Part shown: positions 1-64,000 of the stretch, piece after piece
Layout: each line of letters opens with the position of its first letter
Position numbering within the stretch: position 1 is the first letter of the stretch
Source: Phycicoccus sp. Root101
Lineage (GTDB): Bacteria > Actinomycetota > Actinomycetes > Actinomycetales > Dermatophilaceae
Direction: 5' to 3'
DNA: 64,000 bases
Assembly: GCF_001426245.1 (NCBI RefSeq)
Contig: NZ_LMCM01000005.1
Coordinates: 1-64,000 of the forward strand
Translations under genes and position numbers: made by a program
The notes under the pieces: model-generated
Database searches by the model: none
What the model was told of the DNA's origin: nothing
The model's input: the letters and a program-made list of their open reading frames with translations, nothing else

Positions 1-54
1 GAAGTACTCGCCGCAGTACCCGTGCTTGAAGTACTCGCCGCAGTACCCGTGCTT
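1..54. repeat. 27-bp perfect tandem duplication
   Basis: Bases 1-27 are repeated exactly at 28-54. The unit is 27 bp, so the MCE reading frame is kept and nine residues are doubled. Because it sits exactly at the window edge it may be a contig-end assembly artefact rather than a true duplication. Confidence 0.9.
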
Positions 55-505
55 CACGCAGGCCCTCGTGGACTGGCGTCCGCGGATCGACGAGGCGTTC
101 CGGGACTCGCAGTTCCACATCACGGTGGAGGTCGCGCCGCAGCGTCCGGGGTACACCCCAGGGGAGGAGCCGCGCTGGGGCGAGCACCGGCCGGCGAGCT
201 GTGGGCTCCTGCCGCACCCGAGGACGTCCCAGGCCCGTCCCGTGCCGGGGAAGAAGTTCGACGACGGCACCGACAACGTGGGTGGTTACCCCTCCAACCC
301 GTCGTTCTCCGCCCTGCCGTCGATGTTCGCCGGTCCGTCGGGGGCGGCGGTGGCCGATCCCGACGCAGGGCTGGCCGGCACCACCCAGGAGCAGGCCGTC
401 GTGGGTGCCCTGCTGGACCCGGGGCGCGCGCCGTCCGCCATCACGACGTTGCTCGCAGGACCCATGCTGCGCGGGACGACCGTCTCGCAGTCACCCGGCC
501 GCTGA
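2..505 (+). CDS. MCE-family protein, C-terminal part (5' end outside window)
   Basis: The reading frame is open from the first bases of the window to a TGA at 503-505, so only the last ~167 residues are present. The segment with the YSPQYPC motif, the later PGYTPGEEP stretch and the Gly/Pro/Ser-rich tail resembles the C-terminal region of actinobacterial MCE (mammalian cell entry) proteins. These are exported, lipid-binding subunits of Mce lipid or sterol importers. Which Mce subunit (A-F) it is cannot be decided without the N-terminus. The first nine residues (KYSPQYPCL) are repeated immediately because of a 27-bp tandem duplication at the very edge of the window. Lipid import would fit the neighbouring oxidoreductase operon, but that link is inferred. 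Confidence 0.7.
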   Translation, partial: KYSPQYPCLKYSPQYPCFTQALVDWRPRIDEAFRDSQFHITVEVAPQRPGYTPGEEPRWGEHRPASCGLLPHPRTSQARPVPGKKFDDGTDNVGGYPSNPSFSALPSMFAGPSGAAVADPDAGLAGTTQEQAVVGALLDPGRAPSAITTLLAGPMLRGTTVSQSPGR

Positions 506-530
506 CCGGCTCGAACGGCTGCTGACCGGC

Positions 531-1202
531 TCACCCGGCCGACGGCACCAGGGCCGCCAGGCCGCCCCACACGCTCGAGACGACGATGTCCGTGGCGTCC
601 TCGACCCCGACGTCGGGCCGGGTGGTCCGCCACACGGCCAGCCGCTCGCACGCACCGATGACCACCTCGGCATACCCCTCGAGCAGGGTCTCGGGGACGC
701 CCGCGAGGGAGGGGGCGGCCCGGAAGGCCGCCACGGTCGCCGCGGACTGCTGCTCGCGGATGGACTCGATGAGCGGGCTCGCCTGGGAGGCGACGGCGCC
801 CTCCTGCTGGATGAGCACGAACGCGGTCGCGTGGCCGTCGATGAAGGTGAAGAACGCGTGGATGCCGGCGCGGAAGACCTCCTCGAGCGAGGCCGTCGGG
901 CCGACGGACTCCCACGCGGACTCGGTCGCCTCGCGCAGCTGGGTGCGGGCCCGGGTGATGCACGCCGACAGCAGCCCCTCCTTGGACCCGAAGTACTCGT
1001 AGATCAGGGGTTTGGTGACCCCGACCCGCTCGGCGATGTCCTCCATGGTCGTCGCGGAGTAGCCGTTCTCGGCGAACACGAGCTCGGCGACCGTGAGGAT
1101 CTGCTCCTCGCGCTGGGCGCGCGGCATCCGGACCCGGGTGGGCCGTGCGGAGGTCCCGGTGCGAGAGGCGGGGGCTCGACGGGAGGAGGTGGACGTGGGC
1201 AC
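531..1202 (-). CDS. TetR/AcrR-family transcriptional regulator
   Basis: Predicted 223-residue one-component repressor. The N-terminal TetR helix-turn-helix is clear (EEQILTVAELVFAENGYSATTMEDIA then a recognition helix ending VTKPLIYEYFGSKEGL), followed by an all-helical ligand-binding domain. The GTG at 1202 gives a ~25-residue Ser/Thr/Arg-rich extension. An in-frame ATG at 1127 (198 residues) would give the usual family length, so the start is uncertain. It is divergent from the monooxygenase/SDR operon, and a palindrome lies between them (1230-1248), which makes local repression and autoregulation likely. A near copy of that palindrome upstream of the aldehyde dehydrogenase gene at 59416 suggests a second target. 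Confidence 0.9.
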   Translation of the reverse strand: MPTSTSSRRAPASRTGTSARPTRVRMPRAQREEQILTVAELVFAENGYSATTMEDIAERVGVTKPLIYEYFGSKEGLLSACITRARTQLREATESAWESVGPTASLEEVFRAGIHAFFTFIDGHATAFVLIQQEGAVASQASPLIESIREQQSAATVAAFRAAPSLAGVPETLLEGYAEVVIGACERLAVWRTTRPDVGVEDATDIVVSSVWGGLAALVPSAG

Positions 1203-1229
1203 GCCCCGAAGCCTACCGCTACCGCCGGT

Positions 1230-1248
1230 AACTTACTGATGGTAAGTT
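1230..1248. promoter_or_regulatory. Probable TetR operator (AACTTAC-N5-GTAAGTT)
   Basis: A perfect 7-bp inverted repeat with a 5-bp centre (TGATG) lies between the divergent TetR and monooxygenase genes and ends 6 bp before the monooxygenase ATG. A second small palindrome, TACCG-C-CGGTA at 1220-1230, abuts it. No Shine-Dalgarno sequence is visible before the ATG at 1255, so that message may be leaderless, and repressor binding here would block it. Fourteen of the 19 bases recur at 59371-59389. Confidence 0.75.
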
Positions 1249-1254
1249 GCCTTC

Positions 1255-2745
1255 ATGGCCACTCCCCACCACCGGGTCGTCATCGTCGGCACCGGATTCT
1301 CAGGGCTCGGTATGGCGGTCCGGCTCGCCCAGCGCGGCGAGGACTTCGCCGTCCTCGAGCGGGCGGACGACGTGGGCGGCACCTGGCGCGACAACCGCTA
1401 CCCGGGCTGTGCCTGCGACGTGCCGTCCCGCCTGTACAGCTTCTCCTTCGACCAGAAGCCGGACTGGAGCCGCGACTACGCGACGGCCGACGAGATCTGG
1501 GGCTACCTGCGCGGGGTCGCCGACCGGTACGGCCTGCGCGACCGGATCACCTTCGGCGCCGACCTCGTGGCGGCCGAGTACGACACAGAGCGGGAGCACT
1601 GGGCGCTGACCGCGGCGGACGGGCGACGCTGGACCGCGGACGCCCTCGTCCTCGGGGTCGGTGCCCTGCACGAGCCTGCCCGTCCCGACATCCCCGGCCT
1701 GGACGACTTCGCCGGTGCGGTCATGCACACGGCGCAGTGGCCCGAGCGCGACGACCTGGACGGCCGACGCGTCGCGGTCGTCGGCACCGGTGCCAGCTCC
1801 GTGCAGCTCGTGCCCGAGCTCGCGCCACGGGCAGGGCACACCACGGTGTTCCAGCGCACCCCGGCGTGGACCCTCCCCAAGCGCGACCTGCCGTGGAGCG
1901 CCCGGCGCAAGACGGCCTTCCGTCGGCACCCGGGTCTGCAGCGGGCGGTGCGCTGGCTCACGTACTGGCGGATGGAGGCGCAGGCGCCGTTGTTCGTGCG
2001 GTTCCCCGTCATCGCCCGGGTGGCCGAGCGCATCGCGCGACGGGAGCTCGCGAAGTCGGTGCGCGACCCGCAGGTCCGGGCCGCCCTCACCCCCGACTAC
2101 ACGTTGGGCTGCAAGCGGATCCTGCTCTCCAGCACCTACTGGCCGGCCTTCGACCGCGACGACGTCACCCTCGTGACCGACCCCATCGAGCGGATCGAGC
2201 CGCAGGCGGTCGTCACCGCGGGCGGAGCCCGGCACGAGGTGGACGCGATCGTCCTCGGCACCGGGTTCTCGCTCACCGGCAGCTACGACCGCATGGGCAT
2301 CCGTGGGCTCGGGGGTCGCACCCTCGACGAGGCGTGGTCGCAGGGCGCGCACAGCCACCTCGGCATCACCGTCGCCGGGTTCCCCGAGCTCTACCTCCTG
2401 CTCGGGCCCAACACCGGGCTCGGCCACAGCTCGGTCGTCATGATGACCGAGTTCGCGAGCCGCTACATCCTGCAGGGACTCGACCGTGCCCATCGCGGTG
2501 CGCGCGTGACGACCGAGGCCGCGCAGGACGCCTTCACCGAGGAGATGCGCCGCAGGTCGCGCCACACCGTCTGGGCGACCGGCTGCAAGAGCTGGTACCT
2601 CGACCGGTTCGGCCACAACACCGCGCTCTGGCCCGGCTCGACCATCGCCTACTGGTGGCGCACACGGACGATGGACGACTCCGTGTTCGAGCCGGTCAGA
2701 GCAGAAACCGCCCGACGTCCCACGAAGGAATCCCTTGATGCGTAA
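1255..2745 (+). CDS. FAD-dependent monooxygenase, Baeyer-Villiger (type I) class
   Basis: 496 residues. The N-terminal FAD-binding motif is GTGFSG (G12-x-G14-x2-G17). The Baeyer-Villiger fingerprint FxGxxxHxxxW is present as F152-A-G154-AVM-H158-TAQ-W162, and a second dinucleotide motif (VVGTGASS) follows for NADPH. By family knowledge such enzymes insert oxygen next to a ketone to give an ester or lactone; the substrate is unknown. The gene overlaps the SDR gene by 8 bp. The FMO-SDR pair recalls the mycobacterial mymA arrangement. An SDR that oxidises an alcohol to a ketone would supply the monooxygenase, which is an inference from the pairing. Confidence 0.9.
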   Translation: MATPHHRVVIVGTGFSGLGMAVRLAQRGEDFAVLERADDVGGTWRDNRYPGCACDVPSRLYSFSFDQKPDWSRDYATADEIWGYLRGVADRYGLRDRITFGADLVAAEYDTEREHWALTAADGRRWTADALVLGVGALHEPARPDIPGLDDFAGAVMHTAQWPERDDLDGRRVAVVGTGASSVQLVPELAPRAGHTTVFQRTPAWTLPKRDLPWSARRKTAFRRHPGLQRAVRWLTYWRMEAQAPLFVRFPVIARVAERIARRELAKSVRDPQVRAALTPDYTLGCKRILLSSTYWPAFDRDDVTLVTDPIERIEPQAVVTAGGARHEVDAIVLGTGFSLTGSYDRMGIRGLGGRTLDEAWSQGAHSHLGITVAGFPELYLLLGPNTGLGHSSVVMMTEFASRYILQGLDRAHRGARVTTEAAQDAFTEEMRRRSRHTVWATGCKSWYLDRFGHNTALWPGSTIAYWWRTRTMDDSVFEPVRAETARRPTKESLDA

Positions 2746-3571
2746 GCCGTTCCAGCCCAAGGTCAGCATCGTCACCGGAGGCGCCTCCGGCATCGGCAAG
2801 GCCATCGCCGCGGAGCTCGTCGGTCGGGGCAGCCACGTCGTGCTGGCCGACCTCGACCTCGCGGGAGCCGAGGCGACGGCCGCCGAGCTCGGTCCGTGGT
2901 GCTCCGCCGTCGCCCTGGACGTGGCCGACGCGGCCGCCGTCCGGCAGGTCGTGCAGGACGTCGTCGCCGAGCACGGCCGCCTCGACGTGATGGTCAACAA
3001 CGCCGGCATCGGCCTGGGCGGCCTCCTCGAGGAGCTCGACCAGCGGCACTGGGACAAGGCCATCGACGTCAACCTGCGCGGCGTCATCAACGGCGTCACG
3101 GCGGCCTACGAGGTGATGCGCGTGCAGCGCAGCGGCCACATCCTCAACACCGCCTCACTGGCCGGCCTCATCCCGGCACCGTCGATGCTGCCGTACACGA
3201 CGACCAAGCACGCCGTGGTCGGGCTCTCGACGGCCCTGCGTGCCGAGGCCGCGTCGCTGGGCATCCAGGTCAGCGTGCTCTGCCCCGGTTTCGTCGACAC
3301 CCCGCTGCTCGACTCGATGTACGAGGCGCCGGCGAGCTTCGGCGGCAGCAGCGTCCGGTCGCGGGTCAGGATGCTGCAGCCGCGGTTCCTCACGGCCGAG
3401 CTCACGGCCAGGCGTGGCGTCGACGGGCTCGCGGCCAACAAGGCCGTCATCCCGGTCGGGGCCATGGCGCACGTGACGTGGCGCGGCCTGCGGTACGTCC
3501 CGGTCGTGACGCGGGCGGTCATCCAGCTGCAGGCCAGCGGCGCCCGGCGACTCGCGTCCCGGGGGCGCTGA
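2738..3571 (+). CDS. Short-chain dehydrogenase/reductase (SDR)
   Basis: 277 residues from the ATG at 2738, which has AAGGA at 2725-2729 eight bases upstream. A TTG immediately before it (2735) is less likely. Classical SDR features are visible: TGGASGIG cofactor loop at 13-20, NNAG in the middle, and the catalytic YxxxK as Y153-TTT-K157 preceded by a Ser. The family oxidises or reduces alcohol/ketone pairs with NAD(P)(H). The start overlaps the stop of the monooxygenase gene, so the two are translationally coupled and probably act on the same compound. Confidence 0.9.
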   Translation: MRKPFQPKVSIVTGGASGIGKAIAAELVGRGSHVVLADLDLAGAEATAAELGPWCSAVALDVADAAAVRQVVQDVVAEHGRLDVMVNNAGIGLGGLLEELDQRHWDKAIDVNLRGVINGVTAAYEVMRVQRSGHILNTASLAGLIPAPSMLPYTTTKHAVVGLSTALRAEAASLGIQVSVLCPGFVDTPLLDSMYEAPASFGGSSVRSRVRMLQPRFLTAELTARRGVDGLAANKAVIPVGAMAHVTWRGLRYVPVVTRAVIQLQASGARRLASRGR

Positions 3572-3590
3572 GCCGCGGCATACTGGGCCC

Positions 3591-3668
3591 GCCCCCGTGG
3601 CCCAACTGGCAGAGGCAGGCGACTTAAAATCGCCACAGGTGCGGGTTCGACCCCCGTCGGGGGCACCA
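3591..3668 (+). tRNA. tRNA with UAA anticodon (Leu by anticodon; short variable loop)
   Basis: A complete cloverleaf can be folded. The acceptor stem is GCCCCCG/CGGGGGC, the anticodon stem GGCGA/TCGCC closes the loop CTTAAAA (anticodon TAA), the T arm carries TTCGACC, and ACCA is encoded at 3665-3668. The D arm (GCCC...GGCAGAGGC) looks leucine-like with a short stem. The variable region is only about six bases (ACAGGT), whereas bacterial tRNA-Leu normally has a long variable arm. Decoding as leucine is therefore by anticodon only. Confidence 0.85.
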
Positions 3669-3706
3669 GTGCACCAACCCCGTGCGCCGCGTGGCCCCGA
3701 GGTCGC

Positions 3707-4825
3707 TCAGAGGTCGACGTCCACCCACAGCGCCGCGTGGTCCGATGCGGCGTCCTGCTCGCGGGTCAGGGTCGGGTACATCTCCCAGCGCCGTGAGGCG
3801 GTCCAGACGCCCTTACGGAAGATGCCACCGGCCGTGATCGACGTGAAGACGGCCGGCGAGCACAGGATGTAGTCGATCTTGTTGGCCGTCCGACCGGTCG
3901 TGTACGTGCCGGGGTAGCCGCCGTCGTCGAACGAGGGGTGCGCCGAGACGTCCCTGAGGTCCGACGGAGCGCTCGACGTGCCGACGAGCAGGGGTGCCAG
4001 GGGAGCCGAGCCCGGGAAGTCGTTGAGGTCGCCGAGGACGACCACGTGCTCGTGTCCCTCGGCCCGTCGCTGCCGGTAGATCTCCGCCACGCGCTCGGCC
4101 TGCCGACGTCGGCGGGTGTCCGACTCCGATGCCTTGCCGTACCCCTTGGACTTGAAGTGGTTGACCAGGACGAGGAGCCGCCCACCGCCGGGCAGGCTGA
4201 CGGAGTACTCCGGGCAGTCCCGCCCGAAGATCGGGCCTGCGAGGTCGGCGTCGTCGACGTGGCTGACGATGCCTTCGATCGGGTGGTCCCCGCGCGTCAT
4301 GATGCCGACGTCGATGCCCCGGTCGTCGTTGCCGTCGACGAGCATGACGTGGCCGTAGATGCGGTCGCTGACGGGGCGCAGCAGGTCGACGTTGAAGCGT
4401 TGCAGGGCGATGCGGCTCTCCGCCTCGACCACGCCCAGCACGTCCGCGGCCAGGTCGTGCACCACCAGCGCGGTGTGGTGGGTCGCGAGCTCGGTGACGG
4501 CTTGGGTCCGCAGCTCCAGCCAGCCGACCCAGTCGCGGCGTCCCTCGGCGACCACCGTGAGTCCGCCGGCGCGAGGCCGGCTGAGCAGCCGTCCGCGGTT
4601 CTGCCGGAGCGTGACGTAGGTCCCCGAGTCGGACTTCTCGAGGCCGAGGTCGACGAGCAGCAGGGCGATGAGCGCCTTGTCGTCCGCGGTGTACGTCGGC
4701 CGCTGCAGCAGCCGGGTCAGGCGCGCGTACTTCTCCAGCAGGGTGCGGTGCGTCGACCAGTCGTCGCCGCCCAGGAGCCTGGCTCGATCGAAGAGGTTCT
4801 CCACGTTGAAGCTCGCGATCCGCAC
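3707..4825 (-). CDS. Endonuclease/exonuclease/phosphatase (EEP) family protein
   Basis: 372 residues if started at the GTG at 4825. The N-terminal SFNVENLF, the central NHFKSKG, the GDLNDFPGS block and the C-terminal SDHAALW are the metal-binding and catalytic motifs of the DNase I/EEP fold. The fold cleaves phosphodiester or phosphomonoester bonds in nucleic acids, inositol phosphates or lipids; the substrate here is unknown. No signal peptide is visible. The GGAGG upstream is only one or two bases from the GTG, so the start is uncertain. It is divergent from the Bax-inhibitor gene. Confidence 0.8.
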   Translation of the reverse strand: MRIASFNVENLFDRARLLGGDDWSTHRTLLEKYARLTRLLQRPTYTADDKALIALLLVDLGLEKSDSGTYVTLRQNRGRLLSRPRAGGLTVVAEGRRDWVGWLELRTQAVTELATHHTALVVHDLAADVLGVVEAESRIALQRFNVDLLRPVSDRIYGHVMLVDGNDDRGIDVGIMTRGDHPIEGIVSHVDDADLAGPIFGRDCPEYSVSLPGGGRLLVLVNHFKSKGYGKASESDTRRRRQAERVAEIYRQRRAEGHEHVVVLGDLNDFPGSAPLAPLLVGTSSAPSDLRDVSAHPSFDDGGYPGTYTTGRTANKIDYILCSPAVFTSITAGGIFRKGVWTASRRWEMYPTLTREQDAASDHAALWVDVDL

Positions 4826-4990
4826 ACCTCCAGCGTCCTCCGCGCCGGCCGCGCGGCGCCATACCCGGCAGGTGAAATCTCCGGCGCACCCACAGGTGGC
4901 GTTGCACGGGAACTCTGGGGTGGGTCCCACGCGTAGTCTGGGGTGAGCGGCCGACCGCAGGGCCGCACGACGCCCCTCAAGGAGCAACGC

Positions 4991-5842
4991 ATGGCCAGCA
5001 ACCCGGTGTTCGACCGGATCGAGAAGGAATCCCGTCAGGGCTACGCAGGCTTCGGCCGCGCGCCCCAGCAGCCGAGCGCCCCCGCGGGCGCGGGCCCGAT
5101 GACGCCCCAGCAGCTGCAGGACCTCTACAACCAGCCGGCCGCCGGCCCGGCGCAGATGCGCCGCCTCACCATCGACGACGTCGTCATGAAGACGACGGGC
5201 CTGTTCGCCATCGTCGTGGTCGTGGCTGCGATCGCCTGGCAGCTCACGCCCTCGATCGGGATGCCGCTGCTGCTCGGTGGCATCGTCGCCACCCTGGTGC
5301 TCGGCCTGGTCATCGCGTTCAGGAAGACCGTGAGCGTCCCGCTCATCGTCGCGTATGCCGTGTTCGAGGGCCTGCTCGTCGGCTCCATCAGCTACGTCTA
5401 CGCCACGGCCTTCGACGCGCCCGGCACCCCGGTGTTCCGCGGGATCGTCGCCCAGGCGGTGCTGGCGACGCTGTCCGTGTTCGCGGGCATGCTCATCGCC
5501 TACAAGACCGGCATCATCAAGGTCACCGAGAAGTTCCGCCGCATCGTCACCATGGCGGTCATCGGCTACGCGATCTTCGCGCTGATCAACCTCGTCTACG
5601 CCCTCGTCACCAACACCGCGTTCGGCATCGGCGGCTCCGGCCCGCTCGGCATCGGCATCTCGCTGTTCGCCATCGGCCTCGCCTCCGCCATGCTGGCCGT
5701 CGACTTCGACTCGATCGACCGCGCCATCGCGGCCGGTGCGCCGGAGAAGTACTCGTGGCTGCTCGCGCACGGGCTCATCGTGACGCTCGTGTGGCTGTAC
5801 CTCGAGATCCTGCGGCTGCTCGGTCGCCTTCGCAACAACTAG
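4991..5842 (+). CDS. Bax inhibitor-1/YccA family integral membrane protein
   Basis: 283 residues starting at ATG 4991, with AAGGAG about 7 bp upstream. The first ~60 residues are polar and Gln/Pro/Ala-rich. About seven hydrophobic helices follow, with the family pattern YAVFEGLLVGSIS and a C-terminal membrane stretch ending LYLEILRLLGRLRNN. Family members are membrane proteins implicated in ion (Ca2+/H+) leak and stress responses; the exact role in actinobacteria is not established. The next gene starts 9 bp downstream on the same strand. Confidence 0.9.
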   Translation: MASNPVFDRIEKESRQGYAGFGRAPQQPSAPAGAGPMTPQQLQDLYNQPAAGPAQMRRLTIDDVVMKTTGLFAIVVVVAAIAWQLTPSIGMPLLLGGIVATLVLGLVIAFRKTVSVPLIVAYAVFEGLLVGSISYVYATAFDAPGTPVFRGIVAQAVLATLSVFAGMLIAYKTGIIKVTEKFRRIVTMAVIGYAIFALINLVYALVTNTAFGIGGSGPLGIGISLFAIGLASAMLAVDFDSIDRAIAAGAPEKYSWLLAHGLIVTLVWLYLEILRLLGRLRNN

Positions 5843-5851
5843 CATTCGGCT

Positions 5852-6136
5852 GTGCCCCCGAGATCACCTGTCCCGCAGGAGGTCTCGACACAACTCCAGC
5901 GCGTGGTCCGACGGTGGCATCAGCTGCCGTTGGACCACGCGCTTCGTTGTGTCCCGACGGTGCGGGCCCTGCTCGACGACCTCGCGGGTGACGACGCCCC
6001 GCTGCTGCCAGACCTCGGACCCGGCGCCCTGATGGACCAGCTGACAGTCCTCGTCCACGATGCCTGCGCAGCAGGAGACCCCGGAGCCGACGACCTGTCG
6101 TCGCGGCTCCGGGGCCTCCTGGCGGACCTCAGCTGA
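5852..6136 (+). CDS. Small conserved hypothetical protein
   Basis: 94 residues from a GTG nine bases after the Bax-inhibitor stop. The protein is soluble and mostly helical by eye, Leu/Asp/Ala-rich, with no motif I recognise. Its last 8 bases overlap the end of the convergent thiolase gene. The close spacing suggests co-transcription with the upstream membrane-protein gene. Function unknown. Confidence 0.6.
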   Translation: MPPRSPVPQEVSTQLQRVVRRWHQLPLDHALRCVPTVRALLDDLAGDDAPLLPDLGPGALMDQLTVLVHDACAAGDPGADDLSSRLRGLLADLS

Positions 6137-7352
6137 GGCGCTCGTAGATGATGGCCATGCCCTGGCCGCCACCGACGCACATCGTCTCGAGGCCGAACTG
6201 GCCGTCACGCGCGGACAACCCGTTGAGCAGGGTCGTCGTGATGCGGGCGCCCGTGGACCCGAACGGGTGGCCGAGGGCGATGGCCCCACCGTGGACGTTG
6301 AGCTTGTCGAAGTCCATGCCCAGCTCGTCCGCCGAGGGCAGCACCTGCGCGGCGAACGCCTCGTTGATCTCGTAGAGGTCCATGTCCCCGATGGTCATGC
6401 CGGCCCGGGCCAGCGCCTGGCGCGAGGCCTCGACGGGGCCGAGGCCCATGATCTCGGGCGAGAGGCCGGAGACGCCGGTCGACACGACGCGGGCGAGGGG
6501 GGTGAGCCCCAGCTCGGCGGCCCTGGTGTCGCTCATGACGACGACCGCCGCGGCGCCGTCGTTGAGGGGGCAGCAGTTGCCGGCCGTGATGGTGCCCTGC
6601 TCGCGGAACACGGGGTTGAGTCCCTGCAGCGCCTCGAGGGTGACGCCGGAGCGGGGACCGTCGTCCTTGCTGACGACGGTGCCGTCGGGCAGCGTGACCG
6701 GGGCGATCTCGCGCTCGAAGAACCCGTCGGCGATGGCCTTCTCCGCACGGTTCTGCGACGAGACGCCCCACTCGTCCTGGCGCTCCCGGCTGATGCCCTT
6801 GAGGGTCGCGACGTTCTCGGCGGTCTGGCCCATGGACAGGTAGACGTCGGGGACGAGGCCCTGCTCGCGGGGGTCGGTCCAGGTCCCGTTCGACTTCGCG
6901 ATGGCTTCGCTGCGCTCCTGCGCGGGCTTGAACGCGGGGTTCTGGTCGTCGCCCGCCGAGCCGCCCGCACCGGCCCAGTTGGTGTACTGCGAGACGCACT
7001 CGACGCCACCGGAGAGGAAGATGTCGCCCTCGCCGGCCTTGATCGCGTGGTAGGCCATGCGGGTCGTCTGCACCGAGGAGGCGCAGAACCGGTTGATCGT
7101 CGAGCCCGGCAGGCCGTCGAACCCGGCGAGCACGGAGATGACGCGCGCCATGTTGGAGCCGTGGCGGCCGGACGGCTCGGCGCAGCCCCAGTAGAGGTCC
7201 TCGACCAGGGTCGGGTCGAGCTCGGGGATCTTGGCCAGCGCGGCACGGATGACCTGCACCGACAGGTCGTCGGGGCGGATCTCCTTGAGCGAGCCCTTGA
7301 ACGCCCGGCCGATCGGCGTGCGGGCGGTGGAGACGATGACGGCTTCGGTCAC
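6129..7352 (-). CDS. Acetyl-CoA C-acyltransferase (thiolase)
   Basis: 407 residues from a GTG at 7352 preceded by GAGGAGG at 8 bp. The nucleophilic cysteine is C90 in NRFCASS. The C-terminal GGAIALGHPFGSTG and CVGGGQGMA blocks carry the catalytic His and second Cys. It cleaves 3-ketoacyl-CoA or condenses acetyl-CoA units, acting in fatty-acid beta-oxidation in the cytoplasm. Gene order (thiolase, SGNH hydrolase, then cbs) resembles mycobacterial fadA3-Rv1075c-Rv1077. The exact chain-length specificity cannot be read from the sequence. Confidence 0.93.
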   Translation of the reverse strand: MTEAVIVSTARTPIGRAFKGSLKEIRPDDLSVQVIRAALAKIPELDPTLVEDLYWGCAEPSGRHGSNMARVISVLAGFDGLPGSTINRFCASSVQTTRMAYHAIKAGEGDIFLSGGVECVSQYTNWAGAGGSAGDDQNPAFKPAQERSEAIAKSNGTWTDPREQGLVPDVYLSMGQTAENVATLKGISRERQDEWGVSSQNRAEKAIADGFFEREIAPVTLPDGTVVSKDDGPRSGVTLEALQGLNPVFREQGTITAGNCCPLNDGAAAVVVMSDTRAAELGLTPLARVVSTGVSGLSPEIMGLGPVEASRQALARAGMTIGDMDLYEINEAFAAQVLPSADELGMDFDKLNVHGGAIALGHPFGSTGARITTTLLNGLSARDGQFGLETMCVGGGQGMAIIYERLS

Positions 7353-7396
7353 GGGGGTTCCTCCTCGTCGAGGGCGACCGCCGGGTGAGCGGTCGC

Positions 7397-8557
7397 TTAG
7401 TCAGCCTCGATGGTATGCCGTGCGGCCTCGTCCGGGCGCGGGTCACCCGGTGTGGCCTTGCTCTCGCCGGGCGCGTCAGGGGAGGGCGCGTCGCCCGACG
7501 GCGGCACGTCGCCGGTCCCGGTCGGGGTGCCGTCGGGGGAGGGGCTGTCGTCCTGGCGGTCGGGGACGGGGTCGTGCGGGCGTCGCAGCAGCTTGGCCCA
7601 GCGACCACGCGGGCCCCGGGCCTGGCCGGCGATCTGGGTGGCGCTCACCTCCGTGCCGGGGTCGCGCACGGCATACGTGGCCGCGACGGCGACGGGGCCG
7701 ACGCCCTCGCCGCGCCGGGAGTCGGGCAGCCGGTCGTCGTCGCCCTCCCCGGACCACACGCCGAGCGCGGCGTACACGCTGGGCAGGAGGGCGGCCGCGG
7801 CGCGGGCGTACCCGGCCGGGGACGGGTGGAAGCGGTCGGCGCTGAACATCTCCTTGGGGCGCTCGTAGAACTCCGGCCCCAGCAGGTCGCCGAGGGACAC
7901 GGTCCGCCCGCCGGCCTCGACCACCGCGACGGTCTGGGCGGCGGCGAGGTCGCGCGACCAGCGGCGGCCGATGAGGCGCAGCGGCTGGGGGATCGGCTCG
8001 ATGGTGCCGAGGTCCGGGCAGGTGCCGACGACGACCTCGGTGCCGAGTGTGCGCAGCGAGCGCACCACCGTCTCGAGGTGGCGCACCGCGATGGCCTTGT
8101 CGATCCGGTGGGTGACGTCGTTGGCGCCGATCATGATGACGGCGACGTGGGGTCGGGGGACCCGGTCGAGCGCGTTGGCGAGCTGCAGCTCCAGCCCCGA
8201 CGACTCGGAGCCGACGACGGCGGTGTTGGTGAGGCGGACCGGGCGGCCGGTGAGGGCCGAGACGCCGTTGGCGATGATCGCCCCCACGGTCTGGTGGGGG
8301 GTGTCGGCGCCCATCCCCGCCGCGGAGGAGTCGCCGAGCACGATGAGCTCGACCGGCTCGCCGAACCCCGCGCCATACGTGCCGTTGTCGTCGGGTGCGC
8401 CGTCGAAGGGCTGGCCGACGAGCCGTCGGGCGATCCGGGCCTCGACCTTGAGGACGCCGTAGCCGAGCGCGCCGAGGGCGCCGATCCCTGCCGCGAGCCC
8501 GCCACCGCCGTATGCCGCGGTGGCGGCGATCCTGCGTGCCCTGCGTGCCCGACCCAT
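7397..8557 (-). CDS. SGNH/GDSL-family hydrolase with N-terminal hydrophobic segment
   Basis: 386 residues from ATG 8557. AGGAGG is six bases upstream, better placed for this ATG than for the GTG at 8560. An Arg-rich start and a Gly/Ala-rich hydrophobic stretch (residues ~12-35) suggest a membrane anchor or signal. SGNH blocks follow: GDSSAAG (nucleophile Ser), GANDVT (Asn) and DRFHPS (Asp/His). The last ~100 residues are disordered, Pro/Asp/Gly-rich. The family hydrolyses esters or acyl groups on lipids or polysaccharides; the substrate is unknown. It is divergent from cbs. Confidence 0.85.
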   Translation of the reverse strand: MGRARRARRIAATAAYGGGGLAAGIGALGALGYGVLKVEARIARRLVGQPFDGAPDDNGTYGAGFGEPVELIVLGDSSAAGMGADTPHQTVGAIIANGVSALTGRPVRLTNTAVVGSESSGLELQLANALDRVPRPHVAVIMIGANDVTHRIDKAIAVRHLETVVRSLRTLGTEVVVGTCPDLGTIEPIPQPLRLIGRRWSRDLAAAQTVAVVEAGGRTVSLGDLLGPEFYERPKEMFSADRFHPSPAGYARAAAALLPSVYAALGVWSGEGDDDRLPDSRRGEGVGPVAVAATYAVRDPGTEVSATQIAGQARGPRGRWAKLLRRPHDPVPDRQDDSPSPDGTPTGTGDVPPSGDAPSPDAPGESKATPGDPRPDEAARHTIEAD

Positions 8558-8675
8558 CACTGCCCTCCTCGCTCCGTCGACCTCACCGACTGTCCCTCAC
8601 CAACGTCGTGCCTGACCTCAGGGTGCCCCACGAGGCGTGGTCCGGCCTCCCTCAACCGTCTGAGAGGATGAGGCG

Positions 8676-10052
8676 GTGAAGTACGCAGAGCACATCGCCG
8701 ACCTCGTCGGGAACACGCCCCTGGTCAAGCTCAACTCGGTCACCGAGGGCATCTCGGCCACCATTCTCGCGAAGGTCGAGTACCTCAACCCCGGCGGGTC
8801 CGTGAAGGACCGCATCGCGCTGAAGATGATCGAGGCCGCGGAGGCGTCCGGCGAGCTCAAGCCCGGCGGCACCATCGTCGAGCCGACCTCGGGCAACACC
8901 GGTGTCGGGCTGGCCCTCGTCGCGCAGCGCAAGGGCTACAAGTGCGTGTTCGTGTGCCCCGACAAGGTGAGCCAGGACAAGCGCGACGTGCTCAAGGCGT
9001 ATGGCGCCGAGGTCGTGGTGTGCCCGACGGCCGTGGCCCCCGACCACCCCGACTCCTACTACGAGACCTCCGACCGCCTCGTCCGCGAGATCGAGGGTGC
9101 GTGGAAGCCGAACCAGTACGCCAACCAGAACGGCCCCGCCTCGCACTACGAGTCGACCGGGCCCGAGATCTGGAACGACACCGACGGCCGCATCACGCAC
9201 TTCGTGGCCGGCGTGGGCACGGGCGGCACCATCACCGGCACCGGCCGCTACCTGCGTGAGGCCTCGGCCGACCGCGATGGCGGGCGCGTGCGGGTCATCG
9301 GCGCCGACCCGGAGGGTTCGGTCTACTCCGGCGGCACCGGCCGCCCCTACCTGGTCGAGGGTGTCGGCGAGGACTTCTGGCCGACCGCGTACGACCCGTC
9401 GGTGGTCGACGACGTGATCGCCGTGAGCGACGCTGACTCGTTCGAGATGACCCGCCGCCTCGCCAAGGAGGAGGGCCTGCTCGTCGGTGGCTCCTGCGGC
9501 ATGGCGGTCGTCGCGGCCTTGCGTGCGGCCAAGGACCTCCCGGCCGATGCGGTCATGGTGGTGCTGCTGCCCGACAGCGGTCGTGGCTACATGTCGAAGA
9601 TCTTCAACGACGACTGGATGAACTCCTACGGGTTCATGCGCAGCGCGGGGCAGGCCACCGTCGGCGAGGTGCTGCACCAGAAGGCCGGCGACCTGCCCGC
9701 CCTCGTGCACACCCACCCGACCGAGACCGTCCGCGACGCCATCGAGATCCTGCACGAGTACTCGGTGTCGCAGATGCCCGTGGTCGGTGCCGAGCCCCCC
9801 GTCATGGCGGGGGAGGTCGCTGGTTCGGTGAGCGAGCGCGCCCTGCTCGAGGCGCTGTTCAACGGTTCGGCCCACCTGACCGACCCGGTCGAGAAGCACA
9901 TGGAGCCCTCGCTGCCGCTCGTCGGTGCGGGCGAGCCGGTGTCGGTCGCCCGGCACGAGCTCGAGAAGTCGGACGCGATCATGGTGGTCGAGGACGGCAA
10001 GCCGGTCGGGGTGCTGACCCGCGCCGACCTGCTCATCTCCCTCGTCGGCTGA
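8676..10052 (+). CDS. cbs: Cystathionine beta-synthase with two CBS domains
   Basis: 458 residues. The PLP lysine is K44 in GGSVKDR, with SGNTG and a glycine loop GTGGT for phosphate binding. Residues ~340-458 form a pair of CBS domains, the regulatory module typical of this enzyme. It condenses serine and homocysteine to cystathionine (reverse transsulfuration). O-acetylserine-dependent cysteine synthesis is possible for relatives, but the CBS tail argues for Cbs. The start is a GTG in a clear context. metB lies 4.4 kb downstream on the same strand, so both directions of transsulfuration are encoded locally. Confidence 0.93.
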   Translation: MKYAEHIADLVGNTPLVKLNSVTEGISATILAKVEYLNPGGSVKDRIALKMIEAAEASGELKPGGTIVEPTSGNTGVGLALVAQRKGYKCVFVCPDKVSQDKRDVLKAYGAEVVVCPTAVAPDHPDSYYETSDRLVREIEGAWKPNQYANQNGPASHYESTGPEIWNDTDGRITHFVAGVGTGGTITGTGRYLREASADRDGGRVRVIGADPEGSVYSGGTGRPYLVEGVGEDFWPTAYDPSVVDDVIAVSDADSFEMTRRLAKEEGLLVGGSCGMAVVAALRAAKDLPADAVMVVLLPDSGRGYMSKIFNDDWMNSYGFMRSAGQATVGEVLHQKAGDLPALVHTHPTETVRDAIEILHEYSVSQMPVVGAEPPVMAGEVAGSVSERALLEALFNGSAHLTDPVEKHMEPSLPLVGAGEPVSVARHELEKSDAIMVVEDGKPVGVLTRADLLISLVG

Positions 10053-10077
10053 CCGTCCCGCCCCAGGGCCTCGGACC

Positions 10078-10968
10078 TCAGCGCAGGCGGCGCGCCATGT
10101 CGGCGCGCGGCGGTGGCGCGAGCTCGGGGTGCAGGATCCCGGCCAGCGCCTCGACGCCGTCGACGAGGCGTGGCCCGGGGCGGGCGAAGCTCGCGTTCGC
10201 ATCCACCGCCCAGACGGGTGCGTCGCTCGGCAGCTCGCCGGAGGCGATCGCGGCGTGGGCGAGCTCGATCGACCCCTCGAGGTCGTAGCCGCAGGGCGCG
10301 CAGACGACGACCTCGGGGGCGCTGGCACGCACGGCCTCCCACGTGACCCGCACGGACTTCTCCCCGGCGTCGCCGAGCGCGTTGGTGCCCCCGGCGACGG
10401 TCACCATCTCGGGCACCCAGTGCCCCGGGGCGAAGGCCGGGTCGGTCCACTCCAGGACCAGCGCGCGCGGCCGTGGCGCACCGGAGACGGACTCCTGCAT
10501 GGTGGCCAGCCGCGCCCGGAGACCACGCACGAGCTCGGTTGCGGCATCGGGCCGGCCACTGGCCCGGCCCAGGGTGAGCACCGAGGCGAGCACCTCGTCG
10601 AGGCTGTGCGGGTCGATGGTGAGGACCTCGGCACGGCAGCCGAGGTAGGCGAGGGCGTCGTCCACGACCGACACGTCCACGGCGCACACCGCGCACAGGT
10701 CCTGGGTGACGACGAGGTCGGCGTCGAGGGACGACAGGGCACCGGCGTCGAGGTGGTAGAGGTCCTCCCCGGCGGCCATCGCCCGGCTCACGAAGGCGTC
10801 GATCTCGTGTGGTGGCAACCCCTCCGGGATCGCGGTGGTCGACACGATGGTGCGCTCGCGCGCCTCGGCAGGGGTGTCGCACTCGAAGGTCACCCCGACC
10901 ACCTGGGGTCCCGCGCCGACCGCGAACAGGATCTCGGTCGTCGACGGCAGGAGGGACACGATGCGCAT
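10078..10968 (-). CDS. Cobalamin-binding (BtuF-like) periplasmic-binding-fold protein
   Basis: 296 residues. It begins directly with the fold (RIVSLLPSTTEILFAVGAG) and shows no signal peptide or lipobox, so it is probably cytoplasmic despite resembling substrate-binding proteins of vitamin B12/siderophore ABC transporters. It has a conserved CAVC motif and a helical backbone between two lobes. No transporter genes are adjacent. A ligand such as cobalamin is inferred from the family only. The gene runs convergent to cbs and divergent from the DUF1992 gene. Confidence 0.75.
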   Translation of the reverse strand: MRIVSLLPSTTEILFAVGAGPQVVGVTFECDTPAEARERTIVSTTAIPEGLPPHEIDAFVSRAMAAGEDLYHLDAGALSSLDADLVVTQDLCAVCAVDVSVVDDALAYLGCRAEVLTIDPHSLDEVLASVLTLGRASGRPDAATELVRGLRARLATMQESVSGAPRPRALVLEWTDPAFAPGHWVPEMVTVAGGTNALGDAGEKSVRVTWEAVRASAPEVVVCAPCGYDLEGSIELAHAAIASGELPSDAPVWAVDANASFARPGPRLVDGVEALAGILHPELAPPPRADMARRLR

Positions 10969-11037
10969 GCTCAGACCCTACGGGCAGCGGTGCCGTCGGG
11001 CGTGCGTCGCCGCCACGGGCCGGGTTAGGGTCGAAAC

Positions 11038-11556
11038 GTGGATCGGTGGGAGTCGCCGGTGGAGAAGGCGATCCGGGAGGCGCAGGAGCGCGGGGAGTTC
11101 GACAACCTGCCCGGCGCCGGGAAGCCGCTGCGCAGCCTCGGCAACCCGGAGGTGGAGGACCCTGACTGGTGGGTCAAGGGCCTGGTCGAGCGCGAGAACC
11201 TCGACCTGTCGGGGGCGATGTCGCCGTCGATGGCGCTGCGCAAGGAGGCCGCTGGGTTCCCGGAGTCGCTGCTGGACCTGCGCACCGAGGAGAGCGTGCG
11301 CGCCGTCCTCGCCGACTACAACCACCGTGTCCGCGAGGACCGCCTGCGTCCCGGTGTCGGGCCGCGGTCACCCGTCTGGGCACGGATCGTCGACGTGGAC
11401 GAGCTCGTGGAGCGCTGGCGGGTCCTGCGCGAGGAACGTCGTCAGCAGGCGGTGCGTGCTGCCCAGGAGGCCGCGGCCGTCACAGCAGGCGATGCATCAC
11501 GTGCAGGCCGACGCGGCCGTGGCTCCTGGATTCGAAGGCTGCTGGGACTGTCGTGA
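11038..11556 (+). CDS. DUF1992 (DnaJ-homologue) family protein
   Basis: 172 residues from a GTG. The first ~70 residues carry the DUF1992 signature: KAIREAQERGEF, then NLPGAGKPL and later KEAAGFPESL. The Ala/Arg-rich C-terminus (AGRRGRGSWIRRLLGLS) is basic and could be amphipathic. Function is unknown in bacteria; the family is named for weak similarity to DnaJ-related proteins. Its last 77 bases overlap the 3' end of the convergent acetyltransferase gene, an unusually long overlap. Confidence 0.8.
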   Translation: MDRWESPVEKAIREAQERGEFDNLPGAGKPLRSLGNPEVEDPDWWVKGLVERENLDLSGAMSPSMALRKEAAGFPESLLDLRTEESVRAVLADYNHRVREDRLRPGVGPRSPVWARIVDVDELVERWRVLREERRQQAVRAAQEAAAVTAGDASRAGRRGRGSWIRRLLGLS

Positions 11557-11968
11557 GGACCTCGAACCCGAGGTCCTTCCACAGGGCGACGGCAGCGGTG
11601 TTGCTCTCCACGACGGCGTTGAACTGCACTGCGGCGTAGCCCTGCTCTCCCGCCCAGCGCAGCATCTCCTCGCCGAGCGCCCGACCCACGCCGTGGCCCC
11701 TGGCAGCCGCGCCGACCATGAAGCTCGCCGTCGCCACGTGGGCCCCGCGCCCGGGGCGGTTCGGTCCCATCTTAGCGCTGCCGAGCACCGTGCCGGCGTC
11801 GTCGACGGCCACGACGGTACGGCCCGGTGGCCGCTCGAACCACAGTCCGCGGATCTCGTCGTCGGTGAGGCCCTCGGGGTAGGCGTAGGTCTCGCCGTCG
11901 TCGACCACCTGGCGGAAGATCGGGGCGAAGGCGGCGAGGTCGTCAGGTCGGGCGTCGCGGATCAGCAC
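11480..11968 (-). CDS. GNAT-family N-acetyltransferase
   Basis: 162 residues from GTG 11968. The acetyl-CoA binding motif region reads AAARGHGVGRALGEEML (R/Q-x-x-G-x-G/A), and the C-terminal beta-bulge region FNAVVESNTAAVALWKDLGFE is typical of phosphinothricin/toxin-type GNAT enzymes. It transfers acetyl to an amine of unknown substrate. It converges on the DUF1992 gene with a 77-bp overlap. The GNAT domain is complete, so both genes look real. Confidence 0.85.
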   Translation of the reverse strand: MLIRDARPDDLAAFAPIFRQVVDDGETYAYPEGLTDDEIRGLWFERPPGRTVVAVDDAGTVLGSAKMGPNRPGRGAHVATASFMVGAAARGHGVGRALGEEMLRWAGEQGYAAVQFNAVVESNTAAVALWKDLGFEVLTTVPAAFESRSHGRVGLHVMHRLL

Positions 11969-12017
11969 CGCAGCAGCCTAGGCCGATGCGGCCGCAGCGC
12001 TCCCCGGCATGTGTCGG

Positions 12018-12058
12018 CACTACGGCACTGATCGCGCAGCGCGATCAGTGCCGTAGTG
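12018..12058. terminator. 20-bp perfect palindrome, probable msrA terminator
   Basis: Two 20-base arms (12018-12037 and 12039-12058) are perfect reverse complements around a single A. They lie just after the msrA stop when read on the minus strand and 50 bp before the GNAT start. There is no T run, which is common for actinobacterial terminators. Confidence 0.6.
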
Positions 12059-12108
12059 GTGGCGGGGTGGAGCGCAGGGTGCCCTGGGCCCGGGGGCTCC
12101 GGGGCGCC

Positions 12109-12828
12109 TCAGCTGCCGGAGGAGTCGTTGACCCGCAGCACGCTCTCCTGCGAGGGCAGCTGGTCCTGCTTGACCAGGCCGACGGGGCAGGTCATCCCGT
12201 TGGGGCCGTGGTTGCAGTAGCCACCGGGGTTCTTGTCGAGGTACTGCTGGTGGTAGTCCTCGGCGTACCAGAACGGGCCGGCGTCCTGCGCCGACCGCAG
12301 CTCGGTCGTGATGGTCTTGTAGCCGTGGTCCGTGAGCACCTTCTGGAACGCGTCGCGCGTCGCCTCCGCGGCCCGCTGCTGGTCCGGGGTGGTCCAGTAG
12401 ATGGCAGAGCGGTAGGCGGTGCCGATGTCGTTGCCCTGCCGGTTGCCCTGGGTCGGGTCGTGGTTCTCCCAGAACTCCTTGAGCAGCAGCTCGGGGGTGG
12501 TCTGCTCCGGGTCGTAGGCCACGAGGACCGCCTCGGTGTGGCCCGTCTGGCCGGTGCAGCTCTCTTCGTACGTGGGGTTGGGAGTGAACCCGCCCATGTA
12601 GCCGGCGGCCGTCGTCACGACGCCGGGCTGGCGCCAGAAGATGCGCTCGGCACCCCAGAAGCAGCCCAAGCCGATGTAGAACACCTCGGTGCCGTCCGGC
12701 CACGGGCCCTCGAGCGGGGTCTTGAGGACGGTATGGGTTCCGTCGAGGTGGAACGGGCGCGTGGAGCGGCCCGTGAGGGCGCTCTCCGCGGTGGGCAGCG
12801 TGGTCTTGGCTCGCGATCCGAATATCAC
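12109..12828 (-). CDS. msrA: Peptide-methionine (S)-S-oxide reductase
   Basis: 239 residues from a GTG at 12828. Its product begins [20 protein letters not shown], matching the N-terminal style of long actinobacterial MsrA proteins. The catalytic cysteine lies in [24 protein letters not shown] and the C-terminal [10 protein letters not shown] are also conserved. Two further cysteines near the C-terminus ([16 protein letters not shown]) may resolve the sulfenic acid. It repairs oxidised methionine in the cytoplasm. It is divergent from the double-GNAT gene. Confidence 0.93.
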
Positions 12829-12917
12829 GCTCGGTTCAACGCGGACCTGCACGCGGCTGTTCCATCCCGCTCGCACCGTGGTGGCGGACGGGGACAGGGA
12901 GGCGGCAGGCTGGGGGG

Positions 12918-13925
12918 ATGACCTCCACCGACGTCCGGGTGCTGCGCGTCGACGCCGAGGACCCCGCCCAGGACGGTGTGTTCCGTGCCTGGGCCGATGT
13001 CTACGAGGACGCGAGCCGGGACGCCCTCGGTGAGGCCCACTCGAGCTGGGGCCTCGAGGAGCGGCGTGAGCTGCTGCGCAGCACCGAGCGTCGGCGGCTC
13101 GCGTGGGCTGCCGTCGTCGGGAACACCGTCGTCGGTGCCGCCACGCTGGCCATGCCGCTGCACGACAACCTCGACACCGCCGACGTCGACCTCGCCGTCT
13201 CACCGGGCCACCGTCGCGCCGGGATCGGTTCGCGGCTGCTCGCCGAGGCCGAGACCGAGGCCGTGCGGGCGGGGCGCTCGGTCATCACCGCCGAGACGCA
13301 GTGGGGCATGGGACGCGAGGACGACGGGGGAGCCTTCGCCGCGAGCCGCGGGTATGCCGCCGCGCAGACGGTGCGGCGCAACACCCTGCCCCTGCCCGCT
13401 GACCGTGACCGGTTGCAGGCCGTCCTCGCCGGGGACGGGGCGGACGGGTACCGGATGCGGACCTGCTGGGACGGCATACCGCAGGAGTGGCTGGAGGGGC
13501 GTGCGGAGCTGAGCCGGCGGATGAGCACCGACGTCCCCCTCGGTGACCTGCGGCTCGAGGAAGAGGTGTGGGACGCCGACCGCGTGCGGTCGACGTACGC
13601 GCAGATCGCCGCGATGGGACGCCGGGTGGTGGACACCTTCGCCGTGCACCGTTCCACCGGTGAGCTGGTCGGCTACACCCAGGTGCAGGTCGACCGGAAC
13701 GGTCTGGCCTACCAGCAGGACACCCTCGTCGTCCGTGGGCACCGCGGCCACGGTCTCGGCCTGCGCCTCAAGGCGGCCTGCACGCTCGCCGTGATGGACG
13801 AGCTCCCCGGCGTGAGGGGGATCCGCACCTGGAACGCCGACGACAACCTCCCGATGCTCGCGGTGAACCGCGAGGTCGGGTACGTGCAGGACGCCTGGCT
13901 GAGGGAGTGGCAGAAGGTGCTGTGA
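12918..13925 (+). CDS. Double-GNAT-domain acetyltransferase
   Basis: 335 residues with two GNAT folds. The N-terminal one has [18 protein letters not shown] and the C-terminal one [20 protein letters not shown] followed by [18 protein letters not shown]. Such tandem GNAT proteins are common in actinobacteria. Some are related to mycothiol synthase, but nothing here supports that identity. Substrate unknown. The MOSC gene follows 32 bp downstream and may be co-transcribed. Confidence 0.85.
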
Positions 13926-13957
13926 GGCCGACGCAGGACACGGGGGAGACTGGACGC

Positions 13958-14425
13958 ATGAGCGCCGAGACCCCCTCCGCCCCGGCCGTGGTGACGGCGA
14001 TCCACCTCGCCCCGGGCACCCGCCTGCCGACCAAGCCCGTCCAGCAGGTCGAGGCCGAGGCGGGCAGGGGGCTGGTCGGCGACCGCTACCACGGCACGCG
14101 CCACCGGCACGTCACCGTGCAGGCGCAGCCCGACCTCGATGCGGCCGCTGCCGACCTCGGGGCGCCGGTGCCGGCGGGCTCGACGCGGCGGAACGTCACC
14201 ATCTCCGTCGGCCCGGTCCCCACGAGGCCGGGCACCCGGGTGCGGGTCGGTGACACCCTCCTGGAGGTGGTGCGCCTCGCCGCGCCGTGCCGCCTCATGG
14301 ACGACCACATCGGCCCCGGCGCGATGCGGGCGCTGCACGCCCGGGGAGGGGCGGTCTTCCGCATCCTCGAGTCGGGCACCATCCGGTTGGGGGACGCGGT
14401 GGAGGTCCTCGACACCGACGGCTGA
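13958..14425 (+). CDS. MOSC-domain protein
   Basis: 155 residues forming a stand-alone MOSC (molybdenum cofactor sulfurase C-terminal) domain. The conserved cysteine is in APCRLMDD, and GLVGDRYHG and NVTISVG are the other family signatures. MOSC domains bind or transfer sulfur to molybdenum cofactor or act in reductive detoxification. No molybdenum-cofactor genes are in the window, so the role is not defined. The ATG at 13958 was chosen because the fold starts directly after it. Confidence 0.85.
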   Translation: MSAETPSAPAVVTAIHLAPGTRLPTKPVQQVEAEAGRGLVGDRYHGTRHRHVTVQAQPDLDAAAADLGAPVPAGSTRRNVTISVGPVPTRPGTRVRVGDTLLEVVRLAAPCRLMDDHIGPGAMRALHARGGAVFRILESGTIRLGDAVEVLDTDG

Positions 14426-14456
14426 GCGCGGCGACCGAGCCGTTAGCCTTGCCGCC

Positions 14457-15653
14457 ATGAGCGAGCAGCAGCACGGCAAGGACGCGGGCGGTTTCTCCAC
14501 CCGCGCGATCCACGCGGGCCAGGAGCCGGACGCCGGCACCGGTGCGGTGATCACCCCCATCTACCAGGTGTCGACCTACAAGCAGGACGGCATCGGCGGC
14601 TTCCGCGGCGGCTACGAGTACAGCCGCTCGGCGAACCCCACCCGCACCGCGCTCGAGGAGTGCTTCGCCGCCCTCGAGGGTGGCGAGCGCGGCTTCGCGT
14701 TCGCCTCGGGGCTGGCCGGTCAGGACACCGTCCTGCGTGCCCTGCTCACCCCCGGGGACCACGTCGTCGTCCCCAGCGACGCGTACGGCGGCACGTACCG
14801 CCTGTTCAACAAGGTCCTCGTCCCGTGGGGCGTCGAGCACACGATCGCGCCCATGGGTGACGTCGAGGCGGTCCGGGCCGCGATCCGACCCGGGCAGACG
14901 AAGATCGTCTGGGTCGAGACCCCCACGAACCCGCTGCTCGGCATCGCCGACATCGCCGCGCTCGCGGACGTCGCGCACGAGGCCGGGGCGCTGCTGGTCG
15001 TCGACAACACCTTCGCCTCGCCCTACCTCCAGCAGCCGCTGTCACTGGGTGCCGACATCGTCACGCACTCGACCACCAAGTACTGCGGCGGGCACTCCGA
15101 CGTCGTCGGTGGTGCGGTCGTCGTCGGCCGCGGGATCACCGTCCCCGGGTACGAGGACGCTGTGGATCGCGTTGCGTTCCACCAGAATTCGCTGGGTGCG
15201 GTGGCCGGCCCGTTCGACGCGTGGCTCGTGCTCCGCGGTCTGAAGACGTTGGCCCTGCGCATGGAGCGCCACAGCGACAACGCCGAGCGCGTCGTCGAGT
15301 TCCTGCTCGGCCACCCCGCCGTGAGCGCCGTGCACTACCCCGGTCTCGAGAGCCACCCGGGCCACGAGGTCGCGGCCCGCCAGATGAAGCGGTTCGGCGG
15401 GATGATCTCGTTCCAGGTGCGCGGTGGCGAGGACGTCGCGGTCAAGGTCTGCGGCGAGACGCAGGTCTGGACGTTGGGCGAGTCCCTCGGAGGCGTCGAG
15501 TCCCTCATCGAGCACCCGGCCCGGATGACCCACAGCTCGGTGCGCGGCACCGAGCTCGAGGTGCCGGCCGACCTCATCCGCCTGTCCACCGGTATCGAGG
15601 ACGTCGAGGACCTCATCGAGGACCTCAAGCAGGCCCTCGACCGCCTCGGCTGA
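14457..15653 (+). CDS. metB: Cystathionine gamma-synthase (Cys/Met metabolism PLP enzyme)
   Basis: 398 residues of the gamma-family PLP enzymes. The PLP lysine is K208 in STTKYCGGHSD, with YEYSRSANPTRTALE at the N-terminus and LGESLGGVESLIEHPARMTH at the C-terminus. It joins an activated homoserine ester with cysteine to form cystathionine. Cystathionine gamma-lyase or O-acetylhomoserine sulfhydrylase cannot be excluded by eye. The symbol rests on family and on the cbs-metB-greA order shared with mycobacteria. The MutL-like gene follows after 13 bp, implying co-transcription. Confidence 0.85.
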   Translation: MSEQQHGKDAGGFSTRAIHAGQEPDAGTGAVITPIYQVSTYKQDGIGGFRGGYEYSRSANPTRTALEECFAALEGGERGFAFASGLAGQDTVLRALLTPGDHVVVPSDAYGGTYRLFNKVLVPWGVEHTIAPMGDVEAVRAAIRPGQTKIVWVETPTNPLLGIADIAALADVAHEAGALLVVDNTFASPYLQQPLSLGADIVTHSTTKYCGGHSDVVGGAVVVGRGITVPGYEDAVDRVAFHQNSLGAVAGPFDAWLVLRGLKTLALRMERHSDNAERVVEFLLGHPAVSAVHYPGLESHPGHEVAARQMKRFGGMISFQVRGGEDVAVKVCGETQVWTLGESLGGVESLIEHPARMTHSSVRGTELEVPADLIRLSTGIEDVEDLIEDLKQALDRLG

Positions 15654-15666
15654 GCGACCGGCGACC

Positions 15667-16983
15667 GTGGCGCGGCTCCTCTGCGTCGACTTCGGCTCGA
15701 CGTTCACCAAGGCCGCGCTCGTCGACTCCTCCGGCGAGGTCGTCGCCACCGCTGCCACGCCGACGACCATCGGCACCGACGTCCTCGACGGCTACCGCCT
15801 GCTGCGTCACGAGCTCGCCGTCCACGGCGAGGTCGACGAGGTCCTCGCCTGCTCGAGCGCCGGGGGAGGCCTGCGCCTCGCGGTCGTGGGGTACGAGCGT
15901 GAGGTGACCGCGCAGGCTGGGTATCGGGTCGGACTCAGCGCGGGGGCGCGGGTGGCGCACCTCGCCGCCGGGCCCCTGTCCGGCCCCGACCTCGCCGAGC
16001 TGCGGGCGTCGCGTCCCGACCTGGTACTGCTCGTCGGGGGCACCGACGGTGGCAACGCAGAGGTGTTGGTGCACAACGCCTCTCGTATGGCGCGTGCCCG
16101 CCTGGGAGCGCCCGTGGTCGTGGCGGGCAACCGGGACGCGCAAGGTGAGGTCGCCGAGGTCCTGTCGTCGACCGGACGCCGCTTCACCCTCGCCGACAAC
16201 GTGCTCCCCTCCATCGGCGTCATCGCCCCCGAGTCGGCGCGTGCCGCCATTCGGGCGGCCTTCCTCGAGCACGTGATCGGGGGCAAGGGCCTGTCGCGCG
16301 GACCGGAGTTCGCCCAGATGGTGCAGGCGCCCACTCCCGACGCCGTCCTCGACGGGGTGGAGGTGCTCGCGGAACAGCTCGACGGCGACGTGATGGTCGT
16401 CGACGTCGGTGGCGCCACGACGGACGTCTACTCCGCGTTGCGCCCGCAGGGCGAGGACGCGGGACTGGCCAAGGACGTCGTGGCACCCCTGTGGCAGTCG
16501 CGCACGGTCGAGGCCGACCTCGGCATGCGCTGGAACGCCGTGGGCATCGTCGAGGCGGCCACGCGTGAGCACCTCCCGCTCAGCGACGGCCTCGAGGCGT
16601 ATGCCGCGATGGTCGCGGCCGACCCGTCGCACCTTCCGGTCGACGACACCGAGCGTGCGCTCGACCTGGCCCTGGCCCGGGCGGCCGCAGTGGTCGCCGT
16701 GCGTCGGCACGCGCGGCCCTCGGGCCCGGGCGCCAGCCCACGGCCGCTGGCCGACGTGGGCGTCGTCGTCGGGTCGGGCGGTGTCCTGCGCCATGCCGAC
16801 GACGAGGGTCGGGCCGAGGTCCTGGGGGCCGTCACGGCCGACCACGCCGGGGGCTGGAAGGTGCCGCGGGAGGCCGCGGTGGTGACGGACGCGGCATACC
16901 TGTTGTTCGCCGTGGGGCTGCTGCGCGGTGACCACCCGGAGGCCGCGAAGGCGCTCGCGCGCACCGTCGTCACGCCGACCTGA
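15667..16983 (+). CDS. MutL/GlmL-like ASKHA ATPase (glutamate-mutase-L family)
   Basis: 438 residues from GTG 15667. An actin/Hsp70-like phosphate loop (CVDFGSTFTKAALV), a second motif (VVDVGGATTDVYS) and a C-terminal glycine loop (VVGSGGVLRH) define the ASKHA fold of the MutL/GlmL family. Relatives accompany B12-dependent aminomutases (glutamate, ornithine or lysine mutases), probably as reactivating chaperones. No mutase subunit is present in this window, so the client is unknown. It is tightly linked to metB, 13 bp upstream. Confidence 0.85.
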   Translation: MARLLCVDFGSTFTKAALVDSSGEVVATAATPTTIGTDVLDGYRLLRHELAVHGEVDEVLACSSAGGGLRLAVVGYEREVTAQAGYRVGLSAGARVAHLAAGPLSGPDLAELRASRPDLVLLVGGTDGGNAEVLVHNASRMARARLGAPVVVAGNRDAQGEVAEVLSSTGRRFTLADNVLPSIGVIAPESARAAIRAAFLEHVIGGKGLSRGPEFAQMVQAPTPDAVLDGVEVLAEQLDGDVMVVDVGGATTDVYSALRPQGEDAGLAKDVVAPLWQSRTVEADLGMRWNAVGIVEAATREHLPLSDGLEAYAAMVAADPSHLPVDDTERALDLALARAAAVVAVRRHARPSGPGASPRPLADVGVVVGSGGVLRHADDEGRAEVLGAVTADHAGGWKVPREAAVVTDAAYLLFAVGLLRGDHPEAAKALARTVVTPT

Positions 16984-17018
16984 CCGACCTGCCACGGGCC
17001 TCGTCCCGCGTGGAGAGC

Positions 17019-17061
17019 GGATCGGGGCGACCGGCGCAGGGGGAGCCGATCGCCCCGATCC
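17019..17061. terminator. Bidirectional intrinsic terminator
   Basis: A 12-bp perfect stem (17019-17030 with 17050-17061) lies between the convergent MutL-like gene and the ferric-reductase-like gene. Confidence 0.7.
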
Positions 17062-17073
17062 TGTCGGGGGACG

Positions 17074-18447
17074 TCACACCACGTCGAAGAGCTCGGTGTG
17101 GACGCGACGTGAGGCGACGCCGAGGTCGTCGAGGATGCGGACCGTCGCGGCCACCATGGGCGCCGGCCCGCAGATGAAGAAGTCGACCCTGCCTGGCACG
17201 CGCTGCTGCGGGATGGCCGCGTGCAGCACCGCCTCGGTGAGCCACCCGACCTCGCCGCGCCAGTCCTGCGGTGGCTCCTCGAGGATCTCGACGACGTGCA
17301 GGTCCAGCCGCGCGTCGAGGTGCTCGTGGTCGGCCCGGTGCAGCAGGTCGTCCGCCGTCCGCCCGGCCACGATGAGCACGGCCCTGCGCCGGTCGCCGCG
17401 ATCGGCGAGCGTCCGGAGCATGCTGAGCATCGGGGTGACCCCGACCCCGCCGGCGATGAAGACGAAGGCCGAGGAGCGCAGGCCGTCGAGGGTGAAGGAG
17501 CCGTGGGGTCCGTCGAGGTAGACGCGACGGCCGGGACGCAGGCCGGCGAGGATCTCGGTGAAGTCGCCGAGCGGCTTGATCGCGAACTCCTTGCGCCACG
17601 GCTCGGTGGCCGCGGAGGCGATGGTGAAGGGGTGCTCCTCGAACACGAACGGGGAGGCGCCGATCTTGAGCCAGGCGAACTGGCCCGGCCGGAAGGGCAC
17701 CCCCGTGTGGCCCGACGCGTGCAGGACGACCGAGGTCGCCCCGGGTCCGTCGACGACCTGGTCCACGACGTAGGCGTTCCGCCTGGCCCGCATCGGTCGC
17801 CAGACCCACCGGTAGACGATGACGGCGAGCATCAGCGTGCCCAGCCCCTCGAACCAGATCCGCCCGAGGTCGTGGCGGGTGAGATCCTGCAGCCACACGA
17901 CGTGCAGGGTCGTGGCGAGCACGACCGTGTTGGCGAGCAGGACGTGCACGAGGCGCCACCCCTCGTAGCGCGGGCTGCGCGAGCGGCGGCTGATCGCCAG
18001 CCCCACCATGGCGAGCAGCGCGATCGTGGCCACGCTCGCCGCCCACACCCGGGGCGGGGCGGTGCGGAGGTCGAACACGCCCAGGCCCTCGTCGGAGTGC
18101 GCGAGGACGAACACCACGTGCGCGGCGACGAGGGCGACGGCGACCAACGCCAGGGCCCGGTGCTGCCGCAGCAGCCGCTCCACACCCAGGTGCGAGGTGA
18201 GCGCGCGCAGCCGCGAGGGCAGGACGAACGCCGCAGCCAGCAGGGAGGTCGCGGCCAGCGCGGTCGCGAGCGACAGCACCCGCCAGGACCCCTGCTCCTC
18301 CGCCCGCTGGACGGTCAGCAGGATCCACCACGGGACGGCCAGCGCAGCGGCGATGACGAGCAGCCAGAGCGTGGGGGCAAGCCGGCGTCGAGTGGCGCCA
18401 CCCCTCCAGGTACCCGGACGTCGGCCACCCCGGATCGAGAAGGCCAC
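17074..18447 (-). CDS. Ferric-reductase-like transmembrane flavocytochrome
   Basis: 457 residues from GTG 18447, preceded by AAGGAG at about 6 bp. The N-terminal ~230 residues hold six hydrophobic helices with spaced histidines (RQHRALALVAVALVAAH and RLVHVLLANTVVLATTLHVV) that could bind two hemes. The cytoplasmic half has the FAD motif HPFTIAS, a glycine-rich NAD(P)H motif GGVGVTPML and the C-terminal FFICGPAPM. The architecture is that of the FRE/NOX ferric reductase family, moving electrons from NAD(P)H across the membrane. The physiological acceptor is unknown. Confidence 0.88.
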   Translation of the reverse strand: MAFSIRGGRRPGTWRGGATRRRLAPTLWLLVIAAALAVPWWILLTVQRAEEQGSWRVLSLATALAATSLLAAAFVLPSRLRALTSHLGVERLLRQHRALALVAVALVAAHVVFVLAHSDEGLGVFDLRTAPPRVWAASVATIALLAMVGLAISRRSRSPRYEGWRLVHVLLANTVVLATTLHVVWLQDLTRHDLGRIWFEGLGTLMLAVIVYRWVWRPMRARRNAYVVDQVVDGPGATSVVLHASGHTGVPFRPGQFAWLKIGASPFVFEEHPFTIASAATEPWRKEFAIKPLGDFTEILAGLRPGRRVYLDGPHGSFTLDGLRSSAFVFIAGGVGVTPMLSMLRTLADRGDRRRAVLIVAGRTADDLLHRADHEHLDARLDLHVVEILEEPPQDWRGEVGWLTEAVLHAAIPQQRVPGRVDFFICGPAPMVAATVRILDDLGVASRRVHTELFDVV

Positions 18448-18638
18448 GAGGGCTCCTTGGTCGTGGGGGGAGACGACGACTGGACTGTAGGACCGGCCGG
18501 CGCCGAGCGTCCTCAAGAGGACCCTAAGCAGACCTCAAGCCACCGCCCCCAGTCGCCGCACCGGACCGCGCCGCCGCGGCCGGGGAGACCCGGCCATGGC
18601 CGTCCGGGGACGGCCCCGGCGGGCGATAGCCTGCGCCC

Positions 18639-19862
18639 ATGGCATCACCGTTGCTGTCCGTCACCCTCGACGACGTCCGCGCTGCGCAGGACCTGCTCAG
18701 CGGAGTTGTCCGCCCCACGCCCCTCGAGTACAGCCGGGCGCTGTCCGAGCGGGTCGGCTCCGAGGTCTTCCTCAAGTGCGAGAACCTCCAACGTGCCGGG
18801 TCCTTCAAGATCCGGGGTGCCTACACCCGGATGGCGCGGCTCAGCGACGAGGAGAAGGCCCGCGGTGTCGTGGCCGCCAGCGCCGGGAACCACGCCCAGG
18901 GCGTGGCCCTGGCCGGCCAGCTGCTCGGCATCGACGTCAAGGTCTACATGCCGCACGGCGCCCCCATGCCGAAGCTCATCGCGACGCGCGCCTACGGGGC
19001 GACCATCGAGCAGGTGGGGACGACCATCGACGAGTGCCTCCTCAAGGCCCGTGAGTGGGAGGCCGAGACCGGTGCGGTCCTCATCCACCCGTTCGACCAC
19101 CACGACATCGTCGCAGGGCAGGGCACGGCGGGGCTGGAGATCCTCGACCAGTGCCCCGACGTGAAGACGATCGTCGTCAGCACCGGGGGCGGGGGCCTGC
19201 TCGCCGGGATCTCGGTGGCGGTGAAGGCAGCCCGCCCCGACGTGCGGATCATCGGGGTCCAGGCGGAGCAGGCCGCGGCCTACCCGTTGTCGTTGGCCGC
19301 GGGGAAGCCGGTGGCGTTCGAGAACATGCAGACGATGGCCGACGGCATCGCCGTCGGCATGCCCGGGGACGTGCCCTACGCGCTGGTGCGCGAGCTCGTC
19401 GACGGCATGGAGACGGTGACCGAGGAGGAGCTGTCGCGGGCCCTGCTGTTCGTGCTCGAGCGCGCCAAGCTCGTCGTCGAGCCCGCCGGAGCGGCTGCGG
19501 TCGCCCACCTGCTGTCGCGTGCGGGCCAGCACGTCGACGGCCCGGTGGTGGCGGTCCTGTCAGGCGGCAACATCGACCCGATCCTGCTGCTGCGGATCAT
19601 CCGGCACGGCATGGCCGCGGCCGGCCGCTACCTCCAGTTCCGGGTGCGGGTCTCCGACCGGCCCGGTCACCTCGCGAGGCTGCTCGCCGACTGCGCCGCG
19701 GTCGACGCGAACGTCCTCGAGGTCGAGCACATCCGGACCGGCACTACGATCACGGTCGACGAGGTCGAGATCGGCTTGCAGCTCGAGACCCGCGGCCAGC
19801 AGCACTGCGAAGAGGTGCTGCGCACGTTGCGGGGCAAGGGCTACCAGCTGAAGTTCGGCTGA
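18639..19862 (+). CDS. ilvA: Threonine ammonia-lyase with ACT domain
   Basis: 407 residues. The PLP lysine is in GSFKIRGA, followed by SAGNHAQGVA and the glycine loop STGGGGLLAG. A C-terminal ACT domain (residues ~330-407, starting FRVRVSDRPGHLA) senses an amino acid. The enzyme deaminates threonine to 2-oxobutyrate. The single short ACT domain resembles the class often called catabolic/TdcB-like with ACT, so ilvA is a conventional label and the biosynthetic role is not proven. It ends at a strong bidirectional terminator shared with greA. Confidence 0.88.
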   Translation: MASPLLSVTLDDVRAAQDLLSGVVRPTPLEYSRALSERVGSEVFLKCENLQRAGSFKIRGAYTRMARLSDEEKARGVVAASAGNHAQGVALAGQLLGIDVKVYMPHGAPMPKLIATRAYGATIEQVGTTIDECLLKAREWEAETGAVLIHPFDHHDIVAGQGTAGLEILDQCPDVKTIVVSTGGGGLLAGISVAVKAARPDVRIIGVQAEQAAAYPLSLAAGKPVAFENMQTMADGIAVGMPGDVPYALVRELVDGMETVTEEELSRALLFVLERAKLVVEPAGAAAVAHLLSRAGQHVDGPVVAVLSGGNIDPILLLRIIRHGMAAAGRYLQFRVRVSDRPGHLARLLADCAAVDANVLEVEHIRTGTTITVDEVEIGLQLETRGQQHCEEVLRTLRGKGYQLKFG

Positions 19863-19895
19863 CGCGGGGGCCGGGGACCCGGCCGACCCGGACGA

Positions 19896-19928
19896 CGAAG
19901 GGCCGCACCCACCGGGTGCGGCCCTTCG
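19896..19928. terminator. Bidirectional intrinsic terminator (ilvA/greA)
   Basis: A 15-bp perfect stem (19896-19910 with 19914-19928) and a 3-base loop sit between convergent genes. Confidence 0.85.
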
Positions 19929-19945
19929 CTGTGTGCAGCTGGGGA

Positions 19946-20440
19946 TCAGGGCACGTGGGGCTTGGCGGCCTTGATGGTGACCTCGATCTTCTTGCCGTTG
20001 GGCGCCTGGTAGGTCGCCTTCTCGCCGATCTGCTTGCCGTTGATGGCGGCGCCGAGCGGCGACTTCTCGCTGTAGACCTCGAGGTCGGTGCCCTCGGCGA
20101 TCTCGCGCGAGCCGAGCAGGAAGGTGATGTCGTCGCCGAACATCTCCACGGTCACGACCATGCCGGGCTCGACGACGCCGTCGTCGGCGGGCTTGGTGCC
20201 CACGGTCGCGTTGTCGAGCAGCTGGGTCAGCTGGCGGATGCGGGCCTCCATCTTGCCCTGCTCCTCCTTCGCCGCGTGGTAGCCGCCGTTCTCCTTGAGG
20301 TCGCCCTCGTCGCGGGCCGCCTCAATCTTCTTGGCGATCTCCGTACGGCCTTCGCCGGAGAGCTGGTCCAGCTCGGCCTTCAGACGGTCGAAGGCCTCCT
20401 GGGTCAGGTAGCTCGCGGTGGGGGTCGCGGTCTCGCTCAC
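19946..20440 (-). CDS. greA: Transcription elongation factor GreA
   Basis: 164 residues from GTG 20440 with AAGGAG six bases upstream. The N-terminal coiled coil (residues ~15-80) carries the acidic tip ARDEGDLKENGGYHAAKEEQ, which rescues backtracked RNA polymerase by stimulating transcript cleavage. The C-terminal domain has the SPLGAAINGK segment. It is followed by a shared terminator with ilvA and preceded by ~210 bp of upstream sequence containing its promoter region. Confidence 0.95.
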   Translation of the reverse strand: MSETATPTASYLTQEAFDRLKAELDQLSGEGRTEIAKKIEAARDEGDLKENGGYHAAKEEQGKMEARIRQLTQLLDNATVGTKPADDGVVEPGMVVTVEMFGDDITFLLGSREIAEGTDLEVYSEKSPLGAAINGKQIGEKATYQAPNGKKIEVTIKAAKPHVP

Positions 20441-20650
20441 GGTGTACTCCTTGATCGGGTCCCCGACGTGACGCGGTCGCGTCGTCAGGGAGGGGTGATA
20501 CGCAGAAAGGTCCGGGCCGCACACGTTCACGTGGTCAGGCCCAGACCGCTTCGGTGAAAGGACAAGGGTACCCCGCGCGCGGCAAGCCGGTCCATTCACG
20601 ACGGCGGTCGCAGGCCCGTCGTGGACACCGTGAGACGGCGATCCCGCAGG

Positions 20651-21028
20651 TCAGCGGCCCTGGCCCGCGGGGTCGCAGCGGTCGACGACCCCGGTGACGG
20701 CCATCGAGGCGGTGCGGACGACGGCCACACGGTGGACCGAGCGCTCCGACGACGCGGGGACGTCGACGTCGAGGACCCCGACCACGCCGAACGTCGTGTC
20801 GAGAGCCTTGAGGCGGCAGGTGACGGCCTGGCCGTCCGGACGGTGCACGTCGAACTCCACCCGCACGCTGCGGTTGTCGAGCACCTTGTAGCCCGTGTCC
20901 GTGTAGGTCACCTGGCCCAGGCTGCTCGCCAAGCCCCACCACGTGGCGAGGGCGACCCCGATGGTGCAGCCGACGATGCCGACCACCCACCAGCGTCCGG
21001 TGCCGGGGGCTGGGCGGGGGAGCGGCAT
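20651..21028 (-). CDS. DUF4307 membrane protein
   Basis: 125 residues from ATG 21028. One N-terminal transmembrane helix (residues ~13-35) is followed by an extracytoplasmic beta-rich domain with a CRLKALDTTFGVVG motif and a second Cys near the end, possibly forming a disulfide. This matches the DUF4307 family, which sits between greA and mca in many actinobacteria (Rv1081c in M. tuberculosis). Function unknown. It is divergent from mca. Confidence 0.8.
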   Translation of the reverse strand: MPLPRPAPGTGRWWVVGIVGCTIGVALATWWGLASSLGQVTYTDTGYKVLDNRSVRVEFDVHRPDGQAVTCRLKALDTTFGVVGVLDVDVPASSERSVHRVAVVRTASMAVTGVVDRCDPAGQGR

Positions 21029-21122
21029 GGTGGGCCTTCCACGGGTGAGAGGATGTCCGACGGACGCGGAGTCGACCGACCCGCGGTCCCATTGTCTTCG
21101 ATGGACGAGTGAGGTTGTGCAG

Positions 21123-22061
21123 GTGGCTGACCGGTTGCGGCTCATGGCGGTGCACGCGCACCCCGACGACGAGTCGAGCAAGGGTGCGGCGACGATGGCG
21201 AAGTACGTGGCGCAGGGCGCCGACGTCCTCGTCGTCTCGTGCACCGGTGGCGAGCGCGGCGACGTGCTCAACCCCAACCTCAAGGACGACGCCCACATCC
21301 TGCGCGACCTCGCCCAGGTCCGGCGCGACGAGATGAAGCGGGCGCAGGAGATCCTCGGGGTCCAGCACACGTGGCTCGGGTTCGTCGACTCCGGGCTGCC
21401 CGAGGGAGACCCGCTGCCGCCGCTGCCGGACGGCTGCTTCGCCCTCGAGCCCCTCGAGGTCACCACCGAGGCGCTCGTGCGCGAGATCCGCCGGTTCCGC
21501 CCGCACGTCGTCACGACGTACGACGAGAACGGTGGCTACCCCCACCCGGACCACATCATGACCCACACCGTCTCCATGGCGGCCTTCCTCGCCGCCGGCG
21601 ACCCCACGGCATACCCGCACGCGGGCGAGCCGTGGCAGCCGCTGAAGCTCTACTACAACCAGGGCTTCTCCAAGGCGCGCATCATCGCCTTCCACGAGGC
21701 CCTCACCGCCCTGGGCGAGGAGAGCCCGTATGCCGAGTGGCTCGAGCGCTGGGAGGACCGGCCCGAGCGGGTGGTCACCACGCGGATCCACTGCTCCGAC
21801 CACTTCGACCAGCGCGACCAGGCCCTGCTCGCCCACGCGACGCAGATCGACCCGGACGGCGCCTGGTTCAAGGTGCCGCGCGACGTGCAGGCGAAGGTGT
21901 GGCCGACGGAGGAGTACGAGGTAGCCCTGTCGTACCTGCCGATCGCCGAGGGTGAGGACGACCTGTTCGCCGGCATCCCCGACGCCGCGGCCGGTGACGC
22001 GCTCGCGACCCAGTCCGGCCTCGAGTTCGTGTACGACGGACGCAAGGAGTCGACGCTGTGA
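21123..22061 (+). CDS. mca: Mycothiol S-conjugate amidase
   Basis: 312 residues from GTG 21123, eight bases after GAGG; an in-frame GTG at 21117 is less well spaced. The zinc motif AHPDDE is near the N-terminus and PHPDHIMTH carries the further zinc histidine. This is the LmbE/MshB-like fold, with Mca-type features such as DDESSKGAATMAKY. It cleaves mycothiol S-conjugates during detoxification in the cytoplasm. MshB is the closest alternative, but the ESSKGAATM segment and the greA-DUF4307 context favour Mca. The next gene overlaps by 4 bp. Confidence 0.92.
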   Translation: MADRLRLMAVHAHPDDESSKGAATMAKYVAQGADVLVVSCTGGERGDVLNPNLKDDAHILRDLAQVRRDEMKRAQEILGVQHTWLGFVDSGLPEGDPLPPLPDGCFALEPLEVTTEALVREIRRFRPHVVTTYDENGGYPHPDHIMTHTVSMAAFLAAGDPTAYPHAGEPWQPLKLYYNQGFSKARIIAFHEALTALGEESPYAEWLERWEDRPERVVTTRIHCSDHFDQRDQALLAHATQIDPDGAWFKVPRDVQAKVWPTEEYEVALSYLPIAEGEDDLFAGIPDAAAGDALATQSGLEFVYDGRKESTL

Positions 22062-22351
22062 ACGGCGCCCCGTCCTCGCTGGTGTCACCCGGCCTCTGGG
22101 GCTTCTTCGCGTTCTTCCTGCTGGGGTTGGCGCTCTACCTGCTCATGCGCAACATGAACGCCCGGATGCGCCGGATGTCCTACCGCTCCGAGGAGCTGGC
22201 CCGCGAGGCCGAGCAGGAGCGCGCCGCAGACCGGGAGCGCAAGGGCAAGGGCTCGACCCCGACCGAGGGCGGCCAGGGGGCCGAGGGTGACGCCGGTCGT
22301 GCGAACGGCCCGGCGTCCGGGGAGTCCCCGTCCGCCGAGCCGCAGCAGTAG
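22058..22351 (+). CDS. Small single-pass membrane protein
   Basis: 97 residues, GTG start overlapping the mca stop by 4 bp. One transmembrane helix (residues ~11-30, LWGFFAFFLLGLALYLLM) is followed by a charged, coiled-coil-like segment and a disordered Gly/Ser/Glu-rich tail. Mycobacterial Rv1083 occupies the same position. Function unknown; translational coupling to mca suggests shared expression. Confidence 0.75.
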   Translation: MNGAPSSLVSPGLWGFFAFFLLGLALYLLMRNMNARMRRMSYRSEELAREAEQERAADRERKGKGSTPTEGGQGAEGDAGRANGPASGESPSAEPQQ

Positions 22352-22370
22352 GCGAGCGCGCAGCCGGCCG

Positions 22371-23069
22371 TCAGGCCGAGGCGTGCATGCCGTAGACGGT
22401 CATCGACGCGGCGATGTAGTGGACCGCGAAGGCGGCCACCGTCAGCGCGTGGAAGATCTCGTGGAACCCGAACCAGCGCGGTGAGGGGTTCGGCCGCTTG
22501 ATGCCGTAGACGAGCGCGCCCGCCGTGTAGAGCAGGCCGCCGACGGCGATGAGGGTCACGATCGCCGGGCCCCCGAAGTGCAGCAACGGGCCGAGGTAGA
22601 ACACGGCCACCCAGCCCAGGGCGACGTACACCGGTGTGTAGAGCCAGCGCGGGGCGCCGACCCAGAACACCCGGAACAGCACGCCTGCGACGGCGCCGAT
22701 CCACACGATGAGCAACATCGTCTTCGCCTGCGCCGGAGGCAGGATCAGGGCGAAGGGCGTGTAGGTGCCCGCGATGATGAGGAAGATGTTGGAGTGGTCC
22801 ATCCGCTTCAGCACACCGGCCACGCGGGGTGACCAGTTGCCGCGGTGGTAGACGGCAGAAGTGCCGAAGAGCAGCCACGCGGAGATCGAGAAGACCACGG
22901 CGGCGACCCGGCCGGAGGTCGTCGGCGCCAGGGCGATGAGCACGATCCCGGCGGCGACCGCCAGGGGGACCATGCCGGCGTGCAGCCAGCCGCGCAGGTG
23001 CGGCTTGACCGCAGCGACGACCGACTCGACAGGTCCCTGCTCGGAGCGGGGGGCGGGTGCCGTTGTCAT
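22371..23069 (-). CDS. Hemolysin III/TrhA-family (PAQR-like) membrane protein
   Basis: 232 residues from ATG 23069; an ATG at 23078 would add three residues. Seven hydrophobic helices and the family motifs SAVYHRGNW, DHSNIFLI and the C-terminal FHEIFHALTVAAFAVHY are present. They carry the conserved His/Asp residues of the putative metal-dependent hydrolase (CREST/PAQR) fold. Despite the name, a role in membrane-lipid homeostasis is more likely than haemolysis. A perfect 10-bp inverted repeat directly upstream (23080-23103) suggests tight repression. Confidence 0.88.
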   Translation of the reverse strand: MTTAPAPRSEQGPVESVVAAVKPHLRGWLHAGMVPLAVAAGIVLIALAPTTSGRVAAVVFSISAWLLFGTSAVYHRGNWSPRVAGVLKRMDHSNIFLIIAGTYTPFALILPPAQAKTMLLIVWIGAVAGVLFRVFWVGAPRWLYTPVYVALGWVAVFYLGPLLHFGGPAIVTLIAVGGLLYTAGALVYGIKRPNPSPRWFGFHEIFHALTVAAFAVHYIAASMTVYGMHASA

Positions 23070-23079
23070 GCACCCCATC

Positions 23080-23103
23080 GTAACCTACGGTCGCGTAGGT
23101 TAC
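23080..23103. promoter_or_regulatory. Operator-like palindrome upstream of hemolysin III gene
   Basis: GTAACCTACG and its exact reverse complement are separated by GTCG. A third half-site (CGTAGGTT) follows at 23109-23116. The form and length are those of TetR-family operators. It overlaps the stop codon of the thioesterase gene and ends next to the hemolysin III start. Confidence 0.65.
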
Positions 23104-23930
23104 TAAGTCGTAGGTTGTGGCGTCGGCCTCACCAGGAGGCTTTGCGTGCTTTGTCCGACGAAGCCGTGCTCGTCGAAGACCTCGGCCCGGGCGAGCCCCG
23201 CGGCGCCCCCGGCGATGGTGGTCGCGGCACGCATCCCGATCCACGGACCCGACGCCTCGCGGACGACGTGGGCGGTCAGCTCGGTGTTCATGAACTGCCA
23301 CCGGGTGATGTCCAGCGCGGCGCTCACGCCGGAGGCCGAGTCCACGCAGACGAGCATCCGCTGCAGCGCTGACAGCTCCTCGCCGGGCAGCAGCCCCATC
23401 CTCGGGCGCATCCACACCGTCGCCGGCCCGGCCTCGCCGAGCGCCCCCTCGACCCAGCGCCACTCGACGGCGTCGAGGTAGCCCCGGTGCCAGCCCGGCG
23501 GCACCGGGTGCTCGTGGCCCGCGGCGGGCCCGGGAGGCGTCGCCGGCAGGCCCACCCGGGGCCCGTCCTGGGACCTCGGGACCAGCCACAGGGCGGCGCG
23601 GGCGACGTCCCGGTCGCCGGCCAGGTCGGTGAGGCGCACCTCGACGAGCTCCACCGAGCGGCCGGGTCGCACCACCTCGGCGCTGGCCCGCAGGCGCCCG
23701 ACCGGCACCGGGCCGAGCAGGTCGCAGGTCACACGGGACACGACCCGCTCCTCGCCGGCCAGCCGCCCGGCCTCGCGGGCCATCAGCGCCATCGGCGGTC
23801 CACCGTGCTGGGCGTCCGGCGACCACGGCCCCGCCGTGTGGCGGCTGGAGGTCACCGTGCTGCTCCCCGGGCCGCTGTCGTCCAGGGAGTAGAAGGAGTC
23901 GGCGGAGCGGTCGTCGGACGGCGGGGACAT
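23103..23930 (-). CDS. Acyl-CoA thioesterase-like double-hotdog protein
   Basis: 275 residues from ATG 23930 (an ATG at 23939 adds three). The opening residues SFYSLDD, then the stretch HGGPPMALMAREAGRLAGE and the later PATVWMRPRMGLLPGEELSALQRMLVCVDSASG, match the TesB-like hotdog proteins that hydrolyse acyl-CoA. The C-terminal half repeats the fold. It lies upstream of, and on the same strand as, the hemolysin III gene. It is divergent from the cis-prenyltransferase gene. Substrate chain length unknown. Confidence 0.78.
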   Translation of the reverse strand: MSPPSDDRSADSFYSLDDSGPGSSTVTSSRHTAGPWSPDAQHGGPPMALMAREAGRLAGEERVVSRVTCDLLGPVPVGRLRASAEVVRPGRSVELVEVRLTDLAGDRDVARAALWLVPRSQDGPRVGLPATPPGPAAGHEHPVPPGWHRGYLDAVEWRWVEGALGEAGPATVWMRPRMGLLPGEELSALQRMLVCVDSASGVSAALDITRWQFMNTELTAHVVREASGPWIGMRAATTIAGGAAGLARAEVFDEHGFVGQSTQSLLVRPTPQPTT

Positions 23931-24021
23931 GGCAGGCATCCTGCCCCACCCGCCCCCGGGGACAGGGGTAGCGTGGTGCGGTGCACGGACGTCCGTCCTG
24001 CGAGCCTGCGAAGGAGTGACC

Positions 24022-24783
24022 GTGGCGTTGTCCGACCTCCTGTACGCCGCGTACGAGCGACGACTGAGCCGTCGCCTGCAGCGTGAGTCGCTCCCGCGCC
24101 ACGTCGGGGTCATGCTCGACGGCAACCGGCGCTGGGCCAAGGCCCGCGGGCACGGGACCAAGGAGGGCCACCAGGCCGGGGCAGACAACATCGCGAACTT
24201 CCTCGACTGGTGCGAGGAGGCACGCGTCGAGGTCGTGACGCTCTGGCTGCTGTCGACCGACAACCTCAGCCGTCCCGCCGCCGAGGTGGTCCCGCTGTTG
24301 TCGATCATCGAGAACACCGTCTCCGACCTCGCCGAGACCAGGCGCTGGCGGCTCAACCCGGTGGGCTCGCTGGACCTGCTGCCGGCCGAGACGGCCCGGC
24401 GGCTCAAGGAGAGCGCCGACCTGACCGAGGACGTCGACGGCATGACGGTCAACGTCGCCGTCGGCTACGGCGGGCGGCAGGAGATCACCGACGCCGTGCG
24501 CTCGATGCTCACCTCCCACGCGGCGAGCGGCACGACCATCGAGGAGCTCGCCGAGACGCTGCAGGTCGAGCACATCGCCGAGCACCTCTACACCAAGGGC
24601 CAGCCAGACCCGGACCTGGTGATCCGCACGTCGGGGGAGCAGCGGCTGTCCGGGTTCCTGCTGTGGCAGAGCGCGCACAGCGAGTTCTACTTCTGCGAGG
24701 CCTACTGGCCCGACTTCCGGCACGTCGACTTCCTCCGTGCCCTGCGCGCGTACTCCGAGCGGAACCGGCGCTTCGGCGGTTGA
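24022..24783 (+). CDS. cis-Prenyltransferase (isoprenyl diphosphate synthase, UppS family)
   Basis: 253 residues from GTG 24022 with AAGGAG five bases upstream. The catalytic aspartate is D33 in MLDGNRRWAK. Downstream, RTSGEQRLSGFLLWQ and the SEFYFCEAYWPDF block bind pyrophosphate and close the pocket. It condenses isopentenyl diphosphate in Z configuration onto an allylic primer. The context (hemolysin III gene, divergent) matches mycobacterial Rv1086, a short-chain Z-farnesyl diphosphate synthase, but full-length decaprenyl synthesis cannot be excluded. Confidence 0.92.
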   Translation: MALSDLLYAAYERRLSRRLQRESLPRHVGVMLDGNRRWAKARGHGTKEGHQAGADNIANFLDWCEEARVEVVTLWLLSTDNLSRPAAEVVPLLSIIENTVSDLAETRRWRLNPVGSLDLLPAETARRLKESADLTEDVDGMTVNVAVGYGGRQEITDAVRSMLTSHAASGTTIEELAETLQVEHIAEHLYTKGQPDPDLVIRTSGEQRLSGFLLWQSAHSEFYFCEAYWPDFRHVDFLRALRAYSERNRRFGG

Positions 24784-25095
24784 GCCGGCGGCGCGCCATA
24801 CCCGCTCCGGGGGTGCGGCGAGGGTGTCGGCACAACGTCGGAGGACGTCCTCCGACCAACGGGTTAACTCTGCGTGACACGCCGCGAGCCTTCCTTCCCC
24901 GGGGTCGGGTGAGTCGTACCGTCGGCAGTGACGCGGAGCACCCGTTCCGCGTTCGGGGAGGCCAACCTATGGAGCAGATCCAGCTCCGGGCGGAGGGTCG
25001 GAACCGGCCCCACCGTGGTGGGTTGGCCTGGTCCCGGCACCTCGTTCGCGAGTAGGCGCACCGCGCCGAAGCGCGCGCTGTGCCAAGGAGAGACA
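24784..25095. other. 312-bp intergenic region before phoH2
   Basis: It holds a 20-bp perfect palindrome at 24837-24856 (two 10-bp arms, no spacer), which probably acts as terminator for the cis-prenyltransferase gene. It also holds a 28-codon open frame at 24969-25055 with a good ribosome-binding site. Otherwise nothing recognisable. Confidence 0.6.
24969..25055 (+). CDS. Possible 28-residue upstream peptide of phoH2
   Basis: ATG 24969 is preceded by GGGGAGG at 7 bp and the frame ends in TAG at 25053-25055, 40 bp before the phoH2 start. The peptide begins [18 protein letters not shown] and is basic. In mycobacteria, phoH2 is preceded by the small antitoxin-like gene phoAT, so position and ribosome-binding site make this worth noting. 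The peptide is much shorter than phoAT and shows no similarity I can recognise. It may be a leader peptide or chance. Confidence 0.35.
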
Positions 25096-26520
25096 TTGGC
25101 CTCGAACCACGACACCACCCGTCGCACCTCGACCAGCTCCGCAACCACCTCGGCCAGCGCTGCGACCGCCACCTCGGCCGCACCGCGCGTCGCTCCCGCA
25201 CCGAAGCGCCGGAGCAAGGGTCGAACGCCGGCCTTCCGGACCTTCGTGCTCGACACCTCGGTCCTCCTCTCCGACCCGAAGGCGATGCTGCGGTTCAAGG
25301 AGCACGAGGTCGTCCTGCCCGTCGTGGTCGTCACCGAGCTCGAGGCCAAGCGGCACCACCCGGAGCTCGGGTACTTCGCCCGGCAGGCGCTGCGGCTGCT
25401 CGACGACATGCGCGTCCGCGAAGGACGTCTCGACGCGCCCGTGCCCGTCGGTGACCACGGGGGCACGCTGCGGGTCGAGCTCAACCACACCGACCCGAGC
25501 TCCCTGCCCGCCGGCTTCCGCCTCGGCGACAACGACACCCGGATCCTGGCGGTGGCCAAGAACCTCTCCAACGAGGGCTTCGACGTCACCGTCGTGAGCA
25601 AGGACCTGCCGATGCGGGTCAAGGCCTCCGCGGTGGGTATGGCGGCCGAGGAGTACCAGGCCGAGCTCGCCGTCGACTCCGGCTGGACCGGCATGGCCGA
25701 GCTCGACGTGACGGTCGAGGAGATGGACGCGCTCTACGAGCACGGCCGGATCGAGAACGCCGCAGCCGCCGAGATGCCCTGCCACACCGGGCTCGTCCTG
25801 CTCTCGCCGCGGGGAAGCGGCCTGGGGCGGGTCGGCGCCGACAAGCAGGTGCGCCTCGTCCGCGGTGACCGGGACGCGTTCGGGCTGCACGGCCGCAGCG
25901 CCGAGCAGCGGATCGCGCTCGACCTCCTGCTCGACCCCGACGTGGGCATCCTGTCGCTCGGTGGCCGGGCCGGCACCGGCAAGTCGGCCCTCGCCCTGTG
26001 CGCGGGGATCGAGGCGGTGATGGAGCGCCGACAGCAGCGCAAGGTCGTCGTCTTCCGCCCGCTCTACGCCGTCGGCGGCCAGGAGCTCGGCTACCTGCCC
26101 GGCAGCGAGCAGGAGAAGATGGGGCCCTGGGGGCAGGCCGTGTTCGACACCCTCGGCGCACTCGTGTCGCACGAGGTGGTCGAGGAGATCATGGACCGGG
26201 GGATGCTCGAGGTCCTGCCCCTCACCCACATCCGCGGGCGCTCGCTGCACGACGCGTTCGTCATCGTCGACGAGGCGCAGAGCCTGGAGCGCAACGTGCT
26301 GCTCACGGTGCTCTCACGCATCGGCCAGAACTCCCGTGTCGTCCTCACCCACGACGTCGCCCAGCGCGACAACCTGCGGGTCGGCCGCCACGACGGTGTC
26401 GCCGCGGTGATCGAGGCGCTCAAGGGGCACCCGTTGTTCGCCCACGTCACGCTCACCCGCAGCGAGCGCAGCCCCATCGCCGCGCTCGTGACCGACCTGC
26501 TCGAGGGTCTCGAGGTCTGA
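25096..26520 (+). CDS. phoH2: PhoH2: PIN-domain RNase fused to PhoH ATPase
   Basis: 474 residues from a TTG at 25096 with AAGGAG five bases upstream. After a ~45-residue Ser/Thr/Ala-rich lead, the PIN domain starts at [12 protein letters not shown], with acidic residues continuing in [11 protein letters not shown] and DNDTRILA. The PhoH domain has Walker A GRAGTGKS near residues 290-297 and Walker B VIVDEAQS near 390. Such proteins unwind and cut RNA; in mycobacteria PhoH2 works with PhoAT as a toxin-antitoxin-like pair. It is followed by a strong terminator. Confidence 0.92.
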
Positions 26521-26545
26521 GCCCACGGCCCGGGGCGCCGCGCCC

Positions 26546-26583
26546 GGCCCCCACCACCGGTCACCGTGACGGTGGTGGGGGCC
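26546..26583 (+). terminator. phoH2 terminator
   Basis: A 13-bp perfect stem (26546-26558 with 26571-26583) lies 25 bp after the phoH2 stop. Confidence 0.8.
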
Positions 26584-26861
26584 GGGGCGTCGCCGTCGCG
26601 ACCCGGGCCGGATCACGGTGGGGGGTAGGGCGCGTGGCCCGCCGGCTGCGCGCCATACCGGGTCGTGCGCTGCCTCACGCCCAGACCGGGGTGCGACTCG
26701 GACGAACGGGCCATTCTGGCGCCCCACCCGTCACAGACGTCACTCAGTACACCGATTCGGGCACCGGCGATTTCGGGAGAGGGTGGGTACTCAGGTAAGG
26801 TCTCGGTTTCATAACGCGCTGGTGTGAAGGCAGGGTCCGGCGCATCCCCCCGGCACCAACG

Positions 26862-26885
26862 AGGCCACCCACACGGTGGCCTTTT
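26862..26885 (+). promoter_or_regulatory. Terminator-like hairpin in 5' leader (attenuator candidate)
   Basis: The 7-bp stem GGCCACC/GGTGGCC, extended by A-T at the base and with a CACAC loop, is followed by TTTT. It ends four bases before the ribosome-binding site GGAGG (26890-26894) of the gene starting at 26902. An intrinsic terminator between promoter and ribosome-binding site is the hallmark of attenuation or riboswitch control. GTGTG at 26822-26826 could pair with the loop CACAC at 26870-26874. Confidence 0.55.
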
Positions 26886-26901
26886 CCTTGGAGGAACCTG
26901 T

Positions 26902-27651
26902 ATGAGCCAGCCCTACCAGGGTCGTCACCGCCATGCGGCGACCCCCGGCAGGAAGCCCTCTCGCTCCTCGGGGCTCACCCGATCCCTGCGCCGCCCGGCC
27001 GTGACCTCCAGCCTGCTGCTGGCCGTCGTCGCGACCACGGCCGCGGGCTACCAGGCCACCGACCAGCGCCAGACCGGCACTGCGGCCTTCACCGTGAGCA
27101 CCGAGGCGATCGCGCAGGCGAACGAGCTCGCCGACGCGCAGATCGAGGACACCGCGCGCCTCGCGACCGACCGCAACGACACCAACGCGAGCTTCGCCGC
27201 GGTGCAGGAGAAGGACCGCCAGAAGGCCGTCGCCGCCGAGAAGGCAGCCGCGCAGGCTCGCCGCGAGGCCGCTGACAAGGCCGCCCGCGACAAGGCCCGC
27301 AAGGCCCTCGAGGCGAAGAAGCAGGCGCTGATCGAGAACGCCCAGGCGGACCCGCGTTCCGCGGCCCGGGCGCTGCTCGGCGACTACGGCTTCGACGAGA
27401 GCCAGTGGAGCTGCCTGGACAACCTCTGGCACGGCGAGAGCGGCTGGAACTTCAAGGCCGAGAACTCCTCGTCCGGCGCCTACGGCATCCCGCAGTCGCT
27501 GCCCGGCTCGAAGATGGGCACGATCGCCTCCGACTGGCGCAGCAACCCGGTCACCCAGATCAAGTGGGGCCTGCAGTACGTCAAGTCCTCCTACGGCACC
27601 CCGTGCGCCGCCTGGGGCGCGTGGCAGAGCCGCTCCCCGCACTGGTACTGA
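26902..27651 (+). CDS. Exported lytic-transglycosylase-like (SLT) protein
   Basis: 249 residues from ATG 26902 with GGAGG seven bases upstream. A basic N-terminus followed by a hydrophobic segment (residues ~33-50, AVTSSLLLAVVATTAAGY) suggests an uncleaved anchor or signal peptide. Residues ~75-155 form an Ala/Lys/Glu-rich coiled coil. The C-terminal ~95 residues resemble an SLT/lysozyme-like fold with the pattern WHGESGWNF, SSSGAYGIPQS and GLQYVKSSYGTPCAAWGAW. It probably cleaves or binds peptidoglycan outside the membrane. The leader hairpin suggests regulated expression. Confidence 0.8.
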   Translation: MSQPYQGRHRHAATPGRKPSRSSGLTRSLRRPAVTSSLLLAVVATTAAGYQATDQRQTGTAAFTVSTEAIAQANELADAQIEDTARLATDRNDTNASFAAVQEKDRQKAVAAEKAAAQARREAADKAARDKARKALEAKKQALIENAQADPRSAARALLGDYGFDESQWSCLDNLWHGESGWNFKAENSSSGAYGIPQSLPGSKMGTIASDWRSNPVTQIKWGLQYVKSSYGTPCAAWGAWQSRSPHWY

Positions 27652-27674
27652 GCCCAGCACCCACCAGCATGGAA

Positions 27675-27699
27675 CGCCGCCCCGGTCACCGGGGCGGCG
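27675..27699. terminator. Bidirectional intrinsic terminator
   Basis: An 11-bp perfect GC-rich stem with a TCA loop lies between the convergent SLT-like gene and fumarase gene. Confidence 0.8.
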
Positions 27700-27721
27700 T
27701 CCTGCGTATGGCGCGGACGAG

Positions 27722-29185
27722 CTAGCGAGGCGGGCGGGTCATCGCGAGCACGTCGAGGGCCTCGTCCAGCTGGGCCTCGGTGAGCTCGCCCCGCTCGACG
27801 TGCCCGCGCTCGAGGACCACCTCGCGGATCGGGCGCCGCTGCGTGATCGACTGCTTCGCCACGGCCGCCGCCGCCTCGTAGCCGATGAACCGGTTGAGCG
27901 GGGTGACGATCGAGGGGGAGCCCTCGGCCAGCTCGCGGGCCCGCTCGCGGTCGGCCTCGATGCCGTCCACGCAACGGTCGGCGAGCAGGCGTGCGGTCGC
28001 GGACAGCAGGGTCGTGGACTCGAGGACGGCCTGCGCCATGACGGGCAGCATGACGTTGAGCTCGAACGCCCCCGAGGCGCCGGCGACCGTGATGGTGGTG
28101 TCGTTGCCGATGACCCGGGCGCAGGCCATCAGGGTCGCCTCGGGGATCACCGGGTTGACCTTGCCGGGCATGATGCTCGAACCGGGCTGCAGGTCGGGCA
28201 GGTGGATCTCCCCGAGACCACTACGGGGGCCCGACGACATCCAGCGCAGGTCGTTGCAGATCTTGGTGAGGCCGACGGCGACGACCTTGAGCGCGCCGCT
28301 CAGCTCGACGACGGCGTCCTGGGCCGACTGCGCCTCGAAGTGGTCGGCAGCCTCCCGGAAGTCGACCCCGGTGCGCTCGCTGACCTGCCCGATGACCGCC
28401 GCAGCGAACCCGGGGGCGGCGTTGAGGCCCGTGCCGGCAGCCGTGCCACCCAGGGGCAGCTCTGCCGTCGCCCGGGCCGCGGCGACGACCCGCTCGGCGC
28501 CCAGCTCCACCTGGCGGGCGTAGCCGCCGAACTCCTGCCCCAGCGTCACCGGGACGGCGTCCATCAGGTGGGTGCGCCCGGCCTTGACCACGTCCGCGAA
28601 CTCCTCCTCCTTGGCCCGCAGGGCGCGGGCGAGGTGGAGCAGGGCCGGGGCGAGCTCGTGGTGCACGGCCAGGGTGGCGGCGATCCGCAGCGCGCTCGGG
28701 AAGGTGTCGTTGCTGGACTGGCCGGCGTTGACGTGGTCGTTCGGGTGGACGGACGCGCCGGTGGCAAGGTGGGCGAGCCGGGCCAGCACCTCGTTGACGT
28801 TCATGTTGGTCGACGTGCCCGACCCGGTCTGGAAGACGTCCACGGGGAACTGGTCGTCGTGCTGCCCGTCGGCGACCGTGTCGGCGGCCTCGGCGATGGC
28901 GTGGGCGAGGCCACGGTCGACGACCCCGAGGTCGGCGTTCACCCGGGCCGCCGCGCCCTTGAGGAGCGCCAGGGCGTGCACGACCCCCGGCGGCACCGGC
29001 TGGCCCGAGATCGGGAAGTTCTCGACCGCCCGGGCGGTCTGGGCCCCCCAGAGGGCGTCGACCGGCACCTCGACGTCGCCCATCGAGTCGTGCTCGGTGC
29101 GCGTGGCCGGGGGCGCGGCAGGCGCTGCCGCCACGAGGTCGGAGGTGGGCGGGGTCGGGTCGGAAGCAGGCTCCATACCTGCCAT
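27722..29185 (-). CDS. fumC: Class II fumarate hydratase
   Basis: 487 residues from ATG 29185; an ATG at 29176 is an alternative, and homology begins only at [11 protein letters not shown], leaving a ~33-residue Ala/Pro-rich extension. The superfamily signature [11 protein letters not shown], the [16 protein letters not shown] block and [17 protein letters not shown] are intact. It hydrates fumarate to malate in the TCA cycle. The gene follows coaA on the same strand with an 8-bp gap, so the two are probably one transcription unit. Confidence 0.92.
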
Positions 29186-29193
29186 TGTGCGCG

Positions 29194-30165
29194 TCAGAGC
29201 TTGCGGAGGCGGATCCGGCGGACGCTGTGGTCCTTGCCCTTGGAGAGGACCAGGGTCGCTCGGCTGCGGGTGGGCAGGACGTTCTCGCGCAGGTTGACCT
29301 CGTTGATGTCGGCCCAGATCTGCGCGGCGCGCTCGCGGGCCTGCTCGTCGGTGAGCGCGGCATACCGGTGGAAGTAGGAGTCGGGGTCGGCGAAGGCGGT
29401 CTCGCGCAGGCGCAGGAAGCGCTCGACGTACCAGTGCCGGATGTCCTCGAGGTGGGCATCCACGTAGACGGAGAAGTCGAAGAAGTCGCTGACCGCCATC
29501 CCCGTGCGGCCGTCCGCCTGCAGGCGCGGCGCCTGGAGGACGTTGAGCCCCTCGACGATGAGGACGTCGGGCTGGTGCACGACCACCTGCTCGCCCGGGA
29601 CGATGTCGTAGGTCAGGTGCGAGTACACGGGGGCCACCACCTCGGCCTTGCCCGCCTTGACCTCGGCCACGAACCTCAGCAGCGCCCGTCGGTCGTAGGA
29701 CTCGGGAAAGCCCTTGCGCTGCAACAGGTTGCGACGTTCGAGCTCGGCGTTGGGGAAGAGGAAGCCGTCCGTCGTGATCAGCTCGACCCGGGGGGTGCCC
29801 GGCCAGCGGGACAGCAGCTCCTTCAGCAGGCGGGCCGTCGTGGACTTGCCGACGGCGACCGACCCGGCCACCCCGATGACGAACGGGGCCTTCGCGGGGC
29901 GCTCGCCCAGGAAGTCGCTGGTGATCCGGTGCAGTCCCGCGGTGGCGCCGACGTAGAAGTTGAGCAGCCGCGAGAGCGGCAGGTAGACGTCCTCGACCTC
30001 CGCGAGGTCGATCCGCTCGCCGAGACCCTGCAGCCGCGCGACGTCGCCGGCGTCGAGGTTGAGGGGATGGTTCTCGCGGAGCCTCGCCCACGCGGCTCGG
30101 TCGAGCTCGACGTAGGGCGACGGGAGGGCGGCCTGGCCCGTGGCGGGATGCGTCACGGGCGCCAT
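29194..30165 (-). CDS. coaA: Type I pantothenate kinase
   Basis: 323 residues from ATG 30165. The P-loop [13 protein letters not shown] and downstream motifs ([31 protein letters not shown]) are those of the bacterial type I kinase that phosphorylates pantothenate, the first step of coenzyme A synthesis. It is divergent from glmS and lies upstream of fumC with an 8-bp gap. Confidence 0.95.
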
Positions 30166-30267
30166 TGTCGCCCACCGACCACGCCGCCCGTGCGCAGCCG
30201 GGGTCACCGGCGCGGTGGTGCCCCGCTGATGCCGTCGGTCGGCGGTCGGGCCGTTAGGCTGCACCGC

Positions 30268-32127
30268 ATGTGTGGAATCGTGGGATACGTCGGTCCGAAC
30301 GCCGACGGCAAGGCCCTGGACGTCGTCATGGAGGGCCTGGCCCGCCTCGAGTACCGCGGGTACGACTCCGCGGGCGTGGCGCTGGTCACGAGCGACGGGG
30401 TGTCGAGCGAGAAGCGGGCCGGCAAGCTCGTCAACCTCAAGGACGCCCTCGCGGCCGACGACCTGCCCGGGTCGACGACCGGCATCGGCCACACCCGCTG
30501 GGCGACCCACGGCGGCCCGACCGACCAGAACGCCCACCCGCACCGCGGTGGCGACGACGGCAAGCTCGCCCTCATCCACAACGGCATCATCGAGAACTTC
30601 CACTCCCTCAAGAAGGGCCTGCTCGCCGAGGGCGTGATCTTCGAGAGCGAGACCGACACCGAGGTCGCCGCGCACCTCGTCGCCCGGGCGTATGCCGAGA
30701 CCGGTGACCTCACCGAGGCGATGAAGGCAGTCGTCAACACCCTCGAGGGCGCCTTCACCCTGCTCGCGGTCCACGCCGACAGCCCCGGCGTCGTCGTCGG
30801 CGCGCGCCGCAACAGCCCGCTGGTCGTCGGCCTCGGCGAGGGCGAGAACTTCCTCGGCTCCGACGTCGCCGCGTTCATCGGCCACACCCGCCACGCGCTC
30901 GAGCTCGGCCAGGACCAGATCGTCACGATCACCCCCGACGCCTACGAGGTCATCAACTTCGACGGCACGCCCGCCGAGGGCAAGCCCTACGAGGTGACCT
31001 GGGACGCGGCCGCCGCCGAGAAGGGCGGCTACGCGACGTTCATGGAGAAGGAGATCCACGAGCAGCCCCACGCCGTGGGCGACACGCTCCTGGGCCGCAC
31101 CGACTCCGACGGCCGGCTCGTGCTCGACGACATGTCGACCACCGAGGACCAGCTCAAGGACGTCGACCGCATCATCATCGTCGCCTGCGGCACCGCCGCC
31201 TACGCCGGCATGGTCGCCAAGTACGCCATCGAGCACTGGACCCGCATCCCCGTCGAGGTGTCGCTGGCCCACGAGTTCCGCTACAGCGACCCGATCGCCA
31301 GCGAGCGGACGCTCGTCGTCTCGATCAGCCAGTCCGGCGAGACGATGGACACCCTCATGGCCGTGAAGCACGCCCGCGAGCTGGGCGCCATGACCCTGAG
31401 CATCTGCAACACCCATGGGTCGACCATCCCGCGCGAGTCCGACGCGATCCTCTACACGCACGCCGGTCCCGAGATCGCGGTCGCCTCGACCAAGGCCTTC
31501 CTCGCGCAGATCACCGCCTGCTACGTGCTCGGCCTCTACCTCGCCCAGCTGCGCGGCGGCACGTTCGCCGACGACGCCCAGTCGGTGATGAAGGAGCTGC
31601 ACGAGATCCCGGCCAAGCTCGAGGAGCTGCTCGGCCGGATGGACCGCGTCAAGGAGATCGCCCGGTTCATGGCCGACACGCGCTCGGTGCTGTTCCTCGG
31701 CCGCAATGTCGGCTACCCCGTCGCCATGGAGGGTGCGCTCAAGCTCAAGGAGCTCGCGTACATCCACGCCGAGGGCTTCGCCGCCGGCGAGCTCAAGCAC
31801 GGACCGATCGCCCTCATCGACGCCGGCCAGCCGGTGTTCATCGTGGTGCCCGGTCCCGGCACGCCGCACGAGCTGCACAAGAAGGTCGTCTCCAACATCC
31901 AGGAGATCCGGGCCCGGGGCGCCCGCACGATCGTCGTCGCCGAGGACGGCGACGAGGACGTGCTGCCGTTCGCCGACGAGGTGATCCGCGTGCCCGCCAC
32001 GTCGCCGCTGCTCGCGCCGCTGCTGACCGTCGTCCCGCTGCAGGTCTTCGCGCTGCACCTGTCCACGGCCAAGGGCCTCGACGTCGACCAGCCGCGCAAC
32101 CTCGCGAAGAGCGTCACGGTCGAGTGA
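30268..32127 (+). CDS. glmS: Glutamine-fructose-6-phosphate aminotransferase
   Basis: 619 residues. Removal of the first Met exposes catalytic Cys2 (MCGIVGYVG). The N-terminal glutaminase domain has HTRWATHG and HNGIIEN, and two SIS domains follow with SQSGETMDT and the C-terminal KSVTVE end typical of GlmS. It makes glucosamine-6-phosphate for peptidoglycan precursors. No glmS ribozyme is visible in the short upstream region. acpS follows after 13 bp. Confidence 0.96.
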
Positions 32128-32140
32128 TCGCGCACAGCCG

Positions 32141-32491
32141 ATGATCGTCGGGGTCGGGATCGACGTCGTGGACGTCGAGCGCTTCGGGCAGACCCTGGAG
32201 CGCACCCCCGGCCTGCTCGACCGGCTGTTCACCGACGAGGAGCGGTCCCTGCCGCTCAACTCCCTGGCGGCGCGGTTCGCGGCCAAGGAGGCGCTGGCCA
32301 AGGCGCTGGGCGCCCCCGTCGGCCTGAACTGGCAGGACGCCACCGTCCGCCGGGGTGAGGACGGTCGTCCGCACCTGCAGATCACCGGCACCGTGGAGGC
32401 GCGGGCGGAGGCGCTCGGCGTGCACGCCTGGCACGTCTCCCTCTCGCACGACGCCGGCATCGCGTCCGCCGTCGTCATCGCGGAGGGCTGA
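32141..32491 (+). CDS. acpS: Holo-[acyl-carrier-protein] synthase
   Basis: 116 residues from ATG 32141. The magnesium-binding [10 protein letters not shown] (D8) and the helix [13 protein letters not shown] define the small AcpS family. It transfers 4'-phosphopantetheine from CoA to acyl carrier protein. It is linked to coaA functionally and packed between glmS and nnr with gaps of 13 and 1 bp. Confidence 0.95.
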
Positions 32492-32492
32492 G

Positions 32493-33950
32493 GTGCTCCG
32501 CGCGTACTCCGCCGAGGCGGTCCGCTCGGCCGAGGCCGCCCTGATGGCCACGCTCGACGACGGCGAGCTCATGGCTCGGGCCGCGTGGGGGCTGGCCGAA
32601 GTCTGCCGGGCCCGCCTCCGGGACGGTGGGGGCAACCGGGTCGTCGTCCTCGCCGGCCCGGGCAACAACGGCGCCGACGCCCTGTATGCCGCGTCCCACC
32701 TCGCTGACGACGGTGCGGACTGCGTTGCGCTGCAGGGTTCGTGGCCCCTGGCGATCGGTGACACCGCCTCCTGGGCGGCGGCGGGAGTGCGCGTCCTGGG
32801 TCCCGACGAGGACTGGTCCTCCGCCCTGGCCGGGGCCGACCTCGTCGTCGACGGGATCCTCGGCATCGGTGGTCGCCCCGGCCTGCCCGACGAGGCAGTC
32901 GCCTGGGTCGATGCGCTGCCGCCCGACGCCTATGTCGTCGCCGTCGACCTGCCCTCGGGCCAGGACCCCGCCGGGGAGGCCGTCGCGGACGGAGGGGTCT
33001 TCGCCGACGAGACGGTGACCTTCGGGGTGGCCAAGCCCGTGCACGTGCTCCCGGCCACCCAGGCCTCCGTCGGACGCCTCACCATCGTCGACATCGGGAT
33101 CGAGCTCGACGGCGCCCCCGAGGTCGAGCGACTCGACTTCGCCGACGTGGCCAGGTTCTGGCCCGTGCCGCACGCCAGCGACGACAAGTACTCCCGTGGT
33201 GTCCTCGGGGTGGTGGCCGGTGGTGAGGACTACACCGGGGCACCCGTGCTGTGCTGCACCGCGGCCGTCGGCGCGGGCCTGGGCATGCTCCGCTACGTCG
33301 GCACCGCAGCACCGACCGCGCTGGTGCGGGCGGCGGTGCCCGAGGCGGTCATCGGTGACGGCCGGGTCCAGGCCTGGGTGGTCGGCCCCGGCCTCGACAC
33401 GGCCTCACGGGCTGCCGGGAGCAAGGCCCAGCTCGACGTCGCGCGGGCGGCGCTCGCGTCCGACCTCCCCGTCCTCGTCGACGCGGGCGGCCTCGACCTC
33501 GTCCACGACCGCCGCGACGCCCCCACCCTGCTGACGCCCCATGCCGGTGAGCTGGCCCGGCTCCTGAGTCGGCTCGAGGGTGCCGACGCCGCCGAGGTGA
33601 CCCGTGAGCAGGTGCAGGCAGCACCCCTCGCGCACGCCCGTCGGGCTGCTCGGCTGACCGGTGCCACGGTGCTGCTCAAGGGCGCCACCACCCTCGTCGT
33701 CCCGCCGGAGGGCCCCGTCCGTTCGCAGGACGACGCGCCGCCCTGGCTGGCGACGGCCGGAGCAGGTGACGTCCTCGCGGGGGTGTGCGGAGCACTGCTG
33801 GCCGCCGGGCTCTCTCCGGTGGACGCCGGATCGCTCGGGGCGCTGGTCCACGGTGTCGCCGCCGACCGGGCCAACCCGGGCGGTCCGGTGCGCGCGCTGG
33901 CCGTGGCGCACGCCATACCCGGGACCGTGGCGCACCTGCTCACCCGCTGA
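32493..33950 (+). CDS. nnr: Bifunctional NAD(P)HX epimerase/dehydratase
   Basis: 485 residues from GTG 32493. The N-terminal ~215 residues are the YjeF_N epimerase domain ([17 protein letters not shown], later DLPSGQDP). The C-terminal ribokinase-like dehydratase has LTPHAGEL and the motif [12 protein letters not shown]. It repairs hydrated NAD(P)H. The position between acpS and alr is common in actinobacteria. Confidence 0.93.
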
Positions 33951-34009
33951 GGGGACGTTCGACGCCCCCGTGGGCCGGGTCCCGGACCTCGTCGAGGGTG
34001 GGGTGGGCC

Positions 34010-35242
34010 TCAGGGGCCGGCTCGCCCGGATCGCACTCGACCGGGTAGCGCGCCCGCCAGCAGGAGCACGACGACGGCGGCGAGCGGCACCACGGTGATG
34101 ACGGCGCCGAGCCCCTGCCACTGCGCCAGGACCCCCATCGCCAGCGGTGAGGCGAGCAGGGTGATCCGGAAGCCCATCCCGATGATCGACAGGCCGAGCC
34201 CGCGCGGGAGGCCGGGGATGTCGTCGGCCGCGCGCAGGGAGGCCGGGATGAGGGTGCCGATCCCCAGGCCGACCACGCCGAAGGCGGCGATGGTCAGCAG
34301 TGGGGACCCCACGACCAGCGCCAGCCCCATCGCCGCAGCCGCGAGCGCTGCTCCGCCCCGGGCCACCGAGCGGTCGCCCCAGGCGGTGACCGCACGGTCG
34401 CCGACCAGCCGGCCGACGGTCTGCAGTCCCTGGAGGGCCACGAACCCCAGGCCGCCGACCACGGCCGCAGCGCCGAGGTCCTCGCGCAGGTAGAGCGCGC
34501 TCCACGTCGAGGTGAGGTCCTCGATGCCCTGGGCCATCGAGCCCACGACGGCGAGCGCGAGCAGCCTGCCCAGCAGTCCCCAGCGGCGGCGACGGCGGCT
34601 CGGCGCGGCCTCGTCGTGGGCCACGGCAGCGGCCGTCGGGGAGGGGTCGGGGTCGGGCCCGGGCAGCAGCCGGGTGCGGACGAGCAGGGCCAGCGCGATG
34701 GCGGTCCCGGCGGCCACGGCGAGGTGCGGCACGAGCGGCACCCCCAACCCTGCGGCGGCGCTGCCCATGACCCCACCCACCACGGCGCCGATGCTCCACG
34801 TGGCGTGCATCGAGTTGAGGATCGAGCGTCCGTAGTGGCGCTCGACCCGCAGGCCCTGGGCGTTCTCGGCGATGTCGGTGACCGAGTCCAGGGCCCCGGC
34901 CAGCGCCAGCGCGAGGGCCAGGAGGAGCCAGGACGGGGCGGCGCCGACGAGCACGAGGTTGGCGGCGACGGCCAGGGTGCCCCCGACCGCGACCCGCGCG
35001 GACCCGAACCGGTTCACCAGGGCCGCGGCCACCAGGCCCGCGAGGACGGCCCCGAGGCCGTACCCCGCCACCGCGGTGCCGAAGGCGGCCTCGTCGAGGT
35101 GGAGGCGGGCGACGATGTCGGGGTAGCGGGGGACGACGTTGGCGAAGACGGCACCGTTCGTCGCGAACATCGCCGCCGTGGCCCAGCGGGCCCGGCGGGC
35201 CTCCCGGTCGGGGGAGCCCGACGGCACGGACCGGCTGCTCAT
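34010..35242 (-). CDS. MFS transporter
   Basis: 410 residues from ATG 35242 (a GTG at 35245 adds one). About twelve hydrophobic helices in two halves are separated by a central cytoplasmic loop rich in Pro/Asp/Arg (near residue 210-235). The first half contains DSVTDIAENAQGLRVERHYGRSI, a pattern seen in sugar/drug MFS proteins of the FucP/YbjJ-like type. No regulator is adjacent. The substrate is unknown. It is inserted on the opposite strand between nnr and alr, interrupting the otherwise co-directional cell-wall/t6A block. Confidence 0.85.
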   Translation of the reverse strand: MSSRSVPSGSPDREARRARWATAAMFATNGAVFANVVPRYPDIVARLHLDEAAFGTAVAGYGLGAVLAGLVAAALVNRFGSARVAVGGTLAVAANLVLVGAAPSWLLLALALALAGALDSVTDIAENAQGLRVERHYGRSILNSMHATWSIGAVVGGVMGSAAAGLGVPLVPHLAVAAGTAIALALLVRTRLLPGPDPDPSPTAAAVAHDEAAPSRRRRRWGLLGRLLALAVVGSMAQGIEDLTSTWSALYLREDLGAAAVVGGLGFVALQGLQTVGRLVGDRAVTAWGDRSVARGGAALAAAAMGLALVVGSPLLTIAAFGVVGLGIGTLIPASLRAADDIPGLPRGLGLSIIGMGFRITLLASPLAMGVLAQWQGLGAVITVVPLAAVVVLLLAGALPGRVRSGRAGP

Positions 35243-35370
35243 CACACCAGCATCACGGACGCGGGACCCCGGTCGCCGGGGTGCCCGACTGGCGGTCGCC
35301 CTGGGTCGTTCGGTCGAGGGTGCCGCGTCGGACGAGAAGGTCGAGGAAGGCCGTGAAAGACTGGTGCGCG

Positions 35371-36555
35371 ATGACCACCGACACGGCGTCCAGCACCCCT
35401 CCTGCCCCGGCCCCGCCGGGGTTTCCCGCGTGCGCGCAGGTCGACCTCGGCGCCATCAGCGCCAACGTCGCGGCCCTGCGCGGGCACGCCCCGACCGCCG
35501 AGCTCATGGCCGTGGTCAAGGCCGACGCCTACGGCCACGGCCTGGTCCCCAGCGCCCGGGCGGCCCTGCGCGGTGGCGCCACGTGGCTCGGGGTGGCCCA
35601 GCTCCCGGAGGCCCTCGAGCTGCGCCGGGCCGGCGTGACTGCCCCGCTGCTGTCGTGGCTGCACGTTCCGGGGCAGGACTTCGTGCCCGCCCTCGAGCAG
35701 GACGTCCAGCTCGGCATCTCCACCACGTGGGCGCTCGACCAGGCCGTCGAGGCTGCCCGAGCCACCGGTACGACCGCACGCATCCACCTCAAGGTCGACA
35801 CCGGGTTGGGCCGCAACGGCGCCTGGGACGCCGATCTCGCGGCCATCCTCGAGCGCACCGCCGCCCTCGGGTCCGAGGGCGTGCTCGACGTGGTGGGGAT
35901 CTTCTCCCACTTCGCCTATGCCGACGCGCCGCAGCACCCGACCGTGCGCGCCCAGCAGGAGCGGTTCGAGGGCATCGTCGAGCAGGCGGCTCGCAGCGGC
36001 ATACGACCCTCGGTGCGCCACCTCGCCAACTCGGCGGCGACGCTCACGAACCCGTCCGCGCACTACGACCTCGTCCGCCCGGGGGTCGCGGTGTACGGAC
36101 TGTCGCCCGTCCCCGACCTCGGTTCGCCCCGGGACTTCGGTCTGCGTGAGGCCATGAGGTTGCTGTCACACCTGTCGAGCGTCAAGGAATCGCCTGCAGG
36201 ACAGGGCGTCTCGTACGGCCACGTCTACACCACGACGGAGCGGACCAGGCTCGGCCTGGTCCCGATGGGCTACTCCGACGGGGTGCCGCGGCACGCCTCC
36301 AGCGTGGGACCGGTGCAGGTCGGTGGACGCCGGTATGCCGTGGCGGGGCGGGTCTGCATGGACCAGTTCGTCCTCGACCTGGGTCCCGACAGCCACGCCG
36401 TCGCCGGTGACGAGGTGGTGCTGTTCGGTGTGGGCGAGGCGGGCGAGCCGACCGCCCAGGACTGGGCGGTCGCGGTCGACACCATCAACTACGAGATCGT
36501 GACCCGGGTCGGCGCCCGCGTGCCACGGGTCCACCTGGGAGAGGTGGAGGCGTGA
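35371..36555 (+). CDS. alr: Alanine racemase
   Basis: 394 residues from ATG 35371. The PLP lysine is K50 in VVKADAYGHG, and the C-terminal domain has YGHVY, MGYSDGVPR and GRVCMDQ. It produces D-alanine for peptidoglycan. It leads a run of six overlapping genes (alr, hydrolase, tsaE, tsaB, rimI, tsaD), the same order as mycobacterial Rv3423c-Rv3419c with an added hydrolase. Confidence 0.95.
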   Translation: MTTDTASSTPPAPAPPGFPACAQVDLGAISANVAALRGHAPTAELMAVVKADAYGHGLVPSARAALRGGATWLGVAQLPEALELRRAGVTAPLLSWLHVPGQDFVPALEQDVQLGISTTWALDQAVEAARATGTTARIHLKVDTGLGRNGAWDADLAAILERTAALGSEGVLDVVGIFSHFAYADAPQHPTVRAQQERFEGIVEQAARSGIRPSVRHLANSAATLTNPSAHYDLVRPGVAVYGLSPVPDLGSPRDFGLREAMRLLSHLSSVKESPAGQGVSYGHVYTTTERTRLGLVPMGYSDGVPRHASSVGPVQVGGRRYAVAGRVCMDQFVLDLGPDSHAVAGDEVVLFGVGEAGEPTAQDWAVAVDTINYEIVTRVGARVPRVHLGEVEA

Positions 36556-37724
36556 CGCCCCCCAACCGCGGACTCATCGGCCTCGGGGTCGGGCTCGCCG
36601 CTGCCGGTGTGGCCACGGCTGCCGGAGTCGCTGCAGGCCGGGTCAACCGTGAGCGCACGGCCCGGCTGTCGGTTCTCGCGCCCGACGGCGTCTACGCCCA
36701 CATGCCCGACCACGAGCTCGCGGTCGTCGCCGACGACGGGGTGCCCCTCCACGTGGAGGTCGACGAGCCGGCCGCCGACGCGGCCGACCCCAAGCACCCC
36801 ACCGTCGTCCTGAGCCACGGCTACACCCTGAGCCTGCGGAGCTGGGTGCTGCAGCGAAAGGCCTTGCAGCGAGCCGGGTACCGCGTCGTGCTGTGGGACC
36901 AGCGCAGCCACGGCCGGTCCGAGGTCGCCGAGGGTGACTCGTGCACGATCGAGCAGCTCGGCCGCGACCTGCACCGGGTCATCGAGGAGGCAGCCCCCGA
37001 GGGGCCGCTCGTCCTCGTGGGCCACTCCATGGGTGGCATGACGGTGATGTCGATGGCCGACCAGTTCCCCGAGACGGTGCGGCAGCGCGTCATCGCCGCG
37101 GCGTTCGTCGCGACGAGTGCCGGCGGCCAGAACATGGTGACGCTGGGGTTCGGCCAGTTCGTGGGGCGGCTGCTCGGGCGACTGGGGCCGCGGTTCCTCG
37201 CCAGGGTCGGCACCCAGCAGAAGCTGGTCAACACCGCCCGTCGGGTCGGCAGGGACGTCGAGGACCTCATCGTCGACCACTACAGCTTCGCGTCGCCGGT
37301 GGCCCAGCACACGATCCGCTACACCGGCGACATGATCATGGGTACGCCGCTGTCGGTCATGGCCGACTTCCTGCCCACGATCAACGTGCACGACAAGCAG
37401 GCCGCGCTGTCGCACTTCCACGGCATCGAGACGTTGGTGGTCAACGGGATGCAGGACCTGCTCACGCCACCAGACCACTCGGAGGCCATCGTGCGGCTGG
37501 TCCCCGGGGCCGAGCACGTCGTCGTCGAGGACGCCGGCCACATCATCATGCTCGAGCACCCGGAGGTGCTGAACGAGCAGCTCCTCGAGCTCGTGGAGCG
37601 CGGGATGCGTGCCTCAGCCGAGAACGTCGACGTCGGGCGCAAGCCGCGGGTCCGCCGCACCGTCACCGACCTGTCGAAGCGACGCCGGGTCGCGAAGGCT
37701 CGGCGCGGGGGTCGGCGTGCCTGA
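36552..37724 (+). CDS. Alpha/beta hydrolase with N-terminal membrane segment
   Basis: 390 residues, GTG start overlapping the alr stop by 4 bp. A Gly/Ala-rich hydrophobic N-terminus (residues ~7-28) may anchor it. The alpha/beta hydrolase fold shows HGYTLSLRSW (oxyanion region), WDQRSHGRS, the nucleophile elbow GHSMGG (S159), and late DAGHIIMLEHPE with the catalytic His. The C-terminus is Arg/Lys-rich. Substrate unknown. The coupling to alr and tsaE suggests constitutive housekeeping expression. Confidence 0.88.
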   Translation: MTPPNRGLIGLGVGLAAAGVATAAGVAAGRVNRERTARLSVLAPDGVYAHMPDHELAVVADDGVPLHVEVDEPAADAADPKHPTVVLSHGYTLSLRSWVLQRKALQRAGYRVVLWDQRSHGRSEVAEGDSCTIEQLGRDLHRVIEEAAPEGPLVLVGHSMGGMTVMSMADQFPETVRQRVIAAAFVATSAGGQNMVTLGFGQFVGRLLGRLGPRFLARVGTQQKLVNTARRVGRDVEDLIVDHYSFASPVAQHTIRYTGDMIMGTPLSVMADFLPTINVHDKQAALSHFHGIETLVVNGMQDLLTPPDHSEAIVRLVPGAEHVVVEDAGHIIMLEHPEVLNEQLLELVERGMRASAENVDVGRKPRVRRTVTDLSKRRRVAKARRGGRRA

Positions 37725-38223
37725 GGTGTCGAGCCCGTCGCTGCCGACCGCAGAGGACACGCGGGCCTGGGGTGCGCGGCTGGCACGCCTCCTGCGCGCC
37801 GGTGACCTCGTCGTCCTCACGGGCGGACTCGGGGCGGGGAAGACCACCCTCACCCAGGGCATCGGTGAGGGACTCGGCGTGCGCGGTCCGGTCACCTCCC
37901 CGACCTTCGTCATCGCCCGGGTCCACCCGTCGCTCGTCGACGGGCCCCGGCTGGTCCACGTCGACGCGTACCGACTCGGCGGGTTCGCCGAGCTCGACGA
38001 CCTCGACCTCGACGCCTCCCTGGAGGAGTCGGTGACCATCGTCGAGTGGGGCCACGGCCTCGCGGAGGACCTGTCGGACGACCGCCTCGAGGTCGTCCTC
38101 GACGGTGAGGACGTGCGCTCGGCCGTCGTCACCCCGCACGGGCGCCGCTGGGAGGGTGTGGACCTCGAGGTCCTCGGGCGCCCCGTCCTCGAGTCCGCCC
38201 ACGAACGGGAGGAGGACCGCTGA
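37717..38223 (+). CDS. tsaE: tRNA t6A biosynthesis ATPase TsaE
   Basis: 168 residues from GTG 37717, overlapping the hydrolase gene by 8 bp. The Walker A is GGLGAGKTT, followed by SPTFVIARVH and VHVDAYRL, and EWGHGLAE carries the Walker-B-like region of the family. It supports TsaB-TsaD in making N6-threonylcarbamoyl-adenosine at position 37 of ANN-decoding tRNAs. It overlaps tsaB by one base. Confidence 0.92.
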   Translation: MPEVSSPSLPTAEDTRAWGARLARLLRAGDLVVLTGGLGAGKTTLTQGIGEGLGVRGPVTSPTFVIARVHPSLVDGPRLVHVDAYRLGGFAELDDLDLDASLEESVTIVEWGHGLAEDLSDDRLEVVLDGEDVRSAVVTPHGRRWEGVDLEVLGRPVLESAHEREEDR

Positions 38224-38903
38224 TGCTGCTCCTCGCCATCGACACGTCCACGTCGGCGATCACCGTCGCCCTGCGGGGAGAGGGGGTCGCCGCGAGCGCC
38301 ACGGTCCTCGACGCCCGCGGCCACTCCGAGCACGTCGCACCCCTCATCGAGCGCTGCCTCGCGTCGGCCGGGCGGACCCCGGCCGAGGTCACCGGAGTCG
38401 TCGTCGGCAACGGACCCGGACCCTTCACGGGGCTGAGGGTCGGCATCGTCACCGGACTGGTCTTCGGGCACGCGCGCGGGGTGCCCGTCCACGGTGTCTG
38501 CAGCCTGGATGCGCTGGCCGCGGACGCCGCGCCCCTCGTGGGTCGTCGTGAGCTGCTCGTCGCCACCGACGCGCGGCGCAAGGAGGTCTACTGGGCCCGG
38601 TACGCCGTCGAGACGGTGGACGCCTCGACGCCGGAACGCCTCGTCACGCGACGGCTGACCGAGCCCGCCGTGGACCGTCCCGCCGACCTCCCCGACGACG
38701 TGCGGGCCCTGCCGACCGCCGGCCGTGGGCCGGTGCTGTTCCCGGACCTGTTCCCGCACGCGATCGGGGTCCTCGACGTGCAGGCCGCCACGCTGGCGGC
38801 TCTCGCGGAGGAGCGCCTCGATGGTGGGGAGGACATGCCGGTCGAACCCCTCTACCTGCGTCGCCCGGACGCCCTCACCACGGCCGAGCGGGGTGCGAGG
38901 TGA
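38223..38903 (+). CDS. tsaB: tRNA t6A biosynthesis protein TsaB
   Basis: 226 residues. An ASKHA-fold start ([16 protein letters not shown]) with [14 protein letters not shown] is diagnostic. It lacks the metal-binding histidines found in TsaD and serves as its scaffold partner. TGATG junction with tsaE and 4-bp overlap with rimI. Confidence 0.92.
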
Positions 38904-39349
38904 GGGACCTGCGCTGGACCGACCTGCCGCAGCTCGTCGCCCTCGAGGCCGAGCTGTTCCCCGACGACGCGTGGTCGCAGGAGACCTGGTGGGCCGAGCT
39001 CGCCGCCCGGCCGCGTCGCTCGTACGTCGTCGAGGAGCTCGACGGGGCCCTGGTCGGCTACGCCGGCCTCGACCTCGCCGGCGAGGTGGCCGACGTGATG
39101 ACGATGGCGGTTGCGCCGTCCGCGCAGGGCCACGGCCTGGGACGTCGCCTGCTCGACGAGCTCGTCGCACGGGCCGCCGCCGACGACGCGACCCACCTCA
39201 TGCTCGAGGTCCGCGAGGACAACGCTGCTGCCCGAAGGCTCTACGACACAAGGGGATTCGAGCTGTTGACCGTTCGACGACGCTACTACCAGCCCGGCGA
39301 CGTGGATGCCCACGTCATGCGCCTCACCCTGGCCGGAGCGACGGCATGA
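38900..39349 (+). CDS. rimI: Ribosomal-protein-alanine N-acetyltransferase-like GNAT
   Basis: 149 residues, GTG start. GNAT motif A reads [19 protein letters not shown], followed by [20 protein letters not shown] and the RimI-like [17 protein letters not shown]. RimI acetylates the N-terminus of ribosomal protein S18 in E. coli; other protein N-termini are possible in actinobacteria. Embedded between tsaB and tsaD by 4-bp overlaps, as in many bacteria. Confidence 0.9.
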
Positions 39350-40395
39350 GCGCCGACCAGCCGCTCGTCCTCGGGTTCGAGACGTCCTGCGACGAGACCG
39401 GGGTCGGCGTCGTCCGCGGGGAGACCCTGTTGTTCGACGCGATCGCCAGCAGCGTCGACGAGCACGCGAGGTTCGGCGGGGTGGTGCCCGAGGTCGCCAG
39501 CCGTGCGCACCTCGAGGCCATGGTGCCGACGATCGAGCGCGCCACCCGCGAGGCCGGCATCCGCCTCGAGGACGTCGACGCCATCGCCGTGACCTCCGGT
39601 CCCGGGCTCGCCGGCGCGCTCATGGTGGGCGTCGCCGCCGCCAAGTCCCTCGCGGTCGCGCTCGGCAAACCCCTGTACGGCGTCAACCACCTCGCGTCGC
39701 ACGTCGCCGTCGACATCGTCGAGCACGGTCCGCTGCCCGAGCCGACCCTCGCGATGCTCGTCTCCGGTGGTCACTCGTCGCTGCTGCTCGTGCCCGACGT
39801 CACCCACGACATCCGGTCGCTCGGGTCGACCATCGACGACGCGGCCGGAGAGGCGTTCGACAAGGTCGCCCGAGTCCTGGGCCTGCCGTTCCCCGGCGGG
39901 CCGCACATCGACCGGGTCGCCAGGGAGGGCGACCGGGTCGCCATCGACTTCCCGCGCGGCCTGACGACCGGGCGCGACATGGAGCGCTACCGGTTCGACT
40001 TCTCCTTCTCCGGTCTCAAGACGGCCGTGTCGCGCTGGGTCCAGGCGAAGGAGGCCGCGGGGGAGCCGGTGCCCGTGGCCGACGTCGCGGCGTCGTTCCA
40101 GGAGGCGGTGACCGACGTGCTCACCCGCAAGGCGATCCTCGCCTGCCGCGAGCACGGCGTGCAGAACCTGCAGATCGGCGGCGGTGTCGCGGCGAACTCC
40201 CGGTTGCGCGCCATGGCCCAGGAGCGCTGCGACGCAGCGGGGATCACGCTGCGCGTGCCGCGCCCGGGGCTGTGCACCGACAACGGCGCCATGGTCGCAG
40301 CCCTCGGCGCGCAGATGGTCCTCAAGGGCAGGACGCCGTCCGAGCTGGACCTGCCCGCCGACTCCTCGATGCCCGTCACCCTCGTCCAGGCCTGA
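39346..40395 (+). CDS. tsaD: tRNA N6-adenosine threonylcarbamoyltransferase
   Basis: 349 residues from ATG 39346. [14 protein letters not shown] opens the ASKHA fold; [10 protein letters not shown] contains the iron-binding histidines; [20 protein letters not shown]-type and [10 protein letters not shown] motifs follow. It is the catalytic subunit of t6A synthesis. It is the last gene of the operon. The following ~70 bp contain three 13-bp tandem repeats. Confidence 0.95.
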
Positions 40396-40412
40396 CAGTC
40401 GGGCCTCACCGC

Positions 40413-40451
40413 GCGGCCTGACCACGCGGCCTGACCACGCGGCTTGACCGT
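40413..40451. repeat. Three 13-bp tandem repeats
   Basis: GCGGCCTGACCAC occurs at 40413-40425 and 40426-40438, with a degenerate third copy at 40439-40451, in the gap between the convergent tsaD and GH3 genes. Confidence 0.8.
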
Positions 40452-40475
40452 CCAACCTGACGCGCAGGCTGACGG

Positions 40476-41738
40476 TCAGTCGCAGCTGACCAGGCCCGAG
40501 TCGGCCTTGAGGTCCAGCACCCTGGCCGCCGCGGCGTCGACCTGCGTGGCGAAGGCGGGGCTGGCGGCGCGCTTGCGGGCGATCGCCTTGAGCATCGTCC
40601 CCGCCTGGTCGGCCCTCGCCGTGAGCACGATGTCACCACCAGCGGCGAGGAACCTCGTCGCCCGATCGCCGACGGGCACGGCTGCCACGGCCTTCGCGGC
40701 ACCGACGTCGTCGGTGATGACGACCCCGTCGAAACCCAGCTTCCCGCGCAGCAGCCCGCTGATGACCCCGCGGGAGAACATCGCCCGGTTGTCGGGGTCG
40801 AGCCTGGGGTAGCGCGCCGACGACACCATGACGACGGGTGCCCCCGCCTTGATCCCGGCGGTGAACGGCGCCAGGTAGCTGTCGCCGGCGTCCGTCGTGG
40901 CATCGGTGGTCCCCGCGGTGGTGACGTCGGTGTTGCCGGTGACCCGGCCCAGTCCGGGGAAGTGCTTGACGGTCGGGATGACGTCGGCGGCCCGGGAGCC
41001 GCGGACGAAGGCCGCGACATACGTGGCGTTGCCCTGGCTGGAACCGGGCACGAAGTCGCGGCGGTAGCGCCCGATCGGCTGGTTGGCCGCGCCCAACGAG
41101 GTGGGCACGGTGTCCGCCACGGGGGCGAGGTTGATGGTGACGCCGGCCTTGGCGAGCTCCCGCGACCAGGCGGCGACGTTCGCCTCCTCCGTCCTGGGTC
41201 CGCCCTGCCCCTGCGTGCGGGCCGACGGCATGCGGGTGAACCCCGGACCCTTGAGCTGCTGGACCTGGCCGCCCTCCTGGTCCGCCGCGATGAGCAGCGA
41301 CCCTCCTGCGCCCTGCTGCAGCCTGGCCGAGATGCGGGCCATCGAGGCGGTGCCGCCGGACCAGCCCCCGAGGTAGATCACGCCGCCGAGGTGTTGCGAC
41401 TTCACCTGTGCTGCAAGGCGACTCGAGCTCCCGGTGGGCTGCAGGCCGACCATGAGCAGCTGGCCCGCCCGTTGGGCCGGGGTGAGCTTGCTGGCGAGGC
41501 GTTGGCCGCAGGAGGGTGCCGGGGTCGTCGTGGTGCTGCTCGGGGTGGAACTCGTCGACGTGCTGCTCGATGCGCTCGCGGACGTCGGGGAGGTGGTCGG
41601 CGGGGTGCTCGTCGAGGACACGCCGGACGTGGTGGGCGCGGACGACGTGCGGGTGGCGGTGTCGCAGCCGGCCGCGAGGAGGGCCGCGAGCGAGGCGACG
41701 CCGAGGGCGCGCAGGGGACGGGCGGTGCGGGCTCTCAC
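40476..41738 (-). CDS. GH3-family beta-N-acetylhexosaminidase-like lipoprotein
   Basis: 420 residues from GTG 41738. A lipoprotein signal peptide with lipobox LLAAGC (C25) is followed by a ~50-residue Ser/Thr/Pro linker. The glycoside hydrolase 3 domain carries ADQEGGQVQQL, KHFPGLGRVTGNTD (catalytic His/Asp dyad region) and the nucleophile region GVVITDDVGAA. Actinobacterial relatives act outside the membrane on N-acetylglucosaminyl linkages of peptidoglycan or chitin oligomers. The fold is complete. The substrate is inferred from the family. Confidence 0.87.
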   Translation of the reverse strand: MRARTARPLRALGVASLAALLAAGCDTATRTSSAPTTSGVSSTSTPPTTSPTSASASSSTSTSSTPSSTTTTPAPSCGQRLASKLTPAQRAGQLLMVGLQPTGSSSRLAAQVKSQHLGGVIYLGGWSGGTASMARISARLQQGAGGSLLIAADQEGGQVQQLKGPGFTRMPSARTQGQGGPRTEEANVAAWSRELAKAGVTINLAPVADTVPTSLGAANQPIGRYRRDFVPGSSQGNATYVAAFVRGSRAADVIPTVKHFPGLGRVTGNTDVTTAGTTDATTDAGDSYLAPFTAGIKAGAPVVMVSSARYPRLDPDNRAMFSRGVISGLLRGKLGFDGVVITDDVGAAKAVAAVPVGDRATRFLAAGGDIVLTARADQAGTMLKAIARKRAASPAFATQVDAAAARVLDLKADSGLVSCD

Positions 41739-41779
41739 CGATCGAACCTATCCCGGTGGTCTCGCCACCACGAAACCGC

Positions 41780-42166
41780 TCAGGTGGCGATCCGCCCGAG
41801 CTGGACCCGCACCGCCTCGAGCGCGTCCTGGTCGGAGAGCCCGAGCCGGCGGGCCGCGAGGGCGAACCCGCGCGCCGCCTCCTCGACCTGGCTGCGCGAC
41901 TGCGATGCCGTATGGCGCGCGGGCGCCACCACCGTGCCGTGGCGCACACGGCTGGTCACGAGGGCGTCCGACTCCAGCTCGCGGAAGGCGCGAGCCACCG
42001 TGCCCGGTGCCAGGCCCAGGTCGGAGGCCAGCTGGCGGATGCTCGGGAGGCGGGTCCCCGTCTCGAGCGCGCCGGAGCGGATCATGTCGGCCAGCTGGGT
42101 GCGCAGCTGTTCGAACGCCGGGACCGCGCTCTCGGTGTCGATGTCGATGACGACGGCACCGGTCAC
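41780..42166 (-). CDS. GntR-family regulator, YtrA-like
   Basis: 128 residues from GTG 42166. The winged helix (FEQLRTQLADMIRSGALETGTRLPSIRQLASDLGLAPGTVARAFRELE) is typical. The short C-terminal helical extension without a large ligand domain marks the YtrA subfamily, which usually controls neighbouring membrane-protein/ABC operons. Its gene overlaps the end of the membrane-protein gene by 4 bp. A YtrA-style inverted repeat lies at the operon promoter (43063-43088). Confidence 0.88.
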   Translation of the reverse strand: MTGAVVIDIDTESAVPAFEQLRTQLADMIRSGALETGTRLPSIRQLASDLGLAPGTVARAFRELESDALVTSRVRHGTVVAPARHTASQSRSQVEEAARGFALAARRLGLSDQDALEAVRVQLGRIAT

Positions 42167-43029
42167 GGGGCGACCCCGGGCGAGGTCGCGACGACGTCAG
42201 CGGCGGGACGGGTGCGGACCGGGCTGCGGCGCACGGCGACCAACCAGCCGACGACCACGGTGGCGACCAGGCAGGTGAGGCTTGCCGCCCCCCACGCCGA
42301 GACGGAGTCGGTCGACGCAGGGTCGGCCATGAGCGTCAGCAGGCTCGCCGCGGGGTATCCGGCTGCGACGATGGCCGAGCCGGCGAGGACGTTGGCGCTC
42401 CGGGCCCGCAGGGCGTCGTCGGCCGCGACGAGCTCTGCGCTGGACCCGGGCTGGGGTCGCGAGACGACGCGCAGGAGCGTGGCCCAGAGGGCGCCCAGCC
42501 CGAGCGCGGCGACGAGGAGCCAGGCCGCGGCCTGGGCCATGACAGCGCCGTCCCCGTGGGACCGCACGACGACGGCGACGACCAGCCCGGCGAGGGCGAG
42601 GCAGGCGAGGGCCAGCAACACGGTGCTGTCCATCCGGAGGTAGCCCCGGACCGTGCGCCGGGTCAGCGACGCCGTGCGGCGGCCGCCCTCGACGGGCAGG
42701 CCGGCGAGGCGCCACTCGGCGACGACCGCGCCGACGAACCACCCGAGGAAGCCCGCGGAGAAGCTGATCGTCAGCCGGGCGTCGCGCAGCGCCCAGAGGA
42801 CCCCCAGCACGAGACCGGTCGTGAGCCCCAGGACACGCCACCGGTGCGTCACGGCGAGTGCGCGCACCACCAGCGGGCCGTTGCTGCTCGTCACGAGCAG
42901 CTCCTGGCGACGGGCGAACCGGCGCGTCCGGACCAGGGTCACCGGAGCGGTCGTGGCGGAGGCGACGATGGTCAGGAGGACGGCCCCGAGCACGGCTCCG
43001 GCGAACATGAAGACGAAGCGGTTGAGCAT
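42163..43029 (-). CDS. Multi-pass membrane protein paired with GntR regulator
   Basis: 288 residues from ATG 43029. About seven hydrophobic segments, including FVFMFAGAVLGAVLLTIVAS at the N-terminus. A soluble Arg-rich loop lies near residue 30-45. No catalytic motif is recognisable. It is the first gene of a two-gene unit with the GntR regulator, so it is presumably the regulated product. Function unknown. Confidence 0.7.
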   Translation of the reverse strand: MLNRFVFMFAGAVLGAVLLTIVASATTAPVTLVRTRRFARRQELLVTSSNGPLVVRALAVTHRWRVLGLTTGLVLGVLWALRDARLTISFSAGFLGWFVGAVVAEWRLAGLPVEGGRRTASLTRRTVRGYLRMDSTVLLALACLALAGLVVAVVVRSHGDGAVMAQAAAWLLVAALGLGALWATLLRVVSRPQPGSSAELVAADDALRARSANVLAGSAIVAAGYPAASLLTLMADPASTDSVSAWGAASLTCLVATVVVGWLVAVRRSPVRTRPAADVVATSPGVAP

Positions 43030-43062
43030 GCGGCCACGATGCAGCACCTTCAGGTCTTGTGT

Positions 43063-43088
43063 CAATGTAGCAACACAGTGATACATTG
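43063..43088. promoter_or_regulatory. Inverted repeat and promoter in divergent region (GntR operator candidate)
   Basis: CAATGTA (43063-43069) and TACATTG (43082-43088) are perfect inverted arms 12 bp apart. A plus-strand promoter can be read as TTGTGT (43057-43062), 17 bp, GATACA (43080-43085), placing transcription start at or next to the ATG at 43095. That would be a leaderless message. The repeat overlaps the -10 element, so binding should repress. Confidence 0.6.
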
Positions 43089-43094
43089 CCGCGC

Positions 43095-43676
43095 ATGACG
43101 GATCAGCACGGGGGTGGCCGGGGGGCCTCGACGGCCTACGGCGTGAGCGACGAGGTGTGGCGGGACCTCGAGGTCGAGGCGGAGCGCGCCTCGGTGCGGG
43201 AGCGACCGGCGCTGGTGCGGGCAGCAGCCGTGGTGGCGATCCTGGCCGTCGGCACGACGGCGCTGCTCCTGTCGGGCCTCGTCTCGGCCCGCCTCTCGGG
43301 CGGGAACGGCGCCGGTGGCGGGTCGGACACGGACGGCCGGTCGTTCATGGAGTTCACGCTGCACAACGACGGCGTCACGCCGGTGCACGTCGTTCGCTGG
43401 ACGAGCCTGGTCAAGGGTGTGCAGGTGGAGAAGGTGGACCCGAAGGACATCCGCCTCTCGCCGAGGGGGCAGCAGAAGGTCAGGCTGTCCTTCGTCGCGA
43501 CCGACTGCCGGGCCGCGGTGCCGTCGGCGCGCAAGGCCCTGGCGAAGTCACCGAACACCGGTGGCGGGGTGGGGGTCGTCGTGGACCGCCCGTGGGGACA
43601 GATGGAGACGGTGGTCTACCCGGTGATGTCGATGGAGGACATGGTGCTGTCGTCCTGCGGGCAGGGCCTGCCCTAG
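43095..43676 (+). CDS. Hypothetical single-pass membrane-anchored protein
   Basis: 193 residues from ATG 43095. A polar N-terminus (~40 residues) is followed by one transmembrane helix (residues ~45-67) and an extracytoplasmic domain with two cysteines. No motif recognised. It is divergent from the GntR/membrane-protein pair and shares its promoter region, so it may belong to the same regulated unit. The nucleoside hydrolase gene starts 22 bp downstream. Confidence 0.7.
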   Translation: MTDQHGGGRGASTAYGVSDEVWRDLEVEAERASVRERPALVRAAAVVAILAVGTTALLLSGLVSARLSGGNGAGGGSDTDGRSFMEFTLHNDGVTPVHVVRWTSLVKGVQVEKVDPKDIRLSPRGQQKVRLSFVATDCRAAVPSARKALAKSPNTGGGVGVVVDRPWGQMETVVYPVMSMEDMVLSSCGQGLP

Positions 43677-43698
43677 ACCTCTCTGGCAGGATCGCGCC

Positions 43699-44679
43699 AT
43701 GGCTGTCCCCGTGGTCCTCGACGTCGACACCGGTGTCGACGACGCCTGCGCCCTCCTGCTGGCCGCCCTGCACCCGGGGCTGGAGCTGCGCGCCGTCACG
43801 TGCGTCGGTGGCAACGCGCCGGTCGACGCGGTGGTGACCAACACCCTCACGGTCCTCGACGCCGCCGGTCGGGACGACGTCGTCGTGGCCAGGGGTGCGG
43901 AACGGCCCCTGCTCGAGGACCCGGTCGACGCGCGCCACGTCCACGGTCAGGACGGCATGGGCGACCTCGACTGGCCGAGTTCGCAGCGGCGTCCCGACCC
44001 GCGGCACGCTGTCGAGGTGCTCCGGGACGTGCTCCTCGACGCGGCTGCGCGAGGAGGCGACGACCTCGTCACCCTCGTCCCGCTGGCGCCCCTGACGAAC
44101 ATCGCCCTCCTGCTGCGCACCTACCCCGACGTCGCCCGCGGACTGCGCGAGATCGTGTTCATGGGCGGGTCGGCGTACGTGGGCAACGCGACCGCCTCGG
44201 CGGAGTTCAACGTCTTCCACGACCCCGAGGCGGCCGCGGTCGTCCTCGACGCCTGCGCCGACCTCGGCATCGCCGTCACGATGTACGGCCTCGACGTCTT
44301 CTACGCGCCGCTCGTCACGCGGGCCCGAGCGGCCGAGCTGGTCGCGTCCGGTGGTCACGGCGCGCCCGAGCTCGCCGGCCGGCTCATCACGTTCGCCTGC
44401 GACCGGTTCGGTGCGGACACCGCCACCATCGGCGACGCCGGGGCGGTCTGTGCCGTCCTCGCCCCCGAGGGCGTGCAGCGAGAGCAGCTGCCGGTCCGGG
44501 TCGAGCTCGCCGGCACGTGGTCCCGCGGCCGCACCATCGTCGACCGGCGCGACTGGACCGGTGACCTCTCGCACGACCCGCACGGGCGGGCGCGCTCGAC
44601 CATCGACGTCTGCCTCGGGATCGATGCCGAGCGCTACGCCCGGCTCTGGCTCGACACCGTCTCCGGAAGGACCAGCTGA
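43699..44679 (+). CDS. Inosine/uridine-preferring nucleoside hydrolase
   Basis: 326 residues. The calcium-binding DVDTGVDDA motif is at residues 8-16, with NTLTVLDAAGR, LVPLAPLTNIA and FMGGSAYVGNATASAEFNVFHDPEAA as further family blocks. It splits ribonucleosides into base and ribose. The ribokinase gene starts at its stop codon, so the ribose released can be phosphorylated immediately. Confidence 0.92.
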   Translation: MAVPVVLDVDTGVDDACALLLAALHPGLELRAVTCVGGNAPVDAVVTNTLTVLDAAGRDDVVVARGAERPLLEDPVDARHVHGQDGMGDLDWPSSQRRPDPRHAVEVLRDVLLDAAARGGDDLVTLVPLAPLTNIALLLRTYPDVARGLREIVFMGGSAYVGNATASAEFNVFHDPEAAAVVLDACADLGIAVTMYGLDVFYAPLVTRARAAELVASGGHGAPELAGRLITFACDRFGADTATIGDAGAVCAVLAPEGVQREQLPVRVELAGTWSRGRTIVDRRDWTGDLSHDPHGRARSTIDVCLGIDAERYARLWLDTVSGRTS

Positions 44680-45500
44680 TGGGCCGCGTCGTCGTCCTCG
44701 GGTCGCTCAACGTCGACCTCGTCACCCACGTCGAGCGGCATCCACGCCCGGGGGAGACCGTCCTCGCCGACGGTGGGGTCGAGCGCTACGCCGGGGGCAA
44801 GGGCGGCAACCAGGCCCTGGCGGCGGCGGAGGCCGGCGCCGACGTCGTGCTCGTGGGCGCTGTGGGCGACGACGAACCCGGCGCGGCATACGTCGAGCGC
44901 CTGCGCGGCAGGGGGATCGACGTGGACGCGGTCCGGGTCGTCGCGGGCACCCCCACCGGGCAGGCCTGGATCGTCGTGGATGACGACGCCGAGAACTCCA
45001 TCGTCGTCATCGCCGGTGCCAACGCGCACGTCACCGCCGACCTGCCCGACCTCGGGCCCGGCGACGTCCTCCTCGCCCAGCTCGAGGTGCCGGTCCAGGT
45101 CGTGGCCAGGGCAGCGAGGGCCGCGCACGGTCGGGGTGCGCGCGTGGTCATCAACGCCGCCCCGTATGCAGCCCTCCCGCACGACGTGGCCCAGCTCGCC
45201 GACCCCCTGGTGGTCAACGAGCACGAGGCGATGCAGCTCGCCGACTCCGACGTCGTGCCGACGTCGCTGCTGGTGACGTTCGGTGGGGAGGGGTCGAGCT
45301 GGGACGGGGTGCGCCACGACGGGACGCCCGTCGCCGGTGCCGACGTCGTGGACACGACCGGTGCCGGTGACGCGTTCTGCGGCGCTCTGGCGGCAGCACT
45401 CGCCGAGGGTGCGGACCGCGCCGAGGCGGTCAGCCGGGCGAGCGACGCGGGCGCCGCTGCCGTGCGGCGGACCGGGGCGCAGTCCGACCCTGCCCTCTGA
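44679..45500 (+). CDS. rbsK: Ribokinase (PfkB family)
   Basis: 273 residues. The N-terminal substrate pocket GSLNVDLV and YAGGKGGNQALAAA and the C-terminal anion hole DTTGAGDAFCGALA define the PfkB fold and ribokinase subgroup. It phosphorylates ribose to ribose-5-phosphate. The one-base coupling to the nucleoside hydrolase gene marks a purine/pyrimidine nucleoside salvage unit. Confidence 0.9.
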   Translation: MGRVVVLGSLNVDLVTHVERHPRPGETVLADGGVERYAGGKGGNQALAAAEAGADVVLVGAVGDDEPGAAYVERLRGRGIDVDAVRVVAGTPTGQAWIVVDDDAENSIVVIAGANAHVTADLPDLGPGDVLLAQLEVPVQVVARAARAAHGRGARVVINAAPYAALPHDVAQLADPLVVNEHEAMQLADSDVVPTSLLVTFGGEGSSWDGVRHDGTPVAGADVVDTTGAGDAFCGALAAALAEGADRAEAVSRASDAGAAAVRRTGAQSDPAL

Positions 45501-45538
45501 GGAGCCCTGGCTCGACCCGACCCGGTGCGCCTGCCCCT

Positions 45539-45587
45539 GGGTCGAGGTATTCGCCTACCGGAGCCCGGTGGTCGAATACCTCGAACC
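45539..45587. terminator. Long imperfect palindrome between convergent genes
   Basis: Twelve-base perfect arms TCGAGGTATTCG (45542-45553) and CGAATACCTCGA (45573-45584) enclose a further inner stem (ACCGG/CCGGT) and extend outward after one mismatch. The hairpin of roughly 20 pairs is AT-richer than its surroundings. It probably terminates both the ribokinase operon and the exported-protein gene, but could be a dispersed palindromic repeat. Confidence 0.6.
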
Positions 45588-45624
45588 GTGGCGGCGTCGC
45601 GCCGAGCGCCGGCCACACGACGGT

Positions 45625-46341
45625 CTAGTCGACCGAGACGTGCACGTGGTCCATGTGGTTCTGGGTGGGGCTGCCGCGGTCCTCCATCGGCTTCCAGCTC
45701 CCGCCGGGGTACCAGATCCGCTGCTTCCAGATCAGGTACTTGATGTTCAGGGTGCTCGCCATGCCCTGCAGGTGAGCGGCGACCGCGTCGCCCTGCGAGG
45801 TGCTGCACATGATGTCGACGGCGTGGCCGGAGCCGTGGTCGCCGGGATCGCCCGCCCGGTAGCCACCGATGGTGCTGATCTGCGGGAAGGACGCGTGGAT
45901 CTCGTTGACGACGGCGACGGCGTTCGCGGACATCCCGGAGTGGGCGCCGAGGCCGGCCCGGGAGTAGTTCGCACCGCGCGACACCCGCGCGGGCACGCGC
46001 TCGGACGTCTTCCTCGGTGTCAGGTCCGGTGCGGCGGTCGCCTTGGGCTTCGGCAGGGCCTGAGCCGAGAACCCGATGACGCCGAACTGGTCGACCGAGT
46101 GGGGCGCGGCGGCCGCCGAGGCGACGGCGCGGGCGGGGGTCCGCTCCTCGGCCGTCAGCTGGTAGCCCGGTGTGGAGGGCGGCGTCGCGAAGGCGGTGGC
46201 GACCCCGATCGCGGTGGCGGCCAGGCCGAGACCCTTGAGGGTCGAGCGGTGGGCGGGGCGCCGCCAGAGGGTGGCCACCAAGGACGTGTGGCTCGGGCCC
46301 GCACCACGGTGGCGGCCGGAGCCGTGCTTCTCGGAGGACAT
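45625..46341 (-). CDS. Exported M15-like (ARB_07466-type) C-terminal domain protein
   Basis: 238 residues from ATG 46341. A basic N-terminus and a hydrophobic stretch (residues ~35-52, GLAATAIGVATAFA) suggest export or anchoring. The C-terminal ~110 residues contain GGYRAGDPGDHGSGHAVDIM and NHMDHVHVSVD, the histidine/aspartate pattern of the M15-like peptidase fold seen in actinobacterial cell-wall proteins. It may cleave or bind peptidoglycan peptides; activity is not established for this family. Confidence 0.8.
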   Translation of the reverse strand: MSSEKHGSGRHRGAGPSHTSLVATLWRRPAHRSTLKGLGLAATAIGVATAFATPPSTPGYQLTAEERTPARAVASAAAAPHSVDQFGVIGFSAQALPKPKATAAPDLTPRKTSERVPARVSRGANYSRAGLGAHSGMSANAVAVVNEIHASFPQISTIGGYRAGDPGDHGSGHAVDIMCSTSQGDAVAAHLQGMASTLNIKYLIWKQRIWYPGGSWKPMEDRGSPTQNHMDHVHVSVD

Positions 46342-46451
46342 TGCCGTCGAGGCTAGGGCAGGCCTCACGGAGGTGGCCAACCGCGTCGGCGCGTCGTGGC
46401 GTCGGTGGTCGTTTGCCTGTCGTCGGGCTGGTTTGCGGCCGTTCGAGGCGC

Positions 46452-47693
46452 TCAGGAGGGCTTGACGATGAGCGCGACCTGGTTGCTGCGCACCCGGGTC
46501 AGGACGACGACCGCCTCCGTCCGCCCCTTCGCAGGGAGCCTCAGCTGGCGCCGCAGGAGGTCGGCGTCCACGCTGACGCCGCGCTTCTTGATGGTCAGGC
46601 GGTCGATGCCGTGGTCCCGGAGCCAGCCGCGCAGGGCCTTGACGTTGAACGGCATGGCCTCCACCACGGCATACCGGCGGGCGAAGGGGACGTCGACGGA
46701 TCGGGAGGAGCCGACGTACCCCACGCCGGCGTCGAGCTCGGCACCGCCGGTCGCCGCGGTGAGCGCTGAGACGAGGCCGGCCCGCAGCACGGCCTTGTCG
46801 GGTTCGTACAGCCAGGCGCCGACCTCGGCGAGGTTGCCCAGGGAGGGGGTGGTCGGGTCCCCGTCCTGCTCCGTCACGAGGACGGGGGAGGAGCCCTCAC
46901 GGAGCACTGCCGCGGTGCGCCCGGCCGTGCGGACCAGCGGACCGAACCAGACGGTGCACTCCACGACCTCGCCGTCGACGGAGGTCCACTGCGCCTCGGA
47001 CCCGGCGGGCACGGCGGCGTGCGGGAACCCCGGGCTGAGCTTCGCGCCGGTCGCGGGCAGCGCCTTGGCGAGCTCCAGCACGGTCTCCCAGGAGGGGGAG
47101 ATCTCCTCGAGCCGGAACAGGCGACGGGTGCGCCCGGTGATGTCGGCGACGCCGGGGGTGCGCCTGGCGGGGTCGAGCCAGAGGCCGACGCCGCGCGCGC
47201 CCTCACCGGCCGGCGGGGTGAACTCCTCGGCGAGCCCCACCTCGGCGCCGGAGTCCGGCCAGTGGCGCAGGTTGACCGCGGCGATGGCGGCCGTGACCTC
47301 GTCGGCGTCGATCGCCCGCACCCGCAGGTCGAGCCCGGCCATCGCCATGGCGTCGGCGCCGATGCCGCAGCCGAGGTCGTGGACGGTGTGGATGCCTGCC
47401 GCCCGGAACCGCTGGGCGTGCTGGGCCGCGACCCCGAGCCGGGTGGCCTGTTCGAGCCCGTCGGAGGTGAAGACCATGCCGCGGGCGAACGTCCCGAACT
47501 TCGCGGTCGCCTTCTCGCGCAGCCGGGCCTGGTTGAGCGCGGCCGCCACGAGGTCGGGCTCGAACCCCGCGTCCCTCAGGCGCTGCTGCAGCGGCAGGGC
47601 GGTCGACTCGTCGTAGGGCGGCAGCGACTGGAGCAGCCCCCACCCCTCACCGGTCGTGAGCCGGCGGAGCAGGGGGAGGTCCATGGCGAGCAT
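46452..47693 (-). CDS. SAM-dependent methyltransferase with THUMP-like domain
   Basis: 413 residues from ATG 47693; an ATG at 47684 (MDLPLLRRL) is equally possible. The SAM-binding motif is DLGCGIGADAMAMA near residues 110-125, with the acidic residue at RAIDADEV. The C-terminus is Lys/Arg-rich (TIKKRGVSVDADLLRRQL) and matches the THUMP-like domain of this family. THUMP domains bind RNA, so an RNA methyltransferase is probable; the target is unknown. Confidence 0.85.
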   Translation of the reverse strand: MLAMDLPLLRRLTTGEGWGLLQSLPPYDESTALPLQQRLRDAGFEPDLVAAALNQARLREKATAKFGTFARGMVFTSDGLEQATRLGVAAQHAQRFRAAGIHTVHDLGCGIGADAMAMAGLDLRVRAIDADEVTAAIAAVNLRHWPDSGAEVGLAEEFTPPAGEGARGVGLWLDPARRTPGVADITGRTRRLFRLEEISPSWETVLELAKALPATGAKLSPGFPHAAVPAGSEAQWTSVDGEVVECTVWFGPLVRTAGRTAAVLREGSSPVLVTEQDGDPTTPSLGNLAEVGAWLYEPDKAVLRAGLVSALTAATGGAELDAGVGYVGSSRSVDVPFARRYAVVEAMPFNVKALRGWLRDHGIDRLTIKKRGVSVDADLLRRQLRLPAKGRTEAVVVLTRVRSNQVALIVKPS

Positions 47694-47753
47694 TCTGGCG
47701 TATGCCGCGGGGCCGCGTGGGAGGTCGGGCCGGGCCTGTGCCGCGGTGGGGGA

Positions 47754-48650
47754 TCAGGTGTCGCGGCGCCACTCGTAGGGGGTCGTCGTGGAGACCTTGA
47801 CCAGGCCCGAGCGCTCGAGGATCGGGCGCGAGAACTCCGTCGAGTCGCTGTTGATGTAGCGCTTGCCGTGACGCAGCGCCGACCGGGCCCGCGCGGCGGT
47901 CAGGGCGCGGTAGATGCCCTTGCCCCTCCACTCGGGGAGCGTGGCGCCACCCCAGATCCCGGCGAACTCGCTGCCGGCCACGGGCTCGAGGCGGCCCGCG
48001 CTCACGATCGTGCCGTCGGCCTCTGCCACCCACATCTCCATGTCGTCACGGGTGCGGAGTCGGTGCAGGACCTGCAGGAGGATCTCGGCGGCGAACTCGG
48101 GGGTGTCGCCGAACACCTCGGCCTGCATCGCGCACATGGCCCGCACGTCGTCCTCGTCCGTGACCTGCCGGACGACCACACCAGCGGGGAGCTCGACGTC
48201 CACGGCGAGCAGGGCGGCCTCCCCGACCATCACGGACTCGGGCTCGTCCGGCACGAACCCGCGGCCGACGAGCGCCTCGTGCAGGCCCGGCGCGTGGTCG
48301 TGGCCGCGGGTCTTCCACTCGACCCGGTGGATGTCGGGCGAGGCGGTGTAGTGCGCGAGGGCGCCGTCCACCAGCGCGAGGACCGACTCCTGCGTCGCCG
48401 GGCGGCCGTCCTCGTCCAACGTGGAGTACGTGATGAAGCCGCGGCCGCCCCGGAAGGTGGCGAGGCGCAGCGGTCCCAGCCGCTCCACGGCGACGGCCGA
48501 CGGCGTCTCGGCCTCGTCCCGGAGCTGGTGGTCGTAGGCGCTCAGCAAGGCTGCGGGGTCGCTCACGGGGCGGGTCAGGGGATCGGTCGCAGGGTCGGTC
48601 GGTGGGTCGGTCGCGGGGTCGGTCACGGGGTCGGTCAGGGGGTCGGTCAC
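47754..48650 (-). CDS. GNAT-family acetyltransferase with TDP-repeat N-terminus
   Basis: 298 residues if begun at GTG 48650; the GNAT-like homology starts at about VSDPAALLSAYDHQL, where another GTG (48566) would give 270 residues. The first ~28 residues are four-residue TDPx repeats encoded by 12-bp repeats in the DNA. The C-terminal domain has the acetyl-CoA loop PEWRGKGIYRALTAARA and NSDSTEFSRPILERSGL. Because several repeat units contain GTG codons, the true start may lie within the repeat. Substrate unknown. Confidence 0.78.
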   Translation of the reverse strand: MTDPLTDPVTDPATDPPTDPATDPLTRPVSDPAALLSAYDHQLRDEAETPSAVAVERLGPLRLATFRGGRGFITYSTLDEDGRPATQESVLALVDGALAHYTASPDIHRVEWKTRGHDHAPGLHEALVGRGFVPDEPESVMVGEAALLAVDVELPAGVVVRQVTDEDDVRAMCAMQAEVFGDTPEFAAEILLQVLHRLRTRDDMEMWVAEADGTIVSAGRLEPVAGSEFAGIWGGATLPEWRGKGIYRALTAARARSALRHGKRYINSDSTEFSRPILERSGLVKVSTTTPYEWRRDT

Positions 48651-48657
48651 GGGGTCG
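48567..48657. repeat. 12-bp tandem repeats encoding TDPx
   Basis: About seven degenerate copies of GGGTCGGTCACG-like units, in frame with the GNAT gene. In-frame unit length means slippage would change the N-terminal length without frameshift. Confidence 0.85.
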
Positions 48658-48771
48658 AACCTGCCCCCTGTGGCCCCTCGCTGGCAACTGGTTTGCCCAG
48701 GGCGATCCGGCCGTCCGGCCGGCCGGCGGCGCCGCCGCGGTGTCAGCCCTCGGCGAACGCGAGGAGAACGT

Positions 48772-48798
48772 CTGGCACTCGAGTTGACCGAGTGCTAA
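48772..48798. promoter_or_regulatory. CIRCE operator 1 (HrcA site)
   Basis: CTGGCACTC-N9-GAGTGCTAA, overlapping the -35 element. One half-site differs from the TTAGCACTC consensus at two bases. HrcA repression of chaperone genes follows from the family. Confidence 0.9.
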
Positions 48799-48817
48799 CC
48801 GCGAGCCTAGATTTGCG

Positions 48818-48844
48818 TTGGCACTCAGGTTCGTCGAGTGCTAA
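48818..48844. promoter_or_regulatory. CIRCE operator 2 (HrcA site)
   Basis: TTGGCACTC-N9-GAGTGCTAA, lying across the likely transcription start. One base from the consensus in the left arm. Confidence 0.93.
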
Positions 48845-48964
48845 CGCAGCCAGTCGGTCGATCCCCGCGACGGCGACCGCTCCGGCCGCAGCTCGGCACC
48901 ACCTGAAGTACCAGCACCATCCACCCTGTCCACTTTCGACATTCCCGAAGGGGAGGTCACCATC

Positions 48965-49258
48965 GTGTCGGTTTCCATCAAGCCGCTCGAAGACCGCATC
49001 GTCGTCAAGTCCGTCGAGGCCGAGCAGACCACTGCGTCCGGTCTCGTCATCCCGGACACCGCGAAGGAGAAGCCCCAGGAGGGCGAGGTCCTCGCGATCG
49101 GTCCCGGCCGGATCGACGACAACGGCAACCGCGTCCCGCTCGACGTCACCGTCGGCGACCGGGTCATCTACAGCAAGTACGGCGGCACCGAGATCAAGCA
49201 CGGCGGCGAGGAGTACCTCATCCTGTCCGCGCGCGACATCCTCGCCATCGTCGGCTGA
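48965..49258 (+). CDS. groES: Co-chaperonin GroES (Hsp10)
   Basis: 97 residues from GTG 48965. [12 protein letters not shown], the mobile-loop region with [18 protein letters not shown], and the C-terminal [16 protein letters not shown] are canonical. It caps GroEL during protein folding. Expression should be heat-induced through the two CIRCE boxes. Confidence 0.97.
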
Positions 49259-49271
49259 CACCTGCACCGCT

Positions 49272-49322
49272 GACAGCACGCCCCGGCGGGCCCCGCTGGG
49301 GTCCCGCCCGGGGCGTGCTGTC
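49272..49322 (+). terminator. Strong hairpin between groES and groEL
   Basis: A 15-bp perfect stem (49272-49286 with 49308-49322) with an additional inner stem lies 13 bp after the groES stop. It may terminate part of the transcripts or mark an RNA processing site, so groES and groEL levels could differ. Confidence 0.75.
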
Positions 49323-49425
49323 GTTCGTCAGCCCGCTGGCAGCTCTCTGCCAGCACCGCACCACCCCGTTCAGCCCAGCCGGTCCCGGCTGCGCCGTCAG
49401 CCGGCACCCCGCTGAATCCCCATGA

Positions 49426-51060
<1,635 letters not shown>

Positions 51061-51100
51061 CCGAGGCTGACCGGCGCGGGCTCCCTGCGCCATACCTCTC

Positions 51101-51136
51101 GAGGGCCCGTCCCCACCACGGTGGGGGCGGGCCCTC
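51101..51136 (+). terminator. groEL terminator
   Basis: Stem of 9 + 7 GC-rich pairs with one T-G wobble between (51101-51117 against 51120-51136), about 40 bp after the groEL stop. Confidence 0.85.
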
Positions 51137-51187
51137 GCGCGTGCCCGTATGCGGTGGGGCGTTGCGCACACACGCAGCCCAGGGTGC

Positions 51188-51216
51188 TTGACCCTCTCTA
51201 TTCATCTGGTGAATAG
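51188..51216 (+). promoter_or_regulatory. PadR autoregulatory promoter/operator
   Basis: TTGACC (51188-51193), 17 bp, GAATAG (51211-51216) form a promoter whose -10 is the right arm of the perfect inverted repeat CTATTCA-TCTGG-TGAATAG (51198-51216). The ATG at 51225 lies about 9 bp after the -10, so the mRNA is predicted to be leaderless. Confidence 0.75.
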
Positions 51217-51224
51217 TCCACGTC

Positions 51225-51761
51225 ATGTCGACGGGACACGTGCTACTCGGGCTGCTGAGCAGGGGGCAGCGACACGGGTACGACCTGAAGCGGGACCATG
51301 ACGAACGGTTCCCCCAGGCGAAACCGTTGGCGTTCGGGGTGGTCTACTCCACCCTCGAGCGACTGCACCGCCGGGGGCTCATCGCGCCCCTGGCGGTGCA
51401 GCGCGTCGACGGGCCGGACCGGACCGCGTACGGGATCACCGACGCAGGACGGGCCGAGCTGGCCCAGTGGCTCGCCACGACCGACGAGCCGTCCGAGCAC
51501 GTGACCAACCCGTTCGCCGTGAAGGTCACGCTCGCCCTGCTGCTCGGCGACGAGGCGGGTGCGGAGGCCTTCCTGCGGGCACAGCGGGCGGCCCACCTCG
51601 TGCGGATGCGCGCGTTCACGACGGCGAAGACGGCGCCCGGGGCGTCGGTGCACGAGGTGCTCGCGGCGGACTACGCGCTGGCGCACCTGGATGCGGACCT
51701 GACGTGGATGGACGCGGCGCTGCGCCGCGTCACCACGCTGAGAGAGGAGCTGGGGGCATGA
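51225..51761 (+). CDS. PadR-family transcriptional regulator
   Basis: 178 residues. The N-terminal winged helix starts GHVLLGLLSRGQRHGYDLKRD and includes GVVYSTLERLHRRGLI; the C-terminal half is a dimerisation helix domain with repeated Leu/Ala heptads. PadR proteins commonly repress adjacent efflux genes. Here the ABC ATPase gene overlaps its stop (ATGA), and the palindrome on its promoter suggests autoregulation of the whole operon. Confidence 0.92.
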   Translation: MSTGHVLLGLLSRGQRHGYDLKRDHDERFPQAKPLAFGVVYSTLERLHRRGLIAPLAVQRVDGPDRTAYGITDAGRAELAQWLATTDEPSEHVTNPFAVKVTLALLLGDEAGAEAFLRAQRAAHLVRMRAFTTAKTAPGASVHEVLAADYALAHLDADLTWMDAALRRVTTLREELGA

Positions 51762-52545
51762 CGGAGGGGGCCATGGACGGGGACGGTGCACGCGAGGTAT
51801 CGCAGGGGATCGGCGGCGAGGGGGACCACACCTGCGCGCCACCGACGACGGTGCTGTCGGCGAGGGGGCTCGAGCTGACCTACGGCCTCACGCCGGCCCT
51901 GCGAGGTGTCGACCTCGACGTCCGGCAAGGTGAGGTCTTGGCCGTGACCGGCCCGTCGGGGTCGGGCAAGTCCTCGCTGCTCCTGTGCCTCGCCGGGGTG
52001 CTGAAGCCGGACATGGGGACCGTGCGGTTCGGCGAGCGAGTCATCAGTGCGGAGTCCGAGAAGGTGCGGTCGCGGCTGCGACGGGAGGAGTTCGGCGTGC
52101 TGTTCCAGTTCGGCCAGCTCGTCGAGGAGCTGCCCGCGGTCGAGAACGTCGCCCTCCCGCTGCTGCTCGGGCGCATGCGGCGGGCTGACGCGCTGGACCG
52201 GGCCCAGACCTGGCTGCACCGGTTCGGCGTGGGAGACGTCGCCGACCACCGACCCGGCCAGATGTCGGGCGGCCAGGCGCAGCGCGTCGCCGTCGCGCGG
52301 GCCATGGTGACCGAGCCCGCGGTGCTGTTCGCCGACGAACCCACCGGGGCGCTGGACTCCATGGCGGCCGAGCAGGTGATGGGCGCCCTCGTCGAGGCTG
52401 CGCGCGACCACGGGACCACCGTGGTGCTGGTGACCCACGAGGCGCGGATCGCCGCCTACTGCGACCGCGACGTCGAGGTCCGCGACGGGCGGCTGTCGGG
52501 GACCTCGCTGGACGTCGTCGGCGCCACCCGTCTGGAGCTGCGCCG

Positions 52546-52549
<4 letters not shown>
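51758..52549 (+). CDS. ABC transporter ATP-binding protein (MacB/LolD-like)
   Basis: 263 residues; the first ~30 are a polar extension. Walker A GPSGSGKSS near residue 65, Q-loop FQFGQ, signature MSGGQAQRVAVARAM, Walker B AVLFADEPTG and the H-loop VLVTHE are all intact. The type pairs with FtsX-like permeases, the next gene, starting 4 bp within its end. Probable role: export or release of a small hydrophobic compound or lipid, inferred from PadR control. Confidence 0.93.
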
Positions 52550-53977
<1,428 letters not shown>

Positions 53978-54052
53978 CCCGAGGCGCGATGGGTATGGCG
54001 CGTGCGCCCTCCCGGTGCGACGCTGGGCGCAGCAGCGCACAGCGAGGTGGCC

Positions 54053-55588
54053 GTGGCGGAGCACGTCGTGGACCGGCCGAGCTTCGACGAGTACGTCGTC
54101 GCCCGGGGTGGTGACCTGCTCCGGACCGCCTGGCTGCTCGCCGGGGACGACCGCGGCGCCCAGCGGCTCGCCCGCACCGCCCTGGCCCGGGCCTGGCCGC
54201 AGTGGTCGCAGCTGGCCGAGCACGGTGCCGGGTCGTACGACTCCGACCTGCGGCGGTTCCTCGTGCAGGCCCACCTCAGACAGCACCGGCACCCGGCCCG
54301 CGACGACGTCGACGACTCCCGATCGCCTGCGGCCCGGGGTGGTTCGGGTGGTCCGAGTGGTTCGGGTGGTCCGGACGAGCGGGTCAGGGTCTCGCGGGGA
54401 CTCGAGGTGCTGGACTCGCTGACCAACGTCGAACGCGCCGTGGTCGTGCTCGTGCTGTTCGACGGGCTGGGGGAGGGGCACGTCGCCGACCTGCTCGACG
54501 ACGACCTCGGCTCCGTCCGGCGCCATCTGCTGCACGCGCTGGCCCTCGTCCGCGACCGGTTCGGGCTCGACGAGCGCGGGATGCGCGGACTGTTGGAGTC
54601 GCTGGCCCCCGACGACCCGCCGGTCGAGGCGCTGCTCGCCAAGGAGGTGGCCGGTGCGGCTCGCTGGCGGGGGCTGCGCGGGTGGGTGTTCGCGCTGGCC
54701 GCCGTGGCGGTGGCCGCCCTGGTCGTGGGGCTCGTGACGCGCCCGCAGGCCGGGGGCGTCCGACCGCCGCCCTCCATCCCCCGCCTGGTGCCCGCGGCGC
54801 TCGCCTGCGGGTCGTCGCTCGGTCCTCCCGCCCTGCCCCGACCCGTCGAGCCACCGCTCAGCGCGCACTACGTCGCCGTGCTCGTCTGCGCGAGGACCGA
54901 TGCGGCCTCGGTCTGGAGCGGTCCGCTCCCGCCGGACGTCCCGGTGAGCGACCCCACGGCGATCGACTCCCTGGTGCTGGCACCGCAGGGCAGCGGACCG
55001 GCCTGCCCCGGCCTGCCCCGTGGTCCTGCGTACCGGCTCCTGCTCCTCGGCCGCGACGGCACCACGACGACCTGGTCCAACGAGGCGCTGGCCTGCAACG
55101 GGTGGCCGGCCCTGTCCCAGGTGTTCGTCGCCGCGGCCGAGCAGAGCGCCGCGGGCACCCCGCCGGACGCCGACTTCCTCGGGTGCCCGACGACCCTGGG
55201 TCGACAGGTCGACCGGGACGGGGCCGGGCTGGGCCTGCAGAAGGGGACAGTCCTCGTCGAGGCCACCGCCTGCCTGCACCCGCTCGCCGAGGCCAGGCCA
55301 CCCGGCATACCGAGCTTCCGGGCGGTCCGCGCCAACGTGCTGGGCGGCCCGACCGTGGCCCAGCTGAACGCCGACCTGGCCCGGTCCGGGTCGAGGCGCA
55401 CCGGCAAGGGCGACTGCGCCTCGGGGCCGCAGCGCTACGTGATCAGGGCGCGCACCGACACCGGGCGGCTGGTCGAGCTCAGCAGCATCTGCGGTCACGA
55501 GTTCGCGGTCGACGGGCACCTGCGCGACACCTGGCGGGTCAGCGGTGAGACGACGAGCATGCTGCGGGCCCTGCTCGTCGCGAACTAG
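54053..55588 (+). CDS. Sigma-factor-like domain fused to transmembrane and extracytoplasmic domain
   Basis: 511 residues from GTG 54053 (SD AGCGAGG upstream; a GTG at 54047 is an alternative). Residues ~10-50 resemble sigma-70 region 2 of ECF type (SFDEYVVARGGDLLRTAWLL), and ~120-165 resemble region 4 (LTNVERAVVVLVLFDGLGEGHVADLL), both degenerate. A Gly/Ser linker encoded by an 18-bp repeat sits between them. One transmembrane helix (~211-231) is followed by ~280 extracytoplasmic residues containing several cysteines. It may be a membrane-tethered sigma-like sensor; activity is uncertain. Confidence 0.75.
   Translation: MAEHVVDRPSFDEYVVARGGDLLRTAWLLAGDDRGAQRLARTALARAWPQWSQLAEHGAGSYDSDLRRFLVQAHLRQHRHPARDDVDDSRSPAARGGSGGPSGSGGPDERVRVSRGLEVLDSLTNVERAVVVLVLFDGLGEGHVADLLDDDLGSVRRHLLHALALVRDRFGLDERGMRGLLESLAPDDPPVEALLAKEVAGAARWRGLRGWVFALAAVAVAALVVGLVTRPQAGGVRPPPSIPRLVPAALACGSSLGPPALPRPVEPPLSAHYVAVLVCARTDAASVWSGPLPPDVPVSDPTAIDSLVLAPQGSGPACPGLPRGPAYRLLLLGRDGTTTTWSNEALACNGWPALSQVFVAAAEQSAAGTPPDADFLGCPTTLGRQVDRDGAGLGLQKGTVLVEATACLHPLAEARPPGIPSFRAVRANVLGGPTVAQLNADLARSGSRRTGKGDCASGPQRYVIRARTDTGRLVELSSICGHEFAVDGHLRDTWRVSGETTSMLRALLVAN
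54339..54374 (+). repeat. Two 18-bp tandem repeats encoding a Gly/Ser linker
   Basis: Two near-identical 18-bp copies (54339-54356 and 54357-54374; 17 of 18 bases identical) encode the Gly/Ser/Pro linker between the two sigma-like regions. Confidence 0.8.
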
Positions 55589-55594
55589 CGAGCC

Positions 55595-55819
55595 TCAGCC
55601 GCCGGCGACCACGCGGATCGTCTGGTCGGCGAAGGTGACGCTCTGCCCGGGACGGACCTGGGCGCCACGACGGGTCTCGCGCGAGCCGTCGACCGACACC
55701 TCGCCGAGCTCGATCACCGACCGCGCCATCGCCCCGTCGTCGACGACGCCGGCGAGCTTGAGCAGCTGACCCAGCCTGATGGACTCGTCGCGGATGGGGA
55801 CCTCGTGCTCGGCGTTCAC
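55595..55819 (-). CDS. S4-domain RNA-binding protein (YbcJ-like)
   Basis: 74 residues from GTG 55819, essentially a single S4 domain (IRLGQLLKLAGVVDDGAMARSVIELGEVSVDG). Such small proteins bind structured RNA; the family (YbcJ/YaaA-like) is not well characterised. It runs convergent to the sigma-like gene with 6 bp between stops and lies just downstream of the WhiB gene. Confidence 0.85.
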   Translation of the reverse strand: MNAEHEVPIRDESIRLGQLLKLAGVVDDGAMARSVIELGEVSVDGSRETRRGAQVRPGQSVTFADQTIRVVAGG

Positions 55820-55838
55820 GAGGGGAGTCTACGAGCGC

Positions 55839-57894
<2,056 letters not shown>

Positions 57895-58164
57895 CCCTGG
57901 TACGGCTGGGGCTGGTGGTGTCCAGGGTGGTGTCCAGCCGGGGGTACGCCATCCGGCTGAGCCGCTGCCTCGACCCGCGCTCCTAGTCTGCTTCCACGAC
58001 CCATCCCCCACGGTCGCAGCTGGGCTGTGCCCGTGCTGACGTCGTCGGGCGACGCCTTGCGCGTGCCCGACGATCCCAGATGCCCCGTCGCCGGACACCC
58101 CCCTCACCCGGCGGCGGGGCATCGCCCTTTTCGCCCCTGCGTCCGCGGCCGATAGCCTTGCGCG
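57895..58164. other. 270-bp intergenic region between guaB and guaB3
   Basis: Contains a 9-bp hairpin (58042-58050 with 58065-58073) followed by the 16-bp terminator stem at 58079-58123. No supported coding region. A 12-base direct repeat (GGTGGTGTCCAG) occurs at about 57918-57944. Confidence 0.7.
58079..58123 (+). terminator. guaB terminator
   Basis: 16-bp stem with one T-G wobble (58079-58094 and 58108-58123), followed by GCCCTTTT. This is the most canonical terminator in the window. Confidence 0.9.
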
Positions 58165-59286
58165 GTGACTGAGATCGAGATCGGCCGAGGCAAGCGCGGC
58201 CGTCGGGCCTACTCCTTCGACGACATCGCCGTCGTCCCGTCCCGCCGCACGCGCGACCCCGAGGAGGTGTCGGTGGGCTGGCAGATCGATGCCTACCACT
58301 TCGACATCCCGGTCATCGCCGCTCCGATGGACTCGGTGATGAGTCCCGAGTCGGCCATCAAGCTCGGCAACCTCGGCGGCCTGCCGGTGCTCGACCTCGA
58401 GGGCCTGTGGACGCGGTACGACGACCCGACGCCGCTGCTCGCCGAGATCGCGACGCTGGACCCCGCGACCGCGACCGCGCGGATGCAGGAGATCTACGCG
58501 GCCGAGATCCAGCCCGAGCTCATCGTCGAACGGCTCAAGCAGGTCCGTGCGGCCGGCGTGACCGTGGCGGGGGCGCTCAGCCCGCAGCGCACGCAGCAGT
58601 TCTGGAAGCACGTCGTCGACGCCGGGGTCGACCTGTTCGTCATCCGTGGCACCACGGTGAGTGCCGAGCACGTCTCCGGCCGTGCCGAGCCGCTCAACCT
58701 CAAGCGCTTCATCTACGAGCTGGACGTGCCCGTCATCGTCGGCGGCGCCGCGTCGTACACGGCGGCGCTGCACCTCATGCGCACCGGTGCCGCCGGTGTC
58801 CTCGTCGGCTTCGGTGGGGGAGCGGCGCACACCACGCGGCGCACCCTGGGCATCCACGCCCCGATGGCCAGCGCCATCGCCGACGTGGCCGCGGCGCGTC
58901 GTGACTACCTCGACGAGTCCGGCGGCCGCTACGTGCACGTCATCGCCGACGGAGGCATGGGCGACAGCGGTGACATCGTCAAGGCCGTGGCCTGTGGCGC
59001 CGACGCGGTCATGCTCGGTGCGGCGCTCGCGCGGGCGACCGACGCACCCGGTCGCGGGCTGCACTGGGGTCCCGAGGCGCACCACCAGGAGCTGCCGCGC
59101 GGCTCGCGCGTGGAGGTGGGCGCCGTGGCCCCGCTCGAGCAGATCCTGTTCGGGCCCGGCCGCACCGCCACCGGCCAGACGAACCTCATCGGTGCCCTGC
59201 GCCGCGCGATGGCGACGACGGGCTACTCCGACCTCAAGGAGTTCCAGCGCGTCGAGGTCGTCGTGGCCCCCTACCAGGCCACCTGA
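58165..59286 (+). CDS. guaB3: GuaB3-type IMP dehydrogenase-related protein
   Basis: 373 residues from GTG 58165. The TIM barrel is GuaB-like (SFDDIAVVPSRRTRD, APMDSVMSPESAIKL), but there are no CBS domains and the catalytic cysteine loop is replaced by GGGAAHTTR. This is the conserved actinobacterial/cyanobacterial GuaB3 group, which by family knowledge may act as a GMP reductase-like or other purine enzyme. It lies directly after guaB, as in mycobacteria. Confidence 0.9.
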   Translation: MTEIEIGRGKRGRRAYSFDDIAVVPSRRTRDPEEVSVGWQIDAYHFDIPVIAAPMDSVMSPESAIKLGNLGGLPVLDLEGLWTRYDDPTPLLAEIATLDPATATARMQEIYAAEIQPELIVERLKQVRAAGVTVAGALSPQRTQQFWKHVVDAGVDLFVIRGTTVSAEHVSGRAEPLNLKRFIYELDVPVIVGGAASYTAALHLMRTGAAGVLVGFGGGAAHTTRRTLGIHAPMASAIADVAAARRDYLDESGGRYVHVIADGGMGDSGDIVKAVACGADAVMLGAALARATDAPGRGLHWGPEAHHQELPRGSRVEVGAVAPLEQILFGPGRTATGQTNLIGALRRAMATTGYSDLKEFQRVEVVVAPYQAT

Positions 59287-59301
59287 GCCCCGCCCGACGC
59301 C

Positions 59302-59345
59302 ACGACGGCGGCCCCACCGGAGACCTCCGGGAGGGCCGCCGTCGT
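59302..59345 (+). terminator. guaB3 terminator
   Basis: 13-bp perfect stem (59302-59314 with 59333-59345) with an inner CCGGAG/CTCCGG stem. Confidence 0.85.
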
Positions 59346-59370
59346 CGTCACGGGACCGTGAGATCCCGCT

Positions 59371-59389
59371 AACTTACTACTGGTAATAA
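59371..59389. promoter_or_regulatory. Second copy of the TetR operator-like motif
   Basis: AACTTACTACTGGTAATAA matches the palindrome at 1230-1248 at 14 of 19 positions, including AACTTACT and TGGTAA. It lies 26 bp before the aldehyde dehydrogenase ATG. This suggests regulation by the TetR protein encoded at 531-1202, or a close paralogue elsewhere. Confidence 0.6.
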
Positions 59390-59415
59390 CCGTGGGGCCC
59401 ACCTACGCTGCCCCT

Positions 59416-61008
59416 ATGGCTCCCGAGCTCATCGCCGACCCCGAGACCGACCCCACTGCGACGTATGCCGTGGACCCGGCCCTCGTCCGACGGCTGGCCA
59501 GGAGGGTGGTCGCCGCGCCGCGTGCGGAGCACCACGTGAGCCACACCCCGATGACCGGCGCGCCCCTGGCGTCGCTGCCGCTGTCCACCCGTGAGGACGT
59601 CGTCGTGGCGGTCGACGCGGCGCGGGCGGCCCAGCGCGCGTGGTCCCGCACGCCGATGGAGGTCCGCGAGCGGATCATGCTGCGCTACCACGACCTCGTC
59701 CTGGACCGGCAGGTCGAGCTGCTCGACGTCGTCCAGCTCGAGTCGGGCAAGACGCGGGGTCAGGCGTTCGAGGAGGTCGCCGACGTCGCACTGGTGGCCC
59801 GGCACTACGGCCGCTCGGCGGCGGCATACCTGCGTCCGAAGCGGCGGGCCGGACTGTTCCCGGTGCTGACACAGTCGACCGAGCACCACCACCCGCGCGG
59901 GGTTGTGGGGATCGTCAGCCCGTGGAACTACCCGCTGTCCCTGGCCATCACCGACGCCATCCCGGCGATCATGGCGGGCAACGCGGTGGTCCTTCGCCCC
60001 GACCTCCAGGCCTCGCTCACGGCGCTGCAGGCGGTGCAGCTGCTCACCGAGGCGGGTCTGCCCGAGTCGGTGCTGCAGGTCGTGCTCGGTGACGGGCCGA
60101 CGGTGGGGCAGGCCGTCGTCGACCTCGCGGACTACGTCTGCTTCACCGGTTCCACGGCGACCGGGCGCAGCGTCGCGACGTCCGTGGCGGGACGCCTCGC
60201 CGGGTACTCCCTCGAGCTCGGTGGCAAGAACGCGATGTACGTCGCCGACGACGCCGACCTCGACAAGGCCGTCGCGGGGGCGGTGCGCGCGTGCTTCTCC
60301 TCGGCCGGGCAGCTGTGCATCTCGGTGGAGCGGCTCATCGTGCACGAGAGCGTCGCCGACGAGTTCACGAGCCGGTTCGTCGAGGCGGTGGGGGCGATGA
60401 GCCTGGGGCCGGCGCTGGAGTTCGGCACCGACATGGGTTCGCTGGTCTCCGCGGCGCAGCTCGCCCGCGTGACCGCGCACGTCGACGACGCCCGCGCCAA
60501 GGGGGCGCGCGTGCTCACCGGTGGCCGGGCCAGGCCCGACCTGGGGCCCTTCTTCTACGAGCCGACCGTCCTCGCGGGGGTCTCCGCGGCGATGGACGTG
60601 CGCGACGACGAGACGTTCGGCCCCGTCGTGGCGATCTACCGCGTGCACAGCGACGACGAGGCGATCCGTCTCGCCAACGACACCGACTACGGCCTGAACG
60701 CCTCGGTCTGGACCCGTGACGTCGCCCGCGGACGCCGCATCGGGACGGCCATCGCGGTCGGCACGGTCAACGTCAACGAGGGGTATGCCGCCGCGTGGGG
60801 GAGCGTGGCCGCGCCGATGGGCGGGATGAAGCAGTCCGGTGTCGGGCGCCGCCACGGGTCCGAGGGCATCCTCAAGTACACCGAGTCGCAGAACGTCACA
60901 GCGCAGCACGTCCTGCCGATCGCCCCCTCCCTGGGCCTGTCCGAGGAGGCGTACGCCCGGGTGATGACCGCGGCCCTGCGCACCCTGAAGGCGGTCGGCC
61001 GCCGATGA
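59416..61008 (+). CDS. Succinate-semialdehyde dehydrogenase-type aldehyde dehydrogenase
   Basis: 530 residues from ATG 59416. The catalytic cysteine is C301 (SSAGQLCISVE) and the general base E267 in ELGGKN; SPWNYPLSLAITDAIPA and GVGRRHGSEGILKYTESQN are GabD2-like. It oxidises an aldehyde to an acid with NAD(P)+; succinate semialdehyde is a family guess. The GMC oxidase gene overlaps its stop (ATGA), so an alcohol-to-aldehyde-to-acid pair is plausible. The preceding operator-like motif suggests TetR control. Confidence 0.88.
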   Translation: MAPELIADPETDPTATYAVDPALVRRLARRVVAAPRAEHHVSHTPMTGAPLASLPLSTREDVVVAVDAARAAQRAWSRTPMEVRERIMLRYHDLVLDRQVELLDVVQLESGKTRGQAFEEVADVALVARHYGRSAAAYLRPKRRAGLFPVLTQSTEHHHPRGVVGIVSPWNYPLSLAITDAIPAIMAGNAVVLRPDLQASLTALQAVQLLTEAGLPESVLQVVLGDGPTVGQAVVDLADYVCFTGSTATGRSVATSVAGRLAGYSLELGGKNAMYVADDADLDKAVAGAVRACFSSAGQLCISVERLIVHESVADEFTSRFVEAVGAMSLGPALEFGTDMGSLVSAAQLARVTAHVDDARAKGARVLTGGRARPDLGPFFYEPTVLAGVSAAMDVRDDETFGPVVAIYRVHSDDEAIRLANDTDYGLNASVWTRDVARGRRIGTAIAVGTVNVNEGYAAAWGSVAAPMGGMKQSGVGRRHGSEGILKYTESQNVTAQHVLPIAPSLGLSEEAYARVMTAALRTLKAVGRR

Positions 61009-62723
61009 CCGGCCCGGTCGAGAGCTCATCCAGCCTGCCCGCGGGCAGCCACGTCGACGTGATCGTGGTCGGCTCCGGTTTCGGCGGGTCGGTCACCGCG
61101 CTGCGCCTCGTGGAGAAGGGGTACCGCGTCCACGTCATCGAGTCGGGCCGCCGGTTCCGCGACGAGGACTTCGCCAGGACGTCCTGGGACGTGCGCAGCT
61201 ACCTGTGGGCGCCGAAGCTGAAATGCTTTGGGGTGCAACGGATCCACCGTCTCCCGGACGTCATGGTCCTGGCTGGTGCCGGTGTCGGCGGTGGTTCGCT
61301 CAACTACGCCAACACCCTCTACGTCCCGCCGGAGTCGTTCTTCCGTGACCCGCAGTGGAACGACATCACCGACTGGCAGTCCGAGCTCGAGCAGCACTAC
61401 GCGACGGCGTCGACGATGCTCGGCGTCGTCACGAACCCGTGCGAGGGCATCGTCGAGGACGTCATGCGCCGCACCGCCGAGGACATGGGCGTCGGCGACA
61501 CCTTCCGCAAGACGCCGACCGGGGTGTTCTACGGCATGCCGGGGCGGACCGTCCCCGACCCGTACTTCGGCGGTGCCGGGCCCGAGCGCACGGGCTGCAC
61601 CCAGTGCGGCAACTGCATGGTCGGCTGCCGGGTGGGCGCCAAGAACACGCTCGTCAAGAACTACCTCGCGCTGGCGGAGAAGCTCGGTGCCACCATCGAG
61701 CCGATGCGCACCGTCGTGCGGGTGGCCCCGCGCCGGGGCGGCGGGTATGCCGTGTCGCACGAGGCGACGGGGGCATGGCTGTGGCGCGACCGGCGGTCCG
61801 TGACCGCCGACCAGGTGGTGTTCGCCGGCGGGACCTGGGGCACCCAGAAGCTGCTGCACACGCTGCGCCAGAACGGTGTCCTGCCGCGGCTGTCCTCGCG
61901 GCTCGGGCACCTCACCCGCACCAACTCCGAGGCGCTCAACGGGGTGATGGTCGAGAAGGTCCCGCGCGGGGAGAACCTGTCGAAGGGTGTGGCGATCACC
62001 TCGTCGTTCCACCCCACGGCCGACACCCACGTCGAGAACTGCCGGTACGGCCCGGGCTCCAACCTGATGGGCGCGATGGCGACGATCCTCGTCCCCGGCG
62101 ACCGGCTGCCCCGCCCGCTGCAGTTCCTCGTCGAGGCGGCGAAGCACCCGGTCGTCTTCGTGCGCTCCCTGTCGCAGTACCGCTGGAGCGAGCGCACGAT
62201 CATCGGGCTGATCATGCAGAACCGCGACAACTCCTTGAACGTCACCGGGACCAAGAGCCTCCTCGGTGGACGAGGCCTCACCTCACGCCAGGGCCACGGC
62301 GAGCCGAACCCGACGTACATCCCCGCAGGGCAGGAGGCGATGAAGGCCGTGGCCGCCAGGCTCTCCGAGGCGACCGGTCTGCGCGCCTTCGCCGGGGGGA
62401 GCATCGGCGAGGTGGTCAACATCCCGATGACCGCGCACTTCCTCGGCGGCGTGACGATCGGCTCCAGCCCTGACCGCGGGGTCATCGACGGCTACCAGCG
62501 GGTCTGGAACTACCCCGAACTGCACGTCGTCGACGGCTCCGCGATCTCCGCGAACCTCGGGGTGAACCCGTCGCTGAGCATCACCGCCCAGGCCGAGCGG
62601 GCCATGTCGCTGTGGCCCAACAAGGGTGAGCAGGACCCGAGGCCCGCCCAGGACGAGGGCTACCGCGCGGTGGAGCCGGTCAAGGCGGCCAACCCCGCGG
62701 TGACGAGGTACGGCGCGGCCTGA
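61005..62723 (+). CDS. GMC oxidoreductase, ChoD-like, with cysteine cluster
   Basis: 572 residues from ATG 61005. The FAD-binding start VIVVGSGFGGSVTALRL is followed by a GMC body and the C-terminal VVDGSAISANLGVNPSLSITAQAERAM. Four cysteines, C198-x2-C201-x2-C204-x3-C208 (TGCTQCGNCMVGC), form a ferredoxin-like spacing. Mycobacterial ChoD, a related protein with doubtful cholesterol-oxidase activity, sits in the same context after guaB3. The true substrate is unknown; steroid or lipid alcohols are possible. Confidence 0.85.
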   Translation: MTGPVESSSSLPAGSHVDVIVVGSGFGGSVTALRLVEKGYRVHVIESGRRFRDEDFARTSWDVRSYLWAPKLKCFGVQRIHRLPDVMVLAGAGVGGGSLNYANTLYVPPESFFRDPQWNDITDWQSELEQHYATASTMLGVVTNPCEGIVEDVMRRTAEDMGVGDTFRKTPTGVFYGMPGRTVPDPYFGGAGPERTGCTQCGNCMVGCRVGAKNTLVKNYLALAEKLGATIEPMRTVVRVAPRRGGGYAVSHEATGAWLWRDRRSVTADQVVFAGGTWGTQKLLHTLRQNGVLPRLSSRLGHLTRTNSEALNGVMVEKVPRGENLSKGVAITSSFHPTADTHVENCRYGPGSNLMGAMATILVPGDRLPRPLQFLVEAAKHPVVFVRSLSQYRWSERTIIGLIMQNRDNSLNVTGTKSLLGGRGLTSRQGHGEPNPTYIPAGQEAMKAVAARLSEATGLRAFAGGSIGEVVNIPMTAHFLGGVTIGSSPDRGVIDGYQRVWNYPELHVVDGSAISANLGVNPSLSITAQAERAMSLWPNKGEQDPRPAQDEGYRAVEPVKAANPAVTRYGAA

Positions 62724-62736
62724 CCCCGGACGTTCG

Positions 62737-62780
62737 GAGGCGGCGGTTGGTGGGTCCCTGCACCCCGCAACCGCCGCCTC
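62737..62780. terminator. Bidirectional terminator
   Basis: 13-bp perfect stem (62737-62749 with 62768-62780) between the convergent GMC and ABC exporter genes. Confidence 0.8.
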
Positions 62781-62857
62781 TGATCGTGTGGCCCAAGATG
62801 AGCCGGGGGTGGGATCTCCAGCCACACATGAGGGTCAACGAGCGCTGGGCGCCCGGG

Positions 62858-64000
62858 TTACGCGCTCCCGCCCGATTTCTCCGAGTCGCCCCGTCCACCG
62901 GCCCCGGTGCCTCGTCCGGCGGGGGCTTCGTCGCGCCAGGACGCCCACAACGCGGCATACGCGCCGTCGGCGGCGACCAGCTCGTCGTGGGTGCCGATCT
63001 CGCTGACCAGGCCGTCCTCGACGACGGCGACGCGGTCGGCGTCGTGGGCCGTGTGCAGGCGGTGGGCGATGGCGACGACGGTGCGGCCCTGCACCACCGC
63101 GGCCAGCGACCGCTCGAGGTGGCGGGCGGCGCGCGGGTCGAGCAGGGACGTGGCCTCGTCGAGGACGAGGGTATGCGGGTCGGCGAGGACGAGCCGGGCG
63201 AGGGCGAGCTGCTGCGACTGCGCCTCGGTGAGCGCGTGCCCTCCGCTGCCGACGACGGTGTCCAGGCCGTCGGGGAGCCCCGAGGCCCAGGCCCACGCGT
63301 CGACCGCGCGCAGGGCGTCCGCCAGCTCCTCGCGGGTGGCCTGCGGCCGGGCGAGCAGGAGGTTGTCGCCGAGCGAACCCACGAAGACGTGGTGCTCCTG
63401 GGTCACCAGGGCCACCTCGCCGCGCAGCTCGCCCAGCTCGAGGTCGACCAGCGGCACGCCACCGACGTCGATCCGCCCCTCGCGGGGGCCGTCGATGCCG
63501 GCCATCAGGCGCCCGAGGGTGGACTTGCCCGCTCCGGACGGCCCCACGATGGCCAGGCGTTCGCCGGGGCGCAGGTCGAGGCTCACGCCGTGCAGCACGT
63601 CGTGGCCGGGGCGGTAGGCGTAGCGGACGTCGTCGACGGTCAGGTCCGAGCCCTCGGGGTGCTCACCGGTGGCCGTGCGGTCCGGCGGGACGGACCCGAC
63701 GCCGATGACGCGGGCGAGCGAGGTCGCGCCGACCTGGATCTCGTCGAGCCAGCTGAGCACCTCGTCGAGTGGTCCGACCATCTGCTGCAGGTAGAGCGCC
63801 ACCGCGGTCGCGGCGCCGGCCGTGATGTGGCCGTTCATCGCGAGCCAGCCACCCCAGAGGACGGCAGCGGCGGTCGGCACGTAGTAGCCGAACACCACCG
63901 ACGGGAACCACCGCAGCCGCAGCCCCAGGGTGTACCGCTCGGCGCGGTAGCACTCGCGCAGGGCCTCGTGGAACCGGTGCCGACGTACGCCCGCGAGCGA
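62858..64000 (-). CDS. ABC exporter, membrane-fused ATPase (5' end outside window)
   Basis: The frame runs off the end of the window, so the N-terminal membrane part is missing. The remaining ~381 residues start in the membrane domain (helices with WFPSVVFGYYVPTAAAVLWGG) and contain the ATPase domain: Walker A GPSGAGKST, Q-loop VTQEHHVF, an unusual signature region LTEAQSQQLALARLVLADP, Walker B TLVLDEATS and H-loop IAHRLHT. The LTEAQ replaces LSGGQ. Such half-transporters export lipids, peptides or drugs; the substrate is unknown. Confidence 0.88.
   Translation of the reverse strand, partial: SLAGVRRHRFHEALRECYRAERYTLGLRLRWFPSVVFGYYVPTAAAVLWGGWLAMNGHITAGAATAVALYLQQMVGPLDEVLSWLDEIQVGATSLARVIGVGSVPPDRTATGEHPEGSDLTVDDVRYAYRPGHDVLHGVSLDLRPGERLAIVGPSGAGKSTLGRLMAGIDGPREGRIDVGGVPLVDLELGELRGEVALVTQEHHVFVGSLGDNLLLARPQATREELADALRAVDAWAWASGLPDGLDTVVGSGGHALTEAQSQQLALARLVLADPHTLVLDEATSLLDPRAARHLERSLAAVVQGRTVVAIAHRLHTAHDADRVAVVEDGLVSEIGTHDELVAADGAYAALWASWRDEAPAGRGTGAGGRGDSEKSGGSA

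Follow-up and report, generated by a model that had tools for sequence, protein, structure and literature searches.

Two distant operons in this soil bacterium of the genus Pedococcus probably answer to one regulator. A single TetR-family protein (534-1202) would control both through two copies of one palindrome, O1 and O2, repressing both operons until a ligand releases it; the operons would serve lipid oxidation, the aldehyde dehydrogenase-GMC pair having been recruited to the control. Such a small TetR regulon appears to be the best reading of the sites and of their relatives. Conserved sites, conserved gene partners, joint loss in one species and a FasR-like regulator were all observed by computation. 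The window, that is, the whole stretch of DNA analysed (64,000 nucleotides), contains the following features.

534-1202, minus strand: TetR-family regulator, FasR-like (GTG start at 1202; TetR_N 68 bits, TetR_C_46 38 bits)
1216-1234, no strand: weak second copy of the palindrome (5 mismatches; 14 bp offset from O1)
1230-1248, no strand: candidate operator O1, AACTTAC-N5-GTAAGTT, AACTTACTGATGGTAAGTT, between the tetR and monooxygenase genes
1243-1254, plus strand: putative -10 TAAGTT (inside O1) and the 6 nt to the monooxygenase ATG, read from the sequence
1255-2745, plus strand: predicted type I Baeyer-Villiger monooxygenase, FMO-like (nearest solved chain phenylacetone monooxygenase, 265 bits)
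2738-3571, plus strand: short-chain dehydrogenase (SDR; adh_short 179 bits; TGxxxGxG and YxxxK motifs), start overlapping the monooxygenase stop
59371-59389, no strand: candidate operator O2, AACTTACTACTGGTAATAA, which probably covers the -35
59404-59415, plus strand: putative -10 TACGCT (TAGGCT in several relatives) and the 6 nt before the ATG, read from the sequence and from an alignment of the genus
59416-61008, plus strand: aldehyde dehydrogenase of the succinic-semialdehyde-dehydrogenase (GabD2-type) family (Aldedh 467 bits; 781 bits against NF006916, succinic semialdehyde dehydrogenase of GabD2 type, cut-off 521)
61005-62723, plus strand: GMC oxidoreductase, cholesterol-oxidase-like (ChoD-like; GMC_oxred N and C), start overlapping the dehydrogenase stop

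Direct reading of the sequence bore out the sequence-only reading, which had reported a perfect palindrome at 1230-1248 (no mismatch to AACTTAC-N5-GTAAGTT) and a copy at 59371-59389, equal in 14 of 19 letters and placed 26 bp before the aldehyde dehydrogenase ATG at 59416. O2 has 3 mismatches to the palindrome's 14 specified bases and is asymmetric (right arm GTAATAA), so its affinity may be lower. The two sites were the only matches at up to 3 mismatches within the window, where 100 dinucleotide shuffles averaged 0.01 matches and never reached two. Across the genome, which spans 4.38 Mb in 12 contigs, the core TTACTNNTGGTAA occurred at O1 and O2 alone, and its reversed control once. When up to 3 mismatches were allowed, the full pattern had four places genome-wide, namely O1, O2 and two with unrelated centres, against nine for the reversed-pattern control; a lone 3-mismatch match is therefore not significant at that scale. 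First-order Markov resampling of the 120 bp before the genome's own aldehyde dehydrogenase gene reached 3 mismatches in 0.1% of cases. The genome-wide search gave no spread over unrelated sites, and a motif model placed sites in this genome only at O1 and O2.

Conservation was examined in 12 genomes, 11 of the genus and P. cremeus. The TetR gene was present in 11 of the 12, with site 1 (the O1 position) beside it each time. Ten of the 11 genus genomes have the TetR ortholog (69-86% identity, self excluded); among these, site 1 was perfect in nine and had 2 mismatches in one, and P. cremeus showed 1 mismatch. Site 2, at up to 3 mismatches and 26-27 bp before the start codon, was found in nine genus genomes and P. 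cremeus (10/12); its distance is fixed in these while the bases around it vary between genomes. Among TetR-bearing genomes it stands at the gene in ten of 11 and is displaced in one, G005, which has TetR, a 3-mismatch site 2 just after guaB3, a penicillin-amidase gene inserted before the dehydrogenase, and an aldehyde dehydrogenase gene that reads in two frames. Genome G009 lacks both TetR and the monooxygenase, and its site 2 has decayed to 5 mismatches. Because trees place G009 within the genus (99/96 for GMC, 86/89 for aldehyde dehydrogenase), this lack represents a joint loss. G004 has lost the monooxygenase and kept TetR, with sites 1-4 at 2, 3, 2 and 4 mismatches.

The GMC tree held 16 of 37 genomes with a match, plus P. 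cremeus; the aldehyde dehydrogenase tree had 21 rows, G005 being represented by residues 1-349 only. P. cremeus, a partial row in the GMC tree, groups there with G015, G039 and G057 (98/97), apart from the genus, and adjoins the genus in the aldehyde dehydrogenase tree (97/95). At up to 2 mismatches across 58 genomes, the 11 genus genomes held 24 places against 2 for the control, and the 47 others 28 against 35, a background level. Site counts are not independent, given that the genomes are related. The motif-model scan of the genus gave 34 distinct places in ten of 11 genomes, 30 of them training sites. Of the four new places, two precede a GDSL-lipase-like gene (in two genomes), one is the displaced G005 site and one is unexplained. 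The proposal that one operator motif links both operons is thus upheld within the genus, where it is conserved at both promoters and decayed where TetR is missing.

Two further promoters share the motif in some species, as counted among the genus genomes: that of a fatty-acid-hydroxylase-family (FA_hydroxylase) gene, in all six genomes having the gene, and that of an alpha/beta hydrolase gene, in five of nine. In the genome studied here, no site was found at the alpha/beta hydrolase and no FA_hydroxylase ortholog at E 1e-30, so that its own regulon is without the hydroxylase and hydrolase steps.

Beyond the genus, 80 actinomycete TetR relatives were compared. Sixty-eight face a divergent monooxygenase gene, and the palindrome (up to 3 mismatches) is present in 64 of these and in none of the 12 relatives without such a gene. 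In 61 of the 68 regions between the two genes, the best further match in a range of 8-25 bp sits at 14 bp, and 57 of these 61 second copies have 5 mismatches or fewer. Alignment A3 comprises 22 of the 80 loci and the window; it omits L174, L205, L214, L226 and L232, for which the coordinates given pass through a stop codon. TetR is divergent from a hydrolase-monooxygenase-SDR operon in G039 and G057, two genomes of another family, with 1-mismatch palindromes between. The suggested coupling of oxidoreductases holds as gene content only, monooxygenase, SDR and hydrolase occurring together in one TetR-flanked operon in these two genomes.

The N5 site was found (up to 4 mismatches) before none of 11 aldehyde dehydrogenase genes in 10 non-Pedococcus genomes with TetR relatives, only five of these genes adjoining a GMC gene. 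Nor was it found (up to 5 mismatches) before the gene in any of 15 genomes of the family or order, a count that omits five of 20 regions with no aldehyde dehydrogenase match (L286, L289, L290, L299 and L302). Among the genomes examined, the aldehyde dehydrogenase-GMC pair has the N5 operator only in Pedococcus. Since the site is missing in 11/11 and 15/15, the idea of one pathway gains no wider support; the evidence goes against an old, fixed single pathway, and an old pan-actinobacterial link between monooxygenase and aldehyde dehydrogenase was rejected. Outside Pedococcus, a different palindrome with an N6 spacer often stands at the aldehyde dehydrogenase promoter. Used to look for the regulator that owns this palindrome, the strict N6 pattern TTACTCTNNAGTAA matched in only one of 39 genomes, at the aldehyde dehydrogenase promoter itself.

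This N6 palindrome raises the question of whether O2 belongs to another TetR-family protein, the Pedococcus N5 site being a changed TTAC-N6-GTAA. The N6 form (up to 1 mismatch of 8 bases) occurred in 12 of the 15 family or order genomes, a count made without a shuffle control, and similar sites were seen by eye in several distant genomes; other TetR proteins are at hand, the genome having 17 matches to TetR, itself included. The Pedococcus spacer, however, is N5 as in O1, and both sites have the outer AAC in the left arm. One spacer base turns the half-sites by about 34 degrees. Moreover, site 2 decays in the one species that lost the 534-1202 ortholog, and the N5 motif precedes, in five of nine genomes, the hydrolase gene whose product is the monooxygenase's operon partner in another family. 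Control of O2 by a different regulator is accordingly judged unlikely. Less likely again, and in our view highly improbable, is that site 2 arose by chance in a conserved promoter and has no regulator bound: chance matches do occur in the genome at 3 mismatches (four real places, nine control places), but the fixed distance in 10 of 12 genomes amid varying neighbouring bases, the absence of the site from that promoter outside the genus and its decay where TetR was lost all speak against it.

TetR might instead bind O2 but activate the aldehyde dehydrogenase-GMC operon, as FasR does fas-acpS, leaving the two operons oppositely regulated. Its nearest characterised relative, FasR, is an activator (PMC7382501), so the sign of regulation could be either, and O2 lies upstream of the putative -10 and not on it. 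Against this, O2 ends 14 bp before that -10, so that it sits over the -35 and not further upstream, and TetR proteins with short divergent intergenic regions mostly repress (PMC3511530). Activation thus seems improbable, and repression of both operons by one TetR remains the preferred reading.

The TetR and monooxygenase genes diverge across a 52-bp intergenic region with the operator between them, an arrangement of the EthR-EthA type. The regulator itself appears, from its sequence and modelled structure, nearest to acyl-CoA-sensing FasR and not to EthR. Sequence search of solved chains gave 76 bits for 3f1b, 66 for FasR and 44 for EthR, and in the predicted-fold search (model pLDDT 85, pTM 0.77) 3f1b and FasR chains took ranks 1-6, the first EthR chain coming at rank 44; on these scores and ranks, an EthR ortholog was rejected. 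Against the FasR family model NF053731 it scored 81 bits, under the cut-off of 330.

The type I Baeyer-Villiger fingerprint is FxGxxxHxxxW, between two Rossmann motifs. The monooxygenase has FAGAVMHTAQWP at residue 152, with GTGFSG at 12 and GTGASS at 177, and the solved chains closest to it are those of phenylacetone and cyclohexanone monooxygenases. It is thus predicted to belong to the type I enzymes and to convert a ketone to an ester or lactone with NADPH. The GMC protein scored 528 bits against the cholesterol oxidase model NF058674, below the cut-off of 850; its identity as a cholesterol oxidase was not accepted, and the sterol substrate once proposed is not supported. Both mRNAs, from the monooxygenase and the aldehyde dehydrogenase genes, would be leaderless, as the putative -10 elements imply; scanning 1150-1300 for the sigma-70 consensus gave no site of that type.

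The MCE gene does adjoin the TetR gene, as had been noted, but it is convergent, and only its end is on the contig. In seven of 11 TetR-bearing genomes, no more than 1.5 kb separates it from the TetR gene. In G007, where it follows a Ppx/GppA phosphatase gene, 11.8 kb containing MCE and its upstream side had a single match, with 4 mismatches and about 5.8 kb upstream of MCE; the motif-model scan of the genus found no site at MCE. A 14.2-kb stretch of G006 had no match at up to 4 mismatches, though it lacks the MCE gene and is uninformative on it. Membership of MCE in the regulon was rejected on its convergent orientation and the lack of a nearby site.

We infer binding by TetR, repression over activation, the ligand and the chemistry along these lines. 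A TetR dimer would bind AACTTAC-N5-GTAAGTT. At O1 it would cover the -10 of the monooxygenase-SDR operon and lie upstream of tetR, so that both would be repressed; at O2 it would cover the -35 of the aldehyde dehydrogenase-GMC operon and repress it. Release of TetR by a hydrophobic ligand, which may be an oxidised lipid or a long-chain acyl-CoA, would turn the operons on together. The enzymes would most likely oxidise a lipid-like compound: the SDR would convert an alcohol to a ketone and the monooxygenase the ketone to an ester or lactone, which the alpha/beta hydrolase, co-regulated in some species, could cleave; the GMC enzyme and the aldehyde dehydrogenase would take the freed alcohol through aldehyde to acid. 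This last pair would have joined the regulon at the base of Pedococcus, counting P. cremeus in, or earlier. A bolder reading is offered tentatively: a FasR-lineage TetR, sensing acyl-CoA or oxidised lipid, might control through one 19-bp palindrome per promoter a scattered Pedococcus pathway in which membrane or storage lipids undergo sub-terminal oxidation, with hydroxylase, SDR, monooxygenase, hydrolase, GMC oxidase and aldehyde dehydrogenase as its enzymes, the old ChoD-like GMC-aldehyde dehydrogenase pair having been captured by replacement of an N6 with an N5 operator.

These results assign a likely operator and partner enzymes to a widespread actinomycete TetR-monooxygenase pair, and, in one genus, provide the ChoD-like GMC and GabD2-type pair with a physiological partner that can be tested. 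They also offer a possible case of a promoter changing regulator, from an N6 to an N5 palindrome, the site having decayed where the regulator was lost. A literature search of titles and abstracts, with subscription papers mostly outside it, found nothing on this operator, TetR or regulon.

Among known systems, the mymA operon of Mycobacterium tuberculosis is related in content. Its AdhD is an alcohol dehydrogenase, and VirS is of the AraC type. The operon joins the monooxygenase MymA and AdhD, its seven genes being under the transcriptional regulator VirS (PMC13234193), whereas here a TetR protein and two unlinked operons are involved. SCO7222-SCO7223 of Streptomyces coelicolor is, as here, a divergent TetR-monooxygenase pair, with several operators and repression shown (PMC3511530); its operator TGGAACGnCGTTCCA is unrelated to AACTTAC-N5-GTAAGTT. 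FasR of M. tuberculosis, an acyl-CoA sensor, is the nearest characterised protein by sequence and predicted fold, where TM on the query is 0.64-0.68 and the aligned chains share 26-28% identity. It activates fas-acpS, and the 25-mer with which it was crystallised is by eye without the palindrome (PMC7382501). The EthR-EthA divergon of Mycobacterium likewise has a TetR gene divergent from a type I monooxygenase gene across a short intergenic region, of 75 bp for EthR (PMC3511530). Here the site is a simple 19-bp palindrome that also stands at further promoters, and relatives often have two copies of it spaced 14 bp apart.

Both palindrome sites proposed from the sequence-only reading, before two operons each encoding a pair of coupled oxidoreductases, were confirmed, as were the enzyme pairs themselves. 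The features are as follows.

534-1202, minus strand: TetR-family protein gene
1230-1248: site O1, a perfect palindrome, AACTTAC-N5-GTAAGTT
1255-2745: Baeyer-Villiger-type monooxygenase gene
2738-3571: SDR gene
58165-59286: GuaB3 gene, preceding the aldehyde dehydrogenase-GMC genes
59371-59389: site O2, identical to O1 at 14 of 19 bases, with 3 palindrome mismatches, and followed after 26 bp by the aldehyde dehydrogenase ATG (59416)
59416-61008: aldehyde dehydrogenase gene
61005-62723: GMC oxidoreductase gene

No third palindrome match was found in the window at up to 3 mismatches (shuffled sequences averaged 0.01), and a search of the 4.38 Mb genome confined the core TTACTNNTGGTAA to the O1 and O2 places; the motif did not occur at many unrelated sites in its own genome. 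At up to 3 mismatches, the full N5 pattern matched 4 places there versus 9 for the reversed control, so the second match was not convincing by itself and relatives were needed to decide. Among the 11 Pedococcus genomes compared, 24 palindrome places were found versus 2 for the control (≤2 mismatches); for a further 47 genomes, from the same family and order, the counts were 28 versus 35. The N5 motif is enriched in Pedococcus, and at background outside the genus.

A TetR ortholog was identified in 10 of the 11 genus genomes, the search finding none in G009, and the equivalent of O1 (site 1) adjoined it in all ten, perfect in nine and with 2 mismatches in G004. The monooxygenase was found in 9 of the 11, being absent from G004 and G009. 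G004 keeps the TetR gene and operator, with the monooxygenase and SDR gone; a tRNA-Leu (taa) comes after its tetR operator, the same tRNA that lies directly 3′ of the SDR gene in the window (3591-3668). P. cremeus, a twelfth genome outside this set, carries the TetR gene, site 1 with 1 mismatch, and the monooxygenase-SDR pair.

The equivalent of O2 (site 2) occurred with 2-3 mismatches in 9 of the 11 genus genomes, the aldehyde dehydrogenase start lying 26-27 bp further on, and P. cremeus also has it before this gene. Resampled 120-bp upstream regions equalled the observed match in no more than 0.33% of cases in the ten genomes with the site. The proposal that one operator motif links the two operons was supported. 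In G005, no site 2 was found at the aldehyde dehydrogenase gene itself; a 3-mismatch operator copy lies just 3′ of guaB3, and a penicillin-amidase-family gene is inserted 5′ of the aldehyde dehydrogenase (loci L280, 1915-4001, and L100, 1471-3055). The G005 aldehyde dehydrogenase match switches frame near residue 331-349, a frameshift that is either genuine or an assembly error.

In G009, which lacks the TetR gene, site 2 is reduced to a 5-mismatch remnant. This genome falls inside the genus in the GMC tree (support 99/96) and, with less support, in the aldehyde dehydrogenase tree (86/89). P. cremeus branches outside the 11 genus genomes in the aldehyde dehydrogenase tree, and its partial row in the GMC tree grouped with G015 and the other-family genomes G039 and G057 (98/97). 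Since G009 is nested in the genus and P. cremeus, with site 2, lies outside the 11, regulator loss and site decay coincide, as a single event and not a statistic. The decayed site (locus L101, upstream of 1441) is readable as CTAC-N6-GTAA, the spacing of genera without this TetR. The G009 aldehyde dehydrogenase promoter may be under another regulator.

Outside Pedococcus, the N5 palindrome (≤4 mismatches) preceded none of 11 aldehyde dehydrogenase genes in 10 genomes with a TetR relative, though only 5 of these genes adjoin a GMC gene and some may not be orthologs. Nor was it found, at up to 5 mismatches, at the aldehyde dehydrogenase gene in any of 15 family or order genomes. In 12 of these 15, TTAC-N6-GTAA was matched at 7 or more of its 8 bases, often overlapping the start codon; this is a match count without shuffle control. 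With N5 absent and N6 frequent outside the genus, the aldehyde dehydrogenase-GMC pair appears to have switched regulators, at the base of Pedococcus or earlier. In related genera, the N6 palindrome lies at the aldehyde dehydrogenase start codon or promoter in loci L284, L285, L287, L288, L291, L293, L295, L297 and others.

The wider occurrence of the divergon was examined in the best 80 TetR relatives among the matches listed, from named actinomycete genomes; this sample is rich in Lentzea, and its counts are not independent. Within these best 80, a divergent monooxygenase stood beside the TetR gene in 68, and the palindrome was present at ≤3 mismatches in 64 of the 68 monooxygenase-facing loci and, at ≤5 mismatches, in none of the 12 loci without a monooxygenase; the reversed pattern was never better than 5 mismatches. 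When a further match was sought within 8-25 bp, the best one fell at exactly 14 bp in 61 of the same 68 loci (57 at ≤5 mismatches). A stricter pattern gave 16 places versus 0 for the control in 13 of the wider-relative genomes: 11 in the TetR divergon, 4 immediately 5′ of an SDR gene and 1 elsewhere. The four (in Saccharothrix, Umezawaea, Lentzea and Prauserella) precede SDRs only 31-33% like that of the window. In G039 and G057, the TetR gene diverges from an alpha/beta hydrolase-monooxygenase-SDR operon, whose SDR is 47-53% like the window SDR; genes that stand together there are thus scattered but operator-linked in several Pedococcus genomes. These two genomes also carry an operator between a luciferase-like (LLM) oxidoreductase gene and an NYN-domain gene (L278, 1788-1806; L113, 2035-2053), as named by Pfam on one gene of each kind.

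A motif model built from 30 sites was searched over the 11 genus genomes. It returned 45 rows, representing 34 distinct places in 10 genomes (4 of them new, the other 30 being the training sites), and no place in G009. There are four main target promoters: tetR/monooxygenase, aldehyde dehydrogenase-GMC, an FA_hydroxylase-family gene (six of the 11 genomes have it, each with a site at ≤2 mismatches) and an alpha/beta hydrolase (ortholog in 9 of 11, with a site at ≤4 mismatches in five of the nine). In P. bigeumensis (G006), the site stands at four promoters. The window's own genome yielded no FA_hydroxylase ortholog, and its hydrolase ortholog has no operator site. Across the genus, no operator accompanies a second, conserved alpha/beta hydrolase (36717-37562 in the window), which resembles the regulon member at about 40%. 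Two of the new places lie 5′ of a GDSL-lipase-like gene, one in G002 and one in G005 (Pfam confirming the G005 gene only), a possible fifth target; this gene adjoins an aminopeptidase-like gene, named by eye (L279, 2070-2988; L164, about 1501-2426). Another is the displaced G005 site, and the remaining one lies near a peroxiredoxin-like gene, also named by eye, in G002.

The type I fingerprint is present in the monooxygenase, whose nearest solved chain is phenylacetone monooxygenase. The score of the aldehyde dehydrogenase exceeds the cut-off of the succinic-semialdehyde-dehydrogenase family; that of the GMC protein is under the cholesterol oxidase cut-off, and the suggested sterol substrate was not supported. 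Nor was membership of the MCE gene, also suggested, supported: it is convergent to the TetR gene, no operator was found near it, and of the 11 genomes with a TetR gene, 7 have the two within 1.5 kb of each other. In the window only the end of this Mce4_CUP1-type gene is present (2-505), and the Pfam match of the fragment is under the cut-off; the full gene in G007 matches clearly, and lies after a Ppx/GppA phosphatase gene. Within it, at the contig start (1-54), a 27-base stretch stands twice in tandem, and occurs once in the close G007 relative; the repeat is probably a contig-end assembly artefact.

A plausible -10 element, TAAGTT, can be read inside O1, with 6 nt between it and the monooxygenase ATG. 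Another, TACGCT (TAGGCT in several relatives), is separated from the end of O2 by 14 bp and from the aldehyde dehydrogenase ATG, again, by 6 nt. This placement suggests that both operons would produce leaderless transcripts, with O1 and O2 positioned to block RNA polymerase. A sigma-70 consensus scan of the O1 region identified no promoter. By sequence, the TetR protein is nearest to 3f1b (76 bits), followed by M. tuberculosis FasR (66), Mce3R (55) and EthR (44), and the predicted fold likewise places 3f1b and FasR nearest. In the available part of PMC7382501, FasR is an activator that senses long acyl-CoAs; by this analogy, the ligand is plausibly of an acyl type, and the TetR protein may act either as a repressor or as an activator.

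No account of this regulon in Pedococcus was found in the titles, abstract openings and selected passages of the literature searched. Divergent TetR-monooxygenase pairs are already known, in EthR-EthA and SCO7222-SCO7223 (PMC3511530, from the part available). The operator of SCO7222, as given in that part, differs from that of the Pedococcus divergon, which has a FasR-like regulator and appears to control several unlinked promoters in one genus.
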